Positions 1-64,000 of a DNA stretch of 64,000 bases are shown here, one piece after another. The notes beneath the pieces were generated by a model. It ran no database searches. It saw only the letters and a list, made by a program, of their open reading frames with translations, and was not told the DNA's origin. The DNA is taken from contig NZ_SNUG01000004.1 in the NCBI RefSeq assembly GCF_012027325.1, positions 1 to 64,000 on the forward strand, written 5' to 3'. Both the position numbers and the translations under genes were made by a program. Position 1 is the stretch's first letter; the number at the start of each line of letters is the position of its first letter. Origin of the DNA: Thermococcus sp. M39 (lineage in GTDB: Archaea > Methanobacteriota_B > Thermococci > Thermococcales > Thermococcaceae).

Positions 1-33
1 CGAGGCTTCTTTTAGAGTATAATGCCTCTCCAT
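1..33 (-). CDS. 5' end of a possible IS607-type resolvase/MerR-like protein (runs off the window)
   Basis: Only the first eleven codons are visible on the minus strand, reading MERHYTLKEAS. This resembles the opening of MerR-type helix-turn-helix domains such as those at the N terminus of IS607-family serine resolvases. The frame stays open up to a second ATG at 63, but a TATA-like element (minus-strand AATATATAAA, about 66-76) would place transcription start near 45, so the start at 33 is preferred. The identity is a guess from very few residues. Confidence 0.3.
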   Translation of the reverse strand, partial: MERHYTLKEAS

Positions 34-200
34 GCTATCCCTCGATATAGAGTACACGCTCATCCTTTATATATTTTTCCATTATTTTCTATGAAATTAT
101 ACAAAAAGAAGAACAGTTAGAAACGGCATTAAGAAACATGAAAAGCTTTATTCTCCAATAGTATAGCATATTCTAAAAGAGAAAATTAAGGAATTAAACC

Positions 201-341
201 GTGCGTGCTTTTTTCCTTGAGCTGAGCGAGGACGAAGAAGAGAAAGCTTGGGAGGAAATTGCTTCCGAGATTGAGAGAGCTGATGAAGTGAGAATCCCTG
301 AGTCCTTCATGGGAGAAATGGCAGTACCACAATTGAGATAA
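201..341 (+). pseudogene. 46-residue ORF remnant, acidic
   Basis: A GTG-initiated frame of 46 codons lies directly after an in-frame TAA at 195-197. It is rich in Glu and Asp (for example LELSEDEEEKAWEEIASEI) and has a gene-like composition. No ribosome binding site precedes it, so it is more likely the surviving 3' end of a lost gene than a complete one. No family was recognised. Confidence 0.25.
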
Positions 342-359
342 AAGCCAAAAGAAATGCTC

Positions 360-2219
360 TCATCTGAATGCCCTGAAGTTTTCTCCTCTCAGCTCTTCTC
401 CTCTCGTCATCCACAGATAGAACTTCTTCCACGGCCTCAGCTTCTCGAACTGCTCGAGGTCATAAGCCGACAGCGTGAAGATATTCCCCGAAGCTATCAC
501 AATCAACTTCTCCCTCGTCCTGCTCGCAGCAACGTTAAGCCTGTTCGGATCGTAAATGAAGTCAAAAACCTGCATCAAGTACGCCGGGTCGCCAGAGGTC
601 ATCGAGACAATTATCACGTCCCTCTCCCCTCCCTGGAACCTCTCCACAGTGTCAACATCAACCCTATCACCGATATATGACTTCACGAGCCTCTTCTGAG
701 CCCTGTAAGGGACTACCACTCCAACACTAAGTCCCTCGGGGATAGCTTCAACAAGCTTCGCCACAAGCTTTGCTTCCAGCTCGTTCATCTTTGTTGAGGA
801 CAAATCATTGTGCACAATGAGCACCACCGGATAGCGTGGGTCAAGAACCCAGCCAATCCAATCATTTCTTTTGGCTACTTCCTCCAACAATCTCAGCTTC
901 TTCTCATCCTTTTTCTTTCCGCTCACAAGCTCTATGCCGTCAAAGCGGTAGAAAAGCTCAGTATGTAGCCTTGCTGATGCCTCAGGAAGTCTGTAGGTTA
1001 TCCTGAGCCTGTGGACTGGCAGTACAGCGTCCTTATCAACAGCCCACTCCGGCGGTTCCCTGCCCAGCAGTTTCTCGAACCTCCTAAGTTCTCTACCCTT
1101 GAGCTCGCCTCTAAGGAAGCGGACAAAATTTATAGCTGAAAGGAAGGGAAGATGCTCTTCTATCGTCTTCCTGTCCTCGAGCTCCCACTCGTGAACCTGT
1201 ATTGGCTGCATCTGCCTGTGATCTCCAACAAGGAGAACCTGCCCCTTAGCTGGAGCAGTCGCTAGGAGAAACATAGGTAAATCCATCATGCTGGCCTCAT
1301 CAACCACGACCAAATCCGCCTTCTCCCAGTCCACCAGCTTCACAAGGGTCTGGGGCGTTGCAAAGAGTATCCTAACACTCCCCCTGCCGGACATGAAGAA
1401 GCCCAAGGTCTTCTGGCCCCCGCCAAAGTTCAGCTTCTCAAAAACGAACCCAACGTTGAGCCCATCAAGCTCTCTTTTAATGCTTTCCACGGCTTCCTCA
1501 CTGGCCAAGCCTCTAAGAAGCTCCACATTTTCTAGCTCTGGAATTGTGGGCTTGAGCTCTTCCAGAAGCTTGGCCGTCCTTATCAGAGCCTCATTTACAG
1601 CCCTGTGAGAAACTGCAGTAACGAGAAAGAGCGCATCCCTGCCCCGCTTCACGGAGGAGTACGCTCTGGCAAGTATTGCGGGAGCTATTGCTCCAGACGT
1701 TTTGCCCGTGCCGGGCGGTCCCTGGAGAGTGACAAGGAAGTTATCGACATCTCTTACAAAATCCTTTTGCTCTGTGTTGAGGTTTCTAACTTTCTCCAGC
1801 TTTCTCAAGAACTCTTCAATGTCATCCTCTCGCCAGATGCTTATTTTGAACGGGTTGGCATCTTCAACCCTACCGACCGAGTAAATGGCGTTCAGCTTCT
1901 CGTATATGCAATGCCTCTTCCCATTCAGTATGGCTTCCAAAATGTCATAAGCCCTTGACATGCCAATCTCATCAACGGGTTGGTCGAGGACTATAATATC
2001 TCCGGGTTTTATGGAAAATCCACCTATCCTCAGCTTGCCCTTCTCGTAGGAGAAGCCATCGTGGGGGAATATGAACCTCCCGCTTCCGAGTCTTCCTATA
2101 AGCTTGACCTCCACATACCTCTCATTGTGGTCTATGAATATTACGGTGCCCAGTGGGGAGCGCCTCACAATCTTAGCTGGATCATCGCTCCCAAAGGCAT
2201 CAAATGGGGTTACGGCCAC
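360..2219 (-). CDS. SF1 (Dna2/Upf1-like) helicase, probably 5'-truncated
   Basis: The product is a superfamily 1 DNA/RNA helicase of the Dna2/Upf1 type. Motif I is GPPGTGKTSGA near residue 167, motif II VVVDEASMMDL near 303, then LLVGDHRQMQP, VERFQGGERDVIIVSM (motif V) and NVAASRTREKLIVIAS (motif VI). The annotated GTG start at 2219 is suspicious. The frame stays open upstream to a TAA at about 2284, and the 22 intervening codons (VGWRPYSKDEVLIDLDEGSW) look like real coding sequence but contain no other start. In thermococci this helicase type is often fused behind a RecB/TM0106-like nuclease domain. I infer that such an N-terminal part was lost here and that the remainder may be a decaying gene. 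It sits alone beside mobile and defence genes. Confidence 0.7.
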   Translation of the reverse strand: MAVTPFDAFGSDDPAKIVRRSPLGTVIFIDHNERYVEVKLIGRLGSGRFIFPHDGFSYEKGKLRIGGFSIKPGDIIVLDQPVDEIGMSRAYDILEAILNGKRHCIYEKLNAIYSVGRVEDANPFKISIWREDDIEEFLRKLEKVRNLNTEQKDFVRDVDNFLVTLQGPPGTGKTSGAIAPAILARAYSSVKRGRDALFLVTAVSHRAVNEALIRTAKLLEELKPTIPELENVELLRGLASEEAVESIKRELDGLNVGFVFEKLNFGGGQKTLGFFMSGRGSVRILFATPQTLVKLVDWEKADLVVVDEASMMDLPMFLLATAPAKGQVLLVGDHRQMQPIQVHEWELEDRKTIEEHLPFLSAINFVRFLRGELKGRELRRFEKLLGREPPEWAVDKDAVLPVHRLRITYRLPEASARLHTELFYRFDGIELVSGKKKDEKKLRLLEEVAKRNDWIGWVLDPRYPVVLIVHNDLSSTKMNELEAKLVAKLVEAIPEGLSVGVVVPYRAQKRLVKSYIGDRVDVDTVERFQGGERDVIIVSMTSGDPAYLMQVFDFIYDPNRLNVAASRTREKLIVIASGNIFTLSAYDLEQFEKLRPWKKFYLWMTRGEELRGENFRAFR

Positions 2220-2285
2220 CCAAGAACCCTCGTCAAGGTCAATGAGAACTTCATCCTTCGAGTAGGGTCTCCAGCCTACATGTTA

Positions 2286-2915
2286 ACGGTAGTAGGGAAT
2301 ACCAAAGAAGATGTGGGTTCATGAATATGGACTACTTCACTATTCTAGCAGGTGTATTCTAGAAGTCTTCTTTATCTATAAGGACATTACTGTCATCTGA
2401 AATCTTCTGAGGAGATGGATCTAGTGTCCTTGTAACAAAGCCTTAATCTATAGCAATGGTGCAGTGTACTTTACAAACACAAAGACCATGACATCTATTT
2501 AAGACTTGCCGTTGGTGATACATTACTATGACCGATGGGTATAACTTTCTTATATTATTTTTGATCCTTGAGAAGTTTAGAGTATTGGAACAATACTGTA
2601 CAAAACAAAAATATTGTCTTCTATATCTTTGACCAGTTGTCCGGTAGTGTCATTAGGTTCAGTCAGAAGCTTCTTAAGAATGGGAGAGGATAAGAATGTA
2701 ATGACCTTTTTGTGTTTCTGGATCGATTAGACTTGACGGAATTTATTTTTAATCTTCTATATTGTAGAATGAGCAGTTATAGAACATTGTCCCCCATTAG
2801 GGATAATCTATAATCTTTGGATACTTAAATTATTTTGTGGGATAATGGATAAATACGAGTTTTGCCAACTTTATCTTGTCTTTTCTTTAAATCAGACTTA
2901 TGGGGAGGTGAGGTC
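2286..2915. other. Gene-free AT-rich spacer of about 630 bp
   Basis: There is no convincing ORF, RNA gene or repeat. A short frame around 2630-2690 (reading DQLSGSVIRFSQKLLKNGRG before a stop) has coding-like composition and may be debris of a lost gene. The stretch begins exactly where the helicase gene to its left loses its 5' part, so it may be the scar of a deletion or insertion. Confidence 0.4.
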
Positions 2916-3125
2916 ATGAATAGAGAAGCTTCTGAGTTGAGAGCGTTGTTGAAAATGATTAGGGATTTTGGTGGTAGTGCTTCTTGGCCTGTTTTGGTGA
3001 ATAACTGCAGCAAGTATGGGATTCCCCTCCTAGATTTAAAGCCCCTGCTGGAGATTGCCAAACAAAGAGGACTCATCAAAGAAGAAGCTGGAGTTTACAG
3101 TTTGATGAGAGTTGTGAAGCACTAA
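2916..3125 (+). CDS. Small winged-helix-like protein (69 aa)
   Basis: The start ATG at 2916 is set by a strong ribosome binding site, GGGGAGGTGAGG, just upstream. The 69-residue product (MNREASELRALLKMIRDFGG...) has a predicted helix-turn-helix-wing pattern. The SWPVLVNNCSKYGIP segment and the LLEIAKQRGLIKEEAGVYSL ending resemble small archaeal winged-helix DNA-binding proteins. It precedes the defence island on the same strand and could regulate it, but this is inference. No specific family was recognised. Confidence 0.5.
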   Translation: MNREASELRALLKMIRDFGGSASWPVLVNNCSKYGIPLLDLKPLLEIAKQRGLIKEEAGVYSLMRVVKH

Positions 3126-3182
3126 AATTTAGGGGTAAACTGAGAATTTGAAATAGTGGGAAATATTTTGTGGTTGTGGATA

Positions 3183-3196
3183 TTTTTATAAGACAC
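3183..3196 (+). promoter_or_regulatory. TATA box of the PLD-helicase operon
   Basis: TTTTTATAAGAC lies about 120 bp before the first gene of the plus-strand defence operon. It matches the archaeal TATA consensus and would start a leader of roughly 90 nt. A ribosome binding site, GGGGAGA, follows at 3299-3305. Confidence 0.45.
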
Positions 3197-3309
3197 AAAG
3201 ATTATACTACATTATCAAAACAAAAAGTATTAAAGAGAGAAAGTAATAATTATACCATGATTCATGTTGTACGTAGGGAGAATAATGAGCTTGTAATGGG
3301 GAGACATTT

Positions 3310-5481
3310 ATGAATAAGCAGAATTTGATGAATACAGGAAATTTTAGGGATTTATCTCTAAAAAAGAGATACACTTCTTTAGACAATACGCTGGTTGACT
3401 TTTTTATTCCTGTAATTGCAAACTCCAAATATTATTACAGGGCAAGTGGATACTTCTCTTCATCAGTATTAGCTGCAGCAGCTAGAGGTCTTGTGTATTT
3501 TATCAATAATGGCGAAAAAATGTACCTAATAACAGGAGTTTTTCTGTCTAAAGATGATGTTGAAGCGATCAAAGAGGGATTGAAGACACCTCCAGAAGTA
3601 CTTGAGGAAAAACTTCTGGAAGAACTTAGAAATGCAAATCTCGAGAGTCTTATAATACGAAAAAGGCTTGAAGTTCTTGCGTGGTTAGTTTCAAAGGGAA
3701 AGTTAGAAATTAAGTTGGCCATTCCTCACGACATAAGTAGTGCGGAGGATTATTCTGAAAATAAAGCAATATGGCACAGTAAATTTGCAATTTTTGAGGA
3801 TTTTAATGGAAATAAATTGCATATTGAAGGTTCAATTAATGAAACTGCAAAAGGATGGATTGATAACGCAGAGTCTTTTTCAGTTCACAGAAGTTGGATA
3901 GATGAAGAAAAAGAGTATATAGCTTCTGCTGAGGAGGAATTCTGGGCTACTTGGAACAATGAAAACCCTAAAGTAAGGACTTATACGATTCCTGAGGCTG
4001 TAAAAAAAGAACTAATAAAAATTGCGCCCTCTGAGATTAAGGACATCGTAGATCCAGAAGAAGTTCTCATCAAGTATCCAGTTTCTGGCTCTCAAATTAC
4101 GCCATGGCCTCATCAGGAAGAGGCAATTCAAGCATGGTATAGAAACCATAGGCGTGGTATTCTCTCTATGGCAACTGGTAGTGGAAAAACTTTGACAGCA
4201 TTATTTGCAGTTAAACGTTTGCCTGAAGATACGTTTATAGTGTTATTAGTTCCATCAAAAGAGCTTGTAATTCAGTGGATAAGGGAGATCAGGAGAGTTT
4301 TTGTAAATGTGCCGATAATAATTTGTTCAAGTCAAAATCCAAATTGGAAAATCTTCTTGAGAGAGTTTATATGGGCATATCAAAAGAAACGCGGTAAAAA
4401 ATTCATAATAGCAACAATTCGTTCAGCTAGTTCAGATACATTCATAGAGCTCATAAATCAAGAACTTGGAGGGAACTATGTTCTTGTAGTAGATGAGGTT
4501 CATAGGCTTGGTGCTAGGAAAAGTAGAAGAATTATGAGAGAACTTGATCCTGCTTTAGGACGACTTGGATTAAGTGCTACACCTGTAAGGATCTGGGATG
4601 ATGTCGGAACTAAAATGATCATGGATTATTTTGGAGGCATAATTTATGAATATTCCCTAAAAGATGCAATTCGAGATAAAAGAATAGTTCCTTATGAATA
4701 TCACGTTGAAATAGTTCCTCTTACTGAGGAAGAATTGTATCAATATAAAGAAATCTCAAGGAAAATTTACAGTACTTATAGACGGATACTTGCCAAGTAT
4801 AATTTGCCAGAAAATACCTCACTTAGGGAAATTCTTGATATTTTAGAGGACAAGAGTGAAGCAATGTTACTCCAAAACTTGCTATTAAAGCGAGCTAAGA
4901 TAATCAAAAAAGCGGAAAATAAAATCCAAAAAACAATAGAAATCATCGAGAAGAATAGAGATAAGTTGGGTAGATGCCTTATTTATTGCCAAGATACGGA
5001 GCAGTTGAATATCTTAGCAAAGGAAATGGCAAAAAGAGGATATAAATTCTTAAAATACTTGGGTGTTCAAGAAAAAGAAAAAAGAGTTGAGCATTTGCGC
5101 CTCTTTGAGGAAGGAGTTGTTAAGTTCCTATTGTCAATTAGATGTCTAGATGAAGGTATTGATATTCCAGCCAGTGATTCGGCAATAATTTTAGCTAGTA
5201 GCACAAATCCAAGGGAATTCATACAAAGGAGGGGGAGAGTACTTAGAAAAGCCCCTAATAAAGAAAAGGCAATTATTTACGATCTCTTCGTTTTTCCATA
5301 TGATGAAACTTACAATTATGAAATTGAGCCAACGGAAATTGAAATTTTCGAGAGGGAACTCAATAGGAGTTTGATATTCTTAGAAAGTGCAATAGACTCA
5401 GAAGACACTTTAATCAAGCTTCTGAGGTTATACCGTAAGTTAATATCATTAGGAGGGATGAATGATGCCGGTGGAGATTGA
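3310..5481 (+). CDS. Phospholipase-D-like nuclease fused to SF2 DEAD/DEAH helicase
   Basis: The 723-residue protein has two halves. Residues about 1-230 form a single PLD/HKD nuclease-like domain, shown by HSKFAIFEDFNGNKLHIEG followed by SIN, the HxKx4D...GSxN signature. Residues about 255-690 are an SF2 helicase: ATGSGKT (motif I), VVDEVHRLG (motif II, DEVH), LSATPVR (motif III) and QRRGRVLRKAP (motif VI). PLD-helicase fusions are typical of archaeal and bacterial defence islands and are thought to act on foreign DNA. It heads an operon of four plus-strand genes, and its 3' end overlaps the next gene by 20 bp. The domain call is firm; the role in defence is inferred from context. Confidence 0.85.
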   Translation: MNKQNLMNTGNFRDLSLKKRYTSLDNTLVDFFIPVIANSKYYYRASGYFSSSVLAAAARGLVYFINNGEKMYLITGVFLSKDDVEAIKEGLKTPPEVLEEKLLEELRNANLESLIIRKRLEVLAWLVSKGKLEIKLAIPHDISSAEDYSENKAIWHSKFAIFEDFNGNKLHIEGSINETAKGWIDNAESFSVHRSWIDEEKEYIASAEEEFWATWNNENPKVRTYTIPEAVKKELIKIAPSEIKDIVDPEEVLIKYPVSGSQITPWPHQEEAIQAWYRNHRRGILSMATGSGKTLTALFAVKRLPEDTFIVLLVPSKELVIQWIREIRRVFVNVPIIICSSQNPNWKIFLREFIWAYQKKRGKKFIIATIRSASSDTFIELINQELGGNYVLVVDEVHRLGARKSRRIMRELDPALGRLGLSATPVRIWDDVGTKMIMDYFGGIIYEYSLKDAIRDKRIVPYEYHVEIVPLTEEELYQYKEISRKIYSTYRRILAKYNLPENTSLREILDILEDKSEAMLLQNLLLKRAKIIKKAENKIQKTIEIIEKNRDKLGRCLIYCQDTEQLNILAKEMAKRGYKFLKYLGVQEKEKRVEHLRLFEEGVVKFLLSIRCLDEGIDIPASDSAIILASSTNPREFIQRRGRVLRKAPNKEKAIIYDLFVFPYDETYNYEIEPTEIEIFERELNRSLIFLESAIDSEDTLIKLLRLYRKLISLGGMNDAGGD

Positions 5482-5710
5482 GGAATTTGAAAATGTTGTT
5501 CGGGTCTTTGATTCAGAATTAGAACTTGAAATTCCAAAAGAGGATTATGATATCTTAAAACAAATAGCGGATAAGTACTCTCTTCCTGTTGAGGTATTGT
5601 TTGAAATAATAATTAGGGAAGAAAAAGCCGTAAAGATTGGTAAGAAGAGAGGAATCAAAAAGGACTTGATGAAAATTATAAACAATTATTTCAGCAGTAG
5701 GTTTGTTTAA
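5462..5710 (+). CDS. Small acidic/helical protein between helicase and DndD-like gene
   Basis: The 82-residue product begins MMPVEIEEFENVV and is mostly helical after residue 25, ending in a basic segment (KIGKKRGIKKDLMKIINNYF). It is preceded by AGGAGGG and overlaps the end of the PLD-helicase gene, so the two are translationally coupled. I recognise no family. Its place beside a DndD-like ATPase recalls the small DndE proteins of phosphorothioation systems, but I see no sequence motif that supports that link. Confidence 0.65.
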   Translation: MMPVEIEEFENVVRVFDSELELEIPKEDYDILKQIADKYSLPVEVLFEIIIREEKAVKIGKKRGIKKDLMKIINNYFSSRFV

Positions 5711-5727
5711 ATGGGAGTGTGGAACAA

Positions 5728-7758
5728 ATGTGGTTGCAGAAAATTGTTGTGAAAAATTTTAAACCTTATCGAGAAAAAGTCGAAATACCCTTTGATCGCA
5801 GTTGTTCTCAGTTAGATAAGCACATATTCGTAATTTATGGTGATAACGGATTTGGAAAGACTTCCCTATTAGATGCCATTTATTGGGGGCTTTTTGGACA
5901 AAAAGCTAGAAAAACCCATTTACTTTTTAACGACAAGGAAGCGAAAAAGAGAAAAACTGAAATGTTTGTTGAGTTGACATTTTATGATGAGGTTTTGGAT
6001 AAGACATATGTTATATTTAGAAAAGCAACAAAAAATGGGAATACTATCCATGAAACTCTTGAAGTCATTGTTGATGGCGAGTCCATAGTTGGAGATCCAC
6101 TTTATAAGCAAGACTATATTGAACAACACCTAATTCCTTATGAGATCAGTAGATTCTTCTTTTTTGATGCAGAGGACGTAAAAACGTTGGCTAAAGAGCA
6201 AGGGGGAGAAATGGTCAAGGATTCTGTAGAACTACTTCTTGGACTAAAGGCAATTCGGGAATCAATTGAAGATCTGAACAGTGTGAGGGAGGAGCTTGAA
6301 AAACAGAGAAAGAAATATCTCAAAGAAGAAGATAAGCTCCAAGAAATAGGACAAAAATTAGAGGAAGTGTCTAAGAAGTTGAAATCTTACAAGGAGCAGT
6401 ATGAGAAAACTGAAGCAGAGCTTAAGAAGAAAAGAGAAAATATGGCACAGCTAAGAAAAGAGCTTGCTGAGTTTGGCCATGAGGAAATTAAAAAGTTAAC
6501 AGAAAAAAGGGAGCAATTAGAATCAAAACTGAAAGTATTGATGAATGAAAAGGAAAAAATTAAGAAAGATCTCGAGGAGCTAAGTGCTAACATTCATCTT
6601 TTAATCCTCAAGCCAGAATTAGTAAGTGCCAAAGAAAAAATTGAAAAGAAATTAAAAGAGTTACAAAATAAACAAGAAGAATTAAGGGAATTAAGTCTCA
6701 GAATACGATTTTTAGAAAGACTTTTGGAAGAATCAAGATGCCCAGTATGTGGGAGAATACCATTGGACATGGATATCCAGATATTGAAAATGGAATTAGA
6801 AGAGTTAAAAAAGGAGTATCCTTTGGTTTCTGAGAGATTGAAGGGCATCGAAGAGGAATATTCCAAATATCATCATTTACATTCTCAGCTTATACAGAAG
6901 CTGGAAAATATTAAGTACCTTTCAACAAATGATATTTATGAACTTCGTATAAAGCTTCGTGAAAAAGAAGAGGAGATTGCTGATGTTCAAAAGCAAATAA
7001 AGAAGATCAGCGAAACGTTGAAGAACGCTGGAATATCTCTTGTTTCTCAAATTGAAAGTAAGATCTCGGACCTGCAGCGTGAGATAGGTAGGCTCGAAGG
7101 AGAAGCCAAGAGACTTTCTAATGAGATTGAAAGATTAGAGTTGGAAAAGAGAAAGCTCGAGAAGAAATTAAAGATATATACCTCAAAAGGATCTGAATTT
7201 TCGGAGATTGAAGCTAAAATTGACTTTGTTGACACTATCAAGGCAGCATTAGAAGAATACTTAGAAGTAATGGTAGAAAAAAGAAGAAATGACATAATAA
7301 GAACCTCCTCCGAAATATTCCTCAAATTAACAAACAAAAAAGAAGAATATGTGGGGTTCGAATTTAGTAGTCAGAATAACTATAAGTTCCAGATTGTATG
7401 TAAAGATGGTTCTAGACCTAATATGGATACAATCTCTTATGGAGAAATGGAAGTAGTTGCATTAAGCTTTATTCTTGGGCTCAGCAAGTATTCTCAAATT
7501 AAAGCTCCAATCATTACAGATACATTGTTTGGAAGACTAAGCCCATATGTTCAAGAAAACATAGCAAAATTATTCTCAGAGATGGATAACCAGATAATTC
7601 TTCTTGTTTTGAAAGACGAGAGACCGAACGGTAAGACTGAAATAGACCTTATAGCCCCAATATTCAAGCATAAGATTTGTAAAGAGTTTATTATTCAGAG
7701 AAACCAAATCAATAGGGAATCTTCGATTTTTGAGGGTAAAGTTCTGGTAGGTGATTGA
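5728..7758 (+). CDS. DndD/Rad50-like SMC-family ATPase with zinc hook
   Basis: This is an SMC/Rad50-type ABC ATPase. Walker A is GDNGFGKTSLLDAIYWGLFG near residue 38. Long coiled coils flank a Rad50-type zinc hook, SRCPVCGRIP, near residue 335. The C-terminal lobe has SYGEMEVVALSF in place of a classic signature motif and the Walker B region ITDTLFGRLSP. The ending DTxxGRLx is typical of DndD proteins, which couple ATP hydrolysis to DNA end or nick recognition in sulfur-modification systems. ATG 5728 is preferred over the GTG nine bases earlier because GGGAGTG is then well spaced. No DndA, DndB or DndC is nearby, so the protein likely serves a different defence complex with the neighbouring helicase. 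Confidence 0.8.
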   Translation: MWLQKIVVKNFKPYREKVEIPFDRSCSQLDKHIFVIYGDNGFGKTSLLDAIYWGLFGQKARKTHLLFNDKEAKKRKTEMFVELTFYDEVLDKTYVIFRKATKNGNTIHETLEVIVDGESIVGDPLYKQDYIEQHLIPYEISRFFFFDAEDVKTLAKEQGGEMVKDSVELLLGLKAIRESIEDLNSVREELEKQRKKYLKEEDKLQEIGQKLEEVSKKLKSYKEQYEKTEAELKKKRENMAQLRKELAEFGHEEIKKLTEKREQLESKLKVLMNEKEKIKKDLEELSANIHLLILKPELVSAKEKIEKKLKELQNKQEELRELSLRIRFLERLLEESRCPVCGRIPLDMDIQILKMELEELKKEYPLVSERLKGIEEEYSKYHHLHSQLIQKLENIKYLSTNDIYELRIKLREKEEEIADVQKQIKKISETLKNAGISLVSQIESKISDLQREIGRLEGEAKRLSNEIERLELEKRKLEKKLKIYTSKGSEFSEIEAKIDFVDTIKAALEEYLEVMVEKRRNDIIRTSSEIFLKLTNKKEEYVGFEFSSQNNYKFQIVCKDGSRPNMDTISYGEMEVVALSFILGLSKYSQIKAPIITDTLFGRLSPYVQENIAKLFSEMDNQIILLVLKDERPNGKTEIDLIAPIFKHKICKEFIIQRNQINRESSIFEGKVLVGD

Positions 7759-7759
7759 A

Positions 7760-8119
7760 ATGCCTTGGTCAGGTAATAAACCCAAAATATATACAGGATC
7801 AAAGGATAAATATGAAGAGCTTGTAAGAGATTACAAAGAGTATTTTCCCTCTTATAGTGTTTTATTTCAGATAGCAGCAGCTGTTGGAATAGTCTTAGAC
7901 CAGAAAAAAGAACTGACCAAAAGGGAGGAGCTAGTGAATACTTATTCTATTGACAAAGATGGAACATTAGAATTATTAATGGAGATTAAATATCCAGATT
8001 TAAGCTCAGAGAAAAGATTAGAAGAACTGGAAAAGTACGCTGAAGCAGGAATTGAAATAATATACGAAGAAGTTATCTCTACTGGGCATTTTGACTTCAA
8101 AAAATATGCAGAAATCTAA
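7760..8119 (+). CDS. Dnd-system-associated-like small protein (119 aa)
   Basis: Translation from ATG 7760 follows a GGTGAT ribosome binding site that overlaps the end of the DndD-like gene. The product has the pattern LFQIAAAVGIVLDQKKEL ... RLEELEKYAEAGIEIIYEEV ... GHFDFKKY. From memory this resembles the family called dnd system-associated protein 4, which accompanies Dnd-type and related defence loci and whose biochemical role is unknown to me. It is the last gene of the plus-strand quartet. Its stop codon overlaps that of the convergent gene on the other strand by 4 bp. Confidence 0.6.
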   Translation: MPWSGNKPKIYTGSKDKYEELVRDYKEYFPSYSVLFQIAAAVGIVLDQKKELTKREELVNTYSIDKDGTLELLMEIKYPDLSSEKRLEELEKYAEAGIEIIYEEVISTGHFDFKKYAEI

Positions 8120-8496
8120 AGAAGAACACTCTTTAAGGCGTTCAAGGCCTTTCTTCCATATTTTAAGTATAACCTATACCACCAATAGATTTCATCTGAA
8201 GGAAGTTCTGCTATTCCATTGGCTATCTTTCTGACTTTTTCTCGATTTATGACAGTTTTAACTGTTTGAGCAGCTAAAATGATTCTGAGGGCACTTTCTT
8301 CATCTATCTCAAAAAATATTAACCCATTCCTATATTGTTTCACGGTTTTTGCGGGTATTCTACTTAAGAGAGTTTCTTTGAGGATAGTAACTTTCCATCC
8401 TTTTAATTTAGTGTAATACACTCTTTCCCCATTTTCGGATTTCCGATACACTCTAAGTGACGGCTTTGGTGAAAGGCTCAATTTAAACTGTGCCAT
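8116..8496 (-). CDS. Conserved-looking small protein downstream of PglZ
   Basis: The 126-residue protein begins MAQFKLSLSPKPSLRVYRK, after an AGGAGGGAGA site. It has a beta-rich first half and a helical C terminus (EIYWWYRLYLKYGRKALNAL). It overlaps the PglZ gene by 14 bp and is the last gene of the DUF499-PglZ operon, so it probably belongs to the same complex. I do not recognise the family. No nuclease or ATPase motif is visible. Confidence 0.6.
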   Translation of the reverse strand: MAQFKLSLSPKPSLRVYRKSENGERVYYTKLKGWKVTILKETLLSRIPAKTVKQYRNGLIFFEIDEESALRIILAAQTVKTVINREKVRKIANGIAELPSDEIYWWYRLYLKYGRKALNALKSVLL

Positions 8497-9397
8497 TGAT
8501 CTCCCTCCTAATTATTACAACAGGCACCAATGATTCCATAATGCTTATTCCCCCATGGGTTATAAATGAATCTCTGCTTTTTAATGCATGGAACCTACCA
8601 ATTGCAACCGCTTCATTTTCCACAATTAGATATGGTGGTTTTTTGAGGTTTTCTCCAAATCGAGGACTTTTTATGGGCTTCCACAAGTACAAGTTTGGAT
8701 TATTCCCTAAAAAGATGTATCCATGGTCGCCAGTAATAACTAAATCAGTATATCTGGAGAGCTCTTTTATCATGTTGATTAACTTCTTTATGACTTCACC
8801 GATATTTTGTAGTGTAGTTCCATGAATCTGGGCATTATGTAAAGGAGCATCAGGATAGTATGAATAAAATGCAAATCCAGTTTTATGACCTATTCTTGGA
8901 GGATCCATGGGATTTTCAATAAGCTTTGTTTTCCATTGTTTCCCGGTTATGATGATCTCCCTGTTATTGAAGTACTCTTTCATAGTAGGACTATCAAAAA
9001 CTATTGTAGCAGCTTTGGAAGTTATTGTGGGAGGATATGCATATGAGAGCTCATACGTAACTCTCTCTTCTCCAAATTCATTTATTAAGAAGATAAGCTC
9101 CCTTATACTAAATCCATCTGCAATTAATACATTTGCATTTATTTCGGATGCTCTTTGGAATGCTTTGATAATGCTTATCTCGTCTTTGTTCTCTGGAATT
9201 AGTAACTCATAAGCTTCTGTTCCCCAATTTTCATAGAGCCACTGTTCAAATGAAGACACTTTTTGTTCAAATTCGGAATAATATTGAAAATCTGGGGAAG
9301 TAAGGAATTTAGAGAAGTCTTTTACTATGAACTTCCCTATTTCTTTTGTTGGATTCTCTGTTGTGATTATTTTTTCCAGCAATGTTTCTGTGATCAT
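8483..9397 (-). CDS. pglZ: Compact PglZ-domain protein (alkaline phosphatase fold)
   Basis: PglZ proteins are alkaline-phosphatase-superfamily enzymes central to BREX and Pgl phage-defence systems. Here the metal-site signatures are visible in order: VLIADGFSIRE near residue 90, VITGDHGYIFLG near 222 and THGGISIMESLVPVV near 280. At 304 residues it is much shorter than BREX PglZ, which usually has about 800-900 residues, and it consists of little more than the catalytic fold. It starts at an ATG overlapping the stop of the DUF499 gene (ATGA), with GGAGGTGA upstream, so the two are tightly coupled. Confidence 0.8.
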   Translation of the reverse strand: MITETLLEKIITTENPTKEIGKFIVKDFSKFLTSPDFQYYSEFEQKVSSFEQWLYENWGTEAYELLIPENKDEISIIKAFQRASEINANVLIADGFSIRELIFLINEFGEERVTYELSYAYPPTITSKAATIVFDSPTMKEYFNNREIIITGKQWKTKLIENPMDPPRIGHKTGFAFYSYYPDAPLHNAQIHGTTLQNIGEVIKKLINMIKELSRYTDLVITGDHGYIFLGNNPNLYLWKPIKSPRFGENLKKPPYLIVENEAVAIGRFHALKSRDSFITHGGISIMESLVPVVIIRREINGTV

Positions 9398-12300
9398 GTT
9401 TTCACCTCCATCTCAACAGTCATCTCCGAAGAGGCGGGGAGAATTTCCAAGACATCTATGTCAATGACTTCTTCTACTATCTCAGGCGTCTCTAGTTCTC
9501 TCTCTATTCTCAACGTAATGTCCTTAAAGAAGAATCCAGCATGTGTAAGCAGCTGTCTTAGATTGGTTATCTTGCTTAGATCCCCTTCGGCTTCCATTAA
9601 CAACTTTTCAAATCCTAAGTGTGGCATTGAGGATTGTAAAGATATTGTGCACTTTCCTCCTTTTATTAGAGATGTTAGGATATTTATGTTCTCAATAAAT
9701 TCCTTCAAGGGGAGTTTTATGGTTGTCTTAACGTATCTGGTCTCTTTCTTTAGGTTAGAACGAATCGTTTTTATAACCTTCTCAATTGTTCCGGATTCCC
9801 TAATTAATTTCCATCTTTCAGTAGGTCCTTCTGGACCTTCTGGTGGCTTACTTACTTTTTTGAACAGCGCAACTAGCTCCAAATTACTACGTGGACGTAA
9901 TGTAATTTCCTCATTGCTTCCTCCACCTTGCCATGAAATAAACCTATAATCTCCAGTTGAGTGTACTATAATCTTGATTGGAGTTTCTTCTGAAATTGAA
10001 ACTTCAAGATGTCCAAATCCGCTTTCTTTTCCAATTTCTTCAGATTCCACTATTATTGGAGCATTTATGACATTTCCGTCTAAATCAACAGTTTTTATGG
10101 TTATTTTTATCTTGGGTTTCTTCTCTTTCTTTTTTACGAGAGCCTCTAAATGGATGTCCTTTTCAAGTGTAACTTCTCTGATAAGCTCTTTGGTTCCATC
10201 GCTCCATCCTAGGAATTCATAATCTTTGGGAAGCTCTATTTTGATCACATGTTTAGAACCGGGGAGATCTTCTAAAGCTTCTCTTGGGCGTATTCTTTCT
10301 CCATCCACGTATATTCCGATATTGTCTACAAGTTTTCCTTCTTTGTCTCTAACCGTTATTGTTAATTTTACCATCCTTACGTCTTTTGTTAGAACACCCC
10401 TGTCTGAAAGCTTGAATATCGAGGTTTTTATGTATGCTTTTCCACTTTCATCAATATATGCAATCAATCCTAATTTCACAGCTTCAATTATTGCCCTTTC
10501 TATTATTTCTGGTTTGGGGATATATTCAAAGCTTGAAACTTTGTAAAAGTACTCTTTTAGTTCGCGCACTTCTATTTTCTTCTTATCTTTGGGCCAGTAT
10601 CTTTCCACCAATGCAGAAGGGGATAAGTTTCTCAGAACCTTTCCACGATTTAGGAGCTTTTCTTCGACTTTCAGGAGTATGTTCTCATGTAACAGTTCAG
10701 TAGTTTCAAGTTCATCTGCTTTTAGGTCTCCGTAAGGATAGACAAGATATTTGTAGCTCAATATAGTTAGTTGGCTTAGGTGTGTGATATTTCTGGTTTT
10801 TTCAAGCTCTAGTGATTTCTCTATAGTTTTTGTCTTTAGATCGGGGTTCTTTTCTTTTTCCTCTTCAATGAGTTCAATTGCTTTAAGCCTATATGCTACC
10901 TCCTTTGCTTTTTCAGTTGTTTCTATATCTGGAACTAAGAACACAACTGTATTTTTATATTCTCTAGGTCTGGTTCCATAGTATTCAAAGAATTCTTTTA
11001 CTTGTGTGATGGCCTCTTTTTTATCACTGGCTGCTCTATCCCAACTCACAAAGGCGAGTTTTAGAGCGTAATCGTTGGAGTCAGGTACCATGTCTGATGA
11101 AGAAGCCCACATTATGATTTTATTCTTTTGGAAGATTCTTTCCTTGGAATGCCTCATGTACTTTTTGTAATTCTCATCAAGCCATTTGTCGAGGGTTTCT
11201 TTTATTATGTCCTTCCAGATTTCTGGATTCTTGTTTTTGATAGTCTCTGTGTAATCACTGATTATTTTGTTGATGTTTGGTTTTCCATAGAATAATCTTC
11301 CAGTGTTGGGATCAACTGAAACGAACCAAGTGCGTTTTAAGACTTCGTTAATTGCAGAGTCAAGGAGGCTTTTGCTAACTTTTGGAGATAGGAGAGCAAA
11401 GTATATGGCATCTCTATCAGTTCCACTCTCACCCGGGACAGTTTCAACAAGAGAATTTAGAACAATAAATCCAAGAACTTTCTTTGCTAAATCCCTAATT
11501 TCTTTGTCTTCAATTGTGTTGAGCCTGTTCCAATCTCCTTTTAATCTGCTAACTAGGAAAACATCTCCAATTTTTGCTATTGTTCCTGCCATTACATAAT
11601 CATCTGTGATATCAATGTGAGAGGGAGTTATCAAGTAAGCATCTTTGGGCTTGTTCTTATATACTGAATAAACTAAGCTTGCAAGGAATCTTAATTCATC
11701 TCTAACTAATTGGAACTCTTTGCTGCCTTTGAGCTTTTCCAGAAGCATATCAACGGCTGGATGGAAGGGATAGCTCTTAACTATAATATCTACTATATCA
11801 GTAGAAAGCGTTATGTTTTCTCTCAAATATGCTTCTTTATATGCCTGAGCAACTTCTTTTGCAGTTTCCAAAAAATGATTGCCTTTGAAGAGGGCTATTC
11901 TCCTAATGTGTTTTGACTCATCAGGGGATGTTACTATTTTAATTGAGCTGTATCTTTCGAGAATGTTTTTGATCTTCCTAAATGCTTTCTCAAATTCTCC
12001 CTCGGGAGTAGCTATGAGCAATGCTGTCGTATAAGTTTCTTCAACTGCAGTTGTCAAGTTTTGAATAAATGCCTTAACTTTCTCTTGTTTATCTTCGTCA
12101 AGTCTTTCAATGTATAGAGTTAGCTCATCTATGAGGATGAGCGTTGGAGCTTTGTTGAACGCTTCTTTCAAAACTGTTGTAGAGGGAACATAGTCCCAAG
12201 AATCGTATTTTTCATCATATTCTCCTAGTTGCTTCAGTATCATGCCCCATATGGTTTTTACTTTAGTGCCATCAGGGAAAGGATAACCGAAGATTTCAAG

Positions 12301-12711
12301 TTTTGTCCCATCTACTACAACAGTTCTAACATTTGGAGGCAACCAAAGATTTAATCCAAATTTCGAAGTGAAGATTGGCCCAATTTCATTCCAGCTTTTT
12401 GTTAAGTGATAGAGCAAGAGCAATGTGTGAGTCTTACCTCCACCGAGTCCAACCCTCAAATGATAAACTGGCCTTCCATTGGCTCCGTTTAAGCGTTGGA
12501 ATATTTCTGTTACAACTTCTCTCATCTTGGATGTGAGGTAAGTTCTCTCAATGAACATTCTCGGATTGTAGTATCTCTCTTCGACATTCACATCCTTGTT
12601 AAGTTCTCTCTTCTCCCAAACGCTTCCCAGGTTTCCAACAAAACTATTCTCGGTTAGCTTTCCTTGAATGACTTCATCATGAGGAACAAGAACCTCCCAT
12701 ACTCTTTTCAT
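9394..12711 (-). CDS. DUF499-family AAA/P-loop ATPase with internal Ig/B-repeat-like modules
   Basis: This large ATPase is of the DUF499 (COG1483-like) type found beside DUF1156 methylases. Walker A is GLGGGKTHTLLLLYHL near residue 95, and the Walker B region is LILIDELTLYIERL near 195. Residues about 780-955 hold two tandem beta modules (DKEGKLVDNIGIYVDGERI ... GWSDG, then DLDGNVINAPIIVESEEIG ... SWQGG) that resemble repeats of bacterial surface proteins, an odd insertion for a cytoplasmic ATPase. The last 150 residues are mixed alpha/beta. ATG 12711 is preferred to the upstream GTG because GGTGGT precedes it. It heads the minus-strand operon with PglZ and shares a divergent promoter region with the methylase. 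Confidence 0.8.
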   Translation of the reverse strand: MKRVWEVLVPHDEVIQGKLTENSFVGNLGSVWEKRELNKDVNVEERYYNPRMFIERTYLTSKMREVVTEIFQRLNGANGRPVYHLRVGLGGGKTHTLLLLYHLTKSWNEIGPIFTSKFGLNLWLPPNVRTVVVDGTKLEIFGYPFPDGTKVKTIWGMILKQLGEYDEKYDSWDYVPSTTVLKEAFNKAPTLILIDELTLYIERLDEDKQEKVKAFIQNLTTAVEETYTTALLIATPEGEFEKAFRKIKNILERYSSIKIVTSPDESKHIRRIALFKGNHFLETAKEVAQAYKEAYLRENITLSTDIVDIIVKSYPFHPAVDMLLEKLKGSKEFQLVRDELRFLASLVYSVYKNKPKDAYLITPSHIDITDDYVMAGTIAKIGDVFLVSRLKGDWNRLNTIEDKEIRDLAKKVLGFIVLNSLVETVPGESGTDRDAIYFALLSPKVSKSLLDSAINEVLKRTWFVSVDPNTGRLFYGKPNINKIISDYTETIKNKNPEIWKDIIKETLDKWLDENYKKYMRHSKERIFQKNKIIMWASSSDMVPDSNDYALKLAFVSWDRAASDKKEAITQVKEFFEYYGTRPREYKNTVVFLVPDIETTEKAKEVAYRLKAIELIEEEKEKNPDLKTKTIEKSLELEKTRNITHLSQLTILSYKYLVYPYGDLKADELETTELLHENILLKVEEKLLNRGKVLRNLSPSALVERYWPKDKKKIEVRELKEYFYKVSSFEYIPKPEIIERAIIEAVKLGLIAYIDESGKAYIKTSIFKLSDRGVLTKDVRMVKLTITVRDKEGKLVDNIGIYVDGERIRPREALEDLPGSKHVIKIELPKDYEFLGWSDGTKELIREVTLEKDIHLEALVKKKEKKPKIKITIKTVDLDGNVINAPIIVESEEIGKESGFGHLEVSISEETPIKIIVHSTGDYRFISWQGGGSNEEITLRPRSNLELVALFKKVSKPPEGPEGPTERWKLIRESGTIEKVIKTIRSNLKKETRYVKTTIKLPLKEFIENINILTSLIKGGKCTISLQSSMPHLGFEKLLMEAEGDLSKITNLRQLLTHAGFFFKDITLRIERELETPEIVEEVIDIDVLEILPASSEMTVEMEVKT

Positions 12712-12802
12712 GATAACCACCCATTTCAGCCAATACTCTTATAACTATTGATGATGCAAACTTATAAGGGTTGTTATAAATTATTCTCGGGATGGTGAAA
12801 AC
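12712..12802. promoter_or_regulatory. Divergent promoter region between DUF499 and DUF1156 genes
   Basis: The 91-bp gap holds two TATA-like elements: GTTATAAATTA for the plus-strand methylase and, on the minus strand, AGTTATAAGAG for the ATPase. The central segment CTTATAAGGGTTGTTATAA could serve either direction. The arrangement suggests joint control of methylase and ATPase genes. Confidence 0.5.
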
Positions 12803-15658
12803 ATGAGGCGTTTAATTGAAAAATGGTTCCCAGTTGTTGAGGCAAGCAGCGAAGCTGCAAGAGAAAGGGCGGGAGGAAACATGCTCCCGCCTACGCATTT
12901 TCTACATGTTTACTGGACGAGAAAACCCTTGGTTCCATCTAGAATTGCTGCATATCTTGCTGTTCTACCTGAGATTGAAATTAGTGATGAGATTAGGAAG
13001 CAGCTTCTCTATCATGTAGGGATAAAAGGGGATCCACGGGCAGTTATTAGGAGGAAATTCGAATATCCACGTGCAGAAGGCCAAAATCCAACTCCTTTAT
13101 CAAGGCTCAGTATCAGGGCGGAAGGGGTTGAGATCAAGCCAATCAAAATCCCTACTGGGGCAGACTTTATGGCTGGAGGAGGTTCTATACCCTTTGAAAT
13201 GATTAGAGTGGGTTATGAAAAAGTAATCGCTGGGGAGTATAATCCAGTCGCATTCACGATTCTAAAAGCATCGCTTGAATATCCTGTTAAATATGGTGAA
13301 AAATTAGTTGTTGATGTTGATAAATATGGCAAAAAGCTCATTAAAAAGCTGAAGGAAGAAGTTAGAGAATATTATCCAGAGCATCCTATTGGTGGGCAGC
13401 CTGAGGACTATGTTTGGATTAAAACAGTAAAATGTCCAAAGTGCGGAAGAGAGATACCAATATTGATGAATAAATGGCTGGATCAAGATAAAGGATATGC
13501 TCTGTATCCAGAAGTTAAAGATGATGAAATCAAGCTTCATGTAGTTAAAGTCAAGAAAATTAGTTCTAGAAAACAAGGCAATAAAACAATTGATTTAGTT
13601 GAAGTTGTTGAGGGTCCATTTAAAGGCATCAAATTTGAAACTGATGGAAATCAGGCAGGAGGGAAGGTTACATGCTTAGCATGTAACTATACGCTCAGCA
13701 AAGAGGAAACCAAGAGGCAATACAAAGAATTCATTGAAGAGAAAGAAGCCCAAGGATACAGGGGAGTGCATCCTCACAGAATGGTTGCCGTTGTCATGGG
13801 GACTGGAAAGAATAGGAAATATTACGAGCCAACATCTGAGATGATAGAAGCTTACAAGAAAGCTGAAGAAGATTTGAGGGATCAATGGGATGAATTAGTT
13901 GCAAGAGAACTTGTTCCAATTCAGCAAATTCCTATTGGTCAGGAAACTGAGAGATTTATTCCTTGGGGGATTCAGTACTTTTACCAACTCTTCAATGCAA
14001 GACAGCTTTTAGTTCATGCGAAGCTGGTTAAGCTAATTAGAGAAACATATAATGAAGTTCTTAACGAAGAGCTTAGCAAAGGAAAGAGCAGAGAAGAAGC
14101 TGAAGATTACGCGAAAGCAGTGACAACGTATTTAACGTTAATGTTTGGGAAGGTCCTTGATTATAATTCAACATTAACTATGTGGAATAGGCCCAAAGGT
14201 GCTATTGCACATACATTTGATACTCATGCATATGGATGGACATGGGACTATGGAGAATTTGACATGATATCTCAGAAGGGAGGCGCCGATTGGGCATTTG
14301 AAAACATGTTAAAAGCATTAAAGGGTCTTGTTAAACGTGTTAAGGACTCTAATTCCCAAGTCGAGGTAATCTATGGAGACGCTGAAGAAGCAACCCAAAA
14401 ATACAATGATTTAGATGTAATCTTTATTGATCCACCATACTACGGTGCAGTCCAACATGGGGAGCTTTCAGACTATTTCTATGTGTGGTTTAGACTGATT
14501 CTAAAGGATATTTACCCAGAGGCTTATCAATTCCTTGAAGTTCCAAAGAGTGAGGAGGCAGTTTACAACGAAGTTAGATGGAAGAAATTAGCAGAGAAAA
14601 GATACGAGGAAAAGTTAAGAAGAATTTTCAAGAACATGCGCGAAGCTTTAGCAGACGATGGACTGTTACTGATCTGGTTTGCTCACAAAGCAGGTGAAGC
14701 TTGGATCAAAACAGTCAAAGCATTATTGGATGCAGGTTACTCAATTTCTGCAATGTGGAGCATTCACAGTGAATATAAACATAGTTTACACATAGCAGGA
14801 AAAGCTGCACTAAGGACGTCAATACTCTTCGTATGCAGAAAGAGGCAGGGAAAAGGAGCTTGGCTTCCCGACGTCATGAGAGACTTCGACGAAAAGATCC
14901 TCAAGAGAATTGAAGAATTAGAAAGCTACGGCTTATTTGGGCCAGATTTGGTTATGGGAGCACAAGCGGAGGCATTAAGAATAGTCAGTGAAGGATGGCC
15001 AGTAAAAGACCCAAGTGGTGAAAGAACACCGGAGCAAATACTGGATGAAGCACTAAACAGGGCTGTTGGCATAGTTATCAATCACACACTCAAGAAAGTT
15101 GCTCCGCATATAGCTGATGTTGATGCTCCAACAAAGTTCTATGTACTTGCTTACAGCTTAGGTTATGGGGATATAATTGACTATGACGATGCAAGAAGAA
15201 TAGCATTAGCTTTAGGCACAACTGAGGGAGATCCAGTGGAGGAGATAGTGATTAAACATAACATTGGAAAGTTCCAGAAAGTTGATGTAGAAGGAAAGAG
15301 AACGAAAGCCGTTAAGCTTTATAACGCATTTGAGAGAGACGAGAAGTCATTAAAAGAAGATTTGATGATTAACATTCTCCACAGAGCAATAAGAGCCCTT
15401 GAAGATGGTGAAAGTATAGATAAGATCGCAACCATCTTAGCAAAAGGCGGGCATTACATCTGCGAAGTTGCAAAAGCATTATACGAGGTTCTTCCAGAAG
15501 AAACAAAAAATAAGAGCTTACAAAAGGAAAAACTCAGACTAAAAGACATCCTTGTGGGAATATGCAACGTAGGTTTACATGAAATTGCAATTGAGAGGAT
15601 GGAGGAAGCTAAGGAACAGAAGAGATTGGATGAATTCATAAAGGTGAGGAAGAAATGA
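12803..15658 (+). CDS. DUF1156-type adenine-specific DNA methylase with zinc ribbon
   Basis: The 951-residue protein is a large amino-methyltransferase of the DUF1156/COG1743 type. The N-terminal block has the family feature HVYWTRKPLVPSRIAAY. The SAM-binding region is DFMAGGGSIPFEMIRVGY. A zinc ribbon is formed by CPKCGREIP and CLACNYTL (residues about 213 and 293). The catalytic motif IV is IDPPYYGAVQHGELSDYFY near residue 553, where DPPY marks N6-adenine or N4-cytosine methylation. The start ATG at 12803 follows GATGGTGA. It probably modifies host DNA as self, while the linked ATPases and nucleases act on unmodified DNA. The gene overlaps the next one (ATGA). Confidence 0.85.
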   Translation: MRRLIEKWFPVVEASSEAARERAGGNMLPPTHFLHVYWTRKPLVPSRIAAYLAVLPEIEISDEIRKQLLYHVGIKGDPRAVIRRKFEYPRAEGQNPTPLSRLSIRAEGVEIKPIKIPTGADFMAGGGSIPFEMIRVGYEKVIAGEYNPVAFTILKASLEYPVKYGEKLVVDVDKYGKKLIKKLKEEVREYYPEHPIGGQPEDYVWIKTVKCPKCGREIPILMNKWLDQDKGYALYPEVKDDEIKLHVVKVKKISSRKQGNKTIDLVEVVEGPFKGIKFETDGNQAGGKVTCLACNYTLSKEETKRQYKEFIEEKEAQGYRGVHPHRMVAVVMGTGKNRKYYEPTSEMIEAYKKAEEDLRDQWDELVARELVPIQQIPIGQETERFIPWGIQYFYQLFNARQLLVHAKLVKLIRETYNEVLNEELSKGKSREEAEDYAKAVTTYLTLMFGKVLDYNSTLTMWNRPKGAIAHTFDTHAYGWTWDYGEFDMISQKGGADWAFENMLKALKGLVKRVKDSNSQVEVIYGDAEEATQKYNDLDVIFIDPPYYGAVQHGELSDYFYVWFRLILKDIYPEAYQFLEVPKSEEAVYNEVRWKKLAEKRYEEKLRRIFKNMREALADDGLLLIWFAHKAGEAWIKTVKALLDAGYSISAMWSIHSEYKHSLHIAGKAALRTSILFVCRKRQGKGAWLPDVMRDFDEKILKRIEELESYGLFGPDLVMGAQAEALRIVSEGWPVKDPSGERTPEQILDEALNRAVGIVINHTLKKVAPHIADVDAPTKFYVLAYSLGYGDIIDYDDARRIALALGTTEGDPVEEIVIKHNIGKFQKVDVEGKRTKAVKLYNAFERDEKSLKEDLMINILHRAIRALEDGESIDKIATILAKGGHYICEVAKALYEVLPEETKNKSLQKEKLRLKDILVGICNVGLHEIAIERMEEAKEQKRLDEFIKVRKK

Positions 15659-16062
15659 CGAGTGCTTCAAAGCTCTATTTTCTTCCCTCTAAACATCTTT
15701 CAAAATTCAAAGCTTTTATGGAAAGTTTAGGCTATGATGTTGAGTCAATGAAGCCTTTAGAGTTCGTAAGGAAAGCACAATTAGGAAAAATAAACTCATC
15801 GGGCATGAAATGCATCATAATTGAGGATGTCTGCAAGTTCCTTAATGAAGAGTTTGTAGATTTGGATTTAGCACTGTCAATGCTTAAGACAGCTTTAACA
15901 AAGGTCAATTGCATGAAAGTCTTAGAGGTGCCAAGAATAACTGAGCTTGGAGACCAGATAGAATTTTGCGGAATTGTGATGGAGATAAGCGGAGTGGAAG
16001 TTTATGAAATGCAGCAATACAAGGAGGATGCTGGAATAGAGCTGACTATTGTTAAGCTTTGA
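15655..16062 (+). CDS. Unknown small protein coupled to the DUF1156 methylase
   Basis: The 135-residue product begins MTSASKLYFLPSKHLSKFKA at an ATG that overlaps the methylase stop codon, so it is translationally coupled to it. It appears mixed alpha/beta, with conserved-looking Cys residues in GMKCIIIEDVCKF and VNCMKVLEV. No family or catalytic motif was recognised. Its placement suggests a methylase partner or specificity factor, which is only inference. Confidence 0.55.
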   Translation: MTSASKLYFLPSKHLSKFKAFMESLGYDVESMKPLEFVRKAQLGKINSSGMKCIIIEDVCKFLNEEFVDLDLALSMLKTALTKVNCMKVLEVPRITELGDQIEFCGIVMEISGVEVYEMQQYKEDAGIELTIVKL

Positions 16063-16074
16063 GAGGTGACTCTT

Positions 16075-16746
16075 TTGATAGAACAATCAATTTATTTGCG
16101 TCTTCTTGGTTTTCTTTATGGAAAAATTACTGAAATTCTTAAAAAGAGAGAGCTTGAGGAAGACTTGCAACTTTTATTGTCTGAAGCATCTAAAAAGCTA
16201 ATTAGGTCTTATGAGCAGTTGGCAGACTCTTTGGCTTATGCTGTTGGGAGCTTGTCAGTGTATGGATTTATAACTGAGGCTCAAGATCCGGAAGAAAAGG
16301 CGAAGAAAATCGTTAATCAACTCGAAAAGAGCTACATTGATTTTATAAATGCTATGAAAGAAACTTTAAGGATTATTGAACTCAATGAAGAAGACTTCAA
16401 GCAGTACTTTTCAAAAGAAGACTGGAGAATAATAAAAATGATGATTGAATCTTTTAAAGAAGAAAAGCCAGATTATAATCTTTTTGTTGATTATCTTCCA
16501 TATATTATTGAAAAAGCTGGGGAATCTGGACGTTTAAATGAGATTAGAGAGAAACAGAAGCGTTTCTCGGAAGCTCTTGGAAAAGAACTTGATGAATTTA
16601 ACAAGAAGCACGGTTTAGTGGTGTTTTCTAATTACATTGGTGAGAAACTTTTTGAAATAGAGGATGAGGTTCTCATTGAGAATATCGTGAAATCCTTAAT
16701 TGAGCAATTTAAATTGATTATTCAAGGTGAAAAACGTGGGAAATAA
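16075..16746 (+). CDS. Helical protein of the defence operon, unknown function
   Basis: The product is almost wholly helical and charged (for example RLLGFLYGKITEILKKREL and EDFKQYFSKEDWRIIKMMIE). A TTG start at 16075 is preferred because GAGGTGA at 16063-16069 is then correctly spaced; the alternative GTG at 16066 lies inside that site. It ends overlapping the nuclease-like gene. I recognise no domain. It may be a structural or adaptor subunit of the methylase module. Confidence 0.55.
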   Translation: MIEQSIYLRLLGFLYGKITEILKKRELEEDLQLLLSEASKKLIRSYEQLADSLAYAVGSLSVYGFITEAQDPEEKAKKIVNQLEKSYIDFINAMKETLRIIELNEEDFKQYFSKEDWRIIKMMIESFKEEKPDYNLFVDYLPYIIEKAGESGRLNEIREKQKRFSEALGKELDEFNKKHGLVVFSNYIGEKLFEIEDEVLIENIVKSLIEQFKLIIQGEKRGK

Positions 16747-17311
16747 ATATTTGAGGCTTATAATAAAAGCGCTTTGCATGATGGACAAGGAAAATTATAC
16801 TCTTCCAAAAGATGATAGTGGAAAGGAAAGGTTTCAAGAAAGACCAATAGCTTATGAGTTCTATTATCAATTGAGAAAGCTTTTAGAAAGTGAAATACAA
16901 GAGGGTAAGATTGCATTTCATGGAGAGCCAAATAAAGGATATCAAACAGATTACCATAAGAAGGTCAGAAAAATGCCAGATTTTTTGATTCATATCCCAA
17001 ATAAAGACAAAAATTATGTTGTCATAGAACTTAAAATGGCAAAAAGGAACATTGAGGATATACTTAAAGATGTTCAAAAGTTAATTAATTTCAAAAAAGA
17101 ACTTGGATATGAACTTTTGGTTCTGCTCCTTTTTGGAAAAAGGAGAGCATTAAAAAACAAATTAGAGAAAGTTCTTAAAAAAGAGGAAAGCAAAGAAATT
17201 CATATTTTTGCATATAACTTGGAAAATCAATCTTTTGAGCATTATCACAGAAACAAATTACTTCAAAAGTATGATAAACAAAAATGTGAAAAGATTATTT
17301 CAAGCGTTTGA
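16736..17311 (+). CDS. PD-(D/E)XK nuclease-like protein
   Basis: The 191-residue protein has the restriction-endonuclease-like core motif: KMPDFLIHIPNKDKNYVVIE followed by LKM, giving the PD...ExK arrangement after a helix-rich start. The downstream helix-strand part (VQKLINFKKELGYELLVLLL) fits the same fold. A GTG start at 16736 is chosen because AAGGTGA lies just upstream; a GTG at 16727 overlaps that site. It closes the methylase operon and could be the DNA-cleaving or nicking component of the system. The motif is clear but catalysis is inferred. Confidence 0.6.
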   Translation: MGNKYLRLIIKALCMMDKENYTLPKDDSGKERFQERPIAYEFYYQLRKLLESEIQEGKIAFHGEPNKGYQTDYHKKVRKMPDFLIHIPNKDKNYVVIELKMAKRNIEDILKDVQKLINFKKELGYELLVLLLFGKRRALKNKLEKVLKKEESKEIHIFAYNLENQSFEHYHRNKLLQKYDKQKCEKIISSV

Positions 17312-17747
17312 GGATCTCTTCATATTCTCTTTCCTTTACATACTTCCCTGAAACCGCAATGAAGCGTTTTGGTTTTACAACTTTTGGATACTTTTTAATA
17401 TTCTTTAGAACTACTGCCATCCATGGTTTTGGTCTTTTTCCTCTTGTTCTCCATCTCTCAGAGGTCTTAATATATTCCTTAAATTCTTTTTCAGTTAGAA
17501 AAATTCTATCTTTGTACTTTTCTAAAATCTTTATTGGATTCTCAAAGAGCTCAATACTTTCAATATCTGCTTCACCATAAAATCCTTGGTCTTCTCTTGA
17601 GGCATAGAATATTATTTTCATGCCGGGCTTGAGTCGTGTAAGAGTAGCTGGCTTTACAAAAACATCTTTTCCTTCTTCAAGGATTCTCTTTAGCAATGGT
17701 TTTGGAACAGGAAAAGCTGCTCCAATGATTTTTTCCTCCTTTTCCAT
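17295..17747 (-). CDS. DUF365-like PUA/ASCH-type protein
   Basis: The 150-residue protein has an N-terminal beta-rich segment (IIGAAFPVPKPLLKRILEEG, KPGMKIIFYASREDQGFYGE) and a basic C terminus (AVSGKYVKEREYEEILKRL). It matches my memory of archaeal DUF365 proteins, which have a PUA-like fold expected to bind nucleic acid. ATG 17747 is preferred because AAAGGTGAG sits directly upstream. Its 3' end overlaps the nuclease-like gene tail to tail by 17 bp. Its function is unknown; the next gene is another PUA-superfamily protein. Confidence 0.55.
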   Translation of the reverse strand: MEKEEKIIGAAFPVPKPLLKRILEEGKDVFVKPATLTRLKPGMKIIFYASREDQGFYGEADIESIELFENPIKILEKYKDRIFLTEKEFKEYIKTSERWRTRGKRPKPWMAVVLKNIKKYPKVVKPKRFIAVSGKYVKEREYEEILKRLK

Positions 17748-17847
17748 AATACTCACCTTTAACTCTCTTATCTTTTCTGGAATAAATACCTTTTGAAATG
17801 AAAATGCTTATCTAGAATGCCAAACTAAGAAAATTTAGGTGGTCATC

Positions 17848-18279
17848 ATGGCGTACTGGCTCTGTATTACGAATCGTGATAATTGGGAAGTTATTAAAAA
17901 GAAGAACATCTGGGGCGTGCCAAAAAGACACAAGAACACCATCGCCAAAGTTAAGCCAGGCGATAAGCTTGTCATTTACGTGAAGCAGGAAAGAAAGGAT
18001 AAGCAAATTCTAGAGCCAAAGATTGTTGGGATTTTTGAAGTTGTGAGTGAGCCTTATCAGGATTCAACCAAGATTTTTAAGTCTCCACCACACTTAAATG
18101 AAACTTATCCCTTGAGAGTGAAAGTTAAACCAATAAAGCTTGGAGAAATTGACTTCAAATCATTAATTCCAAAGCTGCAATTTATCACAAATAAAAAGAA
18201 GTGGAGCGGGCATTTAATGGGTAAAGCAATGAGGGAAATTCCGGAGGAAGACTACAAGCTGATTGAACGCTTGTTCTGA
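17848..18279 (+). CDS. EVE-domain (PUA superfamily) protein, PH1033-like
   Basis: The product ([20 protein letters not shown], then [20 protein letters not shown]) is very close to the Pyrococcus horikoshii EVE-domain protein PH1033 as I remember it. The end [20 protein letters not shown] also matches. EVE domains bind modified bases in DNA or RNA and are often coupled to modification-dependent restriction. The ATG at 17848 follows TTTAGGTGGT and gives 143 residues, the normal family length. Its closeness to a methylase locus may be meaningful, but this gene is also common in thermococcal chromosomes without such neighbours. Confidence 0.85.
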
Positions 18280-18367
18280 AAAATGTTTTCTTATTCTCTT
18301 GGTTTTGATGTTTTTAACCATACTTGTTCCTAAAGTCCCCCAAATTCTTTTCAGCAATAGTGAAATG

Positions 18368-18982
18368 TTATTCCCTAAGCCCAACTGAATTAAGATAACC
18401 AAATGAGAAAAAGAAGAAATTCAGTAAATCAAAATTTAATCCCTTAACTACTCCTTCATCATGTTCTCTATTTCTTTCAATCTCCTTCTCGGCTCTAGCT
18501 CTTGTTTCGACGTCAAAACTACCCGTCAACATGCTTTCACTCGTCAAGTCAAGCATTGTATTGAGAGCTTCATCAAGATTCTCGACCTTACTCATTGCTT
18601 TCTCAAACTCCACCTGTATCTTTGCAACATCCTCCGCTCCAGGCCCTTCGGCGATGCTCTCAACTATGTCCTTGCTGAACTGAATAAAGTCAGCAGAAAC
18701 TTTAACAAGCTCTCTCTGCAACTCAGCTTCCTCCATTAACAGCAAAAGGCGCTTTGCTTGTATTATTCTCTGCTCTAATGCCAAATATTTAACTGCACTC
18801 CTCTTCAATAGGGCTTCATCCCCAAGCTTTGCAGCTTCCTTTCCCTGTAAAAATACCCTACGCTTGAAATTTTCGAGGTTATTTATGTATTGTTTTAAAG
18901 CCATCTTAGCCTTTCGCATTCTAACTTTTCTTTCAATCTCTTTTTCTTCCTTAGATTTCCAAAACTTGACTACAGGAATCAC
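18368..18982 (-). CDS. ESCRT-III/Snf7-like helical protein C, likely frameshifted near its end
   Basis: The protein has a basic first half and an acidic second half, with long helices in the ESCRT-III arrangement: RKAKMALKQYINNLENFKRR, then LEQRIIQAKRLLLLMEEAEL, then AKIQVEFEKAMSKVENLDEA. The last 30 residues as read (…LLNFFFFSFGYLN…) are unlike the rest. Deleting one A near 18471-18480 would give an ending EIEEIENMMKE with a stop at 18448, a plausible MIT-interacting helix. It overlaps the upstream kinase gene by 4 bp and is the last gene of the operon. The fold assignment comes from pattern only. Confidence 0.6.
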   Translation of the reverse strand: MIPVVKFWKSKEEKEIERKVRMRKAKMALKQYINNLENFKRRVFLQGKEAAKLGDEALLKRSAVKYLALEQRIIQAKRLLLLMEEAELQRELVKVSADFIQFSKDIVESIAEGPGAEDVAKIQVEFEKAMSKVENLDEALNTMLDLTSESMLTGSFDVETRARAEKEIERNREHDEGVVKGLNFDLLNFFFFSFGYLNSVGLRE

Positions 18983-21900
18983 CCGCCATTTTCCCTCTTA
19001 ATGCTGTGCACCAGAACCTTGAGCCTTTCTACGAAATCTTCACTAATAGGTAAGTCCTCCTTAATCAGCGCCTCAACCGTGCTTATCGCGTTCGTTAAGT
19101 CCGTGACGTTTTGCACCGTGTAGAACTTCAGGTCGTTGAGCGCGTTGAGGAGCTCCGCCTTTCTGTTGAGCTCAGCATAGGCTAAAGCTAACTTTCCTAA
19201 AGCTTCGACGACCATTCGCCTGTTCTTTAGGACTTCATCAGCAGTCTTACTTTGTTTTAGTGCTTCCATACTCTTTGCTAAGGATTTCTTCAGTTCTTCA
19301 ACCTCTTTTTCAAGCTCTGCTTTTCTCTTCTCTGCTTTGCTGAGCTTTTCCAAGTCCTTGAAAAACTCATCAACCGACTGGTATCTAGCTTCCTTCTTCT
19401 TGGCTAAGAGCTTCTCAAAAATTGCATCGTATTTTGAAAGCTCTGGATCTATTTTTGAGGGTGGAATGAACTTGTAGTTCTCATCTACTATTTTGCCGAA
19501 GACCTCCTCGTAGGTATAGCCCTCGAAGGGCAACCTGCCGGTGAGGAGCTCGTAGAAGGTAACTCCTAACTGCCAGATGTCAGTTCTTGCATCAGTATTA
19601 CCATACTTGCTTGGCATCAGTTGTTCTGGTGCCGCATACAATGGTGAGTAGCCAGCAGAGCTCATTCTCCCAGAAGTTGCCGTTCCAATCTTTGCCAGTC
19701 CCCAGTCGGTAATCTTGGGCGTTAAGTCGGATTTCAGGAGGATGTTCAAAGGTTTCAGGTCGCGGTGGTAGATGCCCTTGCTGTGGGCGTACTTCAGCCC
19801 CTCGACTATACCCTTGATTAATTTTAAGGCCCTTTTCTCATCAACAGGCTTCGGGTACTTGTCAAGGTCTCTGACGACCTTATCCCCTACCTTTGCTCCC
19901 TCGATGTACTCCATCTCAAGGTATGGAACTGGCAGAATGTCTACGTCGTAAAGCTTCACTATGTTTGGATGATTGAGGTGAAGCCATGTTGAGACCTCAC
20001 GGATGAAGGTCTTGCTCGTCCTCTCGTCTATCCTCGGTATCTTGAGTGCAACCACTTTTCCGTCCTTCTTGCGCTTGACCTTGAAGACCTTTGCAAAACC
20101 TCCCTCGCCGAGGAACTTGAGGGGTTCGTAGCGGGAGAGAAGTTCTACAGGAAATCCTGGGATTAGTGAACTTGTAGTGCTTTCCGTTTTCTCCCTCTTT
20201 TCTGGGACTGGTACCGGAGCTGGTTTCTTCGAGGAGGATTGCAATGGAGCTTTCGCCAGTTTTGCTCTCTCTTTTTTGAGTGGGGGTTTGGGTTTTTCTA
20301 CAGCTGATTGTCTCTCCTTTGATTTATCCCTCATCTTCAAGGCAGCGCCAATGATGCCTAGAACTATGAGCCCAGTAAGGAGGTAGGTTTTGGGAATTCC
20401 TCCCCCTGTTGCTGTCTGAGCAGTTTGGGTTAGAGCTGGCGAGTCTCTCCCTCCTGAACTCTCACTTGTGATTGTTGTAGTGGATGAAGTGGAACTGGTT
20501 GTTTGAGATGGGATAGTGGTTTGCGGTTTTATCAGGATTAGACTTGCTGTGATATTTGTCTTCTCACCAGGGTTAATAGTTACAATCTTCGTGAAGTTCT
20601 GATATCCCTCCTCAACGACCTTCAATTCATAAGTTCCAGGAGTGAGGTTAAGTGTTAATGGGGTTATTCCATGATAAGTTCCGTTAATGTAAACTCCCGC
20701 TCCAAGAGGATTAGAGTTAATAATAAGAGTCGCTAGCTGAGCATTGAGTTGGACATTAACTACTGTAGTTTTATTTGGATTGATAGTTACTGTTGTGTTA
20801 TAACTGTGATAACCTGTTTTGGATGCCTTTAAAGAGTGCTGGCCAGTTGGGAGCATATAGTTTTCTAATGGGGTATCACCTACGTAGTTCCCGTCAATGT
20901 ATACTCTGGCTTTTGGAGGATCAGAGTACACAGTTAAATAACCAGAATCCAAGCTCAGATTGGCAGTTGTGTTTTTAGTTTTCTCATAGGATACCTCCTT
21001 TGAGAGGGATACATAATACACTTTGTTAGAAGTTCCGAAGGCAATATGCTTCATTTCGGGGGATATCGCAAGGCTGTGAACAGAGAAGGTGAGATGATAT
21101 GAGTCCACAACATTTCCTTCAATGTCAAATAGATATACTCCACTTCCGCCTCCCGAGACTATCAGACTTCCATTTTCACTAACAGCGACGTCATTGACAG
21201 GATTTCCAGTATCGTAACTCCACTGCAATTGTCCCTTCTTTGTGAATAGATACACAATACCAAGGCCACTCTTTTCAGTTCCTACAGCTATATAATTGCC
21301 ATCATTACTTATTGAAATGCTTGAAACGCCCCCCTGAGTTTTGTAGTCCCATACGAGATTTCCGGTAGTATTGAAAACGTAAATGTGACCGGATGAATAA
21401 TTGGATGTGGAAGTGCCAACAACAACCAAATCATCGTTTATGAACTTGACAACCCTTACATTCTGAGGAATAGGAACTTTCCAGATAAGATGCCCTGTGA
21501 TGTCAAAGAGATAAACTCCCAGTTCATAAAAACCAACCGCTATGTATTTTTCGCTTTTTGAAAATGCTATTCCCTTTTCTGTGACGTATCCTCTTATGTC
21601 TGGATAGTCCCATAGTAACTCGCCTGTGATGTTATAAAGGATTATAACTCCATTGCACTCAGTCGCTATGTACTTGCTTCTTGGAGATATTGTGACTGCA
21701 TGAAAAGCATTTTCTGGAGAGCCTGCAATCTCTGGAGGTATTAATTTGTTCGTAAGTTGGCCATCTCTGTTCAGGATGTAAAGACCCCCTTTGCTCCCAA
21801 CTGCTATATACCTGCCATCTGGGGAGACTGAAATGCCAGATACCCATGATGATATCTGATATCTCCACCTGAGAGTACCGTTTAGGGAAAGTCCATATAT

Positions 21901-22185
21901 CTCGCTTTTTTCAGATGTTGATGTTCCGATGACTATGAAATCCCCCGTAGATGGCATGTCGATATCCTGTATAGGAGTGGCTGTGGTGTACGTGAAGGTA
22001 GGAGACAGTAAATTCTCCCCCAAGACTATTTGAGAACTGATACTTGAGAACAACAAAACTATGAACAGAACTATTGAGAATAGTTCTGAGACAGTTCTCT
22101 TCTTTGTTTGAGGAATTACTCCCCGAACTTCTCTGCCTGCTTTTTCTGTTTTCCAATCTTCCTTGGATTCCCAGAGACGGATCAT
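18979..22185 (-). CDS. Transmembrane Hanks-type Ser/Thr kinase with propeller and two PEGA domains
   Basis: The order is: signal/membrane segment (LFSIVLFIVLLFSSI, about residues 35-50); an outer beta-propeller of WD40/PQQ type (about 60-400, repeats such as GISVSPDGRYIAVGSKGG); two PEGA domains (VYSDPPKARVYIDGNYVGDT and IINSNPLGAGVYINGTYHGI, about 418-555); a Ser/Thr-rich linker; a membrane helix (about 600-618); a basic linker; and a kinase domain from about 686. The kinase has GEGGFAKVFK, the VALKI lysine, HRDLKPLNILL and TDWGLAK, with DWG replacing the usual DFG, plus APEQL. A helical C-terminal module shared with the other two kinases follows. It probably senses envelope state and phosphorylates the ESCRT-like partners; substrates are inferred. 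Confidence 0.85.
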   Translation of the reverse strand: MIRLWESKEDWKTEKAGREVRGVIPQTKKRTVSELFSIVLFIVLLFSSISSQIVLGENLLSPTFTYTTATPIQDIDMPSTGDFIVIGTSTSEKSEIYGLSLNGTLRWRYQISSWVSGISVSPDGRYIAVGSKGGLYILNRDGQLTNKLIPPEIAGSPENAFHAVTISPRSKYIATECNGVIILYNITGELLWDYPDIRGYVTEKGIAFSKSEKYIAVGFYELGVYLFDITGHLIWKVPIPQNVRVVKFINDDLVVVGTSTSNYSSGHIYVFNTTGNLVWDYKTQGGVSSISISNDGNYIAVGTEKSGLGIVYLFTKKGQLQWSYDTGNPVNDVAVSENGSLIVSGGGSGVYLFDIEGNVVDSYHLTFSVHSLAISPEMKHIAFGTSNKVYYVSLSKEVSYEKTKNTTANLSLDSGYLTVYSDPPKARVYIDGNYVGDTPLENYMLPTGQHSLKASKTGYHSYNTTVTINPNKTTVVNVQLNAQLATLIINSNPLGAGVYINGTYHGITPLTLNLTPGTYELKVVEEGYQNFTKIVTINPGEKTNITASLILIKPQTTIPSQTTSSTSSTTTITSESSGGRDSPALTQTAQTATGGGIPKTYLLTGLIVLGIIGAALKMRDKSKERQSAVEKPKPPLKKERAKLAKAPLQSSSKKPAPVPVPEKREKTESTTSSLIPGFPVELLSRYEPLKFLGEGGFAKVFKVKRKKDGKVVALKIPRIDERTSKTFIREVSTWLHLNHPNIVKLYDVDILPVPYLEMEYIEGAKVGDKVVRDLDKYPKPVDEKRALKLIKGIVEGLKYAHSKGIYHRDLKPLNILLKSDLTPKITDWGLAKIGTATSGRMSSAGYSPLYAAPEQLMPSKYGNTDARTDIWQLGVTFYELLTGRLPFEGYTYEEVFGKIVDENYKFIPPSKIDPELSKYDAIFEKLLAKKKEARYQSVDEFFKDLEKLSKAEKRKAELEKEVEELKKSLAKSMEALKQSKTADEVLKNRRMVVEALGKLALAYAELNRKAELLNALNDLKFYTVQNVTDLTNAISTVEALIKEDLPISEDFVERLKVLVHSIKRENGG

Positions 22186-22239
22186 ACCTCACACCCAATT
22201 TTCTATTTTTATGCTATGCATCGGAACATTAAACATTAC

Positions 22240-23373
22240 CTATCCTTTCCACACCACTACGGTCACATTGTCCTTCGTCACTGGCAGGGCATCTTCAATC
22301 AGCTTTCTAACAATCTCTTCCGCACTCTTTCCTTGCGATACAATCTCTGCAATTCTGCTGTCATCAACGTAGTCGTGCAGTCCGTCAGTGCTCAGCAACA
22401 AAACATCACCCCTCTCAAGCTCCCACTCGTAGAAATCAACGCCGAAGTCAATACCCAAGGCTTTAGTGATAATATTTCTCATTGGGTGCCTTTTAGCTTC
22501 TTCCTCCGTTATCTCCCCCTTATCAAGAAGTTGTTGGACAAAGGAGTGATCTTTAGTTCTTGAAACAATTTTTCCGCCCCTTATGAGGTAAGCCCTGCTG
22601 TCGCCGGTGTTTGCTATAATCGCTTTTCCGTTTCTGATAAATGCCGTAACTAATGTTGTTCCCATTCCCTCTCTCTCACCAATGGCGTTCTTTTTAATCT
22701 TCTTGTGGGCAAGCTCATGGGCCTTTCCTAAGAGCGCCTTAACTTCTTCCTCGCTCATTTCCTTAGTGTCTTCCCGCTCAAAGATCTCCTTGAGTGTATC
22801 AACAGATATTTGTGAAGCAACTTCGCCGGCGTTGTGTCCGCCCAGCCCATCGGCAACCGCTAATAGATATGCATCAGGAAGTTTGAGGATGAGGAGATTG
22901 TCCTCATTGTTCTCCCTGTTGCCGATGTGGGAAATTCCAAAGGCCCTTTCAGCTTTTACCTCGATGAAAGAGTCAGTTTTTCTGACCTCAGTTGAAGATT
23001 CCTTTGACTGACGAGAGCGATAAATATAGACACCAGCTCCAACTCCAGCAAGCAGGAAAAGCCCGAGAATGGGCAAAAGTGACATTTCTGACTCTTCTGA
23101 CTTTGGCAGGCTTAGGACAACTTCTTTTTTCTCTCCAGGAGTTAGCGTTACTGTTGTTGCATTCCACGCTTTTCCATTGGTGACGTTGATAATATAAACT
23201 CCTGGGTTGAGCGTTATGTTGAGAGAAGTTCTGCCTTTAAGTGTGCCGTTTATGTAAATGGGGGCATTAACAGGCTCAGATGTTATTACTAAAGTACCAT
23301 TAATGGGAACAACTCCCCCTGCAACAAGACCGGTTAAAAATAAAAAAATAAACAAGAAAACAGCGTTTTTCAT
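22240..23373 (-). CDS. Membrane PP2C-type Ser/Thr phosphatase with PEGA ectodomain
   Basis: A signal peptide (FLFIFLFLTGLVAGG) is followed by an external PEGA domain (ITSEPVNAPIYINGTLKGRT, to about residue 92), one membrane helix (LLPILGLFLLAGVGAGVYIY) and a cytosolic PP2C/PPM phosphatase from about 140. The metal-binding motifs are VADGLGGHNAGEVAS, ANTGDSRAYLI, STDGLHDYVDD and KDNVTVVVW. PP2C enzymes reverse Hanks-kinase phosphorylation. The PEGA ectodomain is of the same type as in the kinase downstream, suggesting the two read the same external cue. The start overlaps the second kinase gene by 4 bp. Confidence 0.9.
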   Translation of the reverse strand: MKNAVFLFIFLFLTGLVAGGVVPINGTLVITSEPVNAPIYINGTLKGRTSLNITLNPGVYIINVTNGKAWNATTVTLTPGEKKEVVLSLPKSEESEMSLLPILGLFLLAGVGAGVYIYRSRQSKESSTEVRKTDSFIEVKAERAFGISHIGNRENNEDNLLILKLPDAYLLAVADGLGGHNAGEVASQISVDTLKEIFEREDTKEMSEEEVKALLGKAHELAHKKIKKNAIGEREGMGTTLVTAFIRNGKAIIANTGDSRAYLIRGGKIVSRTKDHSFVQQLLDKGEITEEEAKRHPMRNIITKALGIDFGVDFYEWELERGDVLLLSTDGLHDYVDDSRIAEIVSQGKSAEEIVRKLIEDALPVTKDNVTVVVWKG

Positions 23374-25184
23374 GCATTGTCCTCCTTTACTTCCATTTTT
23401 ATGTGGGAAATTAACTCATTGAGTCTCTGTGCAAATTCATTGCCAATTGGAATGTCCTCGTTGATGTAGTATTTCAAGTATTCTCTAGCAGCTTCAACGT
23501 CCTTCTTGAGTTCTTCGCTCTTTACATAATACTTCAGGCTTCCAAGAAGCTCCAATAACTCTGATTGTGAATTAAGCTCACAGTAGAGCATAGCAAGCTT
23601 TTGGTAAAGATCAAGGATCTCAAGCGTTTTGAGTTTTGCCTCTTCAGCGCTTCTGCTCTTCTTAAGCTCCAGCTTGCTTCTGTTGAGGTCTTTCTTTAAC
23701 TCTGCTACTGTCTTTTTGAGCTCCTTTCTCTTTCTAACAACCTTTTCGAGCTCTTCTAAGGCTTTCAGAAGCTCATCAGCACTTTGGAAGCGGTCTTCTT
23801 TTCTCTTTGCCAATGCCTTTTCAAAGAACTGATCAAAGATGTAAAGTTCTGGATTGAATTCGCTTGGCTTCTTTGGTAAATAGTTCGGATCGGTTATTTT
23901 TCCTATCAACTCTGCTTGGGAGTGACCTTCATATGGGGGTTGCCCAGTGAGAAGCTCGTAAAGAACCGCCCCAACTTGATAGAGATCGGTTCTATGATCT
24001 GTATGTCCGTAGTGGCTTGGCAGTAACTGCTCAGGAGCAGCATAGAGAGGAGTGTACCCTGTAGCAGTCTTCGAAGATGTTGTGACGCCTATCTTTGATA
24101 ATCCCCAATCTGTAAGCTTCGGAGTAAAATTATGCTTAAGCAAGATGTTTAGGGGTTTAATGTCCCTGTGCAGAACATTTTGGGAGTGGGCGTATTTGAC
24201 AGCTTGAGTAACTCCTTTGACAAACCTAAGTGCAAGCTCTTCATCAACAGGCTTGGGATATTCTTCCAAAGAACGGATTGTTTTTCCATTCAGGTTAATC
24301 CCTTCAACATACTCCATTTCTAAGTGCGGGATTGGGAGAATATCAGCTTCATAGAGTTTCACGATGTTTGGATGATCCAGATGAAGCCACGTGCCAACTT
24401 CTCTGAGGAAGACCTTACTGGTCTTTTCATCAATGCGCGGGATTTTTACGGCTACAATCTTGCCATCACTCTTGCGCTTGGCCTTGAAAACTTTAGCAAA
24501 ACCACCTTCACCGATAAACTCTAAAGGCTCATATTTTTTGAGAAGTTCCGAGGGAAAGAGTTCTTTTGCTCTTGAGATGGACTTTTTTGTATGTGGCGTT
24601 TGTTTTTTGGTTCGGTTTTTGTTTCTAAGATATAGCCCTATTCCTGCTCCAATTCCAACCATGAGTATTACTACCACAAAAAAGCTATCTGAACTTGAGG
24701 ATGCGCTAGAATATCCACTACTAGAATATCCACTGTATGTTGTTGGCTTTTTGACAGTGAAGCTAACATATTTTGTTATGGAACTTCTTTTATCACTTAC
24801 GACCCCGGGATCTGTGTACTCTACCTTAACTTGGATTGATTTAGACCCCTCTTCTTCGTTGTTTGGAACAAAAATTTTGAACTTAAATGTTCTCTGCTCA
24901 CCCTCTGGAATTTTAGATACTGATGCAGAAGGTGGTGAGACAACAATATTGCTGTACCCTTCAACTGTGGGTGTTACTACAACATCATTGGCATCATCAT
25001 CTCCCACTTCTTTAACAGTAACTGTTAATGTGGCTGCTTCCCCAGGTTCCAGTACTGTAGGGAAGATATTCACATTGACTTCAATTTTTGTAGTTCCACC
25101 AATAGCAGCATTCAATGGAGTTGTACATATTAAAAAACCAAAAATAATTAAAAGAACAATAGACTTTACATGTCTCCTCTTCAT
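23370..25184 (-). CDS. Transmembrane Hanks-type Ser/Thr kinase with CARDB-like ectodomain
   Basis: A signal peptide (SIVLLIIFGFLICTTPLNAA) precedes an external beta-sandwich (VNVNIFPTVLEPGEAATLTV through about residue 150) resembling CARDB/NEW-type domains. A Ser/Tyr-rich linker and one membrane helix (FFVVVILMVGIGAGIGLYL, about 170-188) follow. The kinase spans about 220-480 with GEGGFAKVFK, AVKIPR, HRDIKPLNILL, TDWGLSK (DWG instead of DFG) and YAAPEQLLP. The C-terminal helical part (LYQKLAMLYCELNSQSELLE) matches the other two kinases. It lies 3 bp after the Vps4-like gene and overlaps the phosphatase gene, so all three are cotranslated. Confidence 0.88.
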   Translation of the reverse strand: MKRRHVKSIVLLIIFGFLICTTPLNAAIGGTTKIEVNVNIFPTVLEPGEAATLTVTVKEVGDDDANDVVVTPTVEGYSNIVVSPPSASVSKIPEGEQRTFKFKIFVPNNEEEGSKSIQVKVEYTDPGVVSDKRSSITKYVSFTVKKPTTYSGYSSSGYSSASSSSDSFFVVVILMVGIGAGIGLYLRNKNRTKKQTPHTKKSISRAKELFPSELLKKYEPLEFIGEGGFAKVFKAKRKSDGKIVAVKIPRIDEKTSKVFLREVGTWLHLDHPNIVKLYEADILPIPHLEMEYVEGINLNGKTIRSLEEYPKPVDEELALRFVKGVTQAVKYAHSQNVLHRDIKPLNILLKHNFTPKLTDWGLSKIGVTTSSKTATGYTPLYAAPEQLLPSHYGHTDHRTDLYQVGAVLYELLTGQPPYEGHSQAELIGKITDPNYLPKKPSEFNPELYIFDQFFEKALAKRKEDRFQSADELLKALEELEKVVRKRKELKKTVAELKKDLNRSKLELKKSRSAEEAKLKTLEILDLYQKLAMLYCELNSQSELLELLGSLKYYVKSEELKKDVEAAREYLKYYINEDIPIGNEFAQRLNELISHIKMEVKEDNA

Positions 25185-25187
25185 TTT

Positions 25188-26372
25188 TCACCCTCCAAAC
25201 TCCTCCGCCCACTTTTCATACCTTTCAATTTCCTTCCTAGTCAGTGGAGACTTAATCTTCTTAAACGCCTCCTCAAAGTCCCTCATCTCAAGCGGTCTCG
25301 TCCTTAAAGCACGCTTTCTGAGTTCTTCAAATGGAAGCGAAGCGAGCTTGTACAAATCTTTGTTCTCCTCCCGTATCATGTTCCAAATCGCTTGCTGGCA
25401 GAGGTTTCTGATGTCTCTACCAGAATAAAACCTCCTAACGCTTTCCTCGGCTATCGCGTCTAAATCAAGTTTTGAGATATCCAATCCACGCGTGTTAATT
25501 TTGATTATTTCCTTTGTAGCCTTTTTATCAGGTAGCGGAACATAAATCCTCCGTGGAAAACGCGAGAGAACTGCCTCATCCAAGTCCCATGGAGTATTTG
25601 TTGCCGCTAACGTTAAAACAAGCAAGTCGCTCTTCTTATCTTGAAAGCCATCGAGTTCAGTCAGAAGGGTAGAAAGCATCCTCCTTGAAGCTTCGCTTGT
25701 TTCATTGGAACGCTTGGTGGTTAGGGCATCTATTTCATCAATGAAAACTATTGACGGCGCCCTCTCCCTTGCCACTTCATAGAGGGCCGTTATGATTTTG
25801 CTCGACTCTCCGAAGTACTTGCTGAGGACATTTGATGCCTTGACGTTAAAGAACGTGGCGTGCAAACTTCCAGCAGCAGCTGAAGCGAGTAAAGTTTTAC
25901 CTGTTCCAGGAGGTCCGAAGAGGAGTATGCCCTTCCACGGTTGGATTGACTCGGGCTTTTGAAGAGCAGCAATGACGACGGTCTCCATGAGCAGGACTTT
26001 TACATCGTTAAGACCTCCAATGTCGTTCCACGTCACGCTTGACTTGGCTATGAGGCCCTTCACGTATTCCCTGAACTGGTCTTGCTCTTTCTCTTCTTCG
26101 GCTTTCGTTTTTCTGCCCTCAGCACTTACGACGGCTTTTTTGCCGAATTCACCTTTTTCAATCTTCTTGGCAGTTTGTTCCCATTTCTTCGCTTTTTTCA
26201 GGTAGAAGTCGCTGTTGTAGGATACATGTTTTGCGAGCTCTTTCAAAAGGGTGGCACACTTTAAGGCCTTCTTCCTTGCGGTTTCCATATCTCCTTTAGC
26301 AACAGCTTTATCAAACTCCCTCTTCGTTTTCTCAAACTCGTTCAATAAAGGACCAGATAAATCAACGGGCAT
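25188..26372 (-). CDS. Vps4/CdvC-like AAA ATPase with N-terminal MIT-like domain
   Basis: Residues 1-80 form a three-helix MIT-like domain (NEFEKTKREFDKAVAKGDME, TARKKALKCATLLKEL). A linker and one AAA module follow: SVTWNDIGGL, Walker A LFGPPGTGKTLLASAAA near 156, pore loop KASNVLSKYFGESSK, Walker B SIVFIDEIDAL near 210, sensor LAATNTPWDLDEAVLSRF. The protein ends EIERYEKWAEEFGG, very like the C-terminal helix of Vps4/katanin-class AAA proteins. Vps4 hexamers pull apart ESCRT-III filaments through MIT contacts. ATG 26372 is chosen because GGAGGT lies just upstream; the earlier TTG overlaps that site. Its neighbours encode ESCRT-III-like proteins and kinases, which supports a membrane-remodelling role. 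Confidence 0.85.
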   Translation of the reverse strand: MPVDLSGPLLNEFEKTKREFDKAVAKGDMETARKKALKCATLLKELAKHVSYNSDFYLKKAKKWEQTAKKIEKGEFGKKAVVSAEGRKTKAEEEKEQDQFREYVKGLIAKSSVTWNDIGGLNDVKVLLMETVVIAALQKPESIQPWKGILLFGPPGTGKTLLASAAAGSLHATFFNVKASNVLSKYFGESSKIITALYEVARERAPSIVFIDEIDALTTKRSNETSEASRRMLSTLLTELDGFQDKKSDLLVLTLAATNTPWDLDEAVLSRFPRRIYVPLPDKKATKEIIKINTRGLDISKLDLDAIAEESVRRFYSGRDIRNLCQQAIWNMIREENKDLYKLASLPFEELRKRALRTRPLEMRDFEEAFKKIKSPLTRKEIERYEKWAEEFGG

Positions 26373-26374
26373 TT

Positions 26375-29300
26375 TCAAACCTCCTTCTCAATCTTGTGGA
26401 GTAAAACTCTGAGATGATCAATAAATTCATCACTAACTGGAATCCCCTCCTTCATCATGAGCTCTATTTGGGATATGACGTTCAACAACCTATCACGGTT
26501 CTCCCTCGTGTAGAACTTCAAGTCTTCGAGAGCATTCAGAAGTTCAGCCTTGTCATTAAGTTTAGCACTCAGGAGAGCTACCTTTGCAGTTTTTTCGACA
26601 GCTTCTCTCGTAAGCCTCTGAATTTCATCCCTTGAGGGGCTTCTCTTGAGTGTTTGCTTAGTTTTTTTGAGACTCTTCTTTAGTTCTTCACGCTCCCTGT
26701 GGAGCGCTTCTAAAGATTCCAAGGCCCTCAGGAACTCTTCGACACTCTGGAATCTATCTTTCTTGCGCTTCGCCAAAAGCCTCTCGACTATTCCGTCATA
26801 CTTGGCTAAGGAGGGATTGATCTTGGAAGGAGGCATGGGCTTAATGTCTTTAGCCAGAATCTTGCCTGCTAATGCTCCGGGCGAGTAGCTCTCGTAAGGC
26901 AGTCTTCCAGTTAAGAGTTCGTAGAATATGACGCCGAGCCCGTAAATGTCAGTCCTGTGGTCTGGATTTCCATAGGTTTTTTCGTCTAGCTGCTCTGGGG
27001 CTGCATATTGTGGTGTGAGACCTTTGATTGTTGAAGATGTTCTGACGCTTATCCTTGCAAGCCCCCAGTCAGTAATTTTTGGCGTTAAGTCACTCTTAAG
27101 GAGAACATTTAGAGGCTTTAGGTCGAGATGCCAAATCCCCTTTGAATGAGCATGCTTTAATCCTTCAGCAATGCCTTTAATGATTTTTAGGGCTGTTTTC
27201 TCATCAACTGGTTTTGGATACTTGTCAAGATCCCTAACAAGCTTTCCATCCACATTTACACCCTCAACATATTCCATTTCTAAGTAGGGAATTGGTAGAA
27301 TATCTGCTCTGTAAAGTGTTACAATATTTGGATGGTTTAGGTGGTACCACGCAGCGACTTCCTTTAAAAAGAGTGAGCTTGTCTTTTCATCTATTCTGGG
27401 GATTTTGAGGGCAACTATCTGACCATCGCTTTTTCTCTTGGCTTTGAATACTTTGGCAAAACCCCCTTCTCCAATGAATTCTAACGGAGCATAATTATCT
27501 AAGAGTTCAGGTGGGAAGCCTTTGTCTTGAAGAACCACATCATCTTCAGATGGTTTATGTTTTTCCAAAGTACTCTCTTTTATCCCTCCTTTACGCTTCC
27601 ACTCTCTCAATATTTCTAATGCCGTATCATAGTCCTCTTTCGTACGTAGCACTAGAAAGATTTCTCTGATATTTTTAGCTTCCTTTGAAAACTCTTCAAC
27701 ACTTTCAAGAAATGTCTCTACAACACGTTTAAACGGACAACCTGAAGGTCCAGCTCTTATTGCTGGGAAGGCTATCCTCGTAGCTCCCAATTCGTCTGCT
27801 TTCCTCAAAGCAGCTATTATTGATAATTTTAGAGTTTCCTTCAGTTTTTTATTCCATCTTGCTTTGCAGTCAGGACCAAATGTGTTAATGACATATTTGA
27901 CGCCATTTCGTTCTAACTTAAAAGGTGGTGTCACAACTACTTCTCCGTGTCTGATCCAGTCCCTTCCAATTTGATTCTTCATGATATCTCTGCTTATTTT
28001 TCTGTATTTGTTGACATCTCCAACAGCTGCTTTGGCAACATACCTAGAAACGCCTCCTCTGTAACTTAAATATTTATCCACAGAGTTTACTATCGCTTCA
28101 GCAGAAAAGTGTATTATGTTTCCTTGGACAATACTAAAGGTTAACTTACCGAATTTTATTGAAGCCCCACTCTTTTTCCTCTTCATTACAAAAAGTGGGA
28201 TTAACAGAGCTAAAACTATTATTAAGTACAGATACTCATTTTTCACCCAAAACACTTGTTTCTGTACAGTTATGCTGTTAGCCAGCTCAGAACCATCAAC
28301 ATTATTGTTTGTAGTGGTCTTTTGATTTACTCTTTCAACAGATCCAATAATCGTAGTCGCTTGTTCAGCGAGTTTCTTGGCGTTCTCATAATCTCCAGCG
28401 CTAAATAACTCCCTGGCTCTTTCTAAAAGGTTTTCGGCCTCTGTTGTGTTGAATCCCTCTTCCTTTTTCTGGCTGATTATAGCTTCGGCACTCAGGATAG
28501 CATTATTGGCTTCTTGTATTATCTCTATCTTCTGCCTTATTTCCTCCAAGAGTGTAATGGCACTAGGATATTCCTCATTTTTTATTTTTTCTTGTGCATC
28601 CGCCAAACTGCTTTCAAACTCACTAACATTCGCTATGCCTTCAACATTTTTCAATTCAAGTTTGACCTCATTAAGAAGAGTTTGAGCTCTTTCAGCTTCT
28701 GAACTCTTTATGTTTTGCAGTTCTCCATTTGCTTGGTTTATGAGTTCAATTGCCCTATCATAGTTGCCTGCATTGAGTTCTTTCTCCGCCTGTACGATCA
28801 GCGTTTTTACTGTAGTAACGTCAAATCCTTTTGATTCTAGAGTAGCGTATGTCTCCTTAACTCTATTGAGCAATTCTTTGGCGTAGTCGTGCCGAGCTTT
28901 TGAAATAATGTCTTCTGCCTTGCTGATCTCGCTTTTTGCTTTGTCAAGCTCTCCTATCCTGAGAAGATGTTCTGCGTTAAATAGAGCATTATCAACTTCT
29001 TCTGACAAATGGATACTATCGTTTCTAAGCTTGCTGAGGAGTTTCCTAAGAGAAGTCAGCTTGGAATATGTTGCAATCACTTCATCTGAAGCAAAAGCGT
29101 AAAGATAACCATCATCAGCTCCAACATAAAGAATCCCATTGGCAATTACTGGAGATGAGCGGACGCTTGAGTTAATCAGGTACTTCCATTTTAATTTTCC
29201 GCTATCAGCATGGACAGCATAGAGATAGCCGTCATCACAACCGAAATAAACCGTGCCTCCAGATATTGTGGGGGCATTCTGAATGGGTCCTCCAACCTCA

Positions 29301-30292
29301 AATTGCCATTTTGTTTGGCCGTTTTGAGTGTCAAATGATGCAAGGTAGTGTTTGTGATACAGCTTTGAATAATCTGTTGCAAAGAGATAGAGCTTCCATC
29401 GTTCATAATAATAGTAAGAGTAAATAGTACCACCAACTACAGAAACATCTGTTGCAGATGAGGATATTGCCTCGAATTTATTAAGACTATCTGAAGCACT
29501 TACATAGTCTTTCCTTCCAAGCTCTCGCTTCCACTTGACTTTTCCACTCATTACATCAAGCGCATAGAGGTATTTTGCACCTGCAATAACATAAACCGTT
29601 CCGCTGTCAACGACTACAGACCCGCTTGTTATTGGACCTCCAGCATCAAAAGTCCATATGAGAGCTCCGCTCTTAACCCCTAATGCATAAACCTTCCCAT
29701 CGTAAGAACCAGCTATTAAGAGTTGCCCATAGACGGCAGGCGAGGCTTCAACTTTTCCTTCAGTTTTGAATACCCACTTCTTCTCTCCGGTAGTTGCGTT
29801 TAGGGCATAAATAAATCCCCCAGTAGAGCCGAAAACTACCAAACCATACTCCACAACTGGAGAGGATACTATTGACCCCAAAGCTTCAAATTTCCACTTT
29901 AGTTTCCCTGTTTTAGCATCCAATACGTAGAGGTTTCCGTCTAAAGAACCAACGTAAACAGTGTTCTTCCAGACTGCTGGAGAAGCGTCTATTCTGCCAT
30001 TTGTTTTAAACTTCCATTTGACCTCCCCAGTTAGGGAATCAATCGCATAGAAGTAGTAGTCGCTGGAACCGAAGTAAAGAATCCCTTCGTAAACCGCTGG
30101 AGATGATACTATTGGTCCCCCAGTTTTAAACTTCCAAAATAATTCAAGAGGGGGTTCTAAAGCATCGGTGGCAACTCCTGTATGTTGAGGATTGTTCTTG
30201 TAGACCCTCCACTCGGTAGCCAAAGCGAGATTTGTAACTAGAGAGATAACTATTAGTGCTGTAATGAAGGTGCTGAATGTAGCTTTTTTCAT
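26375..30292 (-). CDS. Transmembrane kinase with PQQ propeller, helical repeats and macro domain
   Basis: This 1305-residue chimera reads: signal peptide (1-25); PQQ/WD-like beta-propeller (about 30-405, repeats such as VYVGSLDGNLYVLDAKTGKL); helical repeats of the form LLERARELFSAGDYENAKKL (about 415-650); a membrane helix (YLYLIIVLALLIPLFVMKRK, about 685-703); a macro domain (FSIVQGNIIHFSAEAIVNSV, AFPAIRAGPSGCPF, about 711-897); and a Hanks kinase from about 932 (GEGGFAKVFK, ALKIPRIDE). Its catalytic loop reads HLDLKPLNVLL, with Leu replacing the usual Arg, and DFG is DWG. Macro domains bind ADP-ribose, so the kinase may be tied to NAD-derived signals. The shared C-terminal helical module follows. 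Translation is coupled to the Vps4-like gene. Confidence 0.87.
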   Translation of the reverse strand: MKKATFSTFITALIVISLVTNLALATEWRVYKNNPQHTGVATDALEPPLELFWKFKTGGPIVSSPAVYEGILYFGSSDYYFYAIDSLTGEVKWKFKTNGRIDASPAVWKNTVYVGSLDGNLYVLDAKTGKLKWKFEALGSIVSSPVVEYGLVVFGSTGGFIYALNATTGEKKWVFKTEGKVEASPAVYGQLLIAGSYDGKVYALGVKSGALIWTFDAGGPITSGSVVVDSGTVYVIAGAKYLYALDVMSGKVKWKRELGRKDYVSASDSLNKFEAISSSATDVSVVGGTIYSYYYYERWKLYLFATDYSKLYHKHYLASFDTQNGQTKWQFEVGGPIQNAPTISGGTVYFGCDDGYLYAVHADSGKLKWKYLINSSVRSSPVIANGILYVGADDGYLYAFASDEVIATYSKLTSLRKLLSKLRNDSIHLSEEVDNALFNAEHLLRIGELDKAKSEISKAEDIISKARHDYAKELLNRVKETYATLESKGFDVTTVKTLIVQAEKELNAGNYDRAIELINQANGELQNIKSSEAERAQTLLNEVKLELKNVEGIANVSEFESSLADAQEKIKNEEYPSAITLLEEIRQKIEIIQEANNAILSAEAIISQKKEEGFNTTEAENLLERARELFSAGDYENAKKLAEQATTIIGSVERVNQKTTTNNNVDGSELANSITVQKQVFWVKNEYLYLIIVLALLIPLFVMKRKKSGASIKFGKLTFSIVQGNIIHFSAEAIVNSVDKYLSYRGGVSRYVAKAAVGDVNKYRKISRDIMKNQIGRDWIRHGEVVVTPPFKLERNGVKYVINTFGPDCKARWNKKLKETLKLSIIAALRKADELGATRIAFPAIRAGPSGCPFKRVVETFLESVEEFSKEAKNIREIFLVLRTKEDYDTALEILREWKRKGGIKESTLEKHKPSEDDVVLQDKGFPPELLDNYAPLEFIGEGGFAKVFKAKRKSDGQIVALKIPRIDEKTSSLFLKEVAAWYHLNHPNIVTLYRADILPIPYLEMEYVEGVNVDGKLVRDLDKYPKPVDEKTALKIIKGIAEGLKHAHSKGIWHLDLKPLNVLLKSDLTPKITDWGLARISVRTSSTIKGLTPQYAAPEQLDEKTYGNPDHRTDIYGLGVIFYELLTGRLPYESYSPGALAGKILAKDIKPMPPSKINPSLAKYDGIVERLLAKRKKDRFQSVEEFLRALESLEALHREREELKKSLKKTKQTLKRSPSRDEIQRLTREAVEKTAKVALLSAKLNDKAELLNALEDLKFYTRENRDRLLNVISQIELMMKEGIPVSDEFIDHLRVLLHKIEKEV

Positions 30293-30359
30293 AATTCCCT
30301 CACCTAGTTAGGCCTAATTAAAATCTGATTCTAACAGAAAAGATTAAATGAAATCAGAT

Positions 30360-30974
30360 TCAGAGCTCTTCAAGTTCAAGGTGTTTCTTATCCTTTCTAT
30401 CTTCTCCAGTCACCTTCTCTGCCGCAATTTCCGGCTCAAGCTCACCCTCTTTTACAGCCCTGATAGTACTCAGGATTTCTTCAAGCTCTTCATCTGCCTC
30501 AAAATTAACCCCAGTAGCAAGAGCTTGATCAGTGTAGCCAAGCATGCGGTTCAAATTCTCATTCAAGTTCTGAGCATCGAGTTGTATTTCAACAAGTTTT
30601 TGCTCCAGCTCTTCAGGAGACATATTATGGAGGATCTTCCATGTTGGAGTACCTTTCAAAATAGCCTCATTTTCCTTAATTATCATAAGATTGCTAACAA
30701 GCATCATCTGCTTGTTTAGCTGTGCATGTGTATTCTGCAAATTCCTCTTTCTCTGATTAAGGGTCTTTATCTTTGTCGCTATCGTCAGCTCCTCACTCTT
30801 GCTCCTAGCTCTCTTAGCTTGTTCAAAAAGAAGTGCAATCTGCCTGTCTATCTCCACCATCTCATTCTCTATTCTTCTAATCTGCATGTCAAGCTTTACT
30901 TGAGTCTCCCTTAATTGATTTAGTGAAATGTCAAGCGGGTTCTTTTTGCCAAAAAATCTAGAGAAGAAGGTCAT
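30360..30974 (-). CDS. ESCRT-III/Snf7-like protein A
   Basis: The 204-residue protein begins MTFFSRFFGKKNPLDISLNQ, a hydrophobic/basic N terminus like that of ESCRT-III proteins. A long helical hairpin follows (LDMQIRRIENEMVEIDRQIA ... IKTLNQRKRNLQNTHAQLNK), then MLVSNLMIIKENEAILKG and NMSPEELEQKLVEIQLDAQN, the spacing seen in CHMP/CdvB proteins. The C terminus is acidic (EELEEILSTIRAVKEGEL) and could bind a MIT domain. The gene starts directly after the stop of its paralogue, and 67 bp separate it from the macro-kinase gene. ESCRT-III is inferred from architecture; a PspA/Vipp1-type relative is the main alternative. Confidence 0.65.
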   Translation of the reverse strand: MTFFSRFFGKKNPLDISLNQLRETQVKLDMQIRRIENEMVEIDRQIALLFEQAKRARSKSEELTIATKIKTLNQRKRNLQNTHAQLNKQMMLVSNLMIIKENEAILKGTPTWKILHNMSPEELEQKLVEIQLDAQNLNENLNRMLGYTDQALATGVNFEADEELEEILSTIRAVKEGELEPEIAAEKVTGEDRKDKKHLELEEL

Positions 30975-31568
30975 TTAAAACTCCTCCATCTCTTTTGATA
31001 GCTCTTTTTCCTTGATCTTTTCAAGGACTTCCTCAGTATCTGCCTCTCCGGCTTCAACCTTTGCCCAAGCCTCCATAAGTTCTCTTTCCGTCTGATCTTC
31101 AGTGGCTTCAAACTCTGCAATCTCCATCTCAAAGACGCGGTTGAGGCTGCTGACCATCTCATCGAACTCCTTCCCATCAAGGTTCACCTTAATGAGGAAC
31201 CTTTCTAGCAGTTCTGGTTCAACCTTGATGAGCTTGTCCCATATGCCGACTTTCCTAAGCTCTTTCTCATACCTCTTAACAATAATGAGGTTCTTCACGA
31301 GGGTGTACTGCCTTTGGGCTGTCATAAAATCCCTCAACTTAAGCTTCTGCTCCATATCGAGACTCTTAATCTCTTGAGCCAACATCTTCTTCTTTAGTAC
31401 ATCAGCACCAACCCCTTCTTGGAAGAGCTGCTTCTTCTTCCTTTCAATGTTGTTTATCTCCTTTTTTGTCCTTTCCAAGCGGTTCCTAAGCCTTATCTCC
31501 TCCTCCTGTAGCTCTCTTAAAGAGAGTTTCTCAATCGGGTTTTTTCTAAATCTATCTAGTATCTTCAT
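30975..31568 (-). CDS. ESCRT-III/Snf7-like protein B
   Basis: This 197-residue paralogue of the next gene has the same layout. It has a basic start (MKILDRFRKNPIEKLSLREL), a long hairpin (LRNRLERTKKEINNIERKKK and QEIKSLDMEQKLKLRDFMTA), the YTLVKNLIIVKRYEKELRKV segment and an acidic C-terminal tail (WAKVEAGEADTEEVLEKIKE). The Leu/charged pattern of the tail could serve as a MIT-interacting motif. It overlaps the 611-residue protein gene by 4 bp and abuts the following paralogue with TAA immediately followed by ATG. The pair probably co-assembles. Confidence 0.65.
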   Translation of the reverse strand: MKILDRFRKNPIEKLSLRELQEEEIRLRNRLERTKKEINNIERKKKQLFQEGVGADVLKKKMLAQEIKSLDMEQKLKLRDFMTAQRQYTLVKNLIIVKRYEKELRKVGIWDKLIKVEPELLERFLIKVNLDGKEFDEMVSSLNRVFEMEIAEFEATEDQTERELMEAWAKVEAGEADTEEVLEKIKEKELSKEMEEF

Positions 31569-33400
31569 CTTCTAACCCCCTTCATCAATACCAATCCAAA
31601 ACCATCAATGTACTTAACAAACCCATTCTCCTCCTTAGCAACCTCATAAAATGCCTTCTTAACATAAGCTTCATTCCCACAATCCTTCACTTCACTAAAT
31701 GGCAGGTAGTCCCTTCCGATCAGCTTTGACTTTATGCACTCCTTCACTTTTGCATAGACTTCCTCATCGAGTTCCATGCGTACCAATGGAACGAGGGCCT
31801 TCGCATATCTGTCATTTGGATTGTAAATGACCTCTCCAGTCTCAACATCAAGTAACAGTAAAGAAACGTTCTCAGAATAGAAGTTCTGGTGGAACTGATC
31901 GGAGTTAACATACTTCTTTATCCGCTCTTCAAAGCCTAATGGGGAAGCTATGAGAAGAATCGTGCGCTCATTCTTTGATGAATCCCTTGCATCGACCAAG
32001 TAAGCGTTTACATCAGCAAGCTCCAGCGGGTCAGTATCAAACCCATACTCCGCAAGCTTTTCGACCCTTGTTATATAGTGTCCTTTTAAGAGGAGTTTTT
32101 CTTTGCCTCCTAAGAGCTTCTTCTCTTTTAGCTTAACTTCAAGATATCTGTTTTCTGGCAGGTTCTTCAGAGTTTTTTCGTCGAGTGTAGAGGCGAATTT
32201 GGAAGTATCCTCCCCCAATTTTTCGCTTATTTCTTCCACTTTGTATGTTTTACCCAAGAGCTTAACTTTGTCCTTGAGCTTGCTCTTCAATCTTCCCAAA
32301 AAGTTCAGCTCTTGTATCCTCGCCTCTTCCCTAATCACGAGGCGGGATCCTTTTTCAAGGTTCTCTGAAGCCTTGAGGATCTCATTTATCTTTCTACGCA
32401 GCTCCTGATCTTTTTCCATTAGCTCCATTTCTTTTCTCTTAAGTTCCATTTCTTTCTGTTTTAATTGGACACTCCTCCTCTGTATTTCCTCTTCAAGTCT
32501 TTTTACTTCCTTCATCATGCTTTCTCTGGCTCTTTCAAGCTCAGCTTGGAGCTTTTCTTGAAGTTCTTTGTCCTTCAATTCAATCAGTTGTTTAGTAAGC
32601 TTTTCTTTTTCCTTCTCAAATCTTTCAATAAGCTCCTGCTTTTCCCTTTCCAGCCGTTCTATTTCTTCCATGCTTGCGCGTGAAATTTCTTGCACTATCC
32701 TTTCTTTTTCATATTCAAAAGCCTCTGTGATTTCTTTGATATGCTGTCTAAGCTCTTGGACTTTTCTTTCATAAACTGACTTTACCGCCTCTACACTTTC
32801 TTTCTTCTCTTTCTCCCAATCCTCAAGCAACGTTCTGAACCAGTCGTACTTGTTGGCCTCGCTGATCGCTTCGTTGAGTTTTTCCTTGTATTTACCCCAA
32901 GTCTTTTTGAAATAGTACCGCAAGGGCAGTTTTATGTCTGGATTGTTGAGTTGCTCCTCAATCCATTTGTCCACTCCAATATAGTAAGTTTTCAAGAGTT
33001 CTAAAACCTCAGAATCTCTCCTGTAAAGTTTTGTTAGGATGTCATCCTTTGTCATTATCTCGAAGATGTTGTACTTCAGTATCTCATCAACAACTTGGAG
33101 TTCTTCCTTAGTGAATCTCCTCCTAGCTGGGTAAAAATTTTCACCGTTGCTCTCAAAGCTCCATGCGAGTATTGCAAGGGCAGCTTCAAATTTAGCTCTG
33201 AAATTAGTGTCTAAATCCTTCAAGAAGTATCCACATGAGCCATCTAAGTATTTGTCATATGCACTTTTCACGTCATGCCAGAGTCGTTCTCTTCGTGAGA
33301 ATTCTTCAACTAAGATGTCTCTGCCTTGTTTTAGAACTCTTTCGGCTGGCCGTAATAAGTTTTTAACACATTCAATATTTCCATCATCAAAAATTGACAT
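31565..33400 (-). CDS. Coiled-coil protein of the ESCRT/kinase operon, unknown function
   Basis: The 611-residue protein has a helical N-terminal domain (about 1-190), a very charged coiled coil (about 195-365, e.g. ELMEKDQELRRKINEILKAS) and a C-terminal alpha/beta domain (about 370-611) with strands such as NAYLVDARD and SLLLLDVETGEVIYNP. No catalytic motif is visible. It is coupled by a 4-bp overlap to the ESCRT-III-like pair and may be a scaffold or membrane-site adaptor. I do not recognise a named family. Confidence 0.6.
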   Translation of the reverse strand: MSIFDDGNIECVKNLLRPAERVLKQGRDILVEEFSRRERLWHDVKSAYDKYLDGSCGYFLKDLDTNFRAKFEAALAILAWSFESNGENFYPARRRFTKEELQVVDEILKYNIFEIMTKDDILTKLYRRDSEVLELLKTYYIGVDKWIEEQLNNPDIKLPLRYYFKKTWGKYKEKLNEAISEANKYDWFRTLLEDWEKEKKESVEAVKSVYERKVQELRQHIKEITEAFEYEKERIVQEISRASMEEIERLEREKQELIERFEKEKEKLTKQLIELKDKELQEKLQAELERARESMMKEVKRLEEEIQRRSVQLKQKEMELKRKEMELMEKDQELRRKINEILKASENLEKGSRLVIREEARIQELNFLGRLKSKLKDKVKLLGKTYKVEEISEKLGEDTSKFASTLDEKTLKNLPENRYLEVKLKEKKLLGGKEKLLLKGHYITRVEKLAEYGFDTDPLELADVNAYLVDARDSSKNERTILLIASPLGFEERIKKYVNSDQFHQNFYSENVSLLLLDVETGEVIYNPNDRYAKALVPLVRMELDEEVYAKVKECIKSKLIGRDYLPFSEVKDCGNEAYVKKAFYEVAKEENGFVKYIDGFGLVLMKGVRR

Positions 33401-33403
33401 TCT

Positions 33404-33928
33404 TCATCCCTCCAAAAGAGGATCCAAATCTTCTTTCAGCTTTTTAGTCATGTGCTCTACGGCCTCTCCATAGCCTGAAAGGGATAATTTTACCCAAGTT
33501 TTGCCATTCTTTGACTCCATAGTGACCTCAATGTCCACGCGGCCCTTTCTCGTGAGTACGAAGTACTTTGTGGACTTTAAGTCTGAAGAATAGTAACGAA
33601 TGTTGTTTTTAGAAAAAACATAATCTAAAAGCTTTTTAACGATCTCTGGCGGGTCATTGCTCTGATATTCAAGAACCGTTGTAGTAGATCGAATCTGAGA
33701 TCTCAGATCTTTCTCATGCAATACAAAACTCTCCACGTTTTTAGATGAACTGGGATTGAGCTTTGAGAAGAGTTCTTCTGCAAATTCGGAGATTTCATTG
33801 GTCTCAATGATAAAAGTCAAGCCCCTTGGTTTTGAAATTCTTGCGCGCTCTTGCCACTTTTCCAGAAGGTAATCAATTCGTTTTCTTTCTGCATCATCTT
33901 CATAGTTAACAATAAAAAGGTATTTCAT
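33404..33928 (-). CDS. Unknown alpha/beta protein of the ESCRT/kinase operon
   Basis: The 174-residue product starts MKYLFIVNYEDDAERKRIDY and has alternating strands and helices. Its C-terminal beta hairpins (KYFVLTRKGRVDIEVTMESK, KTWVKLSLSGYG) suggest a small antiparallel sheet. It lies 3-4 bp from both neighbours in the same operon. No domain or catalytic residue pattern was recognised. Confidence 0.5.
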   Translation of the reverse strand: MKYLFIVNYEDDAERKRIDYLLEKWQERARISKPRGLTFIIETNEISEFAEELFSKLNPSSSKNVESFVLHEKDLRSQIRSTTTVLEYQSNDPPEIVKKLLDYVFSKNNIRYYSSDLKSTKYFVLTRKGRVDIEVTMESKNGKTWVKLSLSGYGEAVEHMTKKLKEDLDPLLEG

Positions 33929-33932
33929 TTTA

Positions 33933-34658
33933 TTATCCCTCTTTTAGTCTTCTTTCAGCGTCTTCTATGAGCCCAACAACCCTTTCGCAGTACTCTATGA
34001 TGAATTCTAGATCCTTGTCGCTGGGAGAGTATCCTTCATGGACGACTTTGTTTCTTATATTGTAGAAGATTTTTGGAAGTTCCATTTCAAGCTTAGGAAT
34101 GTGAATGTTGTGATGATTTAGGTATCTAACAAAGCCAAAATACTTGTCAGCGAATGTGTAGTCATAATTCCCATGCTTTCGGACTCCTAACTCATCTAAA
34201 TTTACATTAAACTCTTCTAAGAACCTGTTTAATGCAACTTCCATGGCTCCAAGATAAACCATTGCAACGGCCCAGTTTTCAGAGAATTGTGGGTGCTTTG
34301 CTATGAATTCATTTAGTCGTGATAGAAATCCCTTTGGTTTTATTTTTACTAATAAGGCGTCGAGTTTATCAGCTAGATACTGGGCTTGTCGCTTTATGTA
34401 TTCTTGACCGTAAAGGTGTTCTTTTTGGAGGAAGGTTCTTAGGTTTGAGATGTCTGTTTGTAGTGATAAGTGCTGAGACTTGAAGTTTAAGTCGTTGGTT
34501 TTTAATGCGCTTATTTTTGAGAGAGTGGATTCAATTATGTTCAAGCTGTTGAGAAAAGCTTCTTTTTCCAGTTTGTTTTCGTTACTCACCAGTTCTCGGA
34601 GTTTTCTAGACTCTTTTTCTATTACCCCGCAAAACCGGGAAAGTTCAATATCATCCAT
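33933..34658 (-). CDS. HEPN-like helical protein, first gene of the ESCRT/kinase operon
   Basis: The 241-residue protein is nearly all helical. Its C-terminal part contains YNIRNKVVHEGYSPSDKDLE, the R-N-(x3)-H arrangement typical of HEPN domains and of related DUF4145-like helical bundles. The start ATG follows AGGTGG. As the first gene after the apparent promoter near 34700, it may be an RNase-type effector or simply a helical adaptor. The motif is visible, whereas activity is uncertain. Confidence 0.5.
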   Translation of the reverse strand: MDDIELSRFCGVIEKESRKLRELVSNENKLEKEAFLNSLNIIESTLSKISALKTNDLNFKSQHLSLQTDISNLRTFLQKEHLYGQEYIKRQAQYLADKLDALLVKIKPKGFLSRLNEFIAKHPQFSENWAVAMVYLGAMEVALNRFLEEFNVNLDELGVRKHGNYDYTFADKYFGFVRYLNHHNIHIPKLEMELPKIFYNIRNKVVHEGYSPSDKDLEFIIEYCERVVGLIEDAERRLKEG

Positions 34659-34697
34659 TGTGGTACCACCTTGACAATTAGCATTTGTTTTTGATCT

Positions 34698-34707
34698 TTA
34701 AAAGATT
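34698..34707 (-). promoter_or_regulatory. TATA box of the long ESCRT/kinase operon
   Basis: On the minus strand CTTTTAAAGA lies about 40-50 bp before the first gene of the operon. It fits the archaeal TATA position for a short leader carrying the AGGTGG site. No equally good promoter is seen inside the operon, where most gene junctions overlap or abut. Confidence 0.4.
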
Positions 34708-34920
34708 TTCGGCAAAATGGAGAAAACAAGTTGTGGAAATTTATGGAGAATAGAACCTTAAATTTATTTGTTACATAATCTGGGTAAAATTTAGTTTCGA
34801 AAAGTAAATTGTAACAGAATTAACAATGTAAAAGTTATCTCCATTTGCTGAGTTTGATAATGAGACTATCCCCACAAATTTTGATTTTCCTTTAGTAGCT
34901 TTTCCTTTTGATTTCATCAA

Positions 34921-35694
34921 TCACCATTCCAATTCCTCCCAGTAGTCTTCGGGAACGTTTACCAAAAGGCCCCATTTGTAGTCAAACTTTCCCCTGGCGG
35001 GCATCGTTGGATCAAGGAGTGAGAAGCTTCCCCTCTCTCTGTCTGAAAGTTGAATCTTTTCCTCTAGCCCCAAACCTAGACGTTCACTAATATATCCTAA
35101 TCTCTTCAAAATTGCTTTATTCTCCATCCTTTGAGCGTACTCCAAAAGCTTTTCTTGGTTAAAGCTTGCATTCTTTAAGGCCTTCACGACCTCAATTATT
35201 CCGCCGCAATATCTGGGCTTGTCTAAGCAATCCACTATGGTTTTCTCTGAGCCTGTGATGTTAACCTCTCTCCTCCCAATCTTTACCGTATTCAAACCAA
35301 AGAACTTGCTGGGCTTCACTGTCACTATTTTGAATTTCCTGTTGTTAAATTCAACGAGTTTCTCGTAACCTCTCTTTCTTGGTGTCTGTACAAAGGTGAT
35401 GTTGGGGATCTGTTCCGTTAAGCCATAATAATTCAGAGCACTCCAGTAGGCTATGGCACTTGGCTTTACGAAGAGGGAAGCGAGCACAAATTCGTGAACT
35501 GAAGGTGGTTCGTTGGGATCTAGTGTTATGGCGTAAATACCCTTGCCAATCCTTTTTATGAAGCCTGCTTCAGAGAGAACTTTGAGATAATACTTCAGTA
35601 GGTTCCTGTCAATTTTTAGGTGGTCAATTGCTTCCTGAATTGTAAATGCTTCTCCGAGCTCTAAGAGCTTTGTTAAGACTTCCATTTTATTCAT
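34921..35694 (-). CDS. AbiEi-like antitoxin/transcriptional regulator
   Basis: The N-terminal winged helix (EAIDHLKIDRNLLKYYLKVL ... GFIKRIGKGIYAI) followed by SAIAYWSALNYYGLTEQIPN and GSEKTIVDCLDKPRYCGG is characteristic of AbiEi-type antitoxins. AbiEi proteins repress their own operon and neutralise an AbiEii nucleotidyltransferase. No AbiEii gene is adjacent, so this is an orphan, a common state in archaea, where such proteins may act as plain regulators. The direct upstream region carries overlapping inverted repeats that may be its operator. Confidence 0.75.
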   Translation of the reverse strand: MNKMEVLTKLLELGEAFTIQEAIDHLKIDRNLLKYYLKVLSEAGFIKRIGKGIYAITLDPNEPPSVHEFVLASLFVKPSAIAYWSALNYYGLTEQIPNITFVQTPRKRGYEKLVEFNNRKFKIVTVKPSKFFGLNTVKIGRREVNITGSEKTIVDCLDKPRYCGGIIEVVKALKNASFNQEKLLEYAQRMENKAILKRLGYISERLGLGLEEKIQLSDRERGSFSLLDPTMPARGKFDYKWGLLVNVPEDYWEELEW

Positions 35695-35700
35695 ATTTTC

Positions 35701-35726
35701 TTACCATCAGGTAAATACTCTTACCT
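35701..35726. promoter_or_regulatory. Overlapping inverted repeats upstream of the AbiEi-like gene
   Basis: TTACCATCAGGTAA (35701-35714) and GGTAAATACTCTTACC (35710-35725) share their middle half-site, giving three alternating TTACC/GGTAA half-sites within 25 bp just before the start codon. This fits cooperative binding by an autoregulating winged-helix antitoxin. Confidence 0.5.
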
Positions 35727-35843
35727 AATTATGAGACTTTTTGAATATAAGTGTTTGGATGGAAGAAGGTTTCTGTTAGGTTGCTTGACTGACTTTCTTC
35801 ACATCCTGAAGGGAGAGCCAAAAATAATTTATCAACAAATCAT

Positions 35844-36260
35844 TTATTGTTTGGTTTGAGCCGTAGGGGATGATTGATCTATTGAAAAAATTCGTTTTAT
35901 GCTTTCTTTCACTTCTTTGATTTTCTCGGGCTTAAGTAAGCCGATTCTCTTTCTGACTAAATGCTTGTCAATGGTAAAGATGACATAAGGTTTTATTATG
36001 CTTTGGTACATTGGTAGAGTCCCCTTATATCGGATAACGTCTGAATCAGAGAGGAAAACATTATACTCCTTGAACCCGCTGAAGAGGTTTGACGTTATTT
36101 GAACAACTATCACACTATTGCTTATCTTATTAAGAGCGTCATTAGAGATTATAAGAGCGGGTCGGAGCTTCTTCTGAACTAAATCAATGAACGGGAACTC
36201 TACCATGATGATTTCCCACTGTTTAAGGTCTCCGTGAGGCTTAGGTCTTATCTGGTTCAT
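35844..36260 (-). CDS. MazF/PemK-type toxin
   Basis: The product has the PemK/MazF fold pattern: GDLKQWEIIMVEFPF, then KKLRPALIISNDALNKISNS (the R-P-A-L-I-I-S core) and VIVVQITSNLF. These toxins are ribosome-independent mRNA endoribonucleases. ATG 36260 is chosen because the ORF start further upstream lies inside the antitoxin gene; the two genes still overlap by 20 bp. The partner antitoxin is encoded immediately upstream. The MazF-like call is firm; the exact cleavage specificity cannot be read. Confidence 0.8.
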   Translation of the reverse strand: MNQIRPKPHGDLKQWEIIMVEFPFIDLVQKKLRPALIISNDALNKISNSVIVVQITSNLFSGFKEYNVFLSDSDVIRYKGTLPMYQSIIKPYVIFTIDKHLVRKRIGLLKPEKIKEVKESIKRIFSIDQSSPTAQTKQ

Positions 36261-36525
36261 AATCAATGCCTCCATAGTTGTCCCAATGTGCATCGGCCTC
36301 ACTGTTCCAGTCCTCGGCGAGAATTGGTTCGACAGCTCTCAACATGAGCTGGATAAACTCCTCGTCTTCATGAGTTTTGAGATATTTTTTTCTTAGCAGG
36401 AACTCCCGGAGAGCCTCCTTGATAATCTCGCTTCTATTAGAGTAAATTCCAGCCTCGATTAGTTTGTCCATTTCCTTCGCAAGAGCTGGAGGGATCCTTG
36501 CGGAAATCTTAACAGTTGTCGCCAT
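36241..36525 (-). CDS. Ribbon-helix-helix antitoxin
   Basis: The N-terminal segment TVKISARIPPALAKEMDKLI followed by SNRSEIIKEALREFLL is a ribbon-helix-helix (CopG/MetJ-like) DNA-binding domain. The acidic C terminus would wrap the toxin. ATG 36525 is preferred because GGGTGAT lies five bases upstream, whereas the earlier GTG overlaps that site. It forms a typical antitoxin-first pair with the overlapping MazF/PemK gene and probably represses the promoter. Confidence 0.85.
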   Translation of the reverse strand: MATTVKISARIPPALAKEMDKLIEAGIYSNRSEIIKEALREFLLRKKYLKTHEDEEFIQLMLRAVEPILAEDWNSEADAHWDNYGGIDYEPDKT

Positions 36526-36628
36526 AGGTATCACCCAAGACTCTATTTGTCAGACAAGTTAAAAAGATTTTGAAAACACGTGACTTGTCTACCCAAAGGG
36601 CGAGGCTTTCAAGTAGCGATTTAGTGCC

Positions 36629-36698
36629 ATGGCTGGGATTTGTGAGTATTATGATCTTGAGGGTTGAGCCAAAGAATAATGCAGAACGATTTGCATAC
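36629..36698 (+). pseudogene. Remnant of a HEPN gene related to the one at 44.8 kb
   Basis: Read in two frames the segment gives AGICEYYDLEG and then VEPKNNAERFAYG. These match VGICDY and LEPKSHAERFA in the intact HEPN protein encoded at 44846-45181, and the DNA is also similar (TTGAGCCAAAGA followed by ATGC and GATTTGCA). A frameshift separates the two parts, so this is a broken relic. Confidence 0.55.
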
Positions 36699-36847
36699 GG
36701 ATTCTTATTTTTGTGCACTATAGTTAACAATTCTAATAACTTTGGTGTATGTTTTTGGGATTCACCTCTTGAATCTTTTGAGTGGTAGTGTTTTTGCTTT
36801 AGTTTTCTATATACATATTTTGCTTTAGTTTATGTTTTGCTAAAACT

Positions 36848-36985
36848 GATGAAAGAGGACACACTTTTTGCATTAGGGGACAGAAAGTCATTGAGGAAGG
36901 AAAACAACTAAACCTTAGTGAAGAAGAGCTTGTGCTCTGTGACCTGCTCCTCTCTGAGGAAAGATTCAGCACAAGAGTTGCTTGA
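36848..36985 (+). pseudogene. 3' remnant of an unidentified gene
   Basis: A frame open to a TGA at 36983-36985 encodes an acidic helical stretch (KVIEEGKQLNLSEEELVLCD) with coding-like composition but no start codon or ribosome binding site nearby. It is probably the end of a gene disrupted during the insertion history of this region. No family was recognised. Confidence 0.3.
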
Positions 36986-37108
36986 AAATTTTTCCAAATA
37001 TAGGATTAGTATGGCATAGGACATCGCGAGCTTTTCAGCCTACATTGGTTGAGTTCTTTAGAGTTTCGCGCTTCAAGGCTGGAGAAGATGAAAAAATCAC
37101 TACGCGGT

Positions 37109-37182
37109 TACGAGTCTACGAGTTTACGAAGAGTGTGCAGTCTTGTGCATTGTTCGTAGATTCGTGAACTCGTAGACTCGTA
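37109..37182. repeat. Inverted repeat 1 (22-bp arms, 30-bp spacer), iteron-like
   Basis: The arms at 37109-37130 and 37161-37182 are reverse complements with one mismatch. Each arm is built from three copies of a TACGAGT-like unit. The architecture (internal direct repeats in an inverted pair) resembles plasmid iterons, and the site lies upstream of a second similar repeat and of replication genes. Confidence 0.75.
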
Positions 37183-37415
37183 TTGAATTTTTTGTGCTGT
37201 AATGAGTTTTCGCATGACTATAATATGCCAGCAGAAAAAACTACAATAGAGGACTTTGTTTTGGAAAAGCAGGCGTTTTATCATGTGTTTTTTCTTAATT
37301 ACAATTCTCTACATGCTTGTATATGAGAAATAATCCCCCTACAGTCTTGAATTATTTTACGATAAGACCTTTTGCTCACTGCTAGAGCATAATCCTGAAC
37401 TGGTTTAATAAGTCC

Positions 37416-37483
37416 AAGGTTACGAAGTTACGAAAAACGCCCAATTGTATTCATTTACACATTCTTCGTAACCTCGTAACCTT
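37416..37483. repeat. Inverted repeat 2 (19-bp arms, 30-bp spacer), iteron-like
   Basis: The arms at 37416-37434 and 37465-37483 are reverse complements with one mismatch, made of two copies of GTTACGAA. The spacer is 30 bp, the same as in repeat 1, and the right arm overlaps the stop codon of the helicase gene. It could be part of a replication origin, or a hairpin that ends transcription of the helicase operon. Confidence 0.75.
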
Positions 37484-39515
37484 AAGCCTCTTGTTGTGTC
37501 AGTTGGAGCTGATGAACCTTAAACTCCACGGCATCTAGGAAGCTTCCATCCAAAACCTTGACTATAACTAGTTCTTCTTTTGCCCTGGTCATTCCAACGT
37601 AATACACCCGCTTCTCCTCATGTATCCTTTCGTTATTTCCAAAAATCCTTGTTAACCTTCCTAACTTCACAAAATCAATCAAAATCACCAAATCAGCCTC
37701 GGAGCCCTTACTAGAATGCATGGTATCCACGAAAAGCCTGTCCGTGTTCTCCAAAATTACAATCTTCTTATTAAGGATTAAGCGCAGTAGCTCGGCTGCC
37801 TCTTTCCCTTCCATTCTTGCAACTTGAGTCAGGTCTATGAACTCATGCGGATTTTCTAAGAAGTCTTTAAGTAGCGGAGCAATGTTCTTAGGGCCAATTA
37901 CACTAACAAGCCTTTTGGCATTTTGCTTTTCAATGTTCAGCTTGATTGCTGCGAAGAACAGTTCAGAGTAAGCGAAGTTCGCGGAGTGATTTACAATTGC
38001 ACTGAGGATGAGGTCCAACACGTGCTCCCTATTCTCATCCTTTTTCTCATCACCCAGAGATTTTAAGAGTGGTGCAAAAACAGTGTACTTCAGGAAGTGC
38101 CTTGCCTCGTCCAGGTCAACATACGTTTTTGCATCATTCTCATCATAATGTTCTATCTTATCAGCAGTTTCCAAGATTCCCTCAACTCTCTCCCACAGGC
38201 TTTTCACGTTCTTAATCTTTCTTACTGCAATCCCTCTTTCATAAAACTCTTTTTCAAGTTCTCTAGCAACCTCATTCGTCCTAGCGAGCACGAAGACAGT
38301 TTTACCCTCATGTAAAGCCTTTAACACCTTGGAAAGAATTTTATCGACGATTTCCTCTACATCGTATTCGGCAACCGTTATTTCAGTAACTTTACCAACA
38401 CTCTGTCTTGGGTTGAAGGAGTAGTGAATTCCATACTCCTCCAAGAGTTTTAACTGCTCTGGAATTAGCCTTAAGCTTGTTGTCTGTACTAAGATTGGAA
38501 GTCTGTAACTCTCGTCAAGCACGTGCTTTTCAGCGTCCTTGATGAACTCCAAGAACTCTTTTACGTCAGCAGCTTGAAAACTGTAAATCGCTTGTAAGGG
38601 ATCCCCTGCAACAATTACAAGCTCTATGTCGCTGTTTTCGATTAACTGTCGTATGATAGCCCACTGAAGCTTGCTCAGGTCCTGAGCCTCATCAATAATC
38701 AACACTTTGGTGCCCTTGAACTTTTCACTATCCTTCAGGGTGTAGTTTTCAAGAAAAACCCGAGCTAGAGTGCTTGGATAATCAATAACCTTCTTCTCCA
38801 GCTTCCACATTTCATATTCTCTAATTAGAAAAGCCAATTTGACCATGTCGTTTCTTTCAAGTTCTCCAACAGCTTGTAAAAACTCCAGCTCCCTCTGGAG
38901 AACTTCTATAAGCTTCTCCACGTCGACAGCATCACCTACAGCCCTAACACGCTCTTTTGCCCACTCAGTAATGTTGTTAACAGCATAAGTATAAGCCGTC
39001 TCAAAAATGTTTCCCAGCAACTGCTCGTCCCCATGTGGGTCGTATCCAATCCTCTTTTCTTCAGCAAAGCGCTTGAATGGGTTGAATTTCCCAAATCGAT
39101 TTCTTGTAGCGTTTATCATGTCCCTTTCTAGGCTGAAATAGAGTTTTTCATATTCTGTTTTCGCTTGTTGGAGTTTAAGCTCGTTCCCCTCGACTAGAAG
39201 AGCCCACACAAGGCTATGCATTGTACGAATTCTTTCGGCCCAACCACGCCTTTTCTGCCTTAATTCGTACGAATAATCCCCCGTAATTCTCCTGATTGCC
39301 TCCAGCTGGGCGCTCGTGGTAAAAGTCAAGAACAGCAGTTCATCCCTCGAGTATTTGCCAAGAAGCTCTCCGTTGTCCCTGAGAATCTTTTCAGCCCTTT
39401 TTCTGTCTTCTTCAGTCAAGTTAGTGTTTGTGAGATACTTGATGATGCTGATTAGATGCGTGGTCTTCCCGGTGCCGGGCGGACCGATAATGCAGATTTT
39501 TCTCGATTTACTCAC
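37482..39515 (-). CDS. UvrD/Rep-type SF1 helicase of a plasmid-like replication module
   Basis: The 677-residue protein carries the UvrD-type motif set: GPPGTGKTTHLISIIKYL (I), LLFLTFTTSAQLEA (Ia), VLIIDEAQDLSKLQW (II), IVAGDPLQAIYSFQAADV (III), HSSKGSEADLVILIDF (V) and YYVGMTRAKEELVIV (VI). It unwinds DNA 3' to 5' by family precedent. The GTG start overlaps the stop of the primase-polymerase gene (GTGA), so the pair is cotranslated. A helicase/primase-polymerase pair is the replication core of pTN2-type Thermococcus plasmids, and I infer that this segment derives from such a plasmid. Confidence 0.85.
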   Translation of the reverse strand: MSKSRKICIIGPPGTGKTTHLISIIKYLTNTNLTEEDRKRAEKILRDNGELLGKYSRDELLFLTFTTSAQLEAIRRITGDYSYELRQKRRGWAERIRTMHSLVWALLVEGNELKLQQAKTEYEKLYFSLERDMINATRNRFGKFNPFKRFAEEKRIGYDPHGDEQLLGNIFETAYTYAVNNITEWAKERVRAVGDAVDVEKLIEVLQRELEFLQAVGELERNDMVKLAFLIREYEMWKLEKKVIDYPSTLARVFLENYTLKDSEKFKGTKVLIIDEAQDLSKLQWAIIRQLIENSDIELVIVAGDPLQAIYSFQAADVKEFLEFIKDAEKHVLDESYRLPILVQTTSLRLIPEQLKLLEEYGIHYSFNPRQSVGKVTEITVAEYDVEEIVDKILSKVLKALHEGKTVFVLARTNEVARELEKEFYERGIAVRKIKNVKSLWERVEGILETADKIEHYDENDAKTYVDLDEARHFLKYTVFAPLLKSLGDEKKDENREHVLDLILSAIVNHSANFAYSELFFAAIKLNIEKQNAKRLVSVIGPKNIAPLLKDFLENPHEFIDLTQVARMEGKEAAELLRLILNKKIVILENTDRLFVDTMHSSKGSEADLVILIDFVKLGRLTRIFGNNERIHEEKRVYYVGMTRAKEELVIVKVLDGSFLDAVEFKVHQLQLTQQEA

Positions 39516-42469
39516 TCTCTCACCCCCTTGAGAAAAATAGTGCTATCTTGAACCTCAACCTCGCCAGAATCGACCAGCTCTTGGACTACTTTATCGACGA
39601 GCTCTTCATGATAGCCCAGCATTGCTAAGAGCTCGTTAATGCTAATTCTGCCATTTTTGTAAAGTTCTTCTCTGATCTTTTGAATTGCAACTTCGATTAG
39701 TTTTCTTGAGAGAAAATTCTCCTCAATTTCTGCAGGTGGTTCCTCAAGCAAGTCTTCCAAGTCTACGCCAGTCTCGCGCAAGTAGAATTCTCTAACCTTC
39801 TCATAATCAAACAAATACACTACAATCTTGCTTCCTTCGCTAGTAGTTTCCGTCGTGGCAACGTCTTTTATGAATAATTTGTTGTCCTTAAGAAATGCCT
39901 TAAGCTTCTTGAGCTTGCTCGCACTCTTGTCTACACTCTCTTTTAGAATCCTAGCAGGAATTGCCAAAACTTTCTTCTCGTCCCTTTCCAAGACATTTAG
40001 AGCGTCTGGAATCCTTATCTTGTCTCCTGCACGAATCTTCGGATAAATATCAAGCAAGTTTATGAATGCAGCCTTCAGCTCTCTAAGCTCATTCTCCTCT
40101 TTCGTTTCTGCTTTAGCCCAAAGCTCGGCCAACCACCTCTTTATACCCTTATAAGCGTGATAATAGTAGTTTTTGACAACAATATCCAGGAGATTCGAAT
40201 ACTTTAATTGGACGTCTAGGTCATCCACGTTTAATAGCTCGGCAAGAACCTCCACAATGTCGTCTTTGCTCAAGTACAGCTTTTTGTTAACGGCCTCAAC
40301 GAATTTAGTGTTTAAGCTGGCGAAGTTATCAATGAAATCAGTATCTTTAACCTCAAAAAGCCCAACAGCCTCCTTCATGTCATTTTTAATCGGCACTGCC
40401 GTGATGTCTCCCCTTCCTATTTTCAGAGTCAAACGCTCACTGATTTTATTTACCAACCCAATCAGAAGCGTTATATTCGTACTGTCAGCAATCTTGACTT
40501 CTTTCAGCTTCACAACGCTAACAACAGCCCGTTCCTGGAGTTCTTTGTAGTACCTATCCAGAACCTGCTGTATCTTCCTTAGAATGTCTTTTTTCGTCTC
40601 ATAATCTACTTTGGGTAAAGAGAGGATTGCCTTGATCACGAACTTGTGAGCATCCTCTATATAATCTGATTTGACCTCAGCGACTTCCTGAACAATCTGA
40701 TCTGTGTGTAGGAGGCTCAGCTCCGCCAACGCTAGCTCAGCTTTGCTTGGCCGTCCTTTCTTCTTTTCTCCTCTCTCCACGCCTTCATGAACCCTAACCT
40801 CACCTTTCCCAGTTCTAATGTACTTCTTAGCATACTTCCTTGCCATTCTAATCTCGAGAGCAATTTCTCTTAGCGTTTTGATGATAAAGTCCTTGACAAG
40901 CTCTGCAGACCTCTCAAAATCCTCTCGCTTGAGCTTCTCCAATTCTTCAGCAGTAAAGCCGAAAACTTCCTTTTTACCTGCTCCGAAGATTTTTTCAAAC
41001 TCTTCATCGTCAATAATCCTCAGATAACCAATTACTTTATCAACAATGTCTGACCAGAGTTCTAAATCCCTCAAACGCTCTTCGAGTGGTTTGTTCTCCT
41101 CAACGAAGTCGTCAGGAATCTTAAAGAAGAAGGACTTCCAGCCAACTTTCTTCCCTGATTCTTGAGGCTCTTCAAGCTTACACTTGAAGAAAGTTTCAAT
41201 TGTATGACAGACTGCGTTAATGCGATTGTCTTCGGGATCTTCATCGAGCCCCCAAACTTCCCTTTCGATGTATAAAACCCTGTCAAATATTCTAATTATT
41301 GTCTCAATACCCACGCCTCGTGCCAAAAAGAACACGGGCATTTTCAGGAAGAATTCGTTCTTCTTATCTTCCCAAATAAACTTGAGCAAATGCTTCACAA
41401 TCACTTCAATGGTTTCTTTGTCCTCGATTTCAAAGAAATTACTTAGATTAACTTTCCCAAGAAGTTCTCTAATGTTGTGTTTTTTCAGATACTCTTCCCA
41501 AACATCCTTGTAATGTAACTCTCTGCTAACTTCAATTTTTGCTGAAGCCGCTTTCTTCTTGCTCTTCTTTGCCCTCTGCTTTCTCTGAAGCAACTTCTCA
41601 AGCTCATCGAACCTTATATAATTGTCTTCCTCAAAATAAATGACATCAACGTCTAGAACGTTTTCGGGCAAGAATTCTAATCTTCTGGCCTCTTTGTCTT
41701 CTTTAAACGCAAGCTTTGCATTTATCGTGAAAGGTAGCCTAGAAACTCTTGATGGGTTCTTTACTTTGCTATCAAGAACGCTCTCTGCAAATGCTGGATC
41801 ATTGAAAGCCCTTGCAAGCAAATCAACCAAATAATCTCTTATAAAGCCAAAATACTCCTCATACTTCTTCTGATCTTCTAAAACTTGGTCGAACTTGAAG
41901 TACAAGTGAATTCCAAACCCACTGTCCACGACCAAAAATGGCTTAAAGCCTAAATCCTCTTCGATTCTGTCAATCAGTCTTAATGCAAATTCTTTCTTGA
42001 ATTCAGCAGCAGTCTCCCTGTTTTCTAAAAGCCACTCCTTCGAGAGCACAACTCGCTTACCGGCTAACTCAACTTCTTTGAAAGGTGGATTCTCCTTGAA
42101 CAGGTCAAGGTCAGTAAAGAGCACTTTGAAGTTCTCCACGTCTTCATCTACTGAAGAGTAAGTATTTCGCTGCTTCTTCCTCTCCTTCTGCTTTTCTAAG
42201 ACTTCCCTCTTCCTCGCATGCACCCCAAAGTAAATCCCATGCCACGTTGCTTCCCCGTTTCTAATTTTCTTTTCCCACTCGTTAACCTTCTCCACGAGTT
42301 TTTCAAGTTCGTCAGGAAATAGAAAATACTCTGATTGTGCTTTTGATGATTTTACGTGCTTAAATTTCCTTGAGATGGCTCTAAGTTCTATTATGTCACC
42401 TTGCATGTAAAAGTTCTCGAAGATAAACCTGAGTAGCCTTTTCCTCTCGCCAGTTATCACCCCTCCCAC
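39512..42469 (-). CDS. Archaeo-eukaryotic primase-polymerase (plasmid replication protein)
   Basis: The N-terminal third shows the AEP primase signature: KVLFTDLDLF (catalytic DxD) near residue 112, DSGFGIHLYFKF (sGH motif) near 183, and SRVSRLPFTINAK near 240. A long helical C-terminal region follows and ends in a winged-helix-like segment (GRISINELLAMLGYHEELVD). This size and layout fit the primase-polymerases of pTN2-like thermococcal plasmids, which both prime and extend DNA. The start is uncertain: GTG 42469 or GTG 42460, the latter directly after GGGAGG. A short inverted repeat lies just upstream. It is cotranslated with the helicase. Confidence 0.8.
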   Translation of the reverse strand: MGGVITGERKRLLRFIFENFYMQGDIIELRAISRKFKHVKSSKAQSEYFLFPDELEKLVEKVNEWEKKIRNGEATWHGIYFGVHARKREVLEKQKERKKQRNTYSSVDEDVENFKVLFTDLDLFKENPPFKEVELAGKRVVLSKEWLLENRETAAEFKKEFALRLIDRIEEDLGFKPFLVVDSGFGIHLYFKFDQVLEDQKKYEEYFGFIRDYLVDLLARAFNDPAFAESVLDSKVKNPSRVSRLPFTINAKLAFKEDKEARRLEFLPENVLDVDVIYFEEDNYIRFDELEKLLQRKQRAKKSKKKAASAKIEVSRELHYKDVWEEYLKKHNIRELLGKVNLSNFFEIEDKETIEVIVKHLLKFIWEDKKNEFFLKMPVFFLARGVGIETIIRIFDRVLYIEREVWGLDEDPEDNRINAVCHTIETFFKCKLEEPQESGKKVGWKSFFFKIPDDFVEENKPLEERLRDLELWSDIVDKVIGYLRIIDDEEFEKIFGAGKKEVFGFTAEELEKLKREDFERSAELVKDFIIKTLREIALEIRMARKYAKKYIRTGKGEVRVHEGVERGEKKKGRPSKAELALAELSLLHTDQIVQEVAEVKSDYIEDAHKFVIKAILSLPKVDYETKKDILRKIQQVLDRYYKELQERAVVSVVKLKEVKIADSTNITLLIGLVNKISERLTLKIGRGDITAVPIKNDMKEAVGLFEVKDTDFIDNFASLNTKFVEAVNKKLYLSKDDIVEVLAELLNVDDLDVQLKYSNLLDIVVKNYYYHAYKGIKRWLAELWAKAETKEENELRELKAAFINLLDIYPKIRAGDKIRIPDALNVLERDEKKVLAIPARILKESVDKSASKLKKLKAFLKDNKLFIKDVATTETTSEGSKIVVYLFDYEKVREFYLRETGVDLEDLLEEPPAEIEENFLSRKLIEVAIQKIREELYKNGRISINELLAMLGYHEELVDKVVQELVDSGEVEVQDSTIFLKGVRE

Positions 42470-42472
42470 CCA

Positions 42473-42491
42473 TTACTCTCAATGTGAGTAA
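42473..42491. promoter_or_regulatory. Inverted repeat at the primase-polymerase start
   Basis: TTACTC (42473-42478) and GAGTAA (42486-42491) flank a 7-bp spacer just upstream of the replication operon, next to the TATA-like ATATTTAAAC at 42495-42504. The position suits a repressor site controlling copy number. Confidence 0.4.
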
Positions 42492-42562
42492 CTGATATTT
42501 AAACATAACTCTCCAGTTAAAACTATATTACCCTTCTCGATGGTATAAATGAGGTGATGGTG

Positions 42563-42988
42563 ATGGTGGTGGTCATACCGTTGAAGATACCCAATTTTCC
42601 AAATGAGGGTGCAATCGAGATTACAGAACTGCTAGTTTCGAGGAAGTTGCAGCCTTTGGCAATAGCCCTCCGCAGGTATCTAGAAAAGAAGCGAGAATTA
42701 AGCCTGCTTGATTTGATAGAGCTTGCCGTGAATTTGAGTGGTGATAAGGAGCTTGAGGAGGAATTCAAGCGGCTCATAGAAGAGGGCGCAGAAACTAAAG
42801 ACATCATTAAGAGGTTAACCATAAAGTCCGCGGAAAACGGCTCTAATTTTCACGAAAAATGGCTGGAAGTGAAGAAAGTTGTGCAGAGATTTGCAGAGGT
42901 TCAGTTAGTTGCAGTAAATGATTCAGGCATTCTCTATACACCAGAACGGGCACAAAAACTGTTCATGCTGATGGCAGAACTTGTCTAA
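42563..42988 (+). CDS. Unknown helical protein, divergent from the replication genes
   Basis: The protein (about 141 residues) is mostly helical (IEITELLVSRKLQPLAIALR, KELEEEFKRLIEEGAETKDI). The ribosome binding site GAGGTGAT at 42551-42558 favours the ATG at 42563, though GTG/ATG codons at 42554 and 42557 are possible. It is transcribed away from the primase-polymerase gene and may be a plasmid regulator or accessory replication protein. No family was recognised. Confidence 0.5.
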   Translation: MVVVIPLKIPNFPNEGAIEITELLVSRKLQPLAIALRRYLEKKRELSLLDLIELAVNLSGDKELEEEFKRLIEEGAETKDIIKRLTIKSAENGSNFHEKWLEVKKVVQRFAEVQLVAVNDSGILYTPERAQKLFMLMAELV

Positions 42989-42991
42989 GGA

Positions 42992-43007
42992 TTTTTTTCT
43001 CTTTTTT
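42992..43007 (+). terminator. T-rich transcription terminator
   Basis: Two T runs (seven and six T) separated by CTC lie three bases after the stop codon of the preceding gene, matching archaeal oligo-T terminators. Confidence 0.55.
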
Positions 43008-43128
43008 GATTTAAATAACGTCTTGAATCCTGACTAGATGTTGTCTAGGAGTATTTCTTCTCAGGGAATAAGACGAATATGAAGATCCTCAACAAGTTTC
43101 TTGCACCTAAAAAAAGCTTTTGAATGTT

Positions 43129-43692
43129 TTATAGGCGCGAGAGAATTTTGACAACTTCTTTGTGATAATCGGGGACTGTAGGTAGATTGATAAAGATTTT
43201 TTTGTTGTTTTCTAGAATTTTTTGAGCAACCATGGGGGGATTTGATATAAGGAGTTTTATATAGGTTGGGTCTGGATCGTCAAAATCAATAAGTCCTGCT
43301 TCAGTTGGCTGTTTGGGATTGCCTATGTGATAATCGGCAGCTTCTCGTATATTTCTGTATATTTGTAACGTTTCTTGAACATCTGAGGCGCAGTCGGCAA
43401 GATCTTCAAGTCCATGATTAGTAAGCATGATGTCTAGTTTTTCATAGAATCTTATTAGTTTACTGTGGTAGCTCAAAATAGCGGCAGAATCTAACCTTTT
43501 TCGTTGGAGGGACATGGCAATGTTTATGTCATTTTGAAGGTGGTTAATAAGATTCTCTCTTGTTGTATGATAGAGGAAATAATATACTCTGTTTGCTATA
43601 GTGCGCCATTGGATTTCTGAGCTAAGTGTGGGTGGATTATTATGGTGTAGGTGTGTACAAATGTTCCAAAATTCTATGGGGTTCATCGTCAC
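43129..43692 (-). CDS. HEPN-domain protein
   Basis: The 187-residue protein has the two HEPN landmarks: an early helix WRTIANRVYYFLYHTTRENL and a later IYRNIREAADYHIG, which provides the R-(x)n-H RNase-type residues. HEPN proteins are often the toxic RNases of toxin-antitoxin and abortive-infection modules. It is the last gene of a three-gene minus-strand cluster with two unfamiliar partners, which could be its controllers. The domain call is good; toxicity is inferred. Confidence 0.65.
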   Translation of the reverse strand: MTMNPIEFWNICTHLHHNNPPTLSSEIQWRTIANRVYYFLYHTTRENLINHLQNDINIAMSLQRKRLDSAAILSYHSKLIRFYEKLDIMLTNHGLEDLADCASDVQETLQIYRNIREAADYHIGNPKQPTEAGLIDFDDPDPTYIKLLISNPPMVAQKILENNKKIFINLPTVPDYHKEVVKILSRL

Positions 43693-43698
43693 CCCCTA

Positions 43699-44172
43699 TT
43701 AGGGTGCGGGAAGAATAGTAACTAACCTAGCGAGTTGTCTATCAACTTTTCTTAGTTCTCGGTGAATTTTTAATAACTCTTCATATGGATTATCACCGTG
43801 AAGTTCTACCTGCACTATGATTTCTTGTTCTCCATCTTCAGGACTTGTGTGGAGTGTTATGTTTCTTATCGCGTATTCTTTGAGATTCTCTTTGAAAATT
43901 TGTTGAAGGCGTTGTTTTATCTCGTCATATCTTTTCTCAATGGGGAGAGATACTCTTTTTTTATCTTTTTTATCCTCTTGTTGTAAGGTAATCAGCACAT
44001 CTCTCTGGAAAAAGTTTTTGTATATGTCCGCGAAGTTTACTTTGATTGGGTAAGATATTACTGGTTTTTGAGATAGTGAAGAACCAGAGGGATATTTTAG
44101 TGGGGAGTGGGGTATTTGGCCTCTTTCTTCAATGAGAACTTGATCCCATCTGTGAGGATCATATCTTTTCAT
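43699..44172 (-). CDS. Unknown protein between DUF3467-like and HEPN genes
   Basis: The 157-residue product starts MKRYDPHRWDQVLIEERGQI after a GGTGAGG site. It has a polar N-terminal half with Pro-rich stretches and a C-terminal alpha/beta part (QEIIVQVELHGDNPYEELLK). It overlaps the upstream gene and lies 6 bp before the HEPN gene. I do not recognise it. It may be the antitoxin or partner of the HEPN protein. Confidence 0.5.
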   Translation of the reverse strand: MKRYDPHRWDQVLIEERGQIPHSPLKYPSGSSLSQKPVISYPIKVNFADIYKNFFQRDVLITLQQEDKKDKKRVSLPIEKRYDEIKQRLQQIFKENLKEYAIRNITLHTSPEDGEQEIIVQVELHGDNPYEELLKIHRELRKVDRQLARLVTILPAP

Positions 44173-44470
44173 TTTCCTCACCTTGTTCTTGTTTGGATTT
44201 GTAAAGCTGTAATATCTTATCAAGGTCGTTGAGTAGTTTTTTCGCTGTTGCTGGGGTCATTATGAGCCTTGCCACTGAGACAAAGTATCCTTGATATTGG
44301 GCATTGCCATCTTTAACAACTAAGGATATTTTTGGTTTTAAGAATTCGATTACTATTGAATCATCATTTAGGACATTTATTGTTGCAGCAGTCACATGGG
44401 TTTCCACAAATTTTTCATCTTGAGGAATTACAATGAGTTGTTCTTTTTGGATTTGACTTTCTTCACTCAT
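44159..44470 (-). CDS. DUF3467-like small protein
   Basis: Starting at ATG 44470 (GGGAGAG upstream), the 103-residue product ends YFVSVARLIMTPATAKKLLN followed by DLDKILQLYKSKQEQ. That resembles the C-terminal signature of DUF3467 proteins (a strand followed by a TP-x-x-AKxLLxxL helix). Function is unknown. It is the first gene of the HEPN cluster and overlaps the second by 14 bp. Confidence 0.5.
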   Translation of the reverse strand: MSEESQIQKEQLIVIPQDEKFVETHVTAATINVLNDDSIVIEFLKPKISLVVKDGNAQYQGYFVSVARLIMTPATAKKLLNDLDKILQLYKSKQEQGEENEKI

Positions 44471-44578
44471 AAAACTCTCCCATATGAGGGTTGGATAAGG
44501 TCTTATAAAACTTTTGCGCAAGTATCTTAAGATAATGTTAGGATAAGCTGACATCACCTCTCGAAGCCATTCAGTCAC

Positions 44579-44780
44579 ATCACTAGGTGGACAATCGAGC
44601 AGGCTTAAGTTCCTAGCATTACTTCAGAAAAAGAAGAGGGAAGATAAGAACTGAAACCATATTAAACTGGGTAGTTTCAGTCTTAAAATCCTTTTGCAGG
44701 AACAAAACCCCAGTAGAAAAGAAAAACCCGGACCACACTGTTAGGATTAGGGTTTCTATTGTCACTTTCAATATAGTGTT
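44579..44780. other. Gene-free spacer upstream of the HEPN/MNT module
   Basis: No gene is seen. A 7-bp inverted pair, CTGAAAC and GTTTCAG, spans about 44653-44682. The following 30 bases weakly resemble a thermococcal CRISPR repeat, but there is only one copy. The rest is AT-rich. Confidence 0.35.
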
Positions 44781-44829
44781 GGTCATGAGAACAAAAAGGC
44801 TTTTATATTTCTTTGTTGTTCTCATGACC
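44781..44829. promoter_or_regulatory. Operator/promoter of the HEPN/MNT module (perfect 14-bp inverted repeat)
   Basis: GGTCATGAGAACAA (44781-44794) and its exact reverse complement (44816-44829) flank a 21-bp centre that contains the TATA-like TTTTATATTT. A bound dimer would cover the promoter, and the right arm ends 16 bp before the HEPN start codon. This fits autorepression by the HEPN/MNT pair. Confidence 0.65.
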
Positions 44830-44845
44830 GAAGGGAGGCGATAAT

Positions 44846-45181
44846 ATGCCGATAAATTTAGACGATTTGAGGGCTAATATTAAGGAATACATTGAATCGG
44901 GAGAAGATGACTTCAAAAAAGGGAGATATAATTCAGCCATCATCATGTATTTCAAGGCTATGGTTGGAATTTGCGATTACGTCATTAAGAGGGACTTAGG
45001 ACTTGAGCCAAAGAGCCATGCGGAAAGATTTGCAGTTTTAAGGCTCCATTACAGAGATTTATATCGCATTGTAAATAAATATTTTGACTTTTATAGGGAC
45101 GCCTATGAAAGAAGAATAACAAAAGGAGAAGCGAGGGAGATTAGAAATGCAGTTCTCCAGCTTACCGATAGAATTAAGTGA
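44846..45181 (+). CDS. HEPN-domain protein of a HEPN/MNT toxin-antitoxin pair
   Basis: The 111-residue helical protein has the early segment RYNSAIIMYFKAMVGICDYV and the later HYRDLYRIVNKYFDFYRDAY, typical of small archaeal HEPN proteins partnered with minimal nucleotidyltransferases. GAAGGGAGGCG provides the ribosome binding site. Its 3' end overlaps the nucleotidyltransferase gene by 35 bp. A decayed relative lies at 36.6 kb. Confidence 0.75.
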   Translation: MPINLDDLRANIKEYIESGEDDFKKGRYNSAIIMYFKAMVGICDYVIKRDLGLEPKSHAERFAVLRLHYRDLYRIVNKYFDFYRDAYERRITKGEAREIRNAVLQLTDRIK

Positions 45182-45764
45182 GCTCATGGAAGTAGCCAAG
45201 AGGTTCAAGAGACGGCACAAGAAGGTTTTTGATGTGATCCTCTATGGATCCACAACACTTGGGAAGGAGAAGCCTAACGATTTTGACTTTATGGTTATTA
45301 CCAGAAAAGCCAACGATGGAGAACGCTTTGATTTGGCCTTTGAGTTTAGGGAAATGCTATTAGACTTAGGCTTTCTCCATGAGAAGTTGGATGTTAAGGC
45401 TATCAACCTGGAAAGCCTTTGGGATCCAAATTATTTGGCTACTCCGGGAATCATCATTAGCGGCTTTTCTCTAATCAGGGGAAAGCCGGTTCATGAGCTT
45501 ATGAATGGGGAGGGTTATAGTCTCTTTAACATAAGTGTGCAGAGGCTGAACAGGACCCAGAGGAAGAAGTTCAACTACGCCCTTAAAGGGAGAAGTGGTA
45601 AAGAGGGCGTTCTCAAAGAGCTTGGAGGAATATTCTTGGCTCCTTGGGTGGTTTTAGTTCCCATAGAAAATACCTATAGGTTCAGGGAGTTCCTAGACTA
45701 TTGGGAGGTAGAGTATGAGGTTTATCTAATGTATGGAATAAAGAGTATGGTCAAAAGGTTATAA
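45147..45764 (+). CDS. Minimal nucleotidyltransferase (MNT) of the HEPN/MNT pair
   Basis: The nucleotidyltransferase motif is ILYGSTTLGKEKPNDFDFMV near residue 32, i.e. GS followed by DxD, with a third acidic residue in LDVKAINLE. MNT antitoxins neutralise HEPN toxins, often by adding AMP to them. At 205 residues it is longer than the shortest MNTs and has an extra C-terminal domain. It overlaps the HEPN gene, consistent with translational coupling. Confidence 0.8.
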   Translation: MQFSSLPIELSELMEVAKRFKRRHKKVFDVILYGSTTLGKEKPNDFDFMVITRKANDGERFDLAFEFREMLLDLGFLHEKLDVKAINLESLWDPNYLATPGIIISGFSLIRGKPVHELMNGEGYSLFNISVQRLNRTQRKKFNYALKGRSGKEGVLKELGGIFLAPWVVLVPIENTYRFREFLDYWEVEYEVYLMYGIKSMVKRL

Positions 45765-45784
45765 ATTAGCTTTAGGTGGTAGAA

Positions 45785-46673
45785 ATGAGCCAGAAAAATA
45801 ACAAAGGTGTTCCAACTCATTTGCGAAAAAAAAGTCTTGGAGATGTACAATTATTCTTGTGCGAAGTGCGGGTATGCGTATCTTGAGATACACCATAAGG
45901 ATAGGAATCCTGCTAATAATTCTCTTGATAACTTAGTTCCTCTTTGTAAGGAGTGCCACTACTATGAGCACCTTGGAATGAAGTGGCCAGATGTTAGACT
46001 TAGACTGTTAGAAAAGCTACCCTCATATGATGAAAAGCTGAAAGAAAGAGTGAGATGGAAATTAGAATATGAATTAGATAAGGAGATAAATGAACTCGTG
46101 AGCAAAATTGTTAATGAAATCATAAACAGGATCCATATTCCCGGTTCACAGCTGGCTATGCTGAATGACGAAATCGAGAAGATAGTCATGAAAGAAATTA
46201 GTAAAACAGTAAAGGATGTCAGTGAGGAGCTTGACATAATGGCCAGCAGGCTTGTAAATGAAATCTCTCGTCCCTCCAAAGTAAAATCCATCAGAGTTAG
46301 GATAGAGTGTGACGTGTTCTATGATGATAACACTAATACTAAGAAGGAGATAACAGAAACGTTTGATTTTCAAGAAGTCTTTCAGACAGAAAACGAATCT
46401 GTAAGGGGGAGGAAAGTAAGAAGCCTCATTAGGGGAATATTGAAGGAAATGCTAGAAGATCTTAGGGAAGTGTTGAAGATGGAAGATCTGATGAAAGAGG
46501 GAATAAAAATTGCGATAACAGAGGAGGAGATAAAGAGAATCATTAGATGGGAATTAAAAAGCGAAATTAGGAGCAGAATACGGAGAGAGGCACATGAGAG
46601 GATTGAGAATCTTTTGAATGAAATAGAGAAAGAATTGCAAGAGGAGCGTGAAAGGATAGTATCTAACCAATAG
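45785..46673 (+). CDS. HNH endonuclease with an apparent frameshift at an A8 run
   Basis: The HNH core is visible as CAKCGYAYLEIHHKDRNP, then NNSLDNLVPLCKECHYYEH, with zinc-binding CxxC pairs. A long helical charged C terminus of about 200 residues follows. The well-placed start is ATG 45785 after GGTGGT, whose frame gives MSQKNNKGVPTHLRKK. The HNH frame continues only if one A is removed from the eight-A run at 45825-45832 (RKK then VLEMYNYSC). Without it, translation would have to begin at GTG 45807. The frameshift may be a sequencing error, polymerase slippage or inactivation. Confidence 0.65.
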
Positions 46674-46772
46674 TTTCCACCTGTGAATTTGTATATTGTC
46701 ACGATATAGGAGAAATCAAAACTAAGCCTTGGCTATTCTTCAGTTCAAAAAGATAAAAGAAGAAGGAGAGAT

Positions 46773-47432
46773 TCACGGGGTGTCGAGTTCTTTGATTGCT
46801 GCCAGTAGTGCTCTTCTGTTCTTGCCAGCTTTTTTGATTTTGTCCCCAAGCTCTTCTGCTCCTCTGATCCATTCTTCATTGTGTGATACTCTCATTATCG
46901 CTCTCTTTAAGATATCAAATGCCCCAACTACAGGAACCTTTATCTCGTCGTCCTTGTGCTTATTGAAGATTTCTAGGAATTTCTCAAGCCTCTTGAGTGT
47001 TTCCACATCTCCCTTCTTCTCTAGCAAGTGCTTGAGCTCCTCAAATTTTTCCTCAACCATGTAGTACATGTAAATATGATATAACTCACATGGCGGTACT
47101 GGTCGGTTCAAGTAAAACACTTCCAGGACTTCTGAGTCTATCTCTTCAAGCTTTTTCTGGAAAATTGCTTCTATGGCTTGTTTTAGTGCTTCAAGTCTGT
47201 CCTGCACTTCAAGATAGTAAACTGAGAGCATAGCGTCTTTTATTGCTTTGGTAAATGCCATCTGGAGTTCCTCGAGCGTGGTCGGGATTATAATGTTCTC
47301 TCCCTCAATCGCGAGGAGGATCTGAGGGTTCCTCACGCACTCCACATGGCACCACCTCGCTGGGTACTCATGCAAAACTGGTATATAAACACTTCGGTCG
47401 ATGAGGAGTAACGCATACTTTATATGGCACAT
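46773..47432 (-). CDS. Unknown helical protein of the plasmid-like segment
   Basis: The 219-residue protein has an N-terminal beta-rich part (LLLIDRSVYIPVLHEYPARW) and a long helical remainder (YLEVQDRLEALKQAIEAIFQ, ELKHLLEKKGDVETLKRLEK). It is transcribed divergently from a ribbon-helix-helix-like gene with a 57-bp gap that probably holds both promoters. No family was recognised. A start some codons downstream is possible. Confidence 0.5.
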   Translation of the reverse strand: MCHIKYALLLIDRSVYIPVLHEYPARWCHVECVRNPQILLAIEGENIIIPTTLEELQMAFTKAIKDAMLSVYYLEVQDRLEALKQAIEAIFQKKLEEIDSEVLEVFYLNRPVPPCELYHIYMYYMVEEKFEELKHLLEKKGDVETLKRLEKFLEIFNKHKDDEIKVPVVGAFDILKRAIMRVSHNEEWIRGAEELGDKIKKAGKNRRALLAAIKELDTP

Positions 47433-47489
47433 TGTATGTTAAATAAAATTTTTAAATATCTAGCTTGTATATTTTTATGGTGATAGTAT

Positions 47490-47975
47490 ATGGAAAAAGG
47501 AGAAAGCAAAGTTGTTAGGTTAACAGATGATGCATACAAGGCTCTTGGTAGATTACGAGGGAAAATTAGGAGGTATGGGGAAAGCTACTCATATTCGGAT
47601 ATAGTGCTTGCTGCAGCTCTTCTCCTTGACAATGCTATTGAACGCCACATTGCGAATGTTAGAGACTTGGCGACTATTGCAAAAGTTTTGCGCCTTCAGA
47701 AGTTGAGGGGGGAACTACCAAGGGATTTTGATATTTTTGAAGAACTCAAAAAGCGCTTTCCTAACAGCATTGAATATTTCACAACCCCACCTAGCGAGAT
47801 AGTTTCATCAATCATTGAGCAACTCGTCGATGATGGTTATCCAGATGCAGCAGCATCAATATTATTTGCTCACAAAGAAGAACTTTCCCCAGAAAAATTC
47901 GCACAGCTAAGTGCAAAAATACTCGAAGCACAGGTGCAAATGAAGAAGCAAGTAAAAGAACAACCCAGAGAGTAA
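47490..47975 (+). CDS. Ribbon-helix-helix-like DNA-binding protein
   Basis: The N terminus, SKVVRLTDDAYKALGRLRGK followed by SYSDIVLAAALLLDNAI, has the strand-helix-helix pattern of RHH regulators. A helical domain of about 100 residues follows (IVSSIIEQLVDDGYPDAAAS). Such proteins serve as plasmid or viral regulators and partition factors in archaea. The start is preceded by GGTGAT at about -11. The structured repeat region lies directly downstream. Confidence 0.55.
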   Translation: MEKGESKVVRLTDDAYKALGRLRGKIRRYGESYSYSDIVLAAALLLDNAIERHIANVRDLATIAKVLRLQKLRGELPRDFDIFEELKKRFPNSIEYFTTPPSEIVSSIIEQLVDDGYPDAAASILFAHKEELSPEKFAQLSAKILEAQVQMKKQVKEQPRE

Positions 47976-48170
47976 CCGATGACAACCGAGTAAGTCTCAT
48001 GAGATTGGTTTGCTCGAAAAAACAAAAGATTATTAAGTCTCTCTACTAAGTACCTCACAGAGCTGGGATGAAAGGTGGGTTGTAACCGATGACAACATCT
48101 CCGAGGAAAACGGTCTGCTTGGAAAATAAAGCCTAAAGAGGGGAGTTTGATGCGGGTAACCGATGATGAG
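47972..48170 (+). repeat. Three direct copies of GTAACCGATGAYRA
   Basis: The motif occurs at 47972, 48082 and 48156. The first two copies are identical over 15 bases (GTAACCGATGACAAC), and the third diverges after GATGA. The spacing is 110 and 74 bp. The copies lie in or beside the structured region at 48062-48182. Confidence 0.6.
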
Positions 48171-48182
48171 TGTCATCCCAGC
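48062..48182 (+). ncRNA. Candidate structured RNA or leader
   Basis: A perfect 10-bp stem closes the region: GCTGGGATGA at 48062-48071 pairs with TCATCCCAGC at 48173-48182. Inside, GTTGT and ACAAC close an 8-nt loop (AACCGATG), and CATCTCC can pair with GGGAG/GATG segments. The region is richer in GC than its surroundings, as stable RNAs are in hyperthermophiles. ATGATGA at 48163-48169 also matches a box C, with a possible box D (CTGA) at 48220. Whether it is a free RNA or the leader of the gene at 48233 is unknown. Confidence 0.35.
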
Positions 48183-48232
48183 CGAGCCTCAGAGAGCTAT
48201 GACGACGTTTTATCCCCACCTGAGGTGATCAA

Positions 48233-48697
48233 ATGTTTGGATTTCTGAAAAGAAAGAAAAAGGAAAAATTTGGGCCTTTGATCTATCTAAGTGAGCCTAC
48301 TATAATTTATCACACCCAGACAGAGAAGGTTATCCTTGAAATTCTCGAAGAAAAGCTTGGCTCAAATAATGTTATTCTTCCCTCAAACTATGGGCTTAAA
48401 GGGACAAGCCACATGATAAAAGATGCAGAACTTTTTGTTGCGGTTGCAATAATCGGCAAGTTTACCTCTTTGGTTGTAAATGAAATTAATATTGCTCAAG
48501 AGCTTGGGAAGAAAATCTACACGCTCAACATTGCAAGAAAAGGAGACGAGGTTGAATACATTTTTACGGAAGGAATACCTGAAGACATTGAATGGTTAAC
48601 CCCTGAAGAGACAAACCAGCTCTATGAAGACTTTAGAGGGGAAGAATTCTCTGGTTTTATGAAATTTTTCTTTGGTGATAGAAGGAGAGAGTGGTAG
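48233..48697 (+). CDS. Unknown protein, possibly of nucleoside-deoxyribosyltransferase/TIR-like fold
   Basis: The 154-residue protein has an alternating strand-helix pattern with KDAELFVAVAIIGKFTSLVV followed by NEINIAQELGKKIYTLNI. This recalls the D-...-E-x-x-x-A motif of nucleoside deoxyribosyltransferase-like and TIR-like folds. The start follows GAGGTGAT. It lies between the plasmid-like segment and the chromosomal backbone. The fold call is tentative. Confidence 0.45.
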   Translation: MFGFLKRKKKEKFGPLIYLSEPTIIYHTQTEKVILEILEEKLGSNNVILPSNYGLKGTSHMIKDAELFVAVAIIGKFTSLVVNEINIAQELGKKIYTLNIARKGDEVEYIFTEGIPEDIEWLTPEETNQLYEDFRGEEFSGFMKFFFGDRRREW

Positions 48698-48742
48698 CAA
48701 AACTCTATTAAATCTTGGACTCAACTATTTTTGGTGATATTC

Positions 48743-50281
48743 ATGAAGCGAGTTGTTGTGTTGTTTGTTGCATTAGTTCTGTTGCCACTCTCATTGGCTC
48801 AAGAGATACACTACTTAACCTGGGGCGGGTCTGCTTATGACATTGGTACGGCTTTTATCCCCTATGGAGACAGCGTTTTTATGATAGGCTCAAGCAACAG
48901 CTTTGGAGAAAACAGAGTTGGCTTCATTGTAAAGATGACAGGAGGGAATCTTGACTTCCAGAAAATAATAGAAGGTTCTGATGATATCTGGATCAAGGGC
49001 GCAGTGCTTTGGAAAGATAACATTTACTTAGTTGGACAGATTGGCTCGACAGCGTTTGATACTTTAGATGCCTTTATAGCGAAATTTGATGTGGATGGGA
49101 ATTTAGAATATTTCAAAACATTTGGCAGAAGCTTCAACGATGAGGCAAATGACATTGCATTTGATGATGAGTATCTGTATGTAGTTGGTTACACAAAGCC
49201 AACTGGAAAGACTAAAGAGGGATTCGTTGCAAAGCTGACGGCTGATGGGAATATCGTTTGGTTTGTTCAGTTCGGAACTGGAAATACAGAGGCAAAAGCT
49301 GTTGCAGTTTCTTCAGAGGCTGTATATGTTGCTGGCATTGACAACAATGATATATTCGTTGCAAAATTCAGCAAGGATGGAGAGATGGAGTGGGCTAAGA
49401 TATGGGTAACTGATGGGAGAGAGGATGTAAACGATGCAGTTTTCGATGATGTTTTATATGTAAGCGGCTCAACGGGTGAGAGCTTGGCTTTTGGAGATGG
49501 ATTTTTGCTTAGAATAGCCCCAGATGGTTCCTTAATAAGTGGCATGAACTTTGGACTTGGGTATCAAGATGATATAACCACGATAATCCCAAACGGTACT
49601 GAGCTGATACTGCTTGGCAATACGGGGAATTTTGAAGCGAGGAATATGGATACATTCATTGCAAAGTTCACCCGAGAGGGGGAATTGATATGGTTTGGAA
49701 AGTTCATTGGCTCTGGCTCTGATCTCATAATCAGCGCAATTATGAAAGAGTCTGTTCTCTATGTTGCGGGCTACACCGAGAGTCCTTCTTGGGATTTTGT
49801 AATTCCAAATGTGTCAGATGTTACCAAAAAGACCCTTTATGGGACACTTAAAATCTCATGGAGCAATTATAAACCAAGGACAAGCAAAGTTGCTCTTGCT
49901 TCACAGTCCCGCTCTGTTAGATTGCTTCCCGTTAAAGGAACACTTAATGCACCTCAAGCTGGTGATGCATGGTTCTTTACTTTTGGATCCAAACCAAAAA
50001 AAGAAACACCAACCCCTACACCTATCACAACCACCACAACGAAGACCACAACCACACCAACAAAAACGACCACTACACCCTCGACTACAACAACTACAAC
50101 TGTTATCACAAAGACAGAAACTGAAACAACTACTACACCAACGACCACAACATCTTCAACTCCAACTACGACAACATCATCTTCTACAACAACCACAACA
50201 TCTGAAAAAGGTGGAATATGTGGGCCGGCTTCATTTCTGGTGCTCTTTGTAGGAGCACTACTGATGAAAAGGAGGCGATGA
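48743..50281 (+). CDS. Secreted beta-propeller protein with CGP-CTERM-type anchor
   Basis: A signal peptide (RVVVLFVALVLLPLSLAQ) is followed by propeller repeats of about 50 residues (e.g. DAFIAKFDVDGNLEYFKTFG, EGFVAKLTADGNIVWFVQFG). A Thr-rich, probably glycosylated stalk of about 80 residues comes next. The ending CGPASFLVLFVGALLMKRRR has the Cys-Gly-Pro, hydrophobic helix and Arg tail of the CGP-CTERM sorting signal known from Thermococcaceae. The protein is expected at the cell surface. ATG 48743 is set by GGTGAT. The ligand is unknown. Confidence 0.85.
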   Translation: MKRVVVLFVALVLLPLSLAQEIHYLTWGGSAYDIGTAFIPYGDSVFMIGSSNSFGENRVGFIVKMTGGNLDFQKIIEGSDDIWIKGAVLWKDNIYLVGQIGSTAFDTLDAFIAKFDVDGNLEYFKTFGRSFNDEANDIAFDDEYLYVVGYTKPTGKTKEGFVAKLTADGNIVWFVQFGTGNTEAKAVAVSSEAVYVAGIDNNDIFVAKFSKDGEMEWAKIWVTDGREDVNDAVFDDVLYVSGSTGESLAFGDGFLLRIAPDGSLISGMNFGLGYQDDITTIIPNGTELILLGNTGNFEARNMDTFIAKFTREGELIWFGKFIGSGSDLIISAIMKESVLYVAGYTESPSWDFVIPNVSDVTKKTLYGTLKISWSNYKPRTSKVALASQSRSVRLLPVKGTLNAPQAGDAWFFTFGSKPKKETPTPTPITTTTTKTTTTPTKTTTTPSTTTTTTVITKTETETTTTPTTTTSSTPTTTTSSSTTTTTSEKGGICGPASFLVLFVGALLMKRRR

Positions 50282-50282
50282 G

Positions 50283-51077
50283 ATGGCTGAATTCAAAGTA
50301 CCTAAATCTCATCCCAGATATTGGAGCCTTTACTATCGGCACAAGCTTGAAGAAGCTTTGGAAAAAGGAATTTTGGCAACAGCTGGACTAATAGCCCACG
50401 GTAGAGGGGAGGCTTTTGACTATCTTATTGGTGAAAAAACCATTGAACCAGCAGAAAAAGCCATGAAGGCAGCGGTTGCGAAGCTTTTACTAGCCGAGTA
50501 TCCAGTTCTCTCTGTAAATGGCAATGTTGCAGCATTAGTTCCTAAAGAAACTATTGAATTAGCAAAAGTCCTCAATGCAAAGATTGAGATAAACCTCTTC
50601 TACCGCACAGAAGAGAGGGTTGAAGCGATAGCAGAAGCATTAAGAGAAATTGACCCAGATGTTGAGCTTTTGGGCATAAATCCAACCAAGAGAATTCCAA
50701 ATCTTGAAAGCGAGAGAGGAAAAGTTGATGAGAAGGGCATATGGAAAGCTGACGTTGTTGTTGTACCATTGGAGGATGGTGACAGAACTGAGGCATTGGT
50801 TGCAATGGACAAGTTTGTCATCACGATTGACCTAAATCCCCTTTCGAGGAGCGCCAGAATGGCAGATATCACAATCGTGGACAACATAATAAGAGCGTAT
50901 CCGAGAATGATTGAAATTGCAAAAGAGCTGAAGAAAAAACCAGAAGAAGAGCTTAAAGCGATTGTAGACAATTACGACAACGGAAAAATCCTCAGTGAAG
51001 TTCTGCTTCATATGAAGAACAGATTAGAAAGGCTGGCTAACCAAAACATATGGAGAATGAAGGAGCTACCTTTCTGA
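50283..51077 (+). CDS. 4-phosphopantoate--beta-alanine ligase (archaeal phosphopantothenate synthetase)
   Basis: The protein (KSHPRYWSLYYRHKLEEALE, GLIAHGRGEAFDYLIGEKTI, VITIDLNPLSRSARMADI) matches the archaeal phosphopantothenate synthetase family, which joins 4-phosphopantoate and beta-alanine using ATP in coenzyme A synthesis. At 264 residues it has the normal length. The gene begins one base after the surface-protein stop and is convergent with the regulator gene. A T-rich stretch at 51087-51103 may terminate transcription. Confidence 0.88.
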   Translation: MAEFKVPKSHPRYWSLYYRHKLEEALEKGILATAGLIAHGRGEAFDYLIGEKTIEPAEKAMKAAVAKLLLAEYPVLSVNGNVAALVPKETIELAKVLNAKIEINLFYRTEERVEAIAEALREIDPDVELLGINPTKRIPNLESERGKVDEKGIWKADVVVVPLEDGDRTEALVAMDKFVITIDLNPLSRSARMADITIVDNIIRAYPRMIEIAKELKKKPEEELKAIVDNYDNGKILSEVLLHMKNRLERLANQNIWRMKELPF

Positions 51078-51078
51078 T

Positions 51079-51810
51079 TCAGAGTTCTTTTTCTCTTTTT
51101 TCTACGAGTTTTCTTAGGTTCATTATCAGCTCACTTTCACTTTCCACTTTTGAGACTACTAATGGAACTCTCTCCTTCTCAGCTATTTTAACTGCCAACT
51201 CATCAAGCTTTTTAACGCCATGTAGCACTACAACGGCTGGCTTTAGTCCTTGGACTCTGATAGCAATCATGGGACTCCTTCCAGTTGTCACCTTTGTGAA
51301 AACTAAGGCTCTCTCTGTTGTCCAGCCATATAGCTTAAGGAATTCCTCGCTGCTCATTTCGAGGATTGCCTGAATGCTGTCCACAACAGTGTATCCATAA
51401 ATCCGTCTATCAAGTAAGTCAATGTTGGCAGCAATTTCTCCTTTAACAGCATCAACTATGTCTTTTACAGTCACAGGGAGAGCGAATTCCCTAATGTCAA
51501 GAATGGCACTAGTTGGAAACTCACTTCCAAGTGTTTTGCTGAAAGCTTTGATTACGTTTCCTCCTCTTTTTTCGTCAATTTCAAGTAAAGCCTCAACGAA
51601 CTTTCTTATTGTCGAAGCGCCGGGGCTTTTTCTTCTACCGCCCTCATAATCGCTAATAACTGAAGAAGAAACTCCTAAATACTCAGCTAACTCTGTCTGG
51701 CTAATTCCAAAAATCTCCCTCCACTTGCGCATGGTTTTTCCGGGGTCTGAAGAAAGTGTAATCTCCCCTGCAATTCTCTTAGCCAAAGCTTCCTTTTCCT
51801 TCTCAAGCAT
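51079..51810 (-). CDS. HTH (XRE-type) transcriptional regulator with conserved archaeal C-terminal domain
   Basis: Residues about 30-85 form an XRE-type helix-turn-helix (MRKWREIFGISQTELAEYLG, SSSVISDYEGGRRKSPGAST). The C-terminal 150 residues are a conserved alpha/beta domain (AIRVQGLKPAVVVLHGVKKL) of an archaeal regulator family that I know only as COG1709-like. It may sense a metabolite. Its target is unknown. It is convergent with the phosphopantothenate synthetase gene. Confidence 0.75.
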   Translation of the reverse strand: MLEKEKEALAKRIAGEITLSSDPGKTMRKWREIFGISQTELAEYLGVSSSVISDYEGGRRKSPGASTIRKFVEALLEIDEKRGGNVIKAFSKTLGSEFPTSAILDIREFALPVTVKDIVDAVKGEIAANIDLLDRRIYGYTVVDSIQAILEMSSEEFLKLYGWTTERALVFTKVTTGRSPMIAIRVQGLKPAVVVLHGVKKLDELAVKIAEKERVPLVVSKVESESELIMNLRKLVEKREKEL

Positions 51811-51907
51811 GATATATTTTTCTCCTTTTGTGATTATAAATGTTTCGGCAATTGCCTAAGAAGAGTCGGATATAGAATGAGGCAAATAAAAGGCAAAAAT
51901 GGAAAGT

Positions 51908-52960
51908 TCAAGTAGTTGAAGCTTCCTCGTCGTTGTAAATGTCTTCATCCTTGATTTCCTCTTCGTAGCCCTTTGAGCCTTCAAGAGTCTGAATTCTGAA
52001 CATATAGCTCTTGTACCAGTTGTATGTAGGTTTAACCTTCATTGGCAATAGCTTCCAAGCCCTTGTCTCCTCTTCATAGCCCCAGTTTACGTATTCATTG
52101 AAGTTTCTGATTATGTCAGTTATGACAACGCTGAACTCATTCAAAAGAAGCTTTTGGATGTCTCTCCACTTGTCAAGGGAGCTCTCTCTTCTCGTTATTC
52201 CAAAGTAGCCGGCACAGCCTGGGCCTTTGAGCGTAGCGATACCGCGGCCAACGAAAGCTCTTATAGCATCAACTGTCTCTGGCGGATCTGTTATGAATGT
52301 ATCAAACTTCCTAAGTGCATAATCTGGTAGAGGCTTTCTTAAATCGAATGTGAAAATCTCAATATTGCTGTAGCCGATTTCATCCGCAGTTTTCTCAATG
52401 AACTTAGTTAACCTATCATCAATGTCCAAAACAGCTATTCTCTTTGGCAAGCCGGAGAGCATCAAGGCAATGCTCGTTAAATCATCATCTCCGAGAACGA
52501 AGACTTCTTTATTCTCTAAATCTCCTCTCGTGTGCATGAGGATTATCCTCGCCACCGTAGTTTCAGGGGTCACATAAGCTTGGTCAAATTCATGCTTTGG
52601 CTGGGGTCTGTCTTTAACTATCTCCTTAAACTGCTCAAGGAGCTCGCTAAAGGCATTAATATCAACAGTTTTTCCTTCACAGTGTGGGCATGTGTAGTCT
52701 TCCCTCTTGCCGATTCCATACTCCTCAGCAAGTTTCTTGCCATTCTCTGTCAAAAATACTCCGTCTTTGAACTCCACATAGCCCAGCTCTTTCAGCGTTT
52801 CAAGGACTGCAACTACTAAAGGTAAGGGCTCTTCACTTAAATCTACAATCCTCCATATGTCGCTGCTCGCTTGAACTGCGCTAACAACGTTCTCTATCGT
52901 CCTCTCATAAACGGGAATGTTTGTTTTCGCTTTAACCTTCTCGATAATCTCTCTCATCAT
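51908..52960 (-). CDS. bpsA: N4-bis(aminopropyl)spermidine synthase
   Basis: BpsA adds aminopropyl groups from decarboxylated SAM to spermidine, making the branched polyamines that hyperthermophiles use to protect nucleic acids. The 350-residue protein has the typical N-terminal winged-helix part (ERTIENVVSAVQASSDIWRI), a CPHC pair, the nucleotide site VFVLGDDDLTSIALMLSG and DIDDRL, and the catalytic segment FDTFITDPPETVDAI. It closely matches the Thermococcus enzyme from memory. It appears to be a single-gene unit. Confidence 0.9.
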   Translation of the reverse strand: MMREIIEKVKAKTNIPVYERTIENVVSAVQASSDIWRIVDLSEEPLPLVVAVLETLKELGYVEFKDGVFLTENGKKLAEEYGIGKREDYTCPHCEGKTVDINAFSELLEQFKEIVKDRPQPKHEFDQAYVTPETTVARIILMHTRGDLENKEVFVLGDDDLTSIALMLSGLPKRIAVLDIDDRLTKFIEKTADEIGYSNIEIFTFDLRKPLPDYALRKFDTFITDPPETVDAIRAFVGRGIATLKGPGCAGYFGITRRESSLDKWRDIQKLLLNEFSVVITDIIRNFNEYVNWGYEEETRAWKLLPMKVKPTYNWYKSYMFRIQTLEGSKGYEEEIKDEDIYNDEEASTT

Positions 52961-53078
52961 CTCTCCCTCCGCAATTTCTAAGCTTTAAAAAGCTCGTAAA
53001 GAAAGTTGGAAAGGAGCATTTTAAAGTTTTTTGGATAAAATTTTGGAGAAAATGATTGAAAAGAGAAGTCCGAAGAAA

Positions 53079-53546
53079 CTAAAACTCCAACTCTTGAGCT
53101 AAAATTTCAACCAATTTTTCTGCACTCTTCCTTACCTCTTCACTCATCTCTACAAAAAGACCCAGCTGCTTTGGCTGACATCCGATTAAGATGAACTTTG
53201 CGTTTATGTTCTGCTTTAAGTAGCCAACTAAAAGCTTGAGCGGAAGCTTGTGGGTTGAAAAACTTTCCCCCAAAGTTCCTTCTGGGTCTGCAATTACAAT
53301 TTCTCCAGGTTTGCCTCCAAAGTCAACAGCATCTATGAATATAACGTGTGTAGGGTTTTCATTGATTATTTTGCCGAGGTAGCTCTCTGGAACTTCTCCA
53401 CAGTTAAGGATGATAACTTTGTCGCTTTTTACTCTGTTTTTCAGCTCCTCGGCAACTATGACCCCAAAAGCGTCATCTCCCCTAACATCGTTGCCGATGC
53501 CGCAGATTACAACTTTTTCTGCACCTTTGAGGAAGTCTTCGAGCAT
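53079..53546 (-). CDS. Hydrogenase maturation endopeptidase (HycI/HyaD type)
   Basis: The motifs VVICGIGNDVRGDDAFGVIV, HVIFIDAVDFGGKPGEI and SFSTHKLPLKLLVGYL match [NiFe]-hydrogenase C-terminal proteases, whose nickel-sensing Asp residues and His are present. They trim the large subunit after nickel insertion. ATG 53546 with GGTGAT five bases upstream is chosen over the longer ORF start. It follows the HypA/HypB-type genes with a 25-bp gap, so nickel insertion and proteolysis are co-encoded. Confidence 0.88.
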   Translation of the reverse strand: MLEDFLKGAEKVVICGIGNDVRGDDAFGVIVAEELKNRVKSDKVIILNCGEVPESYLGKIINENPTHVIFIDAVDFGGKPGEIVIADPEGTLGESFSTHKLPLKLLVGYLKQNINAKFILIGCQPKQLGLFVEMSEEVRKSAEKLVEILAQELEF

Positions 53547-53571
53547 TTTTATCACCAAAAATAAAATGAAA

Positions 53572-54297
53572 TCAGAGCTTCTCAGCAACTTCTCTTATCT
53601 TCTCTGCAAACTCACTCTTTAAAAGCTCTTCAACATTGCCAATTTTTACGTCTAAGTCTCTATAAAGCGGAATGCTAACTAAGTATGGAACTCCAAACTC
53701 TTCAGCGAGCTTTTGAATGTCTTTTTCATCGTCCAATTTCATATTCTCAACAATGCCAATTATTTTGAGATTCTGCTCCTTAAGGAGTTCAAGCAGTTTT
53801 TTAACAACATTTACAGCAAGCTTTGAGGGTGTAGCAACAACCAGAAATTCTCCTCTCTTCAAGAACCTCAAAACGTCCAGAAACTGATCGCCCATTCCAG
53901 GTGGCATGTCTATGATTAGGAAATCTAAATCCTCCCATCTTGTGATTGCCAGAAGCTCTATTAAAGCATCGCTAATCTCGTGTCCCCTTAGAGGTGTTGG
54001 TTTGTCTTCTGAGTAAAAAACGATGCTCATGAACTTTATCCCATGAACTTCTGGAGGAACTATTCCCTTATCTTCTTCTGGAAGCTCTTTTGGTTCAAAT
54101 CCTAAAATCACGTGGTCGCTTGCTCCATGGAAGTCCAAGTCAAGGAGGCCAACCTTATACCCTTTCTCGGCCAAAGCCAGAGCGAGAGTTGTTGACACCA
54201 ATGACTTCCCAACTCCTCCTTTACCGCTCACGACTGGGATAATCCTCTTAACCTTCTCAAGCCTCGCTTCAATTGCTTTTATCCTTGGGTCAATCAT
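53572..54297 (-). CDS. MinD/Mrp-type ATPase acting as HypB (mHypB)
   Basis: The deviant Walker A motif PVVSGKGGVGKSLVSTTLAL, LDLDFHGASDHVIL and LIIDMPPGMGDQFLDVLRF identify a MinD/Mrp-family ATPase. In Thermococcus kodakarensis a protein of this type (mHypB) replaces the GTPase HypB and hands nickel to hydrogenase with HypA. The gene overlaps hypA by 4 bp, supporting that role. It lacks the Mrp CxxC motif, so general Fe-S carriage is less likely. Confidence 0.85.
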   Translation of the reverse strand: MIDPRIKAIEARLEKVKRIIPVVSGKGGVGKSLVSTTLALALAEKGYKVGLLDLDFHGASDHVILGFEPKELPEEDKGIVPPEVHGIKFMSIVFYSEDKPTPLRGHEISDALIELLAITRWEDLDFLIIDMPPGMGDQFLDVLRFLKRGEFLVVATPSKLAVNVVKKLLELLKEQNLKIIGIVENMKLDDEKDIQKLAEEFGVPYLVSIPLYRDLDVKIGNVEELLKSEFAEKIREVAEKL

Positions 54298-54710
54298 TGC
54301 TCTTCCCCCTCAACCTTTATGGCCTCAACATAAACTCCTCTACCCTTCACAACTTCAAAGTCTCTGCTTCCACATTTTGGGCATGAGAGAAAGACATGGA
54401 CAACCTCGGGAATGAAGTGAATGTCTTCTTTTATGCGTTCATCAAACTTGTTATTAACCTCTTTGAGCTTCCATACATGGCCGCAGTTTCTGCACTTGAA
54501 TTCGGCCTCTTCGACCACGAACTCGATCTCCGCTTCTTCAGCTATTGTTCCCCTCTTAATCTCATTAATTGCAAATTTGAGGATTTCTTCATTAACATCC
54601 TGCAGTTCGCCGAGGACAACTCTAATTCCGAGAATCTTCTTTTTTCCTTGCTGTCTGGCAAATTCAATGGCAGTTCTTACAATCCCATCAGCTAAAGCCC
54701 ACTCGTGCAT
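54294..54710 (-). CDS. hypA: Hydrogenase nickel metallochaperone HypA
   Basis: Starting at MHEWALADGIVRTAIEF, where the second-residue His is the nickel ligand, the protein has the zinc-binding pairs CRNCGH and CPKCGS separated by the thermococcal insertion (VNNKFDERIKEDIHFIPEVV). Its 138 residues match the Thermococcus HypA length. GGAGGTG upstream fixes the start at 54710, well inside the longer open frame. It is the first gene of the hypA-mHypB-protease operon, and a SurR-type site lies upstream of its TATA box. Confidence 0.92.
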   Translation of the reverse strand: MHEWALADGIVRTAIEFARQQGKKKILGIRVVLGELQDVNEEILKFAINEIKRGTIAEEAEIEFVVEEAEFKCRNCGHVWKLKEVNNKFDERIKEDIHFIPEVVHVFLSCPKCGSRDFEVVKGRGVYVEAIKVEGEEQ

Positions 54711-54743
54711 CTTCACACCTCCCAGAGAATTAGTGTGAACGAA

Positions 54744-54776
54744 GTTTATAAAGCATGCAGTTTGCAACTGTAGGTT
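54744..54776 (-). promoter_or_regulatory. hypA promoter: TATA box and SurR-type site
   Basis: The TATA box on the minus strand is CTTTATAAAC (about 54744-54753). Just upstream of it, GTTTGCAACTGTAGGTT at 54760-54776 matches the SurR consensus GTTn3AACn5GTT exactly. SurR, the thermococcal sulfur-response regulator, activates hydrogenase-related genes from sites upstream of TATA, which fits this position. Confidence 0.6.
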
Positions 54777-54847
54777 GAAAAGTTCAGAAAAACAGAAAAG
54801 CAAATGAGAAAAGCTAAACAGCATAAACTTCTTGTACGCCAGTCTGC

Positions 54848-55240
54848 TTAAACTTTGCCCTCTCTTTCGAGCCTCTTTCTCAGCTCTTCGAGCTTTTTTC
54901 TCGATTTCGTAACTGCCAACGCCTCATCTCTATATTTTCTTAAAACCCCTATATGGGGAAAAATTATTGCATCTCTAGGACACATTTTTGCGCAGGTATC
55001 ACAACCAACCATGCAGTTGTAAGGTCTAGCAACTACAGGACGCATCTTTTCGAAGTCCCAATCATAGACAACCCTTCCACTGCAGGTCATAAAGCAGAGA
55101 CCACAGCCTATGCATCTGTCATAGTCTATTTGGGGATACCACGGAATTTCTTTTCTGTCAATCTCCCACCATTTGATCTTTGAGTAATCCCTAATCTTTC
55201 TCCCTAAGATGTCTTCACCTATTACAGGAATCTCGGTCAT
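54848..55240 (-). CDS. 4Fe-4S ferredoxin-type electron carrier
   Basis: Two cluster-binding sets are visible: DRCIGCGLCFMTCSG, and CMVGCDTCAKMCPRD with the 4Fe-4S spacing. The N terminus (MTEIPVIGEDILGRKIRDYS) and the basic C-terminal helix are extra. ATG 55240 with GGTGAT is preferred to the longer frame. It is a separate unit between hypA and the divergent suf genes and probably carries electrons for a redox complex; the partner is unknown. Confidence 0.85.
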   Translation of the reverse strand: MTEIPVIGEDILGRKIRDYSKIKWWEIDRKEIPWYPQIDYDRCIGCGLCFMTCSGRVVYDWDFEKMRPVVARPYNCMVGCDTCAKMCPRDAIIFPHIGVLRKYRDEALAVTKSRKKLEELRKRLEREGKV

Positions 55241-55297
55241 ATGATCACCATTACAAATGAAAATATTTTCATTTAAAAATTTTCCTTTCATTTAAAG

Positions 55298-55314
55298 TTT
55301 TGAACTTTTAGTTA
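55298..55314. promoter_or_regulatory. SurR-type site between the ferredoxin and suf genes
   Basis: GTTTTGAACTTTTAGTT matches GTTn3AACn5GTT exactly. It lies upstream of TATA-like elements for both divergent units (near 55270 on the minus strand, and CTTTAAAATC near 55337 on the plus strand). AT-rich sequence raises the chance of a coincidental match. Confidence 0.45.
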
Positions 55315-55373
55315 TACTAAAAACTGTCCAGAAAGCTTTAAAATCCTATAGATAGAGGATTTGACGATGGAAA

Positions 55374-56093
55374 ATGCTCTGCTTACAGAACATAACTTAT
55401 GAAGACAAAAACAGAAGGATTATTGAGAATGTGAACATGACGTTCAGGAAAGGCATCACGTATTCTATCCTTGGCCCAAACGGGGCTGGGAAATCAACCA
55501 TAGCCTATATTATCATGGGAGCAATAAAGCCAACTGGAGGGAAAGTTCTGCTTGATGAAAGGGATATAACGGAACTAAGCATAACGGAGAGAGCTAAGCT
55601 CGGAATCACTTTACTCTGGCAGGAGCCAGCTCGCTATGATGGAATAACGCTCGAGGAATATCTAACCCTCGGAGGAAAGCTGAATGTGAGCGAAAGTGAG
55701 CTAAGAAGGGTTTTTGAGATTGTTGGATTGCCATATGAACTTTACTGCCACAGGTTTGTGGATAAGAGCCTCAGCGGAGGGGAAAGAAAGAGAATTGAGC
55801 TTGCATCTGTTCTTCTTTTGAAACCGAAGTATGCCATCCTCGATGAGCCCGACTCGGGATTGGATATAACTGCAAGCGACCTGATAGATAGAACCCTGGA
55901 GTACCTAGGAAAGGTCGGCACAACGGTGATTCTAATCACCCATCACGAAGAAATCGCGAAGAAGACCGAGTTTAGCTATTTTGTCTGTGGGGGAAAGGTC
56001 GTGAGAAAAGGATTTTCTGAGGAAGTTGTTGAATACTACAAAAGAGTCTGTGGGAAATGCCCACTTTTGGAAGGGATGAGTGATGGTCATTAA
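55374..56093 (+). CDS. sufC: SufC-like ABC ATPase of a minimal SUF system
   Basis: The ATPase has Walker A ILGPNGAGKSTIAYIIMGA, the Q-loop LLWQEPARYDGITLEEYL, the signature SLSGGERKRIELASVLLL and Walker B YAILDEPDSGLD. The WQEP context and overall form are those of SufC, which drives Fe-S cluster assembly on SufB. Archaea often have only a SufC-SufB pair (a minimal or SMS-type system), as here. It overlaps the SufB-like gene by about 10 bp. Confidence 0.85.
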   Translation: MLCLQNITYEDKNRRIIENVNMTFRKGITYSILGPNGAGKSTIAYIIMGAIKPTGGKVLLDERDITELSITERAKLGITLLWQEPARYDGITLEEYLTLGGKLNVSESELRRVFEIVGLPYELYCHRFVDKSLSGGERKRIELASVLLLKPKYAILDEPDSGLDITASDLIDRTLEYLGKVGTTVILITHHEEIAKKTEFSYFVCGGKVVRKGFSEEVVEYYKRVCGKCPLLEGMSDGH

Positions 56094-57037
56094 AATGGAT
56101 CGAGTAAAAGAATATGAAGCTTTAGTGAATATCTATGAGAAGGAATGCCTAGATATTTCCCTGTTTGGCGATAGGATAGCCGCAATAATAATAAGTGGGG
56201 ATAAAATAGTTGGATTGAACAACGTTGAGGGCGTTGAAATTGTTGGTGAGGAAATAGAAAATGGTGTCAAAGCAAGCGTAAAAATCAAGGATAATGTTGA
56301 ACTCCCCGTTCCCGATACATCTCTGTACTGGCTTCTTAAAAAATGAGGGGTATCAGAGGGTTATTTTTGACATAACCGTGGGGAAGAATTCTAAGGTCAA
56401 GTTCCTGTCCCACTGCATTTTCCCCTATGCCAAAGACTTTACCCACGACGCGTATGCGAGGATCACAATTGGTGAAGGTTCAGCGGTGATTTATGAGGAT
56501 GAGCACGTTCACGGCGAAGGAGTTAAAATGAGGAGCAAAACCGAAGTGAAAGTCGGGAAGAGGGGAAGATACACCGGAAAGTTTTCCCTGACTAAATACC
56601 GTGCAAAAGAACTTAAGGTTGAAATGAATGTTGAGCTTGATGATTATGCCGTAACGGAGCTTGTCTCGAAGATAAAAGCTGTTAAAGATGACTCTGTTGA
56701 GGTTAAAGAGGTTGCCTATCTCAGTGGGAGATCATCGAGGGCAAACCTGAAGACCACCGTAATAGCCTTCGACAATGCAAGGGCAAATGTGGTAAACGAG
56801 GCTTATGGTCTTGGAGAGTACGCGAAGGGTCATGTGGAATGTCATGAAATAGTTAAAGGAAACGCCGATGTTCAGACGATCCCCCTCCTCAGGGTGAGGA
56901 ACGATAAAGCCGAGCTTACCCATGAGGCTTCAATAGGAAGAATAAACGAAGCCCAGCTCATGCAGCTAATGGCAAAAGGACTAACAGAAGAAGAAGCCGC
57001 TGAGCTAATAATAAGAGGCTTACTTAGGGGATTTTAA
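56083..57037 (+). pseudogene. SufB/SufD-like scaffold gene with a +1 frameshift
   Basis: The gene is read in two pieces. The first frame runs to a stop at 56346 and ends ELPVPDTSLYWLLKK. The second, open from 56294, continues PIHLCTGFLKNEGYQRVIFD and runs to 57037 with typical SufB beta-helix content (CIFPYAKDFTHDAYARITIG, LSGRSSRANLKTTVIAF, THEASIGRINEAQLMQLMA). Removing one base at about 56311-56314 joins them as ELPVPIHLCTGF, restoring a protein of about 317 residues. Since this scaffold is normally essential, a sequencing error or recent mutation should be considered. Confidence 0.8.
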
Positions 57038-57044
57038 AAAAGGA

Positions 57045-58049
57045 TTAAGAAAAGAAAACATGCTTTAGGGTTTTAATTCCCGTTATCAGCCATAGAGCAA
57101 AGAGAAGCCAGTAAAGGGCAAATCCAAAGCTGTCTATTATGCCTATACCAAAGGCTAAAGCGACGTTGTGAGTTGCACTTACATAGGCTCCAAGCGGAAA
57201 TATGAATGCCCACCAAGCTAGGCTGTATGGCAGATTGAGCTTTCTGATGTAGTGGAGTGTCATTATCACCGCCATAACGAACCACCAGACGCCAAAGCCC
57301 CAGAATATCAGTCCAAGGGCAAAAAAGGCTTCTTTCATTGTTATGAACTCTGAATTCTTCCCGAGCATGTAGAGTGTTGAAGTTCCAGCACCAATGGGGC
57401 CAAGATTAATCCAAATTGCTGGAGCAATTCCGCAGGGTAAAGGCTCGTGAGCTATGAAGCGATGCATGACTATTGCGGAAAGAGCCAGATAAAGGAAGAA
57501 CCCAGCCCCCCATGCGAAGTAGTTTATGAATACCATGACCTCTTTCCAAATTCCAGAGAACGTGTTCATTAAAGCTCCTCCGCTCAAGGGGATTACGATA
57601 AGACCAACGGGAGGAATAAACCAAGCTGGGGTGACGTTCTTGATGTCAATTTTCTCTTGTATGAACATTAGGTATGGGATCAGAAAGGCGAAGAATATCG
57701 TTAGAGGCATTCCTATCAGCCAGAAAGCCTTTGCAAGTGTGAGATTCTTTAATATCAGTAGATAATCAGCTGAAAGAACGAGCAAGGCTATTGCTATTGT
57801 TCCATAAAAATGGCAGATTACAGGGTGATATAGATCTTTCAATGCATCCTCTTTGTATTTGAACCACTTCAGAACCCAAGGCACTAGGAGAATGAAGAAA
57901 AGCGCTGTGTTTAAATATGTCAATCCAACTGCAACACTCTTTAATGCTGGAATTATGCTTGAATATGCTAAACTAACTAAGGCTAATGCTCCCGTTCCCA
58001 TAACACTTGCAAACCAAGAGGGTGCAAAGTCCTTCACGCTTATCTTCAT
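57045..58049 (-). CDS. TDT/SLAC1-family transporter
   Basis: The 334-residue protein has about ten hydrophobic helices (e.g. ALALVSLAYSSIIPALKSVA, LFFILLVPWVL, FALWLITGIKTL) and the family start FAPSWFASVMGTGALALVSL. TDT/SLAC1 proteins (TehA, sulfite or C4-dicarboxylate exporters, anion channels) share this form; the substrate cannot be read. It is a single gene, convergent with the suf genes with only 7 bp between them. Confidence 0.85.
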   Translation of the reverse strand: MKISVKDFAPSWFASVMGTGALALVSLAYSSIIPALKSVAVGLTYLNTALFFILLVPWVLKWFKYKEDALKDLYHPVICHFYGTIAIALLVLSADYLLILKNLTLAKAFWLIGMPLTIFFAFLIPYLMFIQEKIDIKNVTPAWFIPPVGLIVIPLSGGALMNTFSGIWKEVMVFINYFAWGAGFFLYLALSAIVMHRFIAHEPLPCGIAPAIWINLGPIGAGTSTLYMLGKNSEFITMKEAFFALGLIFWGFGVWWFVMAVIMTLHYIRKLNLPYSLAWWAFIFPLGAYVSATHNVALAFGIGIIDSFGFALYWLLFALWLITGIKTLKHVFFS

Positions 58050-58070
58050 TTTTGTTCACCTGTCTTTTTC

Positions 58071-58095
58071 TTCATATGAGAAAATTTTATATGAA
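58071..58095. promoter_or_regulatory. Inverted repeat over the TDT transporter promoter
   Basis: TTCATAT (58071-58077) and ATATGAA (58089-58095) flank an 11-bp spacer. On the minus strand the right arm overlaps the TATA-like CATATAAAAT. It is a possible repressor site. Confidence 0.3.
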
Positions 58096-58189
58096 AAATT
58101 TTTAAACATTTTCTAAACCGAAATTTTACACCCAAGAAAACAGTTAAAGAAAAACTAATGAGAAGCGTTCAGGAGATAGAGGGAAATGT

Positions 58190-58564
58190 TTAGTGTCTGT
58201 ACTTCTCTTGCTCAATCTTCTCCTTCCAATTTTTATCTACTTCAAGAGCTTGATTTATAAATGCCTCAACAATGTCTTTTATTTTTCCGTATGCTCCTGT
58301 AACCACTTGTATTCCTAAGCTCTGGAAGTATGCCATCGCTTTCATTCCCATGCCATAAGCCAAAACAACTTCTCCCCCATGATCTTTTATGAATCCTGGC
58401 AAATCCCCAGGGCTGTGTTCGTCAAATGGAACCTCAACAACTTCTACATTTTCAATTTTCTCATTTCGAATATTCACAAAGACGAAATACTTCGCTCTCC
58501 CAAAATGTTCGCAAATTTCACTCTCTAATCCTCTGCTGTCCTTTGCTGGAATTGCAATTCTCAT
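58190..58564 (-). CDS. NifX/NifB-C-terminal-like (MTH1175-type) iron-molybdenum cofactor-binding family protein
   Basis: The 124-residue protein starts MRIAIPAKDSRGLESEICEH and contains FGRAKYFVFVNI, EVVLAYGMGMKAMAYFQSLG and IQVVTGAYGKIKDIVEAF, the pattern of the dinitrogenase iron-molybdenum cofactor family. In non-nitrogen-fixing archaea these small proteins are thought to bind metal or metal-sulfur clusters. It is divergent from the FmdE-like gene; the space between them holds a palindrome and a SurR-like site. Confidence 0.85.
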   Translation of the reverse strand: MRIAIPAKDSRGLESEICEHFGRAKYFVFVNIRNEKIENVEVVEVPFDEHSPGDLPGFIKDHGGEVVLAYGMGMKAMAYFQSLGIQVVTGAYGKIKDIVEAFINQALEVDKNWKEKIEQEKYRH

Positions 58565-58609
58565 GATTAATCACCGAGCAAATTGTTGAACTATCATTCA
58601 TATAAAGTT

Positions 58610-58623
58610 TGTGCATATGCACA
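58610..58623. promoter_or_regulatory. Perfect 14-bp palindrome TGTGCATATGCACA
   Basis: The palindrome lies between divergent genes, just upstream of the minus-strand TATA-like CTTTATATGA (about 58597-58606). It is a good candidate binding site for a dimeric regulator; the protein is unknown. Confidence 0.45.
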
Positions 58624-58640
58624 TAAATCTCAATCTTCTG

Positions 58641-58649
58641 GTTGATAAC
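58641..58649. promoter_or_regulatory. SurR-like core site GTTGATAAC
   Basis: The GTTn3AAC core is present, but the third GTT half-site is imperfect (CTT). It lies upstream of the plus-strand TATA-like TTGTTATAAATT (about 58665-58676) of the FmdE-like operon. Confidence 0.3.
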
Positions 58650-58707
58650 ATTAACTTTGAGAAATTGTTATAAATTATGTTACTATTCTACATATCCGGT
58701 GGTACTA

Positions 58708-59403
58708 ATGCTCATGTTGAATAAGCTCATTGAAGAGCGTAACCTTCAAGAAATCCTCAAATTAGCCAAGGAATTTCACGGACACATATGCCCTTACTTA
58801 GCCCTAGGAATAAGAGCCTCAGTTGTTGCTATGGATGAGCTTGGGGTAGGAAGGTTGGATTATTCCTCGAGCATAGATGAGAGGATTTTGGCAATTGTTG
58901 AAACAAACAACTGCTTTTCTGATGGAGTTCAAGTTGCAACGGGATGCACTTTTGGAAACAACTCTCTGATATTCTTGGATTTGGGTAAAACTGCACTGAC
59001 ATTGGTGAAAAGAGGAACTTGGGAGGGTGTTAGAGTTTACGTTGATGGTGAAAAGATTCGCTCGCTGATCCCGAGAGAAGTGAGTGAGCTCTTTGATAAG
59101 GTTGTAAAACGCAGGGAAGGGACTGAGGAAGATAGGAAAAGGCTCAGCAAAATGTGGGAGAAAATTGGGTTTGAGATGCTTGACTTGCCCAAGAGCTTTT
59201 TCAAGATTGAGAGAGTTGAAGTTGAGCCTATCGAGCAGGCACCTATCTTTGAAAGCGTTCGCTGCTCTAAGTGTGGAGAGCTCGTTATGAGCATCAGAGC
59301 TGTTTACATAAACGATGAGCCATTCTGCTTGAAATGTGCTGGAGAAAGATACTATGCACTAATCGGCAGAGGCATTGTTGGAACGGGAGGTGCTAAAGAA
59401 TGA
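58708..59403 (+). CDS. FmdE-like protein with C-terminal zinc ribbon
   Basis: The FmdE domain reads [40 protein letters not shown] and [14 protein letters not shown], with the conserved His-Cys metal site. The C terminus is a zinc ribbon ([11 protein letters not shown] ... [10 protein letters not shown]). FmdE was named from molybdenum formylmethanofuran dehydrogenase operons, but in Thermococcales no such enzyme exists, so a role in metal or cofactor handling is more likely. ATG 58708 with GGTGGT is chosen. It overlaps the ABC substrate-binding protein gene, suggesting it works with that importer. Confidence 0.85.
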
Positions 59404-60530
59404 GAAAGCTTATTGCTTTAATGCTTGGGCTGTTGTTGGTAATTTCAATCAGCGGATGTATAAGCAATACAAGCCAAAGCTCGACTGTGACTCAAACTCA
59501 AGAATATCTAACAATCATCGATATGATTGGAAGAGAAGTCAAAGTACCAGCGAAAGTTGAGAGAATTGTTGCCGCAGGACCGGGGGCTTTGAGGCTGATA
59601 GTTTATCTCAATGCAACAGATATGGTTGTTGGAGTTGAAGACTTCGAGAAGCGTTACAACTATGGAAGACCTTACATTTTAGCTCACCCAGAGCTTAAGG
59701 ACTTGCCAACAATTGGTCCAGGAGGCCCAGGAAAGCTACCCAACCTTGAGGAGCTGGTTAAGCTGAAGCCAGACGTTATCTTCATGGTCTATGTCGATGC
59801 AAAGACTGCTGATGATATTCAAGCTAAGACAGGCATTCCCGTCGTTGTTCTCGACTACGGTCAGCTTGCCACATTTGACGATGAAACGCTTTTCAAATCC
59901 CTTGAGCTTGCAGGCAAAATCCTCGGAAAGGAAAAACGTGCGGAGGAAGTTATAAATTTCATAAAGAGCGTTCAGGAGGATTTGAACAAGAGAACAGAAA
60001 ACGTTGAGAGTCCAAGGGTTTACGTAGGTGGGATAGGCTACAAAGGAGCTCACGGCATAGAGAGCACTGAGGCAAAGTATCCTCCTTTCGTCGTTCTGAA
60101 TACCAAGAACGTTGCCGATGTTCTAGGCGAAGGACACAAGTTCATTGACAAGGAAAAGCTCTTGGAGTGGAATCCCGACTACATATTCATAGATGAAGGT
60201 GGCCTGAAGCTTGTCCTTGAGGATTATCAGAAAAACCCAGACTTCTACAATTCTCTCAAAGCGGTGAGGGAGGGCAATGTTTACGGAATTCTGCCCTACA
60301 ATTTCTATGCTACAAACATAGGGACTGCACTGGCAGATGCATACTTTATAGGAAAAGTTCTCTATCCAGAGCGCTTTAAGGACATTGATCCAGCGAAGAA
60401 AGCTGATGAAATTTACGCTTTCCTAGTCGGCAAGCCCGTTTATGAAGAGCTGGCAAAGCAGTTTGGAGGCTTTGGAAAGATTGATTTGGCAAATGGAAGT
60501 GTTAAGTACTCACTACCAACTTCGCCGTGA
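59400..60530 (+). CDS. ABC importer substrate-binding lipoprotein (FepB/BtuF type)
   Basis: A lipoprotein signal ([17 protein letters not shown], Cys 20) is followed by a class III binding-protein fold: [30 protein letters not shown] and [12 protein letters not shown]. Such proteins carry iron-siderophore, cobalamin, haem or other metal chelates. The gene overlaps the FmdE-like gene (4 bp) and the permease gene (4 bp). The link to FmdE hints at a metal or metal-chelate substrate; which one cannot be read. Confidence 0.85.
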
Positions 60531-61576
60531 TGAAAATGCACGAGGACTATCAGAGGTATATAAAGAGGAAATACCTTACGGGCCTTGTTTTGCTCTTTCT
60601 TTTATTCCTCACCTCAGTTTATTCCCTAAGTAAAGGGGCGTACACAATACCATTTAAGCAAGTTCTGCTTACAATTTCTGGAAAAACCCTCGGAAATTAT
60701 GCAACTGTAATTTGGAGCATCAGACTGCCGAGGATAGTTGCGGCAGTCATAGTTGGAGCTTCACTTGCAATAGCTGGCGCTGTAATGCAGGGCTTTCTCA
60801 AGAATCCTCTCGCAACTCCTTTCACAATGGGCGTTTCCCATGGAGCGATGTTTGGGGCTTCTCTTGCAATTCTCCTTGGTGCTGGTTATTCTGAAAGCTC
60901 TGGAAGGATTTTTGTGAACAATCCATATGCCGTTGTTCTGGCTGCATTTCTCGGAGCTTTGACCTCCGTTGCAATTATTTTAACCTTGGCTAAGCTTAAA
61001 GGTTTGAGTCCCGAAGCAATGATTTTGTCGGGAGTTGCTATGAGTTCCCTCTTTGTTGCCTTAACTACTCTCGTCCAGTACTTTGCCGATGAACTGCAGC
61101 TTGCGGCTATGGTTTATTGGAGCTTTGGAGATTTAGGAAGGGCAACTTGGAGGGAGAACTTCATAATGCTGACAGTTTTCATAACTGCATTTGCGTATTT
61201 CATGTGGAAGAGATGGGATTTGAATTCAGTTCAGTGCGGCGATGACGTTGCAAAGTCTTTGGGAGTTGATGTTGAAAAGATAAGATTGATTGGCACTCTG
61301 CTGGCTTCTCTTTTAACTGCAGTAAGCGTCTCTTCTGTTGGCATAATAGGGTTTGTTGGATTAATTGCCCCCCATACGATGCGTTTGATAATCGGAAGCG
61401 ATTACAGGTTTTTAATTCCTCTTTCAGCTTTAACTGGAGCAATACTTTTATTGGTAGCAGATACGATAGCGAGGCTGCTGTTTTCTCCTTTTATCCTCCC
61501 GGTTGGGGTTGTTACCTCTTTTCTCGGAGCGCCGATGTTCATTTATCTGCTGGTGAGGATGGAGGGGAGAGCATGA
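60527..61576 (+). CDS. FecCD/BtuC-type ABC permease
   Basis: The 349-residue permease has about ten membrane helices and the family sequences [40 protein letters not shown] and [20 protein letters not shown] (the EAA-like coupling loop). It forms the membrane channel of the metal-chelate importer with the flanking binding protein and ATPase; both junctions overlap by 4 bp. Confidence 0.9.
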
Positions 61577-62313
61577 AGGCAGTGAGAGTTAATGGCTTGA
61601 GCTTTTCCTATAACGGAAGGAAGGTTCTTAAGGATGTGAGGCTTGAAGTTGATGAAGGAGAATTCGTTGCGATTTTGGGTCCAAATGGTGCTGGAAAGTC
61701 AACGCTCATAAAATGCATAGCTGGTATTCTGGATTGTGAAGGTGTTGAGATATTTGAGAGGCCTTTAAAGGAATACTCACGTCAAGAGCTCGCTAAGATC
61801 ATTGGTTATGTTCCTCAGAGGAGCGGTGGGAGCTTTATGACGGTTTTTGATGCCGTCCTTTTGGGGAGAAAGCCGCACATGAGAATAGCTCCAGCTGAGA
61901 GGGACTTGAAGAAGGCCGAGGAAGTTTTGAAGCTGCTGAGGCTTGAAAAGCTTGCTTTAAAGAGGACGAACCAGCTCAGCGGTGGAGAGTTACAAAAAGT
62001 TGTTATTGCTAGGGCTTTAGCTCAAGAACCAAAAATTCTCCTTATGGACGAGCCGACAAACAATCTGGACTTGAAGAGCCAGCTTGAGGTCATGAGGATT
62101 GCAAAAAGCTTTGAAGGCACTTCAATAGTTGTCATGCATGATGTTAATTTGGCTTTGAGGTTTGCTGAAAGATTTGTGTTTATGAAAGACGGAAGAATTG
62201 TGGCGGATGGGGGAGTCGAGATAATAAAGCCCAAACTTTTTGAGAAAGTTTATGATGTTAAGGTGGAAATAGAAGAGGTAAGAGGGATTCCCATTGTTGT
62301 TCCTCTGGGATAA
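61573..62313 (+). CDS. FecE/BtuD-type ABC ATPase
   Basis: The ATPase has Walker A ILGPNGAGKSTLIKCIAG, the Q-loop GYVPQRSGGSFMTVFDAVLL, the signature NQLSGGELQKVVIARAL and Walker B ILLMDEPTNNLD, followed by the switch His in VVMHDVNLAL. It powers the importer encoded just upstream and ends the four-gene operon. Confidence 0.92.
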   Translation: MKAVRVNGLSFSYNGRKVLKDVRLEVDEGEFVAILGPNGAGKSTLIKCIAGILDCEGVEIFERPLKEYSRQELAKIIGYVPQRSGGSFMTVFDAVLLGRKPHMRIAPAERDLKKAEEVLKLLRLEKLALKRTNQLSGGELQKVVIARALAQEPKILLMDEPTNNLDLKSQLEVMRIAKSFEGTSIVVMHDVNLALRFAERFVFMKDGRIVADGGVEIIKPKLFEKVYDVKVEIEEVRGIPIVVPLG

Positions 62314-62404
62314 ATTCTTTTAGGAATCAGAAAGTTCGTCGTGAGAGAGTAGGATTGTGCTTCTCAAATGAGACTTTTGCAACCTCTACATTTCAAATTT
62401 TACC

Positions 62405-62422
62405 ATTTTAGACGCCTAAAAT
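62405..62422. promoter_or_regulatory. Short inverted repeat ATTTTAG/CTAAAAT in the 200-bp gap before the CooC-like gene
   Basis: The arms (62405-62411 and 62416-62422) flank a 4-bp spacer. A TATA-like ATTATTATAAATC follows at about 62470-62482 and GGTGAT at 62501-62506. It could be a regulatory site or the tail of the preceding operon. Confidence 0.3.
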
Positions 62423-62513
62423 CCAAAATACCTGCAAATTTCACCACTTATTGTCAATCATCGAGGTAAATTATTATAAATCAGGTTGCCGGTTTCGATT
62501 TTGGTGATACGGA

Positions 62514-63227
62514 ATGAAAATTTTAATATGTGGGAAAGGTGGTTGTGGGAAAAGCACAATTACAGCAATGCTCGGAAAGTACTTAGCGAATAGAGGCTAT
62601 AGAGTCTTAATAGTGGATGCGGATGAGTCTAATCCTGGCTTATACAGAATGTTAGGCTTGTCCAAGACAAAAACTTTGGCGGAATATTTAGGTGGAAAGA
62701 AGCAAGTAAAAGCGATTCTAAATAATCCAGAACTGCCTAAGACCTTTGAGGAAATTCCAGAGGAAATTCTCTCAAAAAGAGAAAACTTAAGTGTAATGAG
62801 CATTGGTAAGATTGAAGAACCTGGCGAAGGATGCGCCTGTCCATATGGAGTCCTAGCAAAGAAATTTCTAAAAAATTTACAACCAAAGAAAAGAGAAATT
62901 GTCTTGGTTGATACCGAAGCTGGGATAGAGCACTTTGGAAGAGGAATAGACTTGGAAGTTGATGTTATAGTAAATGTTGCAGAGCCCAACTTGGAATCAA
63001 TTGAGCTTTCAAGAAAGATTGAAAAATTAGCTGAAAAAGCTGGCTTAAAGCATGTCTTTGTTCTAAATAAGGCTTTACCGGAAGTTTTGGACAAAGTTAA
63101 TGTCAAGCCCGATGTTGTCATTCCATTCAATCAGAAGTTCATTTACGACAGTTTGGAGGGCAAGGAAGTTGAAGTTCTGCCTCAAATAGAAGAGCTCTGG
63201 AAAGTTATGAATGCTAAAGCTAGTTGA
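62514..63227 (+). CDS. CooC-like MinD-family ATPase
   Basis: The deviant Walker A CGKGGCGKSTITAMLGKYLA, VDADESNPGLYRMLGL, a CAC motif in EGCACPYGVLAKKFL and VDTEAGIEHFGRGID are typical of CooC proteins, which use ATP to insert nickel into carbon monoxide dehydrogenase. The CxC pair is the CooC dimer metal site. No CODH gene is visible in the window; it may lie elsewhere, or the protein may serve another metal enzyme. It appears to be a single-gene unit. Confidence 0.85.
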   Translation: MKILICGKGGCGKSTITAMLGKYLANRGYRVLIVDADESNPGLYRMLGLSKTKTLAEYLGGKKQVKAILNNPELPKTFEEIPEEILSKRENLSVMSIGKIEEPGEGCACPYGVLAKKFLKNLQPKKREIVLVDTEAGIEHFGRGIDLEVDVIVNVAEPNLESIELSRKIEKLAEKAGLKHVFVLNKALPEVLDKVNVKPDVVIPFNQKFIYDSLEGKEVEVLPQIEELWKVMNAKAS

Positions 63228-63350
63228 AGGGGGCTTTATTGGAATTGGTTAATGCCTAGCTACGCTTATTGTGAGCTATCTCGAATCTCTCTTTCTATAC
63301 ATTTTCATTTAAATTTTTGCTCAGTTTTTGGACAATTTTTACATTACATT

Positions 63351-63367
63351 TATCACTCGTAGTGATT
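63351..63367. promoter_or_regulatory. TGM-type regulatory site upstream of acs
   Basis: TATCACTCGTAGTGATT fits the Thermococcales glycolytic motif TATCACn5GTGATA at 11 of 12 positions. It lies about 40 bp upstream of the acs TATA box. By known TrmBL1/Tgr behaviour, a site upstream of TATA acts in activation under gluconeogenic conditions. Confidence 0.6.
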
Positions 63368-63382
63368 TCGACTTTAGTCGAA
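63367..63382. promoter_or_regulatory. 16-bp palindrome directly after the TGM site
   Basis: TTCGACTTTAGTCGAA has 7-bp perfect arms around TT. It abuts the TGM-like site and precedes the acs TATA box. It may be a second regulator site. Confidence 0.45.
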
Positions 63383-63407
63383 GATATCATTTACAATCAG
63401 CGAAAAA

Positions 63408-63416
63408 CTTATAAGG
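63408..63416 (+). promoter_or_regulatory. acs TATA box
   Basis: CTTATAAGG is followed 39 bp later by the acs start codon, with the strong ribosome binding site AAGGAGGTGA at 63441-63450. The spacing predicts transcription start near 63438-63440 and a very short leader. Confidence 0.55.
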
Positions 63417-63454
63417 AAAAACTGCATTCTGGACTGAAAAAAGGAGGTGAAAAG

Positions 63455-64000
63455 ATGCAAGTTGGCGAAGGATTTTTGAACGAAAGGTATATACCAATGG
63501 AACATTTTAGGGAAATACAGAAGAAAGCTTTAGAGAATCCAGAGGAGTTCTGGGCGGAGCAGGCAAAGGTCTTAGACTGGTTCAAAACTTGGGACAAAGT
63601 CTTGGACGACTCAAATCCACCATTCTACAGATGGTTCGTTGGTGGAGTCCTAAATGCTTCTTACAACGCCCTTGACAGACACATCAAAGCAGGAAAGAGA
63701 AATAAAGCAGCAATAATTTGGGAAGGAGAAGATGGTAGCACGAGGACATTAACCTACTACGAGCTATACAGAGAAGTGAACAGATTTGCAAGCGTTTTGA
63801 AGAACCTAGGAGTCAAAAAAGGTGACAGAGTTGTAATCTATATGCCAATGGTTCCGGAAGTTGCAGTAGCAATGTTGGCATGTGCAAGGATTGGTGCAAT
63901 TCACAGCGTTGTTTTCAGCGGATTCTCTGCTGAAGCATTGGCAAGCAGAATCAACGATGCCAAGGCGAAGGTAGTTATTACAGCTGATGTACTTTACAGA
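63455..64000 (+). CDS. acs: AMP-forming acetyl-CoA synthetase, N-terminal part (runs off the window)
   Basis: The first 182 codons are present: [80 protein letters not shown] and [19 protein letters not shown]. These match the N-terminal domain of AMP-forming acetyl-CoA synthetases or close acyl-CoA synthetases. The enzyme activates acetate with ATP via acetyl-AMP. Most thermococci mainly use the reverse-type ADP-forming enzyme, so this gene suggests an added acetate-assimilation capacity. The start follows AAGGAGGTGA. The adenylation signature lies beyond the window. Confidence 0.88.

Follow-up and report, generated by a model that had tools for sequence, protein, structure and literature searches.

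Do the BREX-related and Pbe-type genes that lie together in the M39 window (the whole analysed stretch, 64 kb) constitute one defence system, or have two systems merely come to be neighbours?

Composition of the locus

The locus spans approximately 14 kilobases (3310–17311) in a plus/minus/plus arrangement, and an EVE gene (to 18279) possibly belongs to it (Table 1). The first plus group is PbeABCD, that is, a PLD-helicase, a small protein, a DndD-like CxC ATPase, and a DndE-like protein; the minus group is DUF7680–PglZ–DUF499; and the second plus group comprises a DUF1156 methylase, two small proteins (g135 and g226), and a PD-(D/E)XK nuclease. The genes named in the original prediction for 3310–18279 are all present, by profile searches and motifs, and the convergent stop codons it described do overlap by four bases, the overlap being between PbeD and DUF7680 (CTAA at 8116–8119). 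PbeB, DUF7680, g135, and g226 are additions to its list. Its view that Pgl/BREX, Dnd-like, and Hma-type parts are combined in one compact unit holds: by its predicted gene content, the locus joins parts of the BREX-related (BR/Hma) and Pbe families. Both halves are, by the same profile-based reading, incomplete, the Pbe half lacking DndC and the Hma half lacking the HmaA-type helicase.

Table 1. Features of the M39 locus and their main profile matches
Feature	Positions	Strand	Length (aa)	Description	Profile match
PbeA	3310..5481	+	723	PLD (HKD-type) nuclease domain and SF2 helicase
PbeB	5462..5710	+	82	small protein	PADLOC PbeB 1.1e-4
PbeC	5719..7758	+	679	DndD/CxC-type ABC ATPase	PADLOC PbeC 1.6e-76
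PbeD	7751..8119	+	122	DndE-like per published reannotation
DUF7680 protein	8116..8496	-	126		PF24728 45.4 bits (cut-off 24)
PglZ-like protein	8483..9397	-	304	stand-alone	PF08665 0.0016 (under cut-off)
DUF499 ATPase	9394..12720	-	1108	AAA+ ATPase, HmaC-like	PF04465 1.7e-35 (over cut-off); HmaC 7.4e-66
DUF1156 methylase	12803..15658	+	951	DNA methylase, HmaB-like	PF06634 30.2 bits (cut-off 24); HmaB 7.8e-70
g135	15655..16062	+	135	position of the ~130-aa protein in PglZ-bearing cores
g226	16066..16746	+	226	predicted all-helical, optional
g194	16727..17311	+	194	PD-(D/E)XK nuclease-like	PADLOC PD-Lambda-3_A 1.4e-5
EVE protein	17839..18279	+		possible accessory	PF01878 9.3e-27

The same gene set, order, and orientation are found in two other Thermococcaceae genera, G009 (Thermococcus sp. 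JdFR-02) and G101. The flanks differ, the locus lying at unrelated genomic sites in all three; between M39 and G009 the similarity forms one collinear block (3361–17227). Since the block recurs in three genera at unrelated sites, a chance island is rejected. The G101 copy lacks one gene (g226 was not found), and both PbeC and the methylase are broken into two ORFs there. The scan of genome contigs returned the JdFR-02 copy and not the 85%-identical G101 copy, which may lie outside the scanned collection.

Identity of the proteins

PbeA matches the PADLOC PbeA model at 7.7e-210 (697 bits), PLD_Helicase giving just 60 bits, and TIGR04095 under the cut-off (1.1e-107). It carries ATGSGKT in M39, and the motifs HSKFAIFED, GSIN, DEVH, and QRRGRVLR are kept in all three copies. 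PbeC has the Walker A, C..C hook (CPVC), signature, and DT.FGRL motifs, and matches TIGR03185 (1.9e-59) under the cut-off, with 202 of the 246 bits needed. The order A–B–C–D is canonical; PbeB and PbeD are assigned by weak profiles and position. PbeB of the two other copies matches its PADLOC model at 6.1e-5 and 4.2e-4, and M39 PbeB also matches the model of the DndC C-terminal tail (1.7e-4). For PbeD, the weak matches (TIGR04062, 2.3e-4, under the cut-off; PADLOC PbeD, 0.011) are complemented by alignment to a same-class Pbe locus. No DndC over the cut-off is found in the M39 genome (best 28.7 bits vs. 290.4 required; sub-cut-off matches to this model also occur in 5 of 14 control genomes), and a Dnd system is rejected on this ground. 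Of the Dnd parts suggested originally, the DndD-like and Dnd-associated-like proteins exist, but as PbeC and PbeD of a PbeABCD module. On the Pbe side, no modification gene is seen besides the shared DUF1156 methylase.

The PglZ-like assignment is supported by alignment of the protein to PglZ proteins that stand alone in other loci. Asp94, Asp183, Asp224, His225, and His281 are invariant in an alignment of nine such sequences, and the M39 protein is thus described as stand-alone and active-looking. A search with a PglZ alignment in another archaeal phylum (227 genomes) yielded five weak matches, all in open frames of 458–1091 aa. Pfam detects no DUF7680 in the small proteins adjoining DUF499 in three related loci (L015, L018, and L021). 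The methylase has MAGGG, DPPY, and two C..C motifs. HmaB is described as an m5C methylase (PMC8565338) and labelled a DNA-adenine methylase in PADLOC-DB; from the family labels and the DPPY motif, the product in M39 is probably N6-methyladenine.

The g135 protein is 87–99% identical across the three genera. It sits where iSTAND, a gene found in 82% of Type-3 BR taxa (PMC12839542), would be expected, but its structure model is poor (pLDDT 40.8); by eye it resembled the 131-aa protein of genome G044, while BLASTP against two of the ~130-aa proteins gave no significant match. The g226 protein is 95% identical in G009, and its structure model (pLDDT 63.5) had no PDB matches at E ≤ 0.001. Profile matches of g194 are weak, yet the PD...(E)xK motif is present in all three copies. 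An EVE gene is also near the locus in G009, where, with dS 1.21, it is older than the block; EVE proteins recur in archaeal DUF499 systems (PMC7641849).

Old and young parts

Comparison of M39 and G009 shows that the locus is a mosaic. Here, dS is 0.20–0.27 for DUF7680, PglZ, DUF499, g135, and g226; 0.88 for PbeA, 1.71 for PbeD, and 1.78 for g194; and saturated for PbeB and PbeC. In the methylase, pS is 0.35–0.71 up to codon 700, a border placed post hoc from the profile, and 0.18–0.38 beyond it; the rpoB value is 0.63. Thus, DUF7680–PglZ–DUF499 and methylase tail–g135–g226 are young, while PbeABCD, approximately the first 700 codons of the methylase, and the nuclease are old. Given this contrast, a young scaffold lies between old alleles, the Pbe genes on one side and, on the other, the portion of the methylase with the presumed recognition region. 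The nearest copy also differs: PbeB, PbeC, and PbeD are closer to G101, PbeA and g194 to G009, and the N-terminal methylase part is about equidistant. The old parts hence have more than one history, and exchange occurred in more than one step. This evidence comes from three copies and one mosaic pair (M39/G009). All locus genes with measurable dS in that pair have dN/dS of 0.02–0.13.

The missing helicase

Profile searches detect no SNF2-type helicase resembling HmaA or BrxHII within 3310–18279. The Hma-type content noted originally therefore stands for the DUF1156 (HmaB-like) and DUF499 (HmaC-like) proteins, while the PLD-helicase is PbeA of the Pbe part and HmaA is absent. Nor does the M39 genome contain a convincing HmaA: its best match (78.5 bits) is an HKD-Snf2 gene of another locus on another contig, and the model matches 14 of 14 control genomes, so that weak matches mean little. 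The nearest methylase relatives examined, the Thermococcaceae BR loci L015, L018, L021, and L032 (methylase clade 96/93), have an SNF2-type helicase in four cases of four. HmaA-like genes exist elsewhere in G101 (637 bits, within its own DUF499/DUF1156 locus) and in G009 (312 bits, one internal stop); in these two genomes, help in trans may occur.

Survey of other loci

None of the loci checked, 79 with DUF499 and another 55 with Pbe, has the full gene set; many of the former and of 45 Pbe stretches lie on short contigs (approximately 3 kb up), where neighbours may be cut off. Among these loci, no second lineage pairs Pbe with DUF499; phmmer recovered PglZ and DUF1156 in six of six haloarchaeal core loci and DUF499 in just four, and therefore a distant DUF499 may escape detection. 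The 45 PbeA stretches cover all matches at E < 1e-100 bar one (G364:C180); matches of about 1e-30 to 1e-65, mostly helicase-core, were excluded. The plasmid sample covered 5 of 24 records with PbeA, 6 of 7 with stand-alone PglZ, and 40 of 127 with DUF499. Pbe modules elsewhere stand alone or with other methylases. Cores of DUF499, PglZ, methylase, and a ~130-aa protein, with no HmaA-type gene adjoining, are found on six haloarchaeal plasmids; the same core type occurs in G044, whose genome has no HmaA match. We found no published description of the M39 gene set, and no defined subtype with an identical set, which the original prediction had named as its refutation, among the protein models scanned or the literature found.

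One system or two

On balance, we slightly favor one RM-like anti-invader system, in which a BR/Hma core would be joined to a PbeABCD effector, with base methylation as the self mark. The DUF1156 methylase would mark a host motif; PbeC–PbeD with PbeB would search DNA for copies of the motif that lack the mark and then engage PbeA; and PbeA, a predicted PLD-nuclease/SF2 helicase, would translocate and block or cut invader DNA. PbeABCD might thereby stand in for the SNF2-type helicase that ordinary BR systems have. DUF499, PglZ, and DUF7680 might form a BREX-like platform that gives licence for methylation or restriction; the PD-(D/E)XK protein may be an auxiliary nuclease. The two halves seem to complement each other, because DndC is below the cut-off and HmaA is absent, while all four BR relatives have the SNF2-type helicase. 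The recurrence of the set in three genera, the old age of both the Pbe genes and the presumed recognition part, the low dN/dS, and the precedent of base-modifying candidates close to solitary pbeAC also favor one system; the separate histories of the old parts, the split G101 genes, the HmaA-like helicases elsewhere in G009 and G101, and the lack of a second lineage with the pair among the loci checked weigh against it. More tentatively, with a chance somewhat short of even, PbeABCD may read base methylation (m6A) rather than phosphorothioate and replace the helicase on the DUF499–PglZ platform, with the Pbe genes and the methylase recognition part exchanged between genera as specificity parts on a constant platform.

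Two independent systems side by side, i.e., a partnerless PbeABCD and a helicase-less BR core with PglZ, would be in line with the haloarchaeal and G044 cores without adjoining HmaA, with the Pbe modules that occur alone or with other methylases, and with PbeBCD alleles swapped separately from the scaffold. We consider this rather unlikely, as the same arrangement lies at different sites in three genera with overlapping convergent stops, the Pbe side has only the shared methylase as modification gene, and both Pbe and methylase parts are old on a young scaffold. It is very improbable that the locus is a BR system whose helicase is supplied from another site in the genome, Pbe being a bystander, or that it is decaying: the HmaA-like genes of G101 and G009 would suit the former, but that of G101 has a DUF499/DUF1156 locus of its own and M39 offers no convincing candidate; the split PbeC and methylase of G101 would suit the latter, and low dN/dS and kept motifs speak against it.

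If a single system is indeed encoded, BREX-related and Pbe/CxC families, so far described apart, can form one machine, and PbeABCD can be plugged in as the effector behind different self marks, as had already been considered possible (PMC6459918). The natural M39/G009 mosaic offers a direct test of the specificity-setting genes, and the locus could help to settle whether DNA is cut by PbeABCD and what part PglZ plays in BR systems.

Comparison with known systems

With BREX, the locus shares PglZ and the DUF499 ATPase, which is related to BrxC (PMC12839542), but BrxL, BrxA, BrxB, and PglX are not among its best model matches, PglXI appearing only as a weaker match of the methylase. Hma (PADLOC; PMC8565338), equivalent to Type-1/2 BR, has similar HmaB and HmaC proteins; it differs in that M39 lacks HmaA in the locus and adds PglZ and Pbe. 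Type-3 BR (PMC12839542) likewise unites a DUF499 ATPase, a DUF1156 methylase, and a stand-alone PglZ, whereas M39 has PbeABCD, DUF7680, and the PD-(D/E)XK protein, and no BrxHII-like helicase in the locus. In the trees, M39 DUF499 falls outside the clade of seven PglZ-bearing loci sampled (100/99), and the methylase outside five PglZ-bearing sequences sampled, with long branches in both cases. Given this apparent misfit and the absence of an HmaA-type helicase from the locus, we reject the reading as Hma or Type-3 BR in plain form.

PbeABCD/CxC-DndE systems (PMC6459918; PMC10853773) have the same four genes, A–B–C–D, with their motifs. Methylases reported with CxC systems are of the C5 and N4 cytosine type (PMC10853773), and 155 of 320 solitary pbeAC lie close to candidate base-modifying genes (PMC6459918). 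The M39 module differs in lacking DndCDEA, the phosphorothioation partner with which the module was originally reported (for DndC, by a genome-wide search), and in being joined to a DUF1156 methylase–DUF499–PglZ locus.

Gene content and setting of the locus

The window opens a 165-kb contig of an archaeal genome (2.28 Mb, 54 contigs, 99.35% complete). The original prediction of three gene groups alternating plus/minus/plus in strand is borne out by the gene reading of the window, as is the 4-base overlap where PbeD and DUF7680 meet tail to tail. GC content of the locus is 0.33–0.40 versus 0.42–0.48 in the adjoining sequence (2-kb windows). PbeB, which the prediction did not list, matches PADLOC PbeB at 6.1e-5 to 4.2e-4 across three copies of the locus. 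It also shows similarity to the DndC C-terminal tail (PADLOC 1.7e-4; 1.1e-3 and 4.4e-4 in the other two copies), and this likeness may represent a docking element common to Dnd and Pbe systems. DUF365 genes are also found next to or in the vicinity of the DUF499/DUF1156 loci in L015, L018, L019, L021, and L022; none was found beside the hybrid locus in Thermococcus sp. JdFR-02 (G009).

Features of the locus and other regions of the genome (window coordinates unless a contig is named)
Feature	Position	Strand	Content
Upstream piece	2880-3096		221 bases, upstream of PbeA
Hybrid locus	3310-17311		groups 1-3
Group 1		+	PbeA-PbeB-PbeC-PbeD
PbeB	5462-5710	+
Group 2		-	DUF499-PglZ-DUF7680
Group 3		+	methylase-g135-g226-g194
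Collinear block	3361-17227		common to window and G009
DUF365 gene	17295-17756		convergent with g194
EVE gene	to 18279
Kinase row	18979-25184		protein kinases (PEGA and beta-propeller or CARDB domains), PP2C phosphatase
Second defence patch (L033)	C3:370000-380000		AbiEii-like gene, 1126-aa HKD-Snf2 protein, second DUF365/EVE pair

Recurrence and rarity

A DUF7680 search of the phylum gives matches in 4 of 115 genomes, three of them over the cut-off (the window's genome, G009, and G101). These represent three genera and carry the gene set in identical order; the G101 copy (L031) is without g226, and its PbeC and methylase are each broken into two ORFs, which reflects either the loss of mark and effector together or faulty assembly. 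The fourth, weak match (G020) is an ordinary locus of HmaC, DUF7680, DUF1156, and HmaA, without Pbe. The window and G009 have in common a single collinear block with 84.7% DNA identity (96% for the DUF499 protein), outside which only the EVE gene and the 221-base piece align; beyond EVE, comparison of the flanks with G009 and G101 yields no further match. The 221-base piece is 70% identical to the stretch upstream of G009 PbeA, the left flanks otherwise being different. The dN/dS ratio between the window and G009 is 0.02–0.13 wherever dS is measurable. Judged by sequence comparison, the locus is real and compact, occurs in three genera, and evolves under purifying selection; it joins two known kinds, and the DUF7680-bearing Pbe/BR gene set is one unit, to which the EVE protein may be accessory.

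A DUF499 alignment scan of genome contigs yielded 318 relatives. Among the best 80 of 318, which were examined, one is JdFR-02 and the other 79 show 23–27% identity, with PbeA, PbeC, or PglZ near DUF499 in 0/79 of the stretches. PbeA searches in two other archaeal phyla (549 genomes, E <= 1e-30) match 38/151 and 236/398 genomes, the latter mostly by the helicase core; 45 stretches around strong matches there carry PbeA (45/45) and PbeC (40/45), and none has DUF499, DUF1156, or PglZ (0/45). These three are likewise absent from five further Pbe stretches of relatives (L152–L156) and from the five examined of 24 PbeA plasmid records. Many of the 79 DUF499 loci and 45 Pbe stretches are on short contigs, from about 3 kb, which may truncate the neighborhood; the phmmer neighbor search recovered PglZ and DUF1156 in 6/6 haloarchaeal core loci and DUF499 in 4/6, so that distant DUF499 may escape it.

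A four-gene core with a stand-alone PglZ, DUF499-PglZ-methylase-~130 aa, is seen on haloarchaeal plasmids (six examined of seven found) and in G044 (L263, L270–L274, L023), with no adjacent HmaA-type gene. Neighbors of the core vary (UvrD and PD-(D/E)XK genes, an MTaX1-AAA protein, a DEAD helicase), hence, such cores seem to take interchangeable partners. Tree analysis places the DUF499 and methylase of the hybrid apart from the PglZ-bearing core sequences, on a long lineage of their own, the exact position being uncertain due to the long branches.

Old and young parts

Between the window and G009, dS of the scaffold is low (DUF7680 0.20, PglZ 0.25, DUF499 0.27, g135 0.26, g226 0.24); it is 0.82 for the whole methylase, 0.88 for PbeA, 1.71 for PbeD, 1.78 for g194, and 1.21 for EVE. 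For PbeB and PbeC, dS has reached saturation. Methylase pS is 0.35–0.71 to codon 700 and 0.18–0.38 beyond (50-codon pieces). Median pS is 0.225 (0–0.44) for 44 scaffold pieces, including the methylase tail, and 0.665 (0.22–1.17) for 50 other pieces; rpoB pS of the two genomes is 0.63. As scaffold pS is below that of rpoB, the scaffold is younger than the genome split, meaning that it was transferred or homogenised; the nuclease, the Pbe genes, and the greater part of the methylase are old alleles.

PbeB, PbeC, and PbeD of the window are nearer to G101 (75–88%) than to G009 (59–72%); PbeA and g194 are nearer to G009 (87 vs 78% and 66 vs 49%, respectively), and for the methylase N part the two lie at about equal distance (79 and 76%), so the old parts have more than one history. 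DUF499, PglZ, DUF7680, and g135 are nearer to G009 (95–99% vs 74–87%). In the DUF499 tree, the window pairs with G009 (98/94); in that of the methylase, G009 pairs with G101 (97/84), the latter represented by its C-terminal piece only. The comparison of one genome pair, whose reach stops short of the matching of parts, is suggestive of recognition and effector parts turning over on a platform that stays.

Proposed mechanism

A methyl mark would be set on host DNA, and Pbe would scan for the unmarked motif, with PbeA as a putative translocating nuclease or replication block and DUF499-PglZ-DUF7680 as the candidate platform. The methylated base is probably adenine, given the family labels and the DPPY motif; HmaB is termed an m5C methylase in PMC8565338. 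Because PbeB resembles the DndC tail, one may speculate that, like DndC, it docks onto the ABC-ATPase/DndE pair. Coupling of the Pbe and BR halves, and the function of the locus, are sequence-based predictions.

Comparison with known systems

BR Types 1–3 are defined in PMC12839542, in whose main text neither "DndD" nor "Pbe" occurs. PbeABCD has been redefined as a CxC-DndE system, with C5/N4 methylases reported alongside (PMC10853773; "DUF499", "PglZ", and "DUF1156" are all absent from its main text). Pbe arrests viral replication without cleaving DNA, all four pbe genes being required, and candidate base-modifying genes lie near 155 of 320 solitary pbeAC (PMC6459918). In the paper listings and passages covered, no description of the combination of a BR core with PbeABCD was found.

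The best DndC match in the window's genome reaches 28.7 bits (cut-off 290.4). The HmaA model reaches at most 78.5 bits there, on an HKD-Snf2 gene of contig 3, and the SNF2-related domain search matches this gene and PbeA itself. Against a lack of helicase stand HmaA-like genes elsewhere in the other two genomes: that of G009 (312 bits, one internal stop) is on a different contig from the hybrid, whose DUF499 is the sole one found in this genome; that of G101 (637 bits) lies inside a separate ordinary DUF499/DUF1156 locus. Each half of the hybrid is read as incomplete, the Pbe half being without DndC over the cut-off in the genome and the BR half without an HmaA-type helicase in the locus. The nearest relatives in the methylase tree, the Thermococcaceae BR loci L015, L018, L021, and L032 (clade 96/93), all have an SNF2-type helicase in the operon (4/4); in its place, the hybrid has PbeABCD.

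Follow-up and report, generated by a model that had tools for sequence, protein, structure and literature searches.

The window, the whole 64,000-nucleotide stretch of DNA analysed, carries 11 minus-strand open reading frames within positions 18368-34658, and all coordinates of features below refer to that strand. The 10 junctions between them are 4-bp overlaps or gaps of ≤67 bp, as expected from the sequence-only reading, which had listed 11 mostly overlapping or abutting minus-strand genes. The products are three transmembrane (TM) kinases, a TM PP2C phosphatase, a Vps4 ATPase with MIT and AAA domains, three ESCRT-III-like proteins, a coiled-coil protein, a small unknown protein and a HEPN protein with an RX4H motif. 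As a description, the earlier label of a kinase/phosphatase-controlled ESCRT-like operon is correct. The gene spacing suggests that one single transcript spans the operon. A putative archaeal promoter, recognised by sequence (CGAAAA...TTTTAAAG, 34696..34711), lies ∼45 nt before the start codon of the first gene; a similar motif with similar flanks precedes the HEPN gene in two other loci (L023 and L061), consistent with a promoter footprint common to relatives. The 67-bp gap (30293-30359) contains an inverted repeat, which was dropped as an element because it is partly mismatched in relatives.

Proteins of the operon

The first gene (33933..34658) encodes a 241-aa HEPN-type protein with a weak Pfam RiboL-PSP-HEPN match. 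Close to the C terminus it has an RX4H motif (RNKVVH) that conforms to the RX4-6H pattern of HEPN RNases and does not vary among homologues of two other lineages, which bears out the earlier HEPN-like assignment; RNase activity is predicted. The next gene (33404..33928), for a 174-aa protein, lies beside the coiled-coil gene at almost every locus, and by size, gene order and phyletic match its product is a candidate arCOG08177. The 611-aa coiled-coil protein (31565..33400) belongs to a conserved family and, from matching size, order and distribution, is a candidate arCOG09748. The former arCOG is Cas2-like plus DUF3568/TBP-fold, and the latter has a helical N-terminus, a coiled coil, a globular part and a C-terminal wH (Makarova et al., 2024; PMC10936438).

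The 396-aa Vps4/CdvC-type ATPase (25188..26378) is the sole full-length match in the genome. Pfam recognised its AAA and Vps4_C domains and profile comparison (hhalign) its MIT domain, which matched the CdvC MIT at E 1.3e-9 (controls 0.06 or worse), so the Vps4-like MIT-AAA ATPase of the sequence-only reading is confirmed. In our own tree, on an alignment other than that of the authors of PMC10936438, the window Vps4 falls within Thermococcaceae (97/93), and the Main-type loci of Thermococcaceae, Methanococci and Halobacteriota come together at 100/99, apart from CdvC and CDC48. By this placement, its domains (AAA, Vps4_C and MIT) and its ESCRT neighbours, the window Vps4 belongs to the Main clade.

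Among the ESCRT-III-like proteins, S1 (18368..18982) is of Snf7 type: Pfam Snf7 matched 11 of the 12 members of its family (best E 4.5e-6), which places an ESCRT-III homologue at the locus, and family member 1 scored just below the curated cut-off. A Snf7 profile search of the whole genome returned nothing at threshold, and therefore Pfam alone would miss the S1 family here; the S1 alignment, searched as a profile against the PDB, gave no match. S8 (30975..31568, 197 aa) and S7 (30360..30974, 204 aa) are homologous to each other (profile comparison, 4e-25). With hhalign redone on wider families, since a comparison limited to Thermococcaceae was too shallow, the two were weakly linked to S1 and CdvB (E 2e-4 and 4e-4; controls 0.014-0.65). 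The AF2 models are a long helical hairpin for S8 and a hairpin for S7 (pLDDT 77.8). In Foldseek searches, taken as support only because no E-value was <0.001, S7 gave an enrichment of CdvB2, CdvB, Asgard ESCRT-IIIB and CHMP3, none significant, and S8 had CdvB2 among its weak matches and Vipp1 as a weak fold match only. No PspA family match was found for S1, S7 or S8 in Pfam/NCBIfam searches. Three ESCRT-III-like proteins is an apt description, with S1 as the Snf7-type member and S7 and S8 resting on weak profile links and non-significant fold matches.

The C-terminal tail of S1 in the window differs from that of all homologues. The homologous, conserved tail (ELEPRRRLKEIENMMKE*, 18448..18501), MIM1-like by eye, is readable only in another frame, and by this reading the window S1 gene appears to have lost it through an out-of-frame deletion. 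The window copy of the system may be partly decayed, because its S1 is without the conserved tail. The sequence-only reading had overlooked this defect at the 3′ end of the S1 gene.

Receptor kinase 1 (26375..30292, 1305 aa) consists of a PQQ/BamB-type propeller, a helical region, a TM segment, a macro domain, a Ser/Thr kinase and a C-terminal helical domain (Pfam/NCBIfam). Receptor kinase 2 (23370..25184, 604 aa) has a CARDB-type ectodomain and receptor kinase 3 (18979..22185, 1068 aa) a beta-propeller and two PEGA domains, each followed by a TM segment, the kinase and a C-terminal helical domain. The 377-aa membrane phosphatase (22240..23373) joins a PEGA ectodomain and a TM segment to a PP2C domain with metal-binding motifs. 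Pfam recognised the kinase domains (E 1e-44 to 1e-48), PP2C, PEGA, PQQ/beta-propeller and CARDB, so the membrane kinases, PP2C and propeller, PEGA and CARDB-like ectodomains announced earlier are all supported, and the three kinases and PP2C supply the membrane STK and STP of a Main-clade locus. Kinase HxD and TDWG motifs are retained (HLD...TDWG in receptor kinase 1) and the PP2C motifs are intact; the Stp1-type NCBIfam model scored 227.6 bits vs. a cut-off of 230.

Within receptor kinase 1, the macro domain (residues 716-896; 27605..28147) scored above cut-off with NCBIfam PRK00431.1-3 and matched AF1521 at 4e-49. Macro-domain kinases are present in the window and in two other loci (L058 and L060), and all share the changes Asp20 to Asn and Asn34 to Asp relative to AF1521. 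We take Asp20 and Asn34 to be ADP-ribose-contact residues; despite the sequence-family match, they are not kept in 3 of 3 macro-kinase fusions. This domain within the 1305-aa kinase had escaped the sequence-only reading.

Distribution, transfer and ectodomain exchange

The synteny survey proposed by the sequence-only reading was run, and the same gene order was found in >30 further loci; the order is therefore not due to chance. In Thermococcaceae it reads candidate arCOG08177, candidate arCOG09748, S8, S7, (kinases), Vps4, (kinases/PP2C), S1. The core with kinase/PP2C is also found in Methanococci and, less complete, in Archaeoglobi and Halobacteriota. The coiled-coil (adaptor) family, present in these three lineages too, marks the ESCRT module in 40 of 94 Thermococcaceae genomes. 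The module is missing from four of six genus-mates of the window's strain, two of those four being incomplete assemblies. The adaptor is 85-89% identical to that of another genus and 64-65% identical to those of genus-mates, whereas FtsZ is 89-91% identical to that of the other genus and 95% to that of genus-mates, and this reversal of rank indicates horizontal transfer of the module. We show that the module is accessory, patchy and horizontally moved.

This distribution bears on ESCRT-based, Cdv-like cell division parallel to FtsZ, one of the options listed earlier. A Vps4 with MIT and ESCRT-III subunits, as in CdvB/CdvC, would suit such a role. However, FtsZ was found in this genome and in 13 of 13 Thermococcaceae genomes tested, the window's genome has three tubulin-superfamily genes, over half of the family is without the operon, the Vps4 clade is separate from CdvC, and Pfam/NCBIfam searches of the 11 operon genes recognised no CdvA. 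ESCRT is not the conserved division machinery of this lineage. Because the module is accessory and FtsZ is found throughout the genomes tested, a role in division is unlikely, and we give the Cdv-like reading very little credence.

The loci have two architectures: (i) a stable one-kinase form, next to a metal-type ATPase, and (ii) a multi-kinase form, which includes the window, where similar kinases carry unrelated ectodomains. Among cross-locus pairs (not independent of one another) whose kinases are ≥80% identical, ectodomain identity was <40% in 20 of 36 pairs from multi-kinase loci (median 36%) and in 0 of 56 from one-kinase loci (median 81%). The kinases of L058 and L060 are 97-100% identical from the PEGA region on vs. 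21-44% over the N-terminal 400 residues. In the multi-kinase class, ectodomains have been exchanged between relatives on conserved kinases, and the counts led us to reject, for that class, receptors with one fixed ectodomain type. Such swapping on a conserved kinase-ESCRT core leads to the testable idea that a receptor system acts through ESCRT as its output.

In 13 one-kinase loci the downstream ORF has P-type-ATPase length (704-750 aa); where inspected, these ORFs are of heavy-metal type with a CPH motif and a DUF302 gene lies upstream. Such neighbours would fit a metal (copper) envelope-stress module by which the membrane would be protected or remodelled at toxic metal levels, but they are absent from the window and the multi-kinase loci, and we consider this role improbable.

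Neighbourhood and proposed function

The window operon is flanked by Pbe-, Hma-, EVE-, AbiEi- and MazF-type genes and, judged from these predicted neighbours, sits in a defence island. The sequence-only reading had passed over this island. As a general rule defence-island context was rejected, because other Thermococcaceae loci adjoin housekeeping-type or metal-ATPase genes. Immune-type parts recurrent in the window's subgroup are the macro-domain kinase, HEPN, PF01637 ATPases (within several loci) and, at the sister locus L170, a TIR gene whose catalytic-Glu position aligns to SARM1. The operon itself has no TIR, and a search of the window's genome gave none above cut-off; for this reason the macro domain as receiver of a TIR product in this genome was set aside and kept as a lead only.

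These parts, the invariant RX4H motif, the flanking genes and the horizontal transfer speak for antiviral immunity, in which receptors and NAD/ADP-ribose-linked modules would detect infection, ESCRT-III would block budding, repair lesions or sacrifice the cell, and HEPN would be an RNA-cleaving arm. Against it stand the housekeeping-type neighbours elsewhere in the family, one-kinase loci in which no immune genes were seen, the missing TIR, the tendency of defence islands to collect passengers too, and a 2026 archaeal immune survey whose text names ESCRT in its reference list only. We regard this reading as rather unlikely. In a bolder form, an archaeal innate-immune or envelope-surveillance system, a set of receptor kinases whose ectodomains can be swapped would, together with NAD/ADP-ribose-related modules (macro-kinase, TIR) and a HEPN arm, direct membrane remodelling by ESCRT-III/Vps4 against viruses or attacks on the membrane; we regard this form as unlikely.

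In FtsZ-dividing archaea, ESCRT has been proposed to act in sorting and in the formation of vesicles, and phosphorylation has a central place in that proposal (Makarova et al., 2024; PMC10936438). Here, kinases would mark or select cargo and the adaptor would recruit ESCRT-III for protein sorting and extracellular-vesicle biogenesis, with no role in defence. The one-kinase form, with its fixed receptor and metal-ATPase neighbour, is compatible with such housekeeping export. However, vesicle-producing archaea without ESCRT exist (PMC10936438), and presence in fewer than half of the relatives with rapid ectodomain swapping is easier to reconcile with a changing threat or ligand than with constitutive sorting. 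This proposal is possible, yet we would not bet on it.

We lean, with slightly better than even confidence, towards an accessory, horizontally transferred Main-clade ESCRT in multi-receptor form, whose signal-gated membrane remodelling would answer envelope stress or serve defence. The TM kinases have interchangeable ectodomains (propellers, PEGA, CARDB) on the outside, and one of them also has a macro domain on the inside. They would respond to a cue linked to the envelope or to an invader, and their most likely substrate within the core would be the coiled-coil adaptor (the candidate arCOG09748) or the ESCRT-III subunits. Phosphorylation would nucleate filaments of ESCRT-III along the cytoplasmic face of the membrane, Vps4, recruited via its MIT domain, would remodel and disassemble them, and the membrane PP2C would reset the switch. 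The output would be local membrane remodelling that seals or sheds damaged or attacked membrane, not division. Signal-gated membrane remodelling, raised earlier, is the best-supported reading, and of the outputs listed with it division is disfavoured.

ESCRT is the membrane-cutting machinery of eukaryotic cells, in which regulated ESCRT repair and defence are known. If our preferred reading is true, the operon would be an archaeal counterpart, open to study in cultivable Thermococcales; in the literature searched we found no experiments on euryarchaeal ESCRT function. The macro-kinase fusion, if functional, would directly link ADP-ribose-type nucleotide sensing to ESCRT.

Comparison with known systems

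The kind of system is not new. Main-clade euryarchaeal ESCRT comprises Vps4, ESCRT-III, arCOG09748, arCOG08177, membrane STKs and STP, and includes Thermococcales (Makarova et al., 2024; PMC10936438), and the operon, which shares all of these with the two arCOGs as candidates, is such a system. An ESCRT set here had been called notable; because the Main clade with STK and STP is already published, its presence is not notable in itself. The window differs in its three STKs, one with a macro domain, its HEPN first gene, its three ESCRT-III genes, one with a broken tail, and the ectodomain swapping among relatives; these features are absent from the main text of PMC10936438, and HEPN appears in its figure key. 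New here are the ectodomain swapping, the macro-kinase, the TIR in the sister locus and the horizontal transfer.

CdvABC of Thermoproteota likewise pairs an MIT-AAA Vps4/CdvC with ESCRT-III-type partners, whereas the window system coexists with FtsZ, belongs to another Vps4 clade and has receptor kinases. Macro-domain Thoeris (PMC11204291) is similar in its macro domain within a membrane protein and in the TIR gene of the sister locus; here, however, the macro domain is fused to a kinase, the AF1521 ligand residues are changed, the partner is an ESCRT core, and TIR (ThsB) beside the macro-domain effector is found only in L170, not in the operon. GAP1-N2-type GTPase conflict systems share kinase-PP2C pairs, variable modules and mobile gene neighbourhoods, but the window is without their GTPase or vWA core, and their description makes no mention of ESCRT or Vps4 (PMC7159879). 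Bacterial PASTA kinase/Stp1 pairs also place a TM Hanks kinase and a Stp1-like PP2C in one operon, whereas the kinases here are without PASTA domains, carry several swapped ectodomains and are coupled to ESCRT.

Operon anatomy and ESCRT components

The sequence-only reading had described eleven minus-strand ORFs at 18368-34658, and all are present in the window. The ten junctions are all 4-bp overlaps or gaps of ≤67 bp. Pfam and NCBIfam support three Hanks-type kinases, the PP2C phosphatase and the PEGA, β-propeller, CARDB, AAA and Vps4_C domains, and transmembrane segments were taken directly from the sequence (e.g. YLYLIIVLALLIPLFVM in the 1305-aa kinase, 26375-30292). A macro domain N-terminal to the kinase domain of this protein (macro-kinase) had been overlooked. 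A putative BRE/TATA-like element (CGAAAA, TTTTAAAG) was read ~45 nt upstream of the first start codon, and two related loci (L023 and L061) have a similar element at the same position. The 67-bp gap between the S7 and macro-kinase genes (30293-30359) holds an inverted repeat (AATCTGATT/AATCAGATT), with a partly mismatched stem at L058-L060.

The N-terminal domain of the Vps4-like protein is divergent. In profile comparison it matched the Sulfolobales CdvC MIT domain (E 1.3e-9, 67 columns; four control profiles, E 0.06-0.58). Three ESCRT-III-like proteins had been proposed, with a check against Snf7, CdvB, Vps4 and PspA. Pfam Snf7 was matched by 11 of 12 members of the S1 family (18368-18982 in the window; best E 4.5e-6), the first member scoring 25.6 bits, below the cut-off of 27.3, and S1 is regarded from these matches as ESCRT-III. 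S7 (30360-30974) and S8 (30975-31568) are homologous by profile comparison (E 4e-25), and their joint profile matched S1 (1.9e-4) and CdvB (4e-4), with nine control comparisons at 0.014-0.65. In their AlphaFold models, short helices come after a helical hairpin of ~37 + 43 residues. With these models, Foldseek placed CdvB2 and CdvB filaments, Asgard ESCRT-IIIB and CHMP among the better matches, none of them individually significant. S7 and S8 are very probably ESCRT-III.

Window S1 diverges from every aligned homologue past FDVET. Upon frame translation, the conserved S1 tail (ELEPxKRLKEIENMMKE and stop) was found at 18448-18501 in another frame than S1, and ~41 nt are absent relative to locus L024. 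By eye, the lost tail resembles a MIT-interacting motif (MIM1 pattern). Either the normal engagement of Vps4 by S1 has been lost in this organism, or the sequence is misassembled here.

Two architectures, ectodomain exchange and transfer

The proposed synteny survey showed that kinase, PP2C and Vps4-like clusters recur in Thermococcaceae in two architectures. Thirteen compact loci (L024-L034, L051 and L052) each carry one kinase, in the order candidate arCOG08177, coiled-coil gene, S8, S7, kinase, Vps4, PP2C, S1 and a 704-750-aa ORF. Where inspected, this downstream ORF is a heavy-metal P-type ATPase with a CPH motif, and a Met/His-rich DUF302 gene lies upstream. Most other Thermococcaceae loci, including the window's, have several kinases of variable length (at most five detected). 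Among kinase pairs from different loci with kinase domains ≥80% identical, ectodomains were <40% identical in 20 of 36 pairs of the multi-kinase class vs. 0 of 56 of the compact class, counts taken as a contrast and not as a P value because the pairs are not independent. Between the L058 and L060 kinases, identity is 97-100% over the PEGA region and everything C-terminal to it, and 21-44% over the first 400 residues. Exchangeable receptors would be expected to show this pattern, in which the outer half is swapped and the inner half stays constant. At about a dozen loci (L035, L036, L039, L041-L043, L046, L049, L056, L057 and others), a ~374-aa protein with fused pentapeptide repeats and Ion_trans_2 channel domain adjoins Vps4 or the core.

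The coiled-coil gene was detected in 40 of 94 Thermococcaceae genomes, 13 of 36 Methanococci and, with partial or weak matches counted, 34 of 394 sampled genomes of the phylum to which Archaeoglobi and Halobacteria belong. FtsZ, rightly expected in Thermococcales, is carried by 13 of 13 Thermococcaceae tested, whether the ESCRT operon is present or not; the window's genome has three tubulin-superfamily genes. In the coiled-coil protein, the window shares 85-89% identity with three genomes of another genus and 64-65% with its two positive genus-mates, whereas FtsZ ranks in the opposite order (89-91% vs. 95%). This reversal of sequence identities indicates horizontal transfer of the locus.

In an Archaeoglobus-labelled MAG (L058), the coiled-coil adaptor is 89% identical to the window's, which would be explained by horizontal transfer or by a Thermococcales contig placed in the wrong bin. 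Metallosphaera javensis (Sulfolobales), which also has CdvB/CdvC-type genes, carries a second, divergent ESCRT locus (L168/L071, 744000-763900) with Vps4, S7-like, candidate arCOG08177/09748 and 1387-aa kinase genes; such a locus occurs in 1 of 31 family members, with a fragment in one other. A lone 641-aa ORF in genome G020 (L047, 8957-10882) fuses an S7-like ESCRT-III part to a coiled-coil-protein-like part, and the kinases of the system are absent from its neighbourhood.

Immune-type parts, genomic setting and proposed function

The closest solved structure to the macro domain of the macro-kinase is AF1521 (4e-49), an ADP-ribosylglutamate hydrolase. In all three kinase fusions, Asn and Asp occupy the positions aligned to AF1521 Asp20 and Asn34; hydrolysis is therefore doubtful, and the ligand may differ. 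The fusion was seen only in the window's genome, G084 (L060) and L058, and almost all relatives have a free-standing macro protein (~50-59% identity; 58% in the window's genome), so that the fused domain looks like a captured housekeeping domain.

At the sister locus L170 (G077), a TIR gene (6535-7245; TIR_2, 3.9e-16) lies between two receptor kinases, and the Glu of its WEDRI motif aligns to the SARM1 catalytic-Glu segment. No TIR above the cut-off was found in the window's genome. L170 also contains, twice, paired opposite-strand ORFs (131/152 aa), perhaps an insertion element. The RNKVVH motif of the HEPN protein is kept in the three distinct homologues seen, and PF01637 ATPases occur within Methanococci loci and in L058/L060. 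Between macro-kinase and Vps4, L058 has a two-gene insert (9284-10727), shared with L060; its second gene is nucleotidyltransferase-like by eye and gave no family matches.

By their domain assignments, the genes flanking the window operon constitute a defence island: Pbe-type (PbeA/PbeC-like, 3310-7758), Hma-type (DUF499/HmaC and DUF1156/HmaB-like, 9394-15658) and EVE-domain genes (17295-18279), an AbiEi-like gene (34921-35694) and a MazF-type RHH + MazF/PemK-like pair (35844-36534). The island (3310-18279 and 34921-39515) also holds a UvrD/GajB-like helicase. This setting is not general, with housekeeping-type neighbours at several other Thermococcaceae loci. A 985-aa protein without Pfam match (39512-42469), its gene overlapping the adjoining UvrD-type helicase gene by 4 bp, is possibly the partner in a helicase-nuclease pair. 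The sole Rfam match in the window is the C/D-box sRNA sR55 (48159-48225).

The anatomy suggests a cycle in which a kinase ectodomain would sense a cue and the kinase would phosphorylate one of the core proteins; assembly of the coiled-coil/wH adaptor and ESCRT-III at the membrane would follow, and then remodelling by Vps4 and reset by PP2C. The signal-gated membrane remodelling proposed earlier is the best-supported reading. For an accessory, transferable, receptor-swapping module that coexists with an intact FtsZ system, the most consistent purpose would be an envelope-stress or defence response. Its main rival is constitutive sorting or vesicle production, the former proposal having included vesicle release.

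Relation to the Main-clade ESCRT system

The main text of PMC10936438 and targeted literature searches yielded no macro-domain kinase, ectodomain swapping, TIR linkage, metal-ATPase-linked compact form or inter-genus transfer; the figure key of that paper includes HEPN. The text describes a Main clade of euryarchaeal ESCRT, with Thermococcales named explicitly, composed of Vps4, ESCRT-III, arCOG09748 (helical, coiled coil, globular, wH) and arCOG08177 (Cas2-like + DUF3568), often with membrane-bound STK and STP (Makarova et al., 2024). The 611-aa and 174-aa window proteins are candidates for arCOG09748 and arCOG08177, respectively, by size, order and distribution only. In the Vps4 tree, the window protein falls within a Thermococcaceae group (97/93) nested in the Main-type set (100/99), apart from CdvC and CDC48. 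Because of this description, the fit of the components and the Vps4 tree, the system is known in kind, and the operon type is already published.

What the first reader, a model, noticed from the sequence alone, without database searches (positions are those of the whole stretch)
26375..30292. Macro domain built into a transmembrane kinase
One chain combines an external PQQ-type propeller, helical repeats, a membrane helix, a macro domain and a Hanks kinase. A cytosolic ADP-ribose-binding module next to a kinase domain would link NAD-derived signals with phosphorylation. I do not recall this architecture.
Basis: partly seen in the sequence, partly recalled or inferred. Interest (0 to 1): 0.8.

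Follow-up and report, generated by a model that had tools for sequence, protein, structure and literature searches.

The report
ESCRT-locus receptor kinase with reworked macro domain
A heat-loving archaeon carries a membrane receptor kinase, sitting in a known membrane-remodelling (ESCRT) gene cluster, that has captured a copy of an ADP-ribose-binding domain whose binding pocket was then largely rewritten, so it is a rare and real fusion but probably not an ADP-ribose sensor.

Summary
ORF 26375-30292 (-) encodes 1305 aa: signal peptide, PQQ-type propeller, helical region, one TM helix, an AF1521-like macro domain, a PknB-like Hanks kinase and a helical tail. The host belongs to the order Thermococcales. 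The gene occupies the kinase slot of the archaeal 'Main' ESCRT locus described in 2024 (ESCRT-III-like pair, MIT-Vps4, PP2C, wH protein, kinases with varied ectodomains). The macro fusion is very rare: 2 of 115 genomes of the class, plus one MAG contig. It has a single origin. All three fused macros carry changes at the ADP-ribose contacts (D20N, N34D, G40R/K, S141R, I144P/A, Y145S, Y176R/L) that are conserved in almost all of 32 stand-alone Thermococcales macros. Yet the fused macro is kept (dN/dS about 0.12, 88% identity, best-conserved domain), evolved in a burst and then slowed, and is unusually basic (+11 to +13 against -2 to +7). Best reading: a repurposed juxtamembrane scaffold or polyanion-binding module inside an ESCRT-linked receptor kinase; its ligand is unknown. 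Standard pipelines would call it an ADP-ribosylglutamate hydrolase, probably wrongly. New variant of a known kind.

The parts
26375..30292 (-). Whole gene, 1305 aa transmembrane macro-kinase
30218..30292 (-). Signal peptide-like segment, residues 1-25
   Evidence: hydropathy
29078..30217 (-). Extracellular PQQ/BamB-type beta-propeller, residues about 26-405
   Evidence: PF13570 3e-68, PF13360 1e-48
28253..29077 (-). Helical repeat region, residues about 406-680; related region in other kinases of the family
28175..28237 (-). Transmembrane helix, residues about 686-706, ending in KRK
27605..28162 (-). Macro domain, AF1521-like, residues about 711-896
   Evidence: PF01661 9.9e-18; 1HJZ 6e-49; model pLDDT 92.8, TM 0.94 to AF1521
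28109..28126 (-). Adenine-site motif QGNIIH: D20 replaced by N
28046..28087 (-). Ribose/diphosphate loop NSVDKYLSYRGGVS (canonical NAANKYLEHGGGVA)
27740..27760 (-). Diphosphate-lid loop IRAGPSG (canonical ISAGIYG)
27518..27604 (-). Linker between macro and kinase, predicted flexible
   Evidence: low pLDDT at about residues 903-924
26723..27505 (-). Hanks-type Ser/Thr kinase, residues about 930-1190; catalytic Lys, HLD (non-RD), DWG and APE present
   Evidence: PF00069 8e-44; PknB-like fold; motifs
26378..26722 (-). C-terminal helical tail shared by the locus kinases (described as PCI-like in PMC10936438)
25188..26378 (-). Vps4-type AAA ATPase with MIT-like N-terminus, directly downstream
   Evidence: PF00004, PF09336 Vps4_C; synteny
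23370..25184 (-). Second kinase, CARDB ectodomain-TM-kinase-tail
22240..23373 (-). PEGA-TM-PP2C phosphatase
18979..22185 (-). Third kinase, propeller-PEGA-TM-kinase-tail
18368..18982 (-). Small helical protein, third ESCRT-III-like candidate
   Evidence: synteny in other loci; no PDB sequence hit
30360..30974 (-). ESCRT-III-like protein a
   Evidence: position and synteny; present in 39 of 94 genomes; no PDB sequence hit
30975..31568 (-). ESCRT-III-like protein b, paralogue of a
31565..33400 (-). Coiled-coil protein in the position of arCOG09748 (CC-wH)
   Evidence: arCOG membership inferred
33404..33928 (-). 174 aa protein in the position of arCOG08177
   Evidence: arCOG membership inferred

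Best explanation
This is one of the modular receptor-type kinases of the archaeal 'Main' ESCRT system. In a recent ancestor a copy of an AF1521-type macro domain, most probably the resident thermococcal one, was placed between the TM helix and the kinase. It lost the canonical ADP-ribose pocket, became strongly basic, and was then kept under purifying selection. The most likely working: the swappable ectodomain senses or binds something at the cell surface; the TM helix passes this to the PknB-like kinase; the kinase phosphorylates ESCRT-locus proteins (ESCRT-III-like, Vps4 or partner kinases) and the PP2C reverses this, tuning membrane remodelling. The macro lies about five residues from the membrane and acts as a scaffold or dock that binds a polyanion (anionic lipid headgroups, nucleic acid or phosphoprotein) or a partner protein, so positioning or gating the kinase, rather than as an ADP-ribose receptor or hydrolase. 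Shown: architecture, locus, rarity, pocket rewriting, constraint, charge shift, fold. Inferred: topology, substrates, macro ligand and role.
For: Domains. Locus synteny: arCOG08177-like, CC-wH, ESCRT-III b, a, kinase, Vps4, PP2C, ESCRT-III c in single-kinase relatives, with the macro-kinase in the same slot, matching PMC10936438. The three fused copies have D20N, A32S, A33V, N34D, E38S, H39Y, G40R/K, S141R, I144P/A, Y145S, Y176R/L, against conserved states in 30-32 of 32 stand-alones. Changes fall in pocket columns more than elsewhere, 13/28 against 8/43, p 0.013. Constraint: dN/dS about 0.12, 88% identity, the most conserved domain. One clade (100/100) with a 0.79 stem and short tips. Charge +11 to +13 against -2 to +7 in 31 stand-alones. 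Fold intact. The ectodomain differs completely between window and G084.
Against: The Gly loops GGV and AGxxG and N31 are kept, so some nucleotide or phosphate may still bind. Single pocket mutations in related macros only weaken them: OiMacroD N30A loses 72% of catalytic efficiency (PMC5413906), and AF1521 Y145R does not abolish binding (PMC7566600). Three fused sequences from two lineages are few, and 4 of 36 pocket positions differ between them. Nothing tests phosphorylation of ESCRT proteins. ESCRT-III identity rests on synteny and the paper; sequence search found no PDB relative.
Confidence: 0.6

Rival explanations
1. One reading: the macro domain still binds ADP-ribose or an ADP-ribosylated protein and couples NAD metabolism to the kinase.
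For: AF1521-like fold, TM 0.94; GGV and AGxxG loops kept; NCBIfam equivalog NF001662 ([protein ADP-ribosylglutamate] hydrolase) passes its cut-off, 238.6 against 215 bits.
Against: Adenine Asp, ribose Asn, diphosphate-loop Gly/Ser and stacking Tyr are all replaced in all three copies.
Confidence: 0.12
2. The pocket has been re-specified for another small ligand (another nucleotide, a phosphosugar, a phospho-residue); R40/K40, R45 and R141 make it more cationic, so the kinase has a new intracellular ligand switch.
For: Pocket charge rises from -1 to +2 and N20, D34 and R141 are fixed in all three; glycine loops kept; domain constrained.
Against: Positions 40, 46, 139 and 144 and 176 differ between the two fused lineages, so the pocket is no better conserved than the rest of the domain.
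Confidence: 0.2
3. The macro is a passive passenger, caught by recombination among shuffling kinase genes and not yet lost.
For: Ectodomains shuffle freely; the fusion is rare.
Against: dN/dS about 0.12 and 87-88% identity, better conserved than the kinase; shared directional changes.
Confidence: 0.08

Closest known systems
STKs of the archaeal 'Main' clade ESCRT loci (PMC10936438, mBio 2024)
   Same: Locus composition (Vps4, ESCRT-III-like, wH and arCOG08177-like proteins, PP2C); membrane-anchored kinase with variable ectodomain and C-terminal helical (PCI-like) tail
   Different: The paper mentions no macro domain; here a macro lies between TM and kinase
AF1521-type macro domain (ADP-ribosylglutamate hydrolase family, NF001662)
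   Same: Same fold, about 43% identity to AF1521 and up to 59% to thermococcal stand-alones; passes the family cut-off
   Different: Fused inside a receptor kinase; ADP-ribose contact residues replaced; strongly basic
PknB-type bacterial transmembrane Ser/Thr kinases
   Same: Receptor layout with TM and kinase; PknB is the closest solved kinase fold
   Different: PQQ propeller instead of PASTA, macro insert, helical tail, HLD in place of HRD
Non-ADP-ribose-binding macro domains such as macroH2A1.2 and the SARS SUD macro folds (own knowledge, not tested here)
   Same: Macro fold kept after loss of ADP-ribose binding
   Different: Chromatin or viral proteins, not kinases

Membership tests
Archaeal Main-clade ESCRT system | Vps4 ATPase with MIT-like domain beside the gene | tested here: met
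   PF00004 2.8e-40, PF09336 Vps4_C 5.4e-8; MIT-like N-terminus read from sequence only
Archaeal Main-clade ESCRT system | ESCRT-III proteins in the locus | tested here: inconclusive
   Two paralogous 200 aa proteins upstream of Vps4 plus one downstream, syntenic; profile search of PDB finds no ESCRT-III
Archaeal Main-clade ESCRT system | arCOG09748 and arCOG08177 proteins | tested here: inconclusive
   611 aa coiled-coil and 174 aa proteins in matching positions; arCOG profiles not available here
Archaeal Main-clade ESCRT system | Membrane STK and PP2C phosphatase (in many, not all, loci) | tested here: met
Hanks-type (PknB-like) Ser/Thr kinase | Gly loop, catalytic Lys, HxD, DxG, APE | tested here: met
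   GEGGFAKVF, ALKIPR, HLDLKPLN, DWGLA, APEQL; non-RD
Macro domain (fold) | Macro fold and sequence family | tested here: met
AF1521-type ADP-ribose binder/hydrolase | Canonical ADP-ribose contact residues D20, N34, GGGV, S141-A-G-I-Y145, Y176 | tested here: not met
   Replaced in all three fused copies except G41, G42, V43, A142, G143
AF1521-type ADP-ribose binder/hydrolase | Measured ADP-ribose binding or hydrolysis | not testable with these tools
   needs biochemistry

The most novel reading that the evidence does not exclude
A transmembrane receptor kinase of an archaeal ESCRT machine uses a rewritten macro-domain pocket to read a new phosphate-rich intracellular ligand, or the membrane itself, coupling it to phosphorylation control of membrane remodelling.
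Probability: 0.25. Interest if true: 0.75.

Novelty: new variant of a known kind. Interest (0 to 1): 0.48.

Why it matters
It gives a handle on how phosphorylation steers archaeal ESCRT loci, for which I found no experiment. It is a clear case of a metabolic-enzyme fold being captured by a receptor kinase, losing its canonical pocket and being kept for something else. It also warns that an automatic 'ADP-ribosylglutamate hydrolase' label, and NAD-signalling stories built on it, would probably be wrong here. The kinase family itself, with constant kinase and tail and swapped ectodomains in tandem arrays, looks like an archaeal receptor-kinase repertoire.

Tried and rejected
Assembly chimera: rejected, because the fusion recurs in two other assemblies. 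Widespread architecture: rejected within Thermococci (2/115) and in a 197-genome sample of the phylum of G094, where the only macro in a frame over 540 aa is G094's own copy. Viral carriage: no relative found. Plasmid macros listed are under 30% identical, with no kinase named. Defence-kinase membership: PADLOC hits cover only the kinase domain, so they are generic. Macro-kinase arrangement: the joint model is poor in the macro part and does not define an interface. Kinase tree: the window kinase groups with non-macro kinases rather than with the other fused ones (95/90), but the AU test does not reject one clade (p 0.076), so kinase swapping is only suggestive. An earlier kinase tree held one row read in the wrong frame and was discarded. 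Bacterial and eukaryotic genomes at large were not searched for macro-kinase fusions of other kinds.

Full report
Observation. The minus-strand ORF 26375-30292 is open from ATG to stop and encodes 1305 aa. Pfam finds a PQQ/BamB-type propeller in the first 400 residues, a macro domain (735-860) and a protein kinase (936-1182). Hydropathy gives a signal peptide and one TM helix at 685-703. The remaining regions are a helical stretch (406-680) and a helical C-terminal tail (1191-1305). Record titles of relatives ('Thermococci archaeon') and the locus literature identify the host as Thermococcales; the genome group searched as 'order' holds one family and six genera.

Surroundings. The gene is the kinase of a compact minus-strand cluster (18368-33928): 174 aa protein, 611 aa coiled-coil protein, two paralogous 200 aa proteins, the macro-kinase, a Vps4-type ATPase, a CARDB kinase, a PEGA-TM-PP2C phosphatase, a propeller-PEGA kinase and a third small helical protein. 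Relatives with a single kinase (L075, L081) show the base order arCOG08177-like, CC-wH, ESCRT-III b, a, kinase, Vps4, PP2C, ESCRT-III c (kinase and Vps4 order varies little); other Thermococcales have several kinases inserted. This is the 'Main' archaeal ESCRT locus of PMC10936438, which describes membrane STKs with a PCI-like C-terminal domain and a phosphatase in such loci and suggests phosphorylation is key to their function. That paper does not mention a macro domain. The ESCRT-III-like pair occurs in 39 of 94 genomes of the order. ESCRT-III and arCOG identities are inferred from position; sequence search against PDB was negative for the small proteins.

Rarity and origin. With a profile of the fused macro, 115 genomes of the class gave only two fused copies, the window and G084. 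A pattern-based scan of 84,980 species genomes gave two records: QMUE01000020.1 (the G084 contig) and JACDNU010000045.1, a MAG labelled Archaeoglobus. The latter's DNA is 94-96% identical to the former over the locus, so mis-binning or recent transfer is likely; its own Archaeoglobus-type macro is separate. The macro tree puts the three fused copies in one clade (100/100) on a stem of 0.79 changes per site with short tips, apart from the Archaeoglobus branch.

Modularity. Window and G084/G094 share TM-macro-kinase but not the ectodomain: 23% alignment identity before residue 680, 87% in the macro, 82% in the kinase, 75% in the tail. G084 and G094 have another propeller plus PEGA domains, and both keep a short remnant of the window-type PQQ ectodomain upstream, separated by an inserted ATPase gene. 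Conversely G047 has the window's PQQ-helical ectodomain (65%) on a different kinase without a macro. The closest kinases by sequence, about 80% identical (G030, G082), have no macro. So ectodomains, and perhaps kinases (not significant), are exchanged.

Pocket. Stand-alone Thermococcales macros (32 compared) keep nearly every ADP-ribose contact: D20, N34, GGGV, S141, I144 in all, Y145 in 31, Y176 in 30. All fused copies examined have N20, S32, V33, D34, S38, Y39, R/K40, R141, P/A144, S145, R/L176 (contact list from own knowledge of AF1521-ADP-ribose structures, partly confirmed in PMC7566600). Among columns invariant in stand-alones, changes are enriched in the pocket (13/28 against 8/43, Fisher p 0.013; pocket list partly from memory). 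The fold is intact: model pLDDT 92.8, 1.1-1.2 A from AF1521. The domain is not decaying: dN/dS about 0.12 between window and G084, similar to stand-alones. Its net charge, +11 to +13, lies outside the range of 31 stand-alones, -2 to +7, and it begins about five residues after the TM helix. The pocket is not completely destroyed: glycine loops remain, and single pocket mutations in related macros reduce rather than abolish activity (PMC5413906). Therefore I call loss of canonical ADP-ribose binding likely, not proven.

Mechanism. Shown: a receptor-type layout, a probably active non-RD Hanks kinase (catalytic Lys, HLD, DWG, APE present), a phosphatase partner and ESCRT context. Inferred: the ectodomain senses an outside cue; the kinase and PP2C set phosphorylation of ESCRT components; the basic juxtamembrane macro docks on membrane, polyanion or a partner and positions the kinase. 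The flexible linker (low confidence at about 903-924) would allow this. An altered-ligand pocket is the main rival (0.2); ADP-ribose sensing is unlikely (0.12).

Annotation trap. NF001662, '[protein ADP-ribosylglutamate] hydrolase', scores 238.6 bits against a cut-off of 215, so automated annotation may give this receptor kinase a hydrolase name.

Verdict. A real and rare architecture inside a known system, with evidence that the imported domain was repurposed. New variant of a known kind; interest 0.48.

Noticed in passing
window 3310-15658: Defence genes beside the ESCRT locus: PbeA-like (3310-5481), PbeC/DndD-like (5719-7758), HmaC/DUF499 (9394-12720) and HmaB/DUF1156 methylase (12803-15658) by PADLOC.
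   Followed up: partly
window 37482-42469: UvrD/GajB-like helicase (677 aa) next to a 985 aa protein without any Pfam match.
   Followed up: no
L076, L077, L078, L079, L080: Tandem arrays of several receptor kinases per Thermococcales ESCRT locus with constant kinase and tail and different ectodomains; an open frame of 1314 aa in L080 holds two kinase domains.
   Followed up: partly
L033:2887-4673 and L066:2133-3889: Remnant of the PQQ ectodomain followed by an inserted ATPase gene just upstream of the macro-kinase; a wHTH/nucleotidyltransferase-like pair is inserted before Vps4.
   Followed up: partly
L066 (JACDNU010000045.1): MAG labelled Archaeoglobus holds a contig 94-96% identical to a Thermococci contig: probable mis-binning or recent transfer.
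   Followed up: partly
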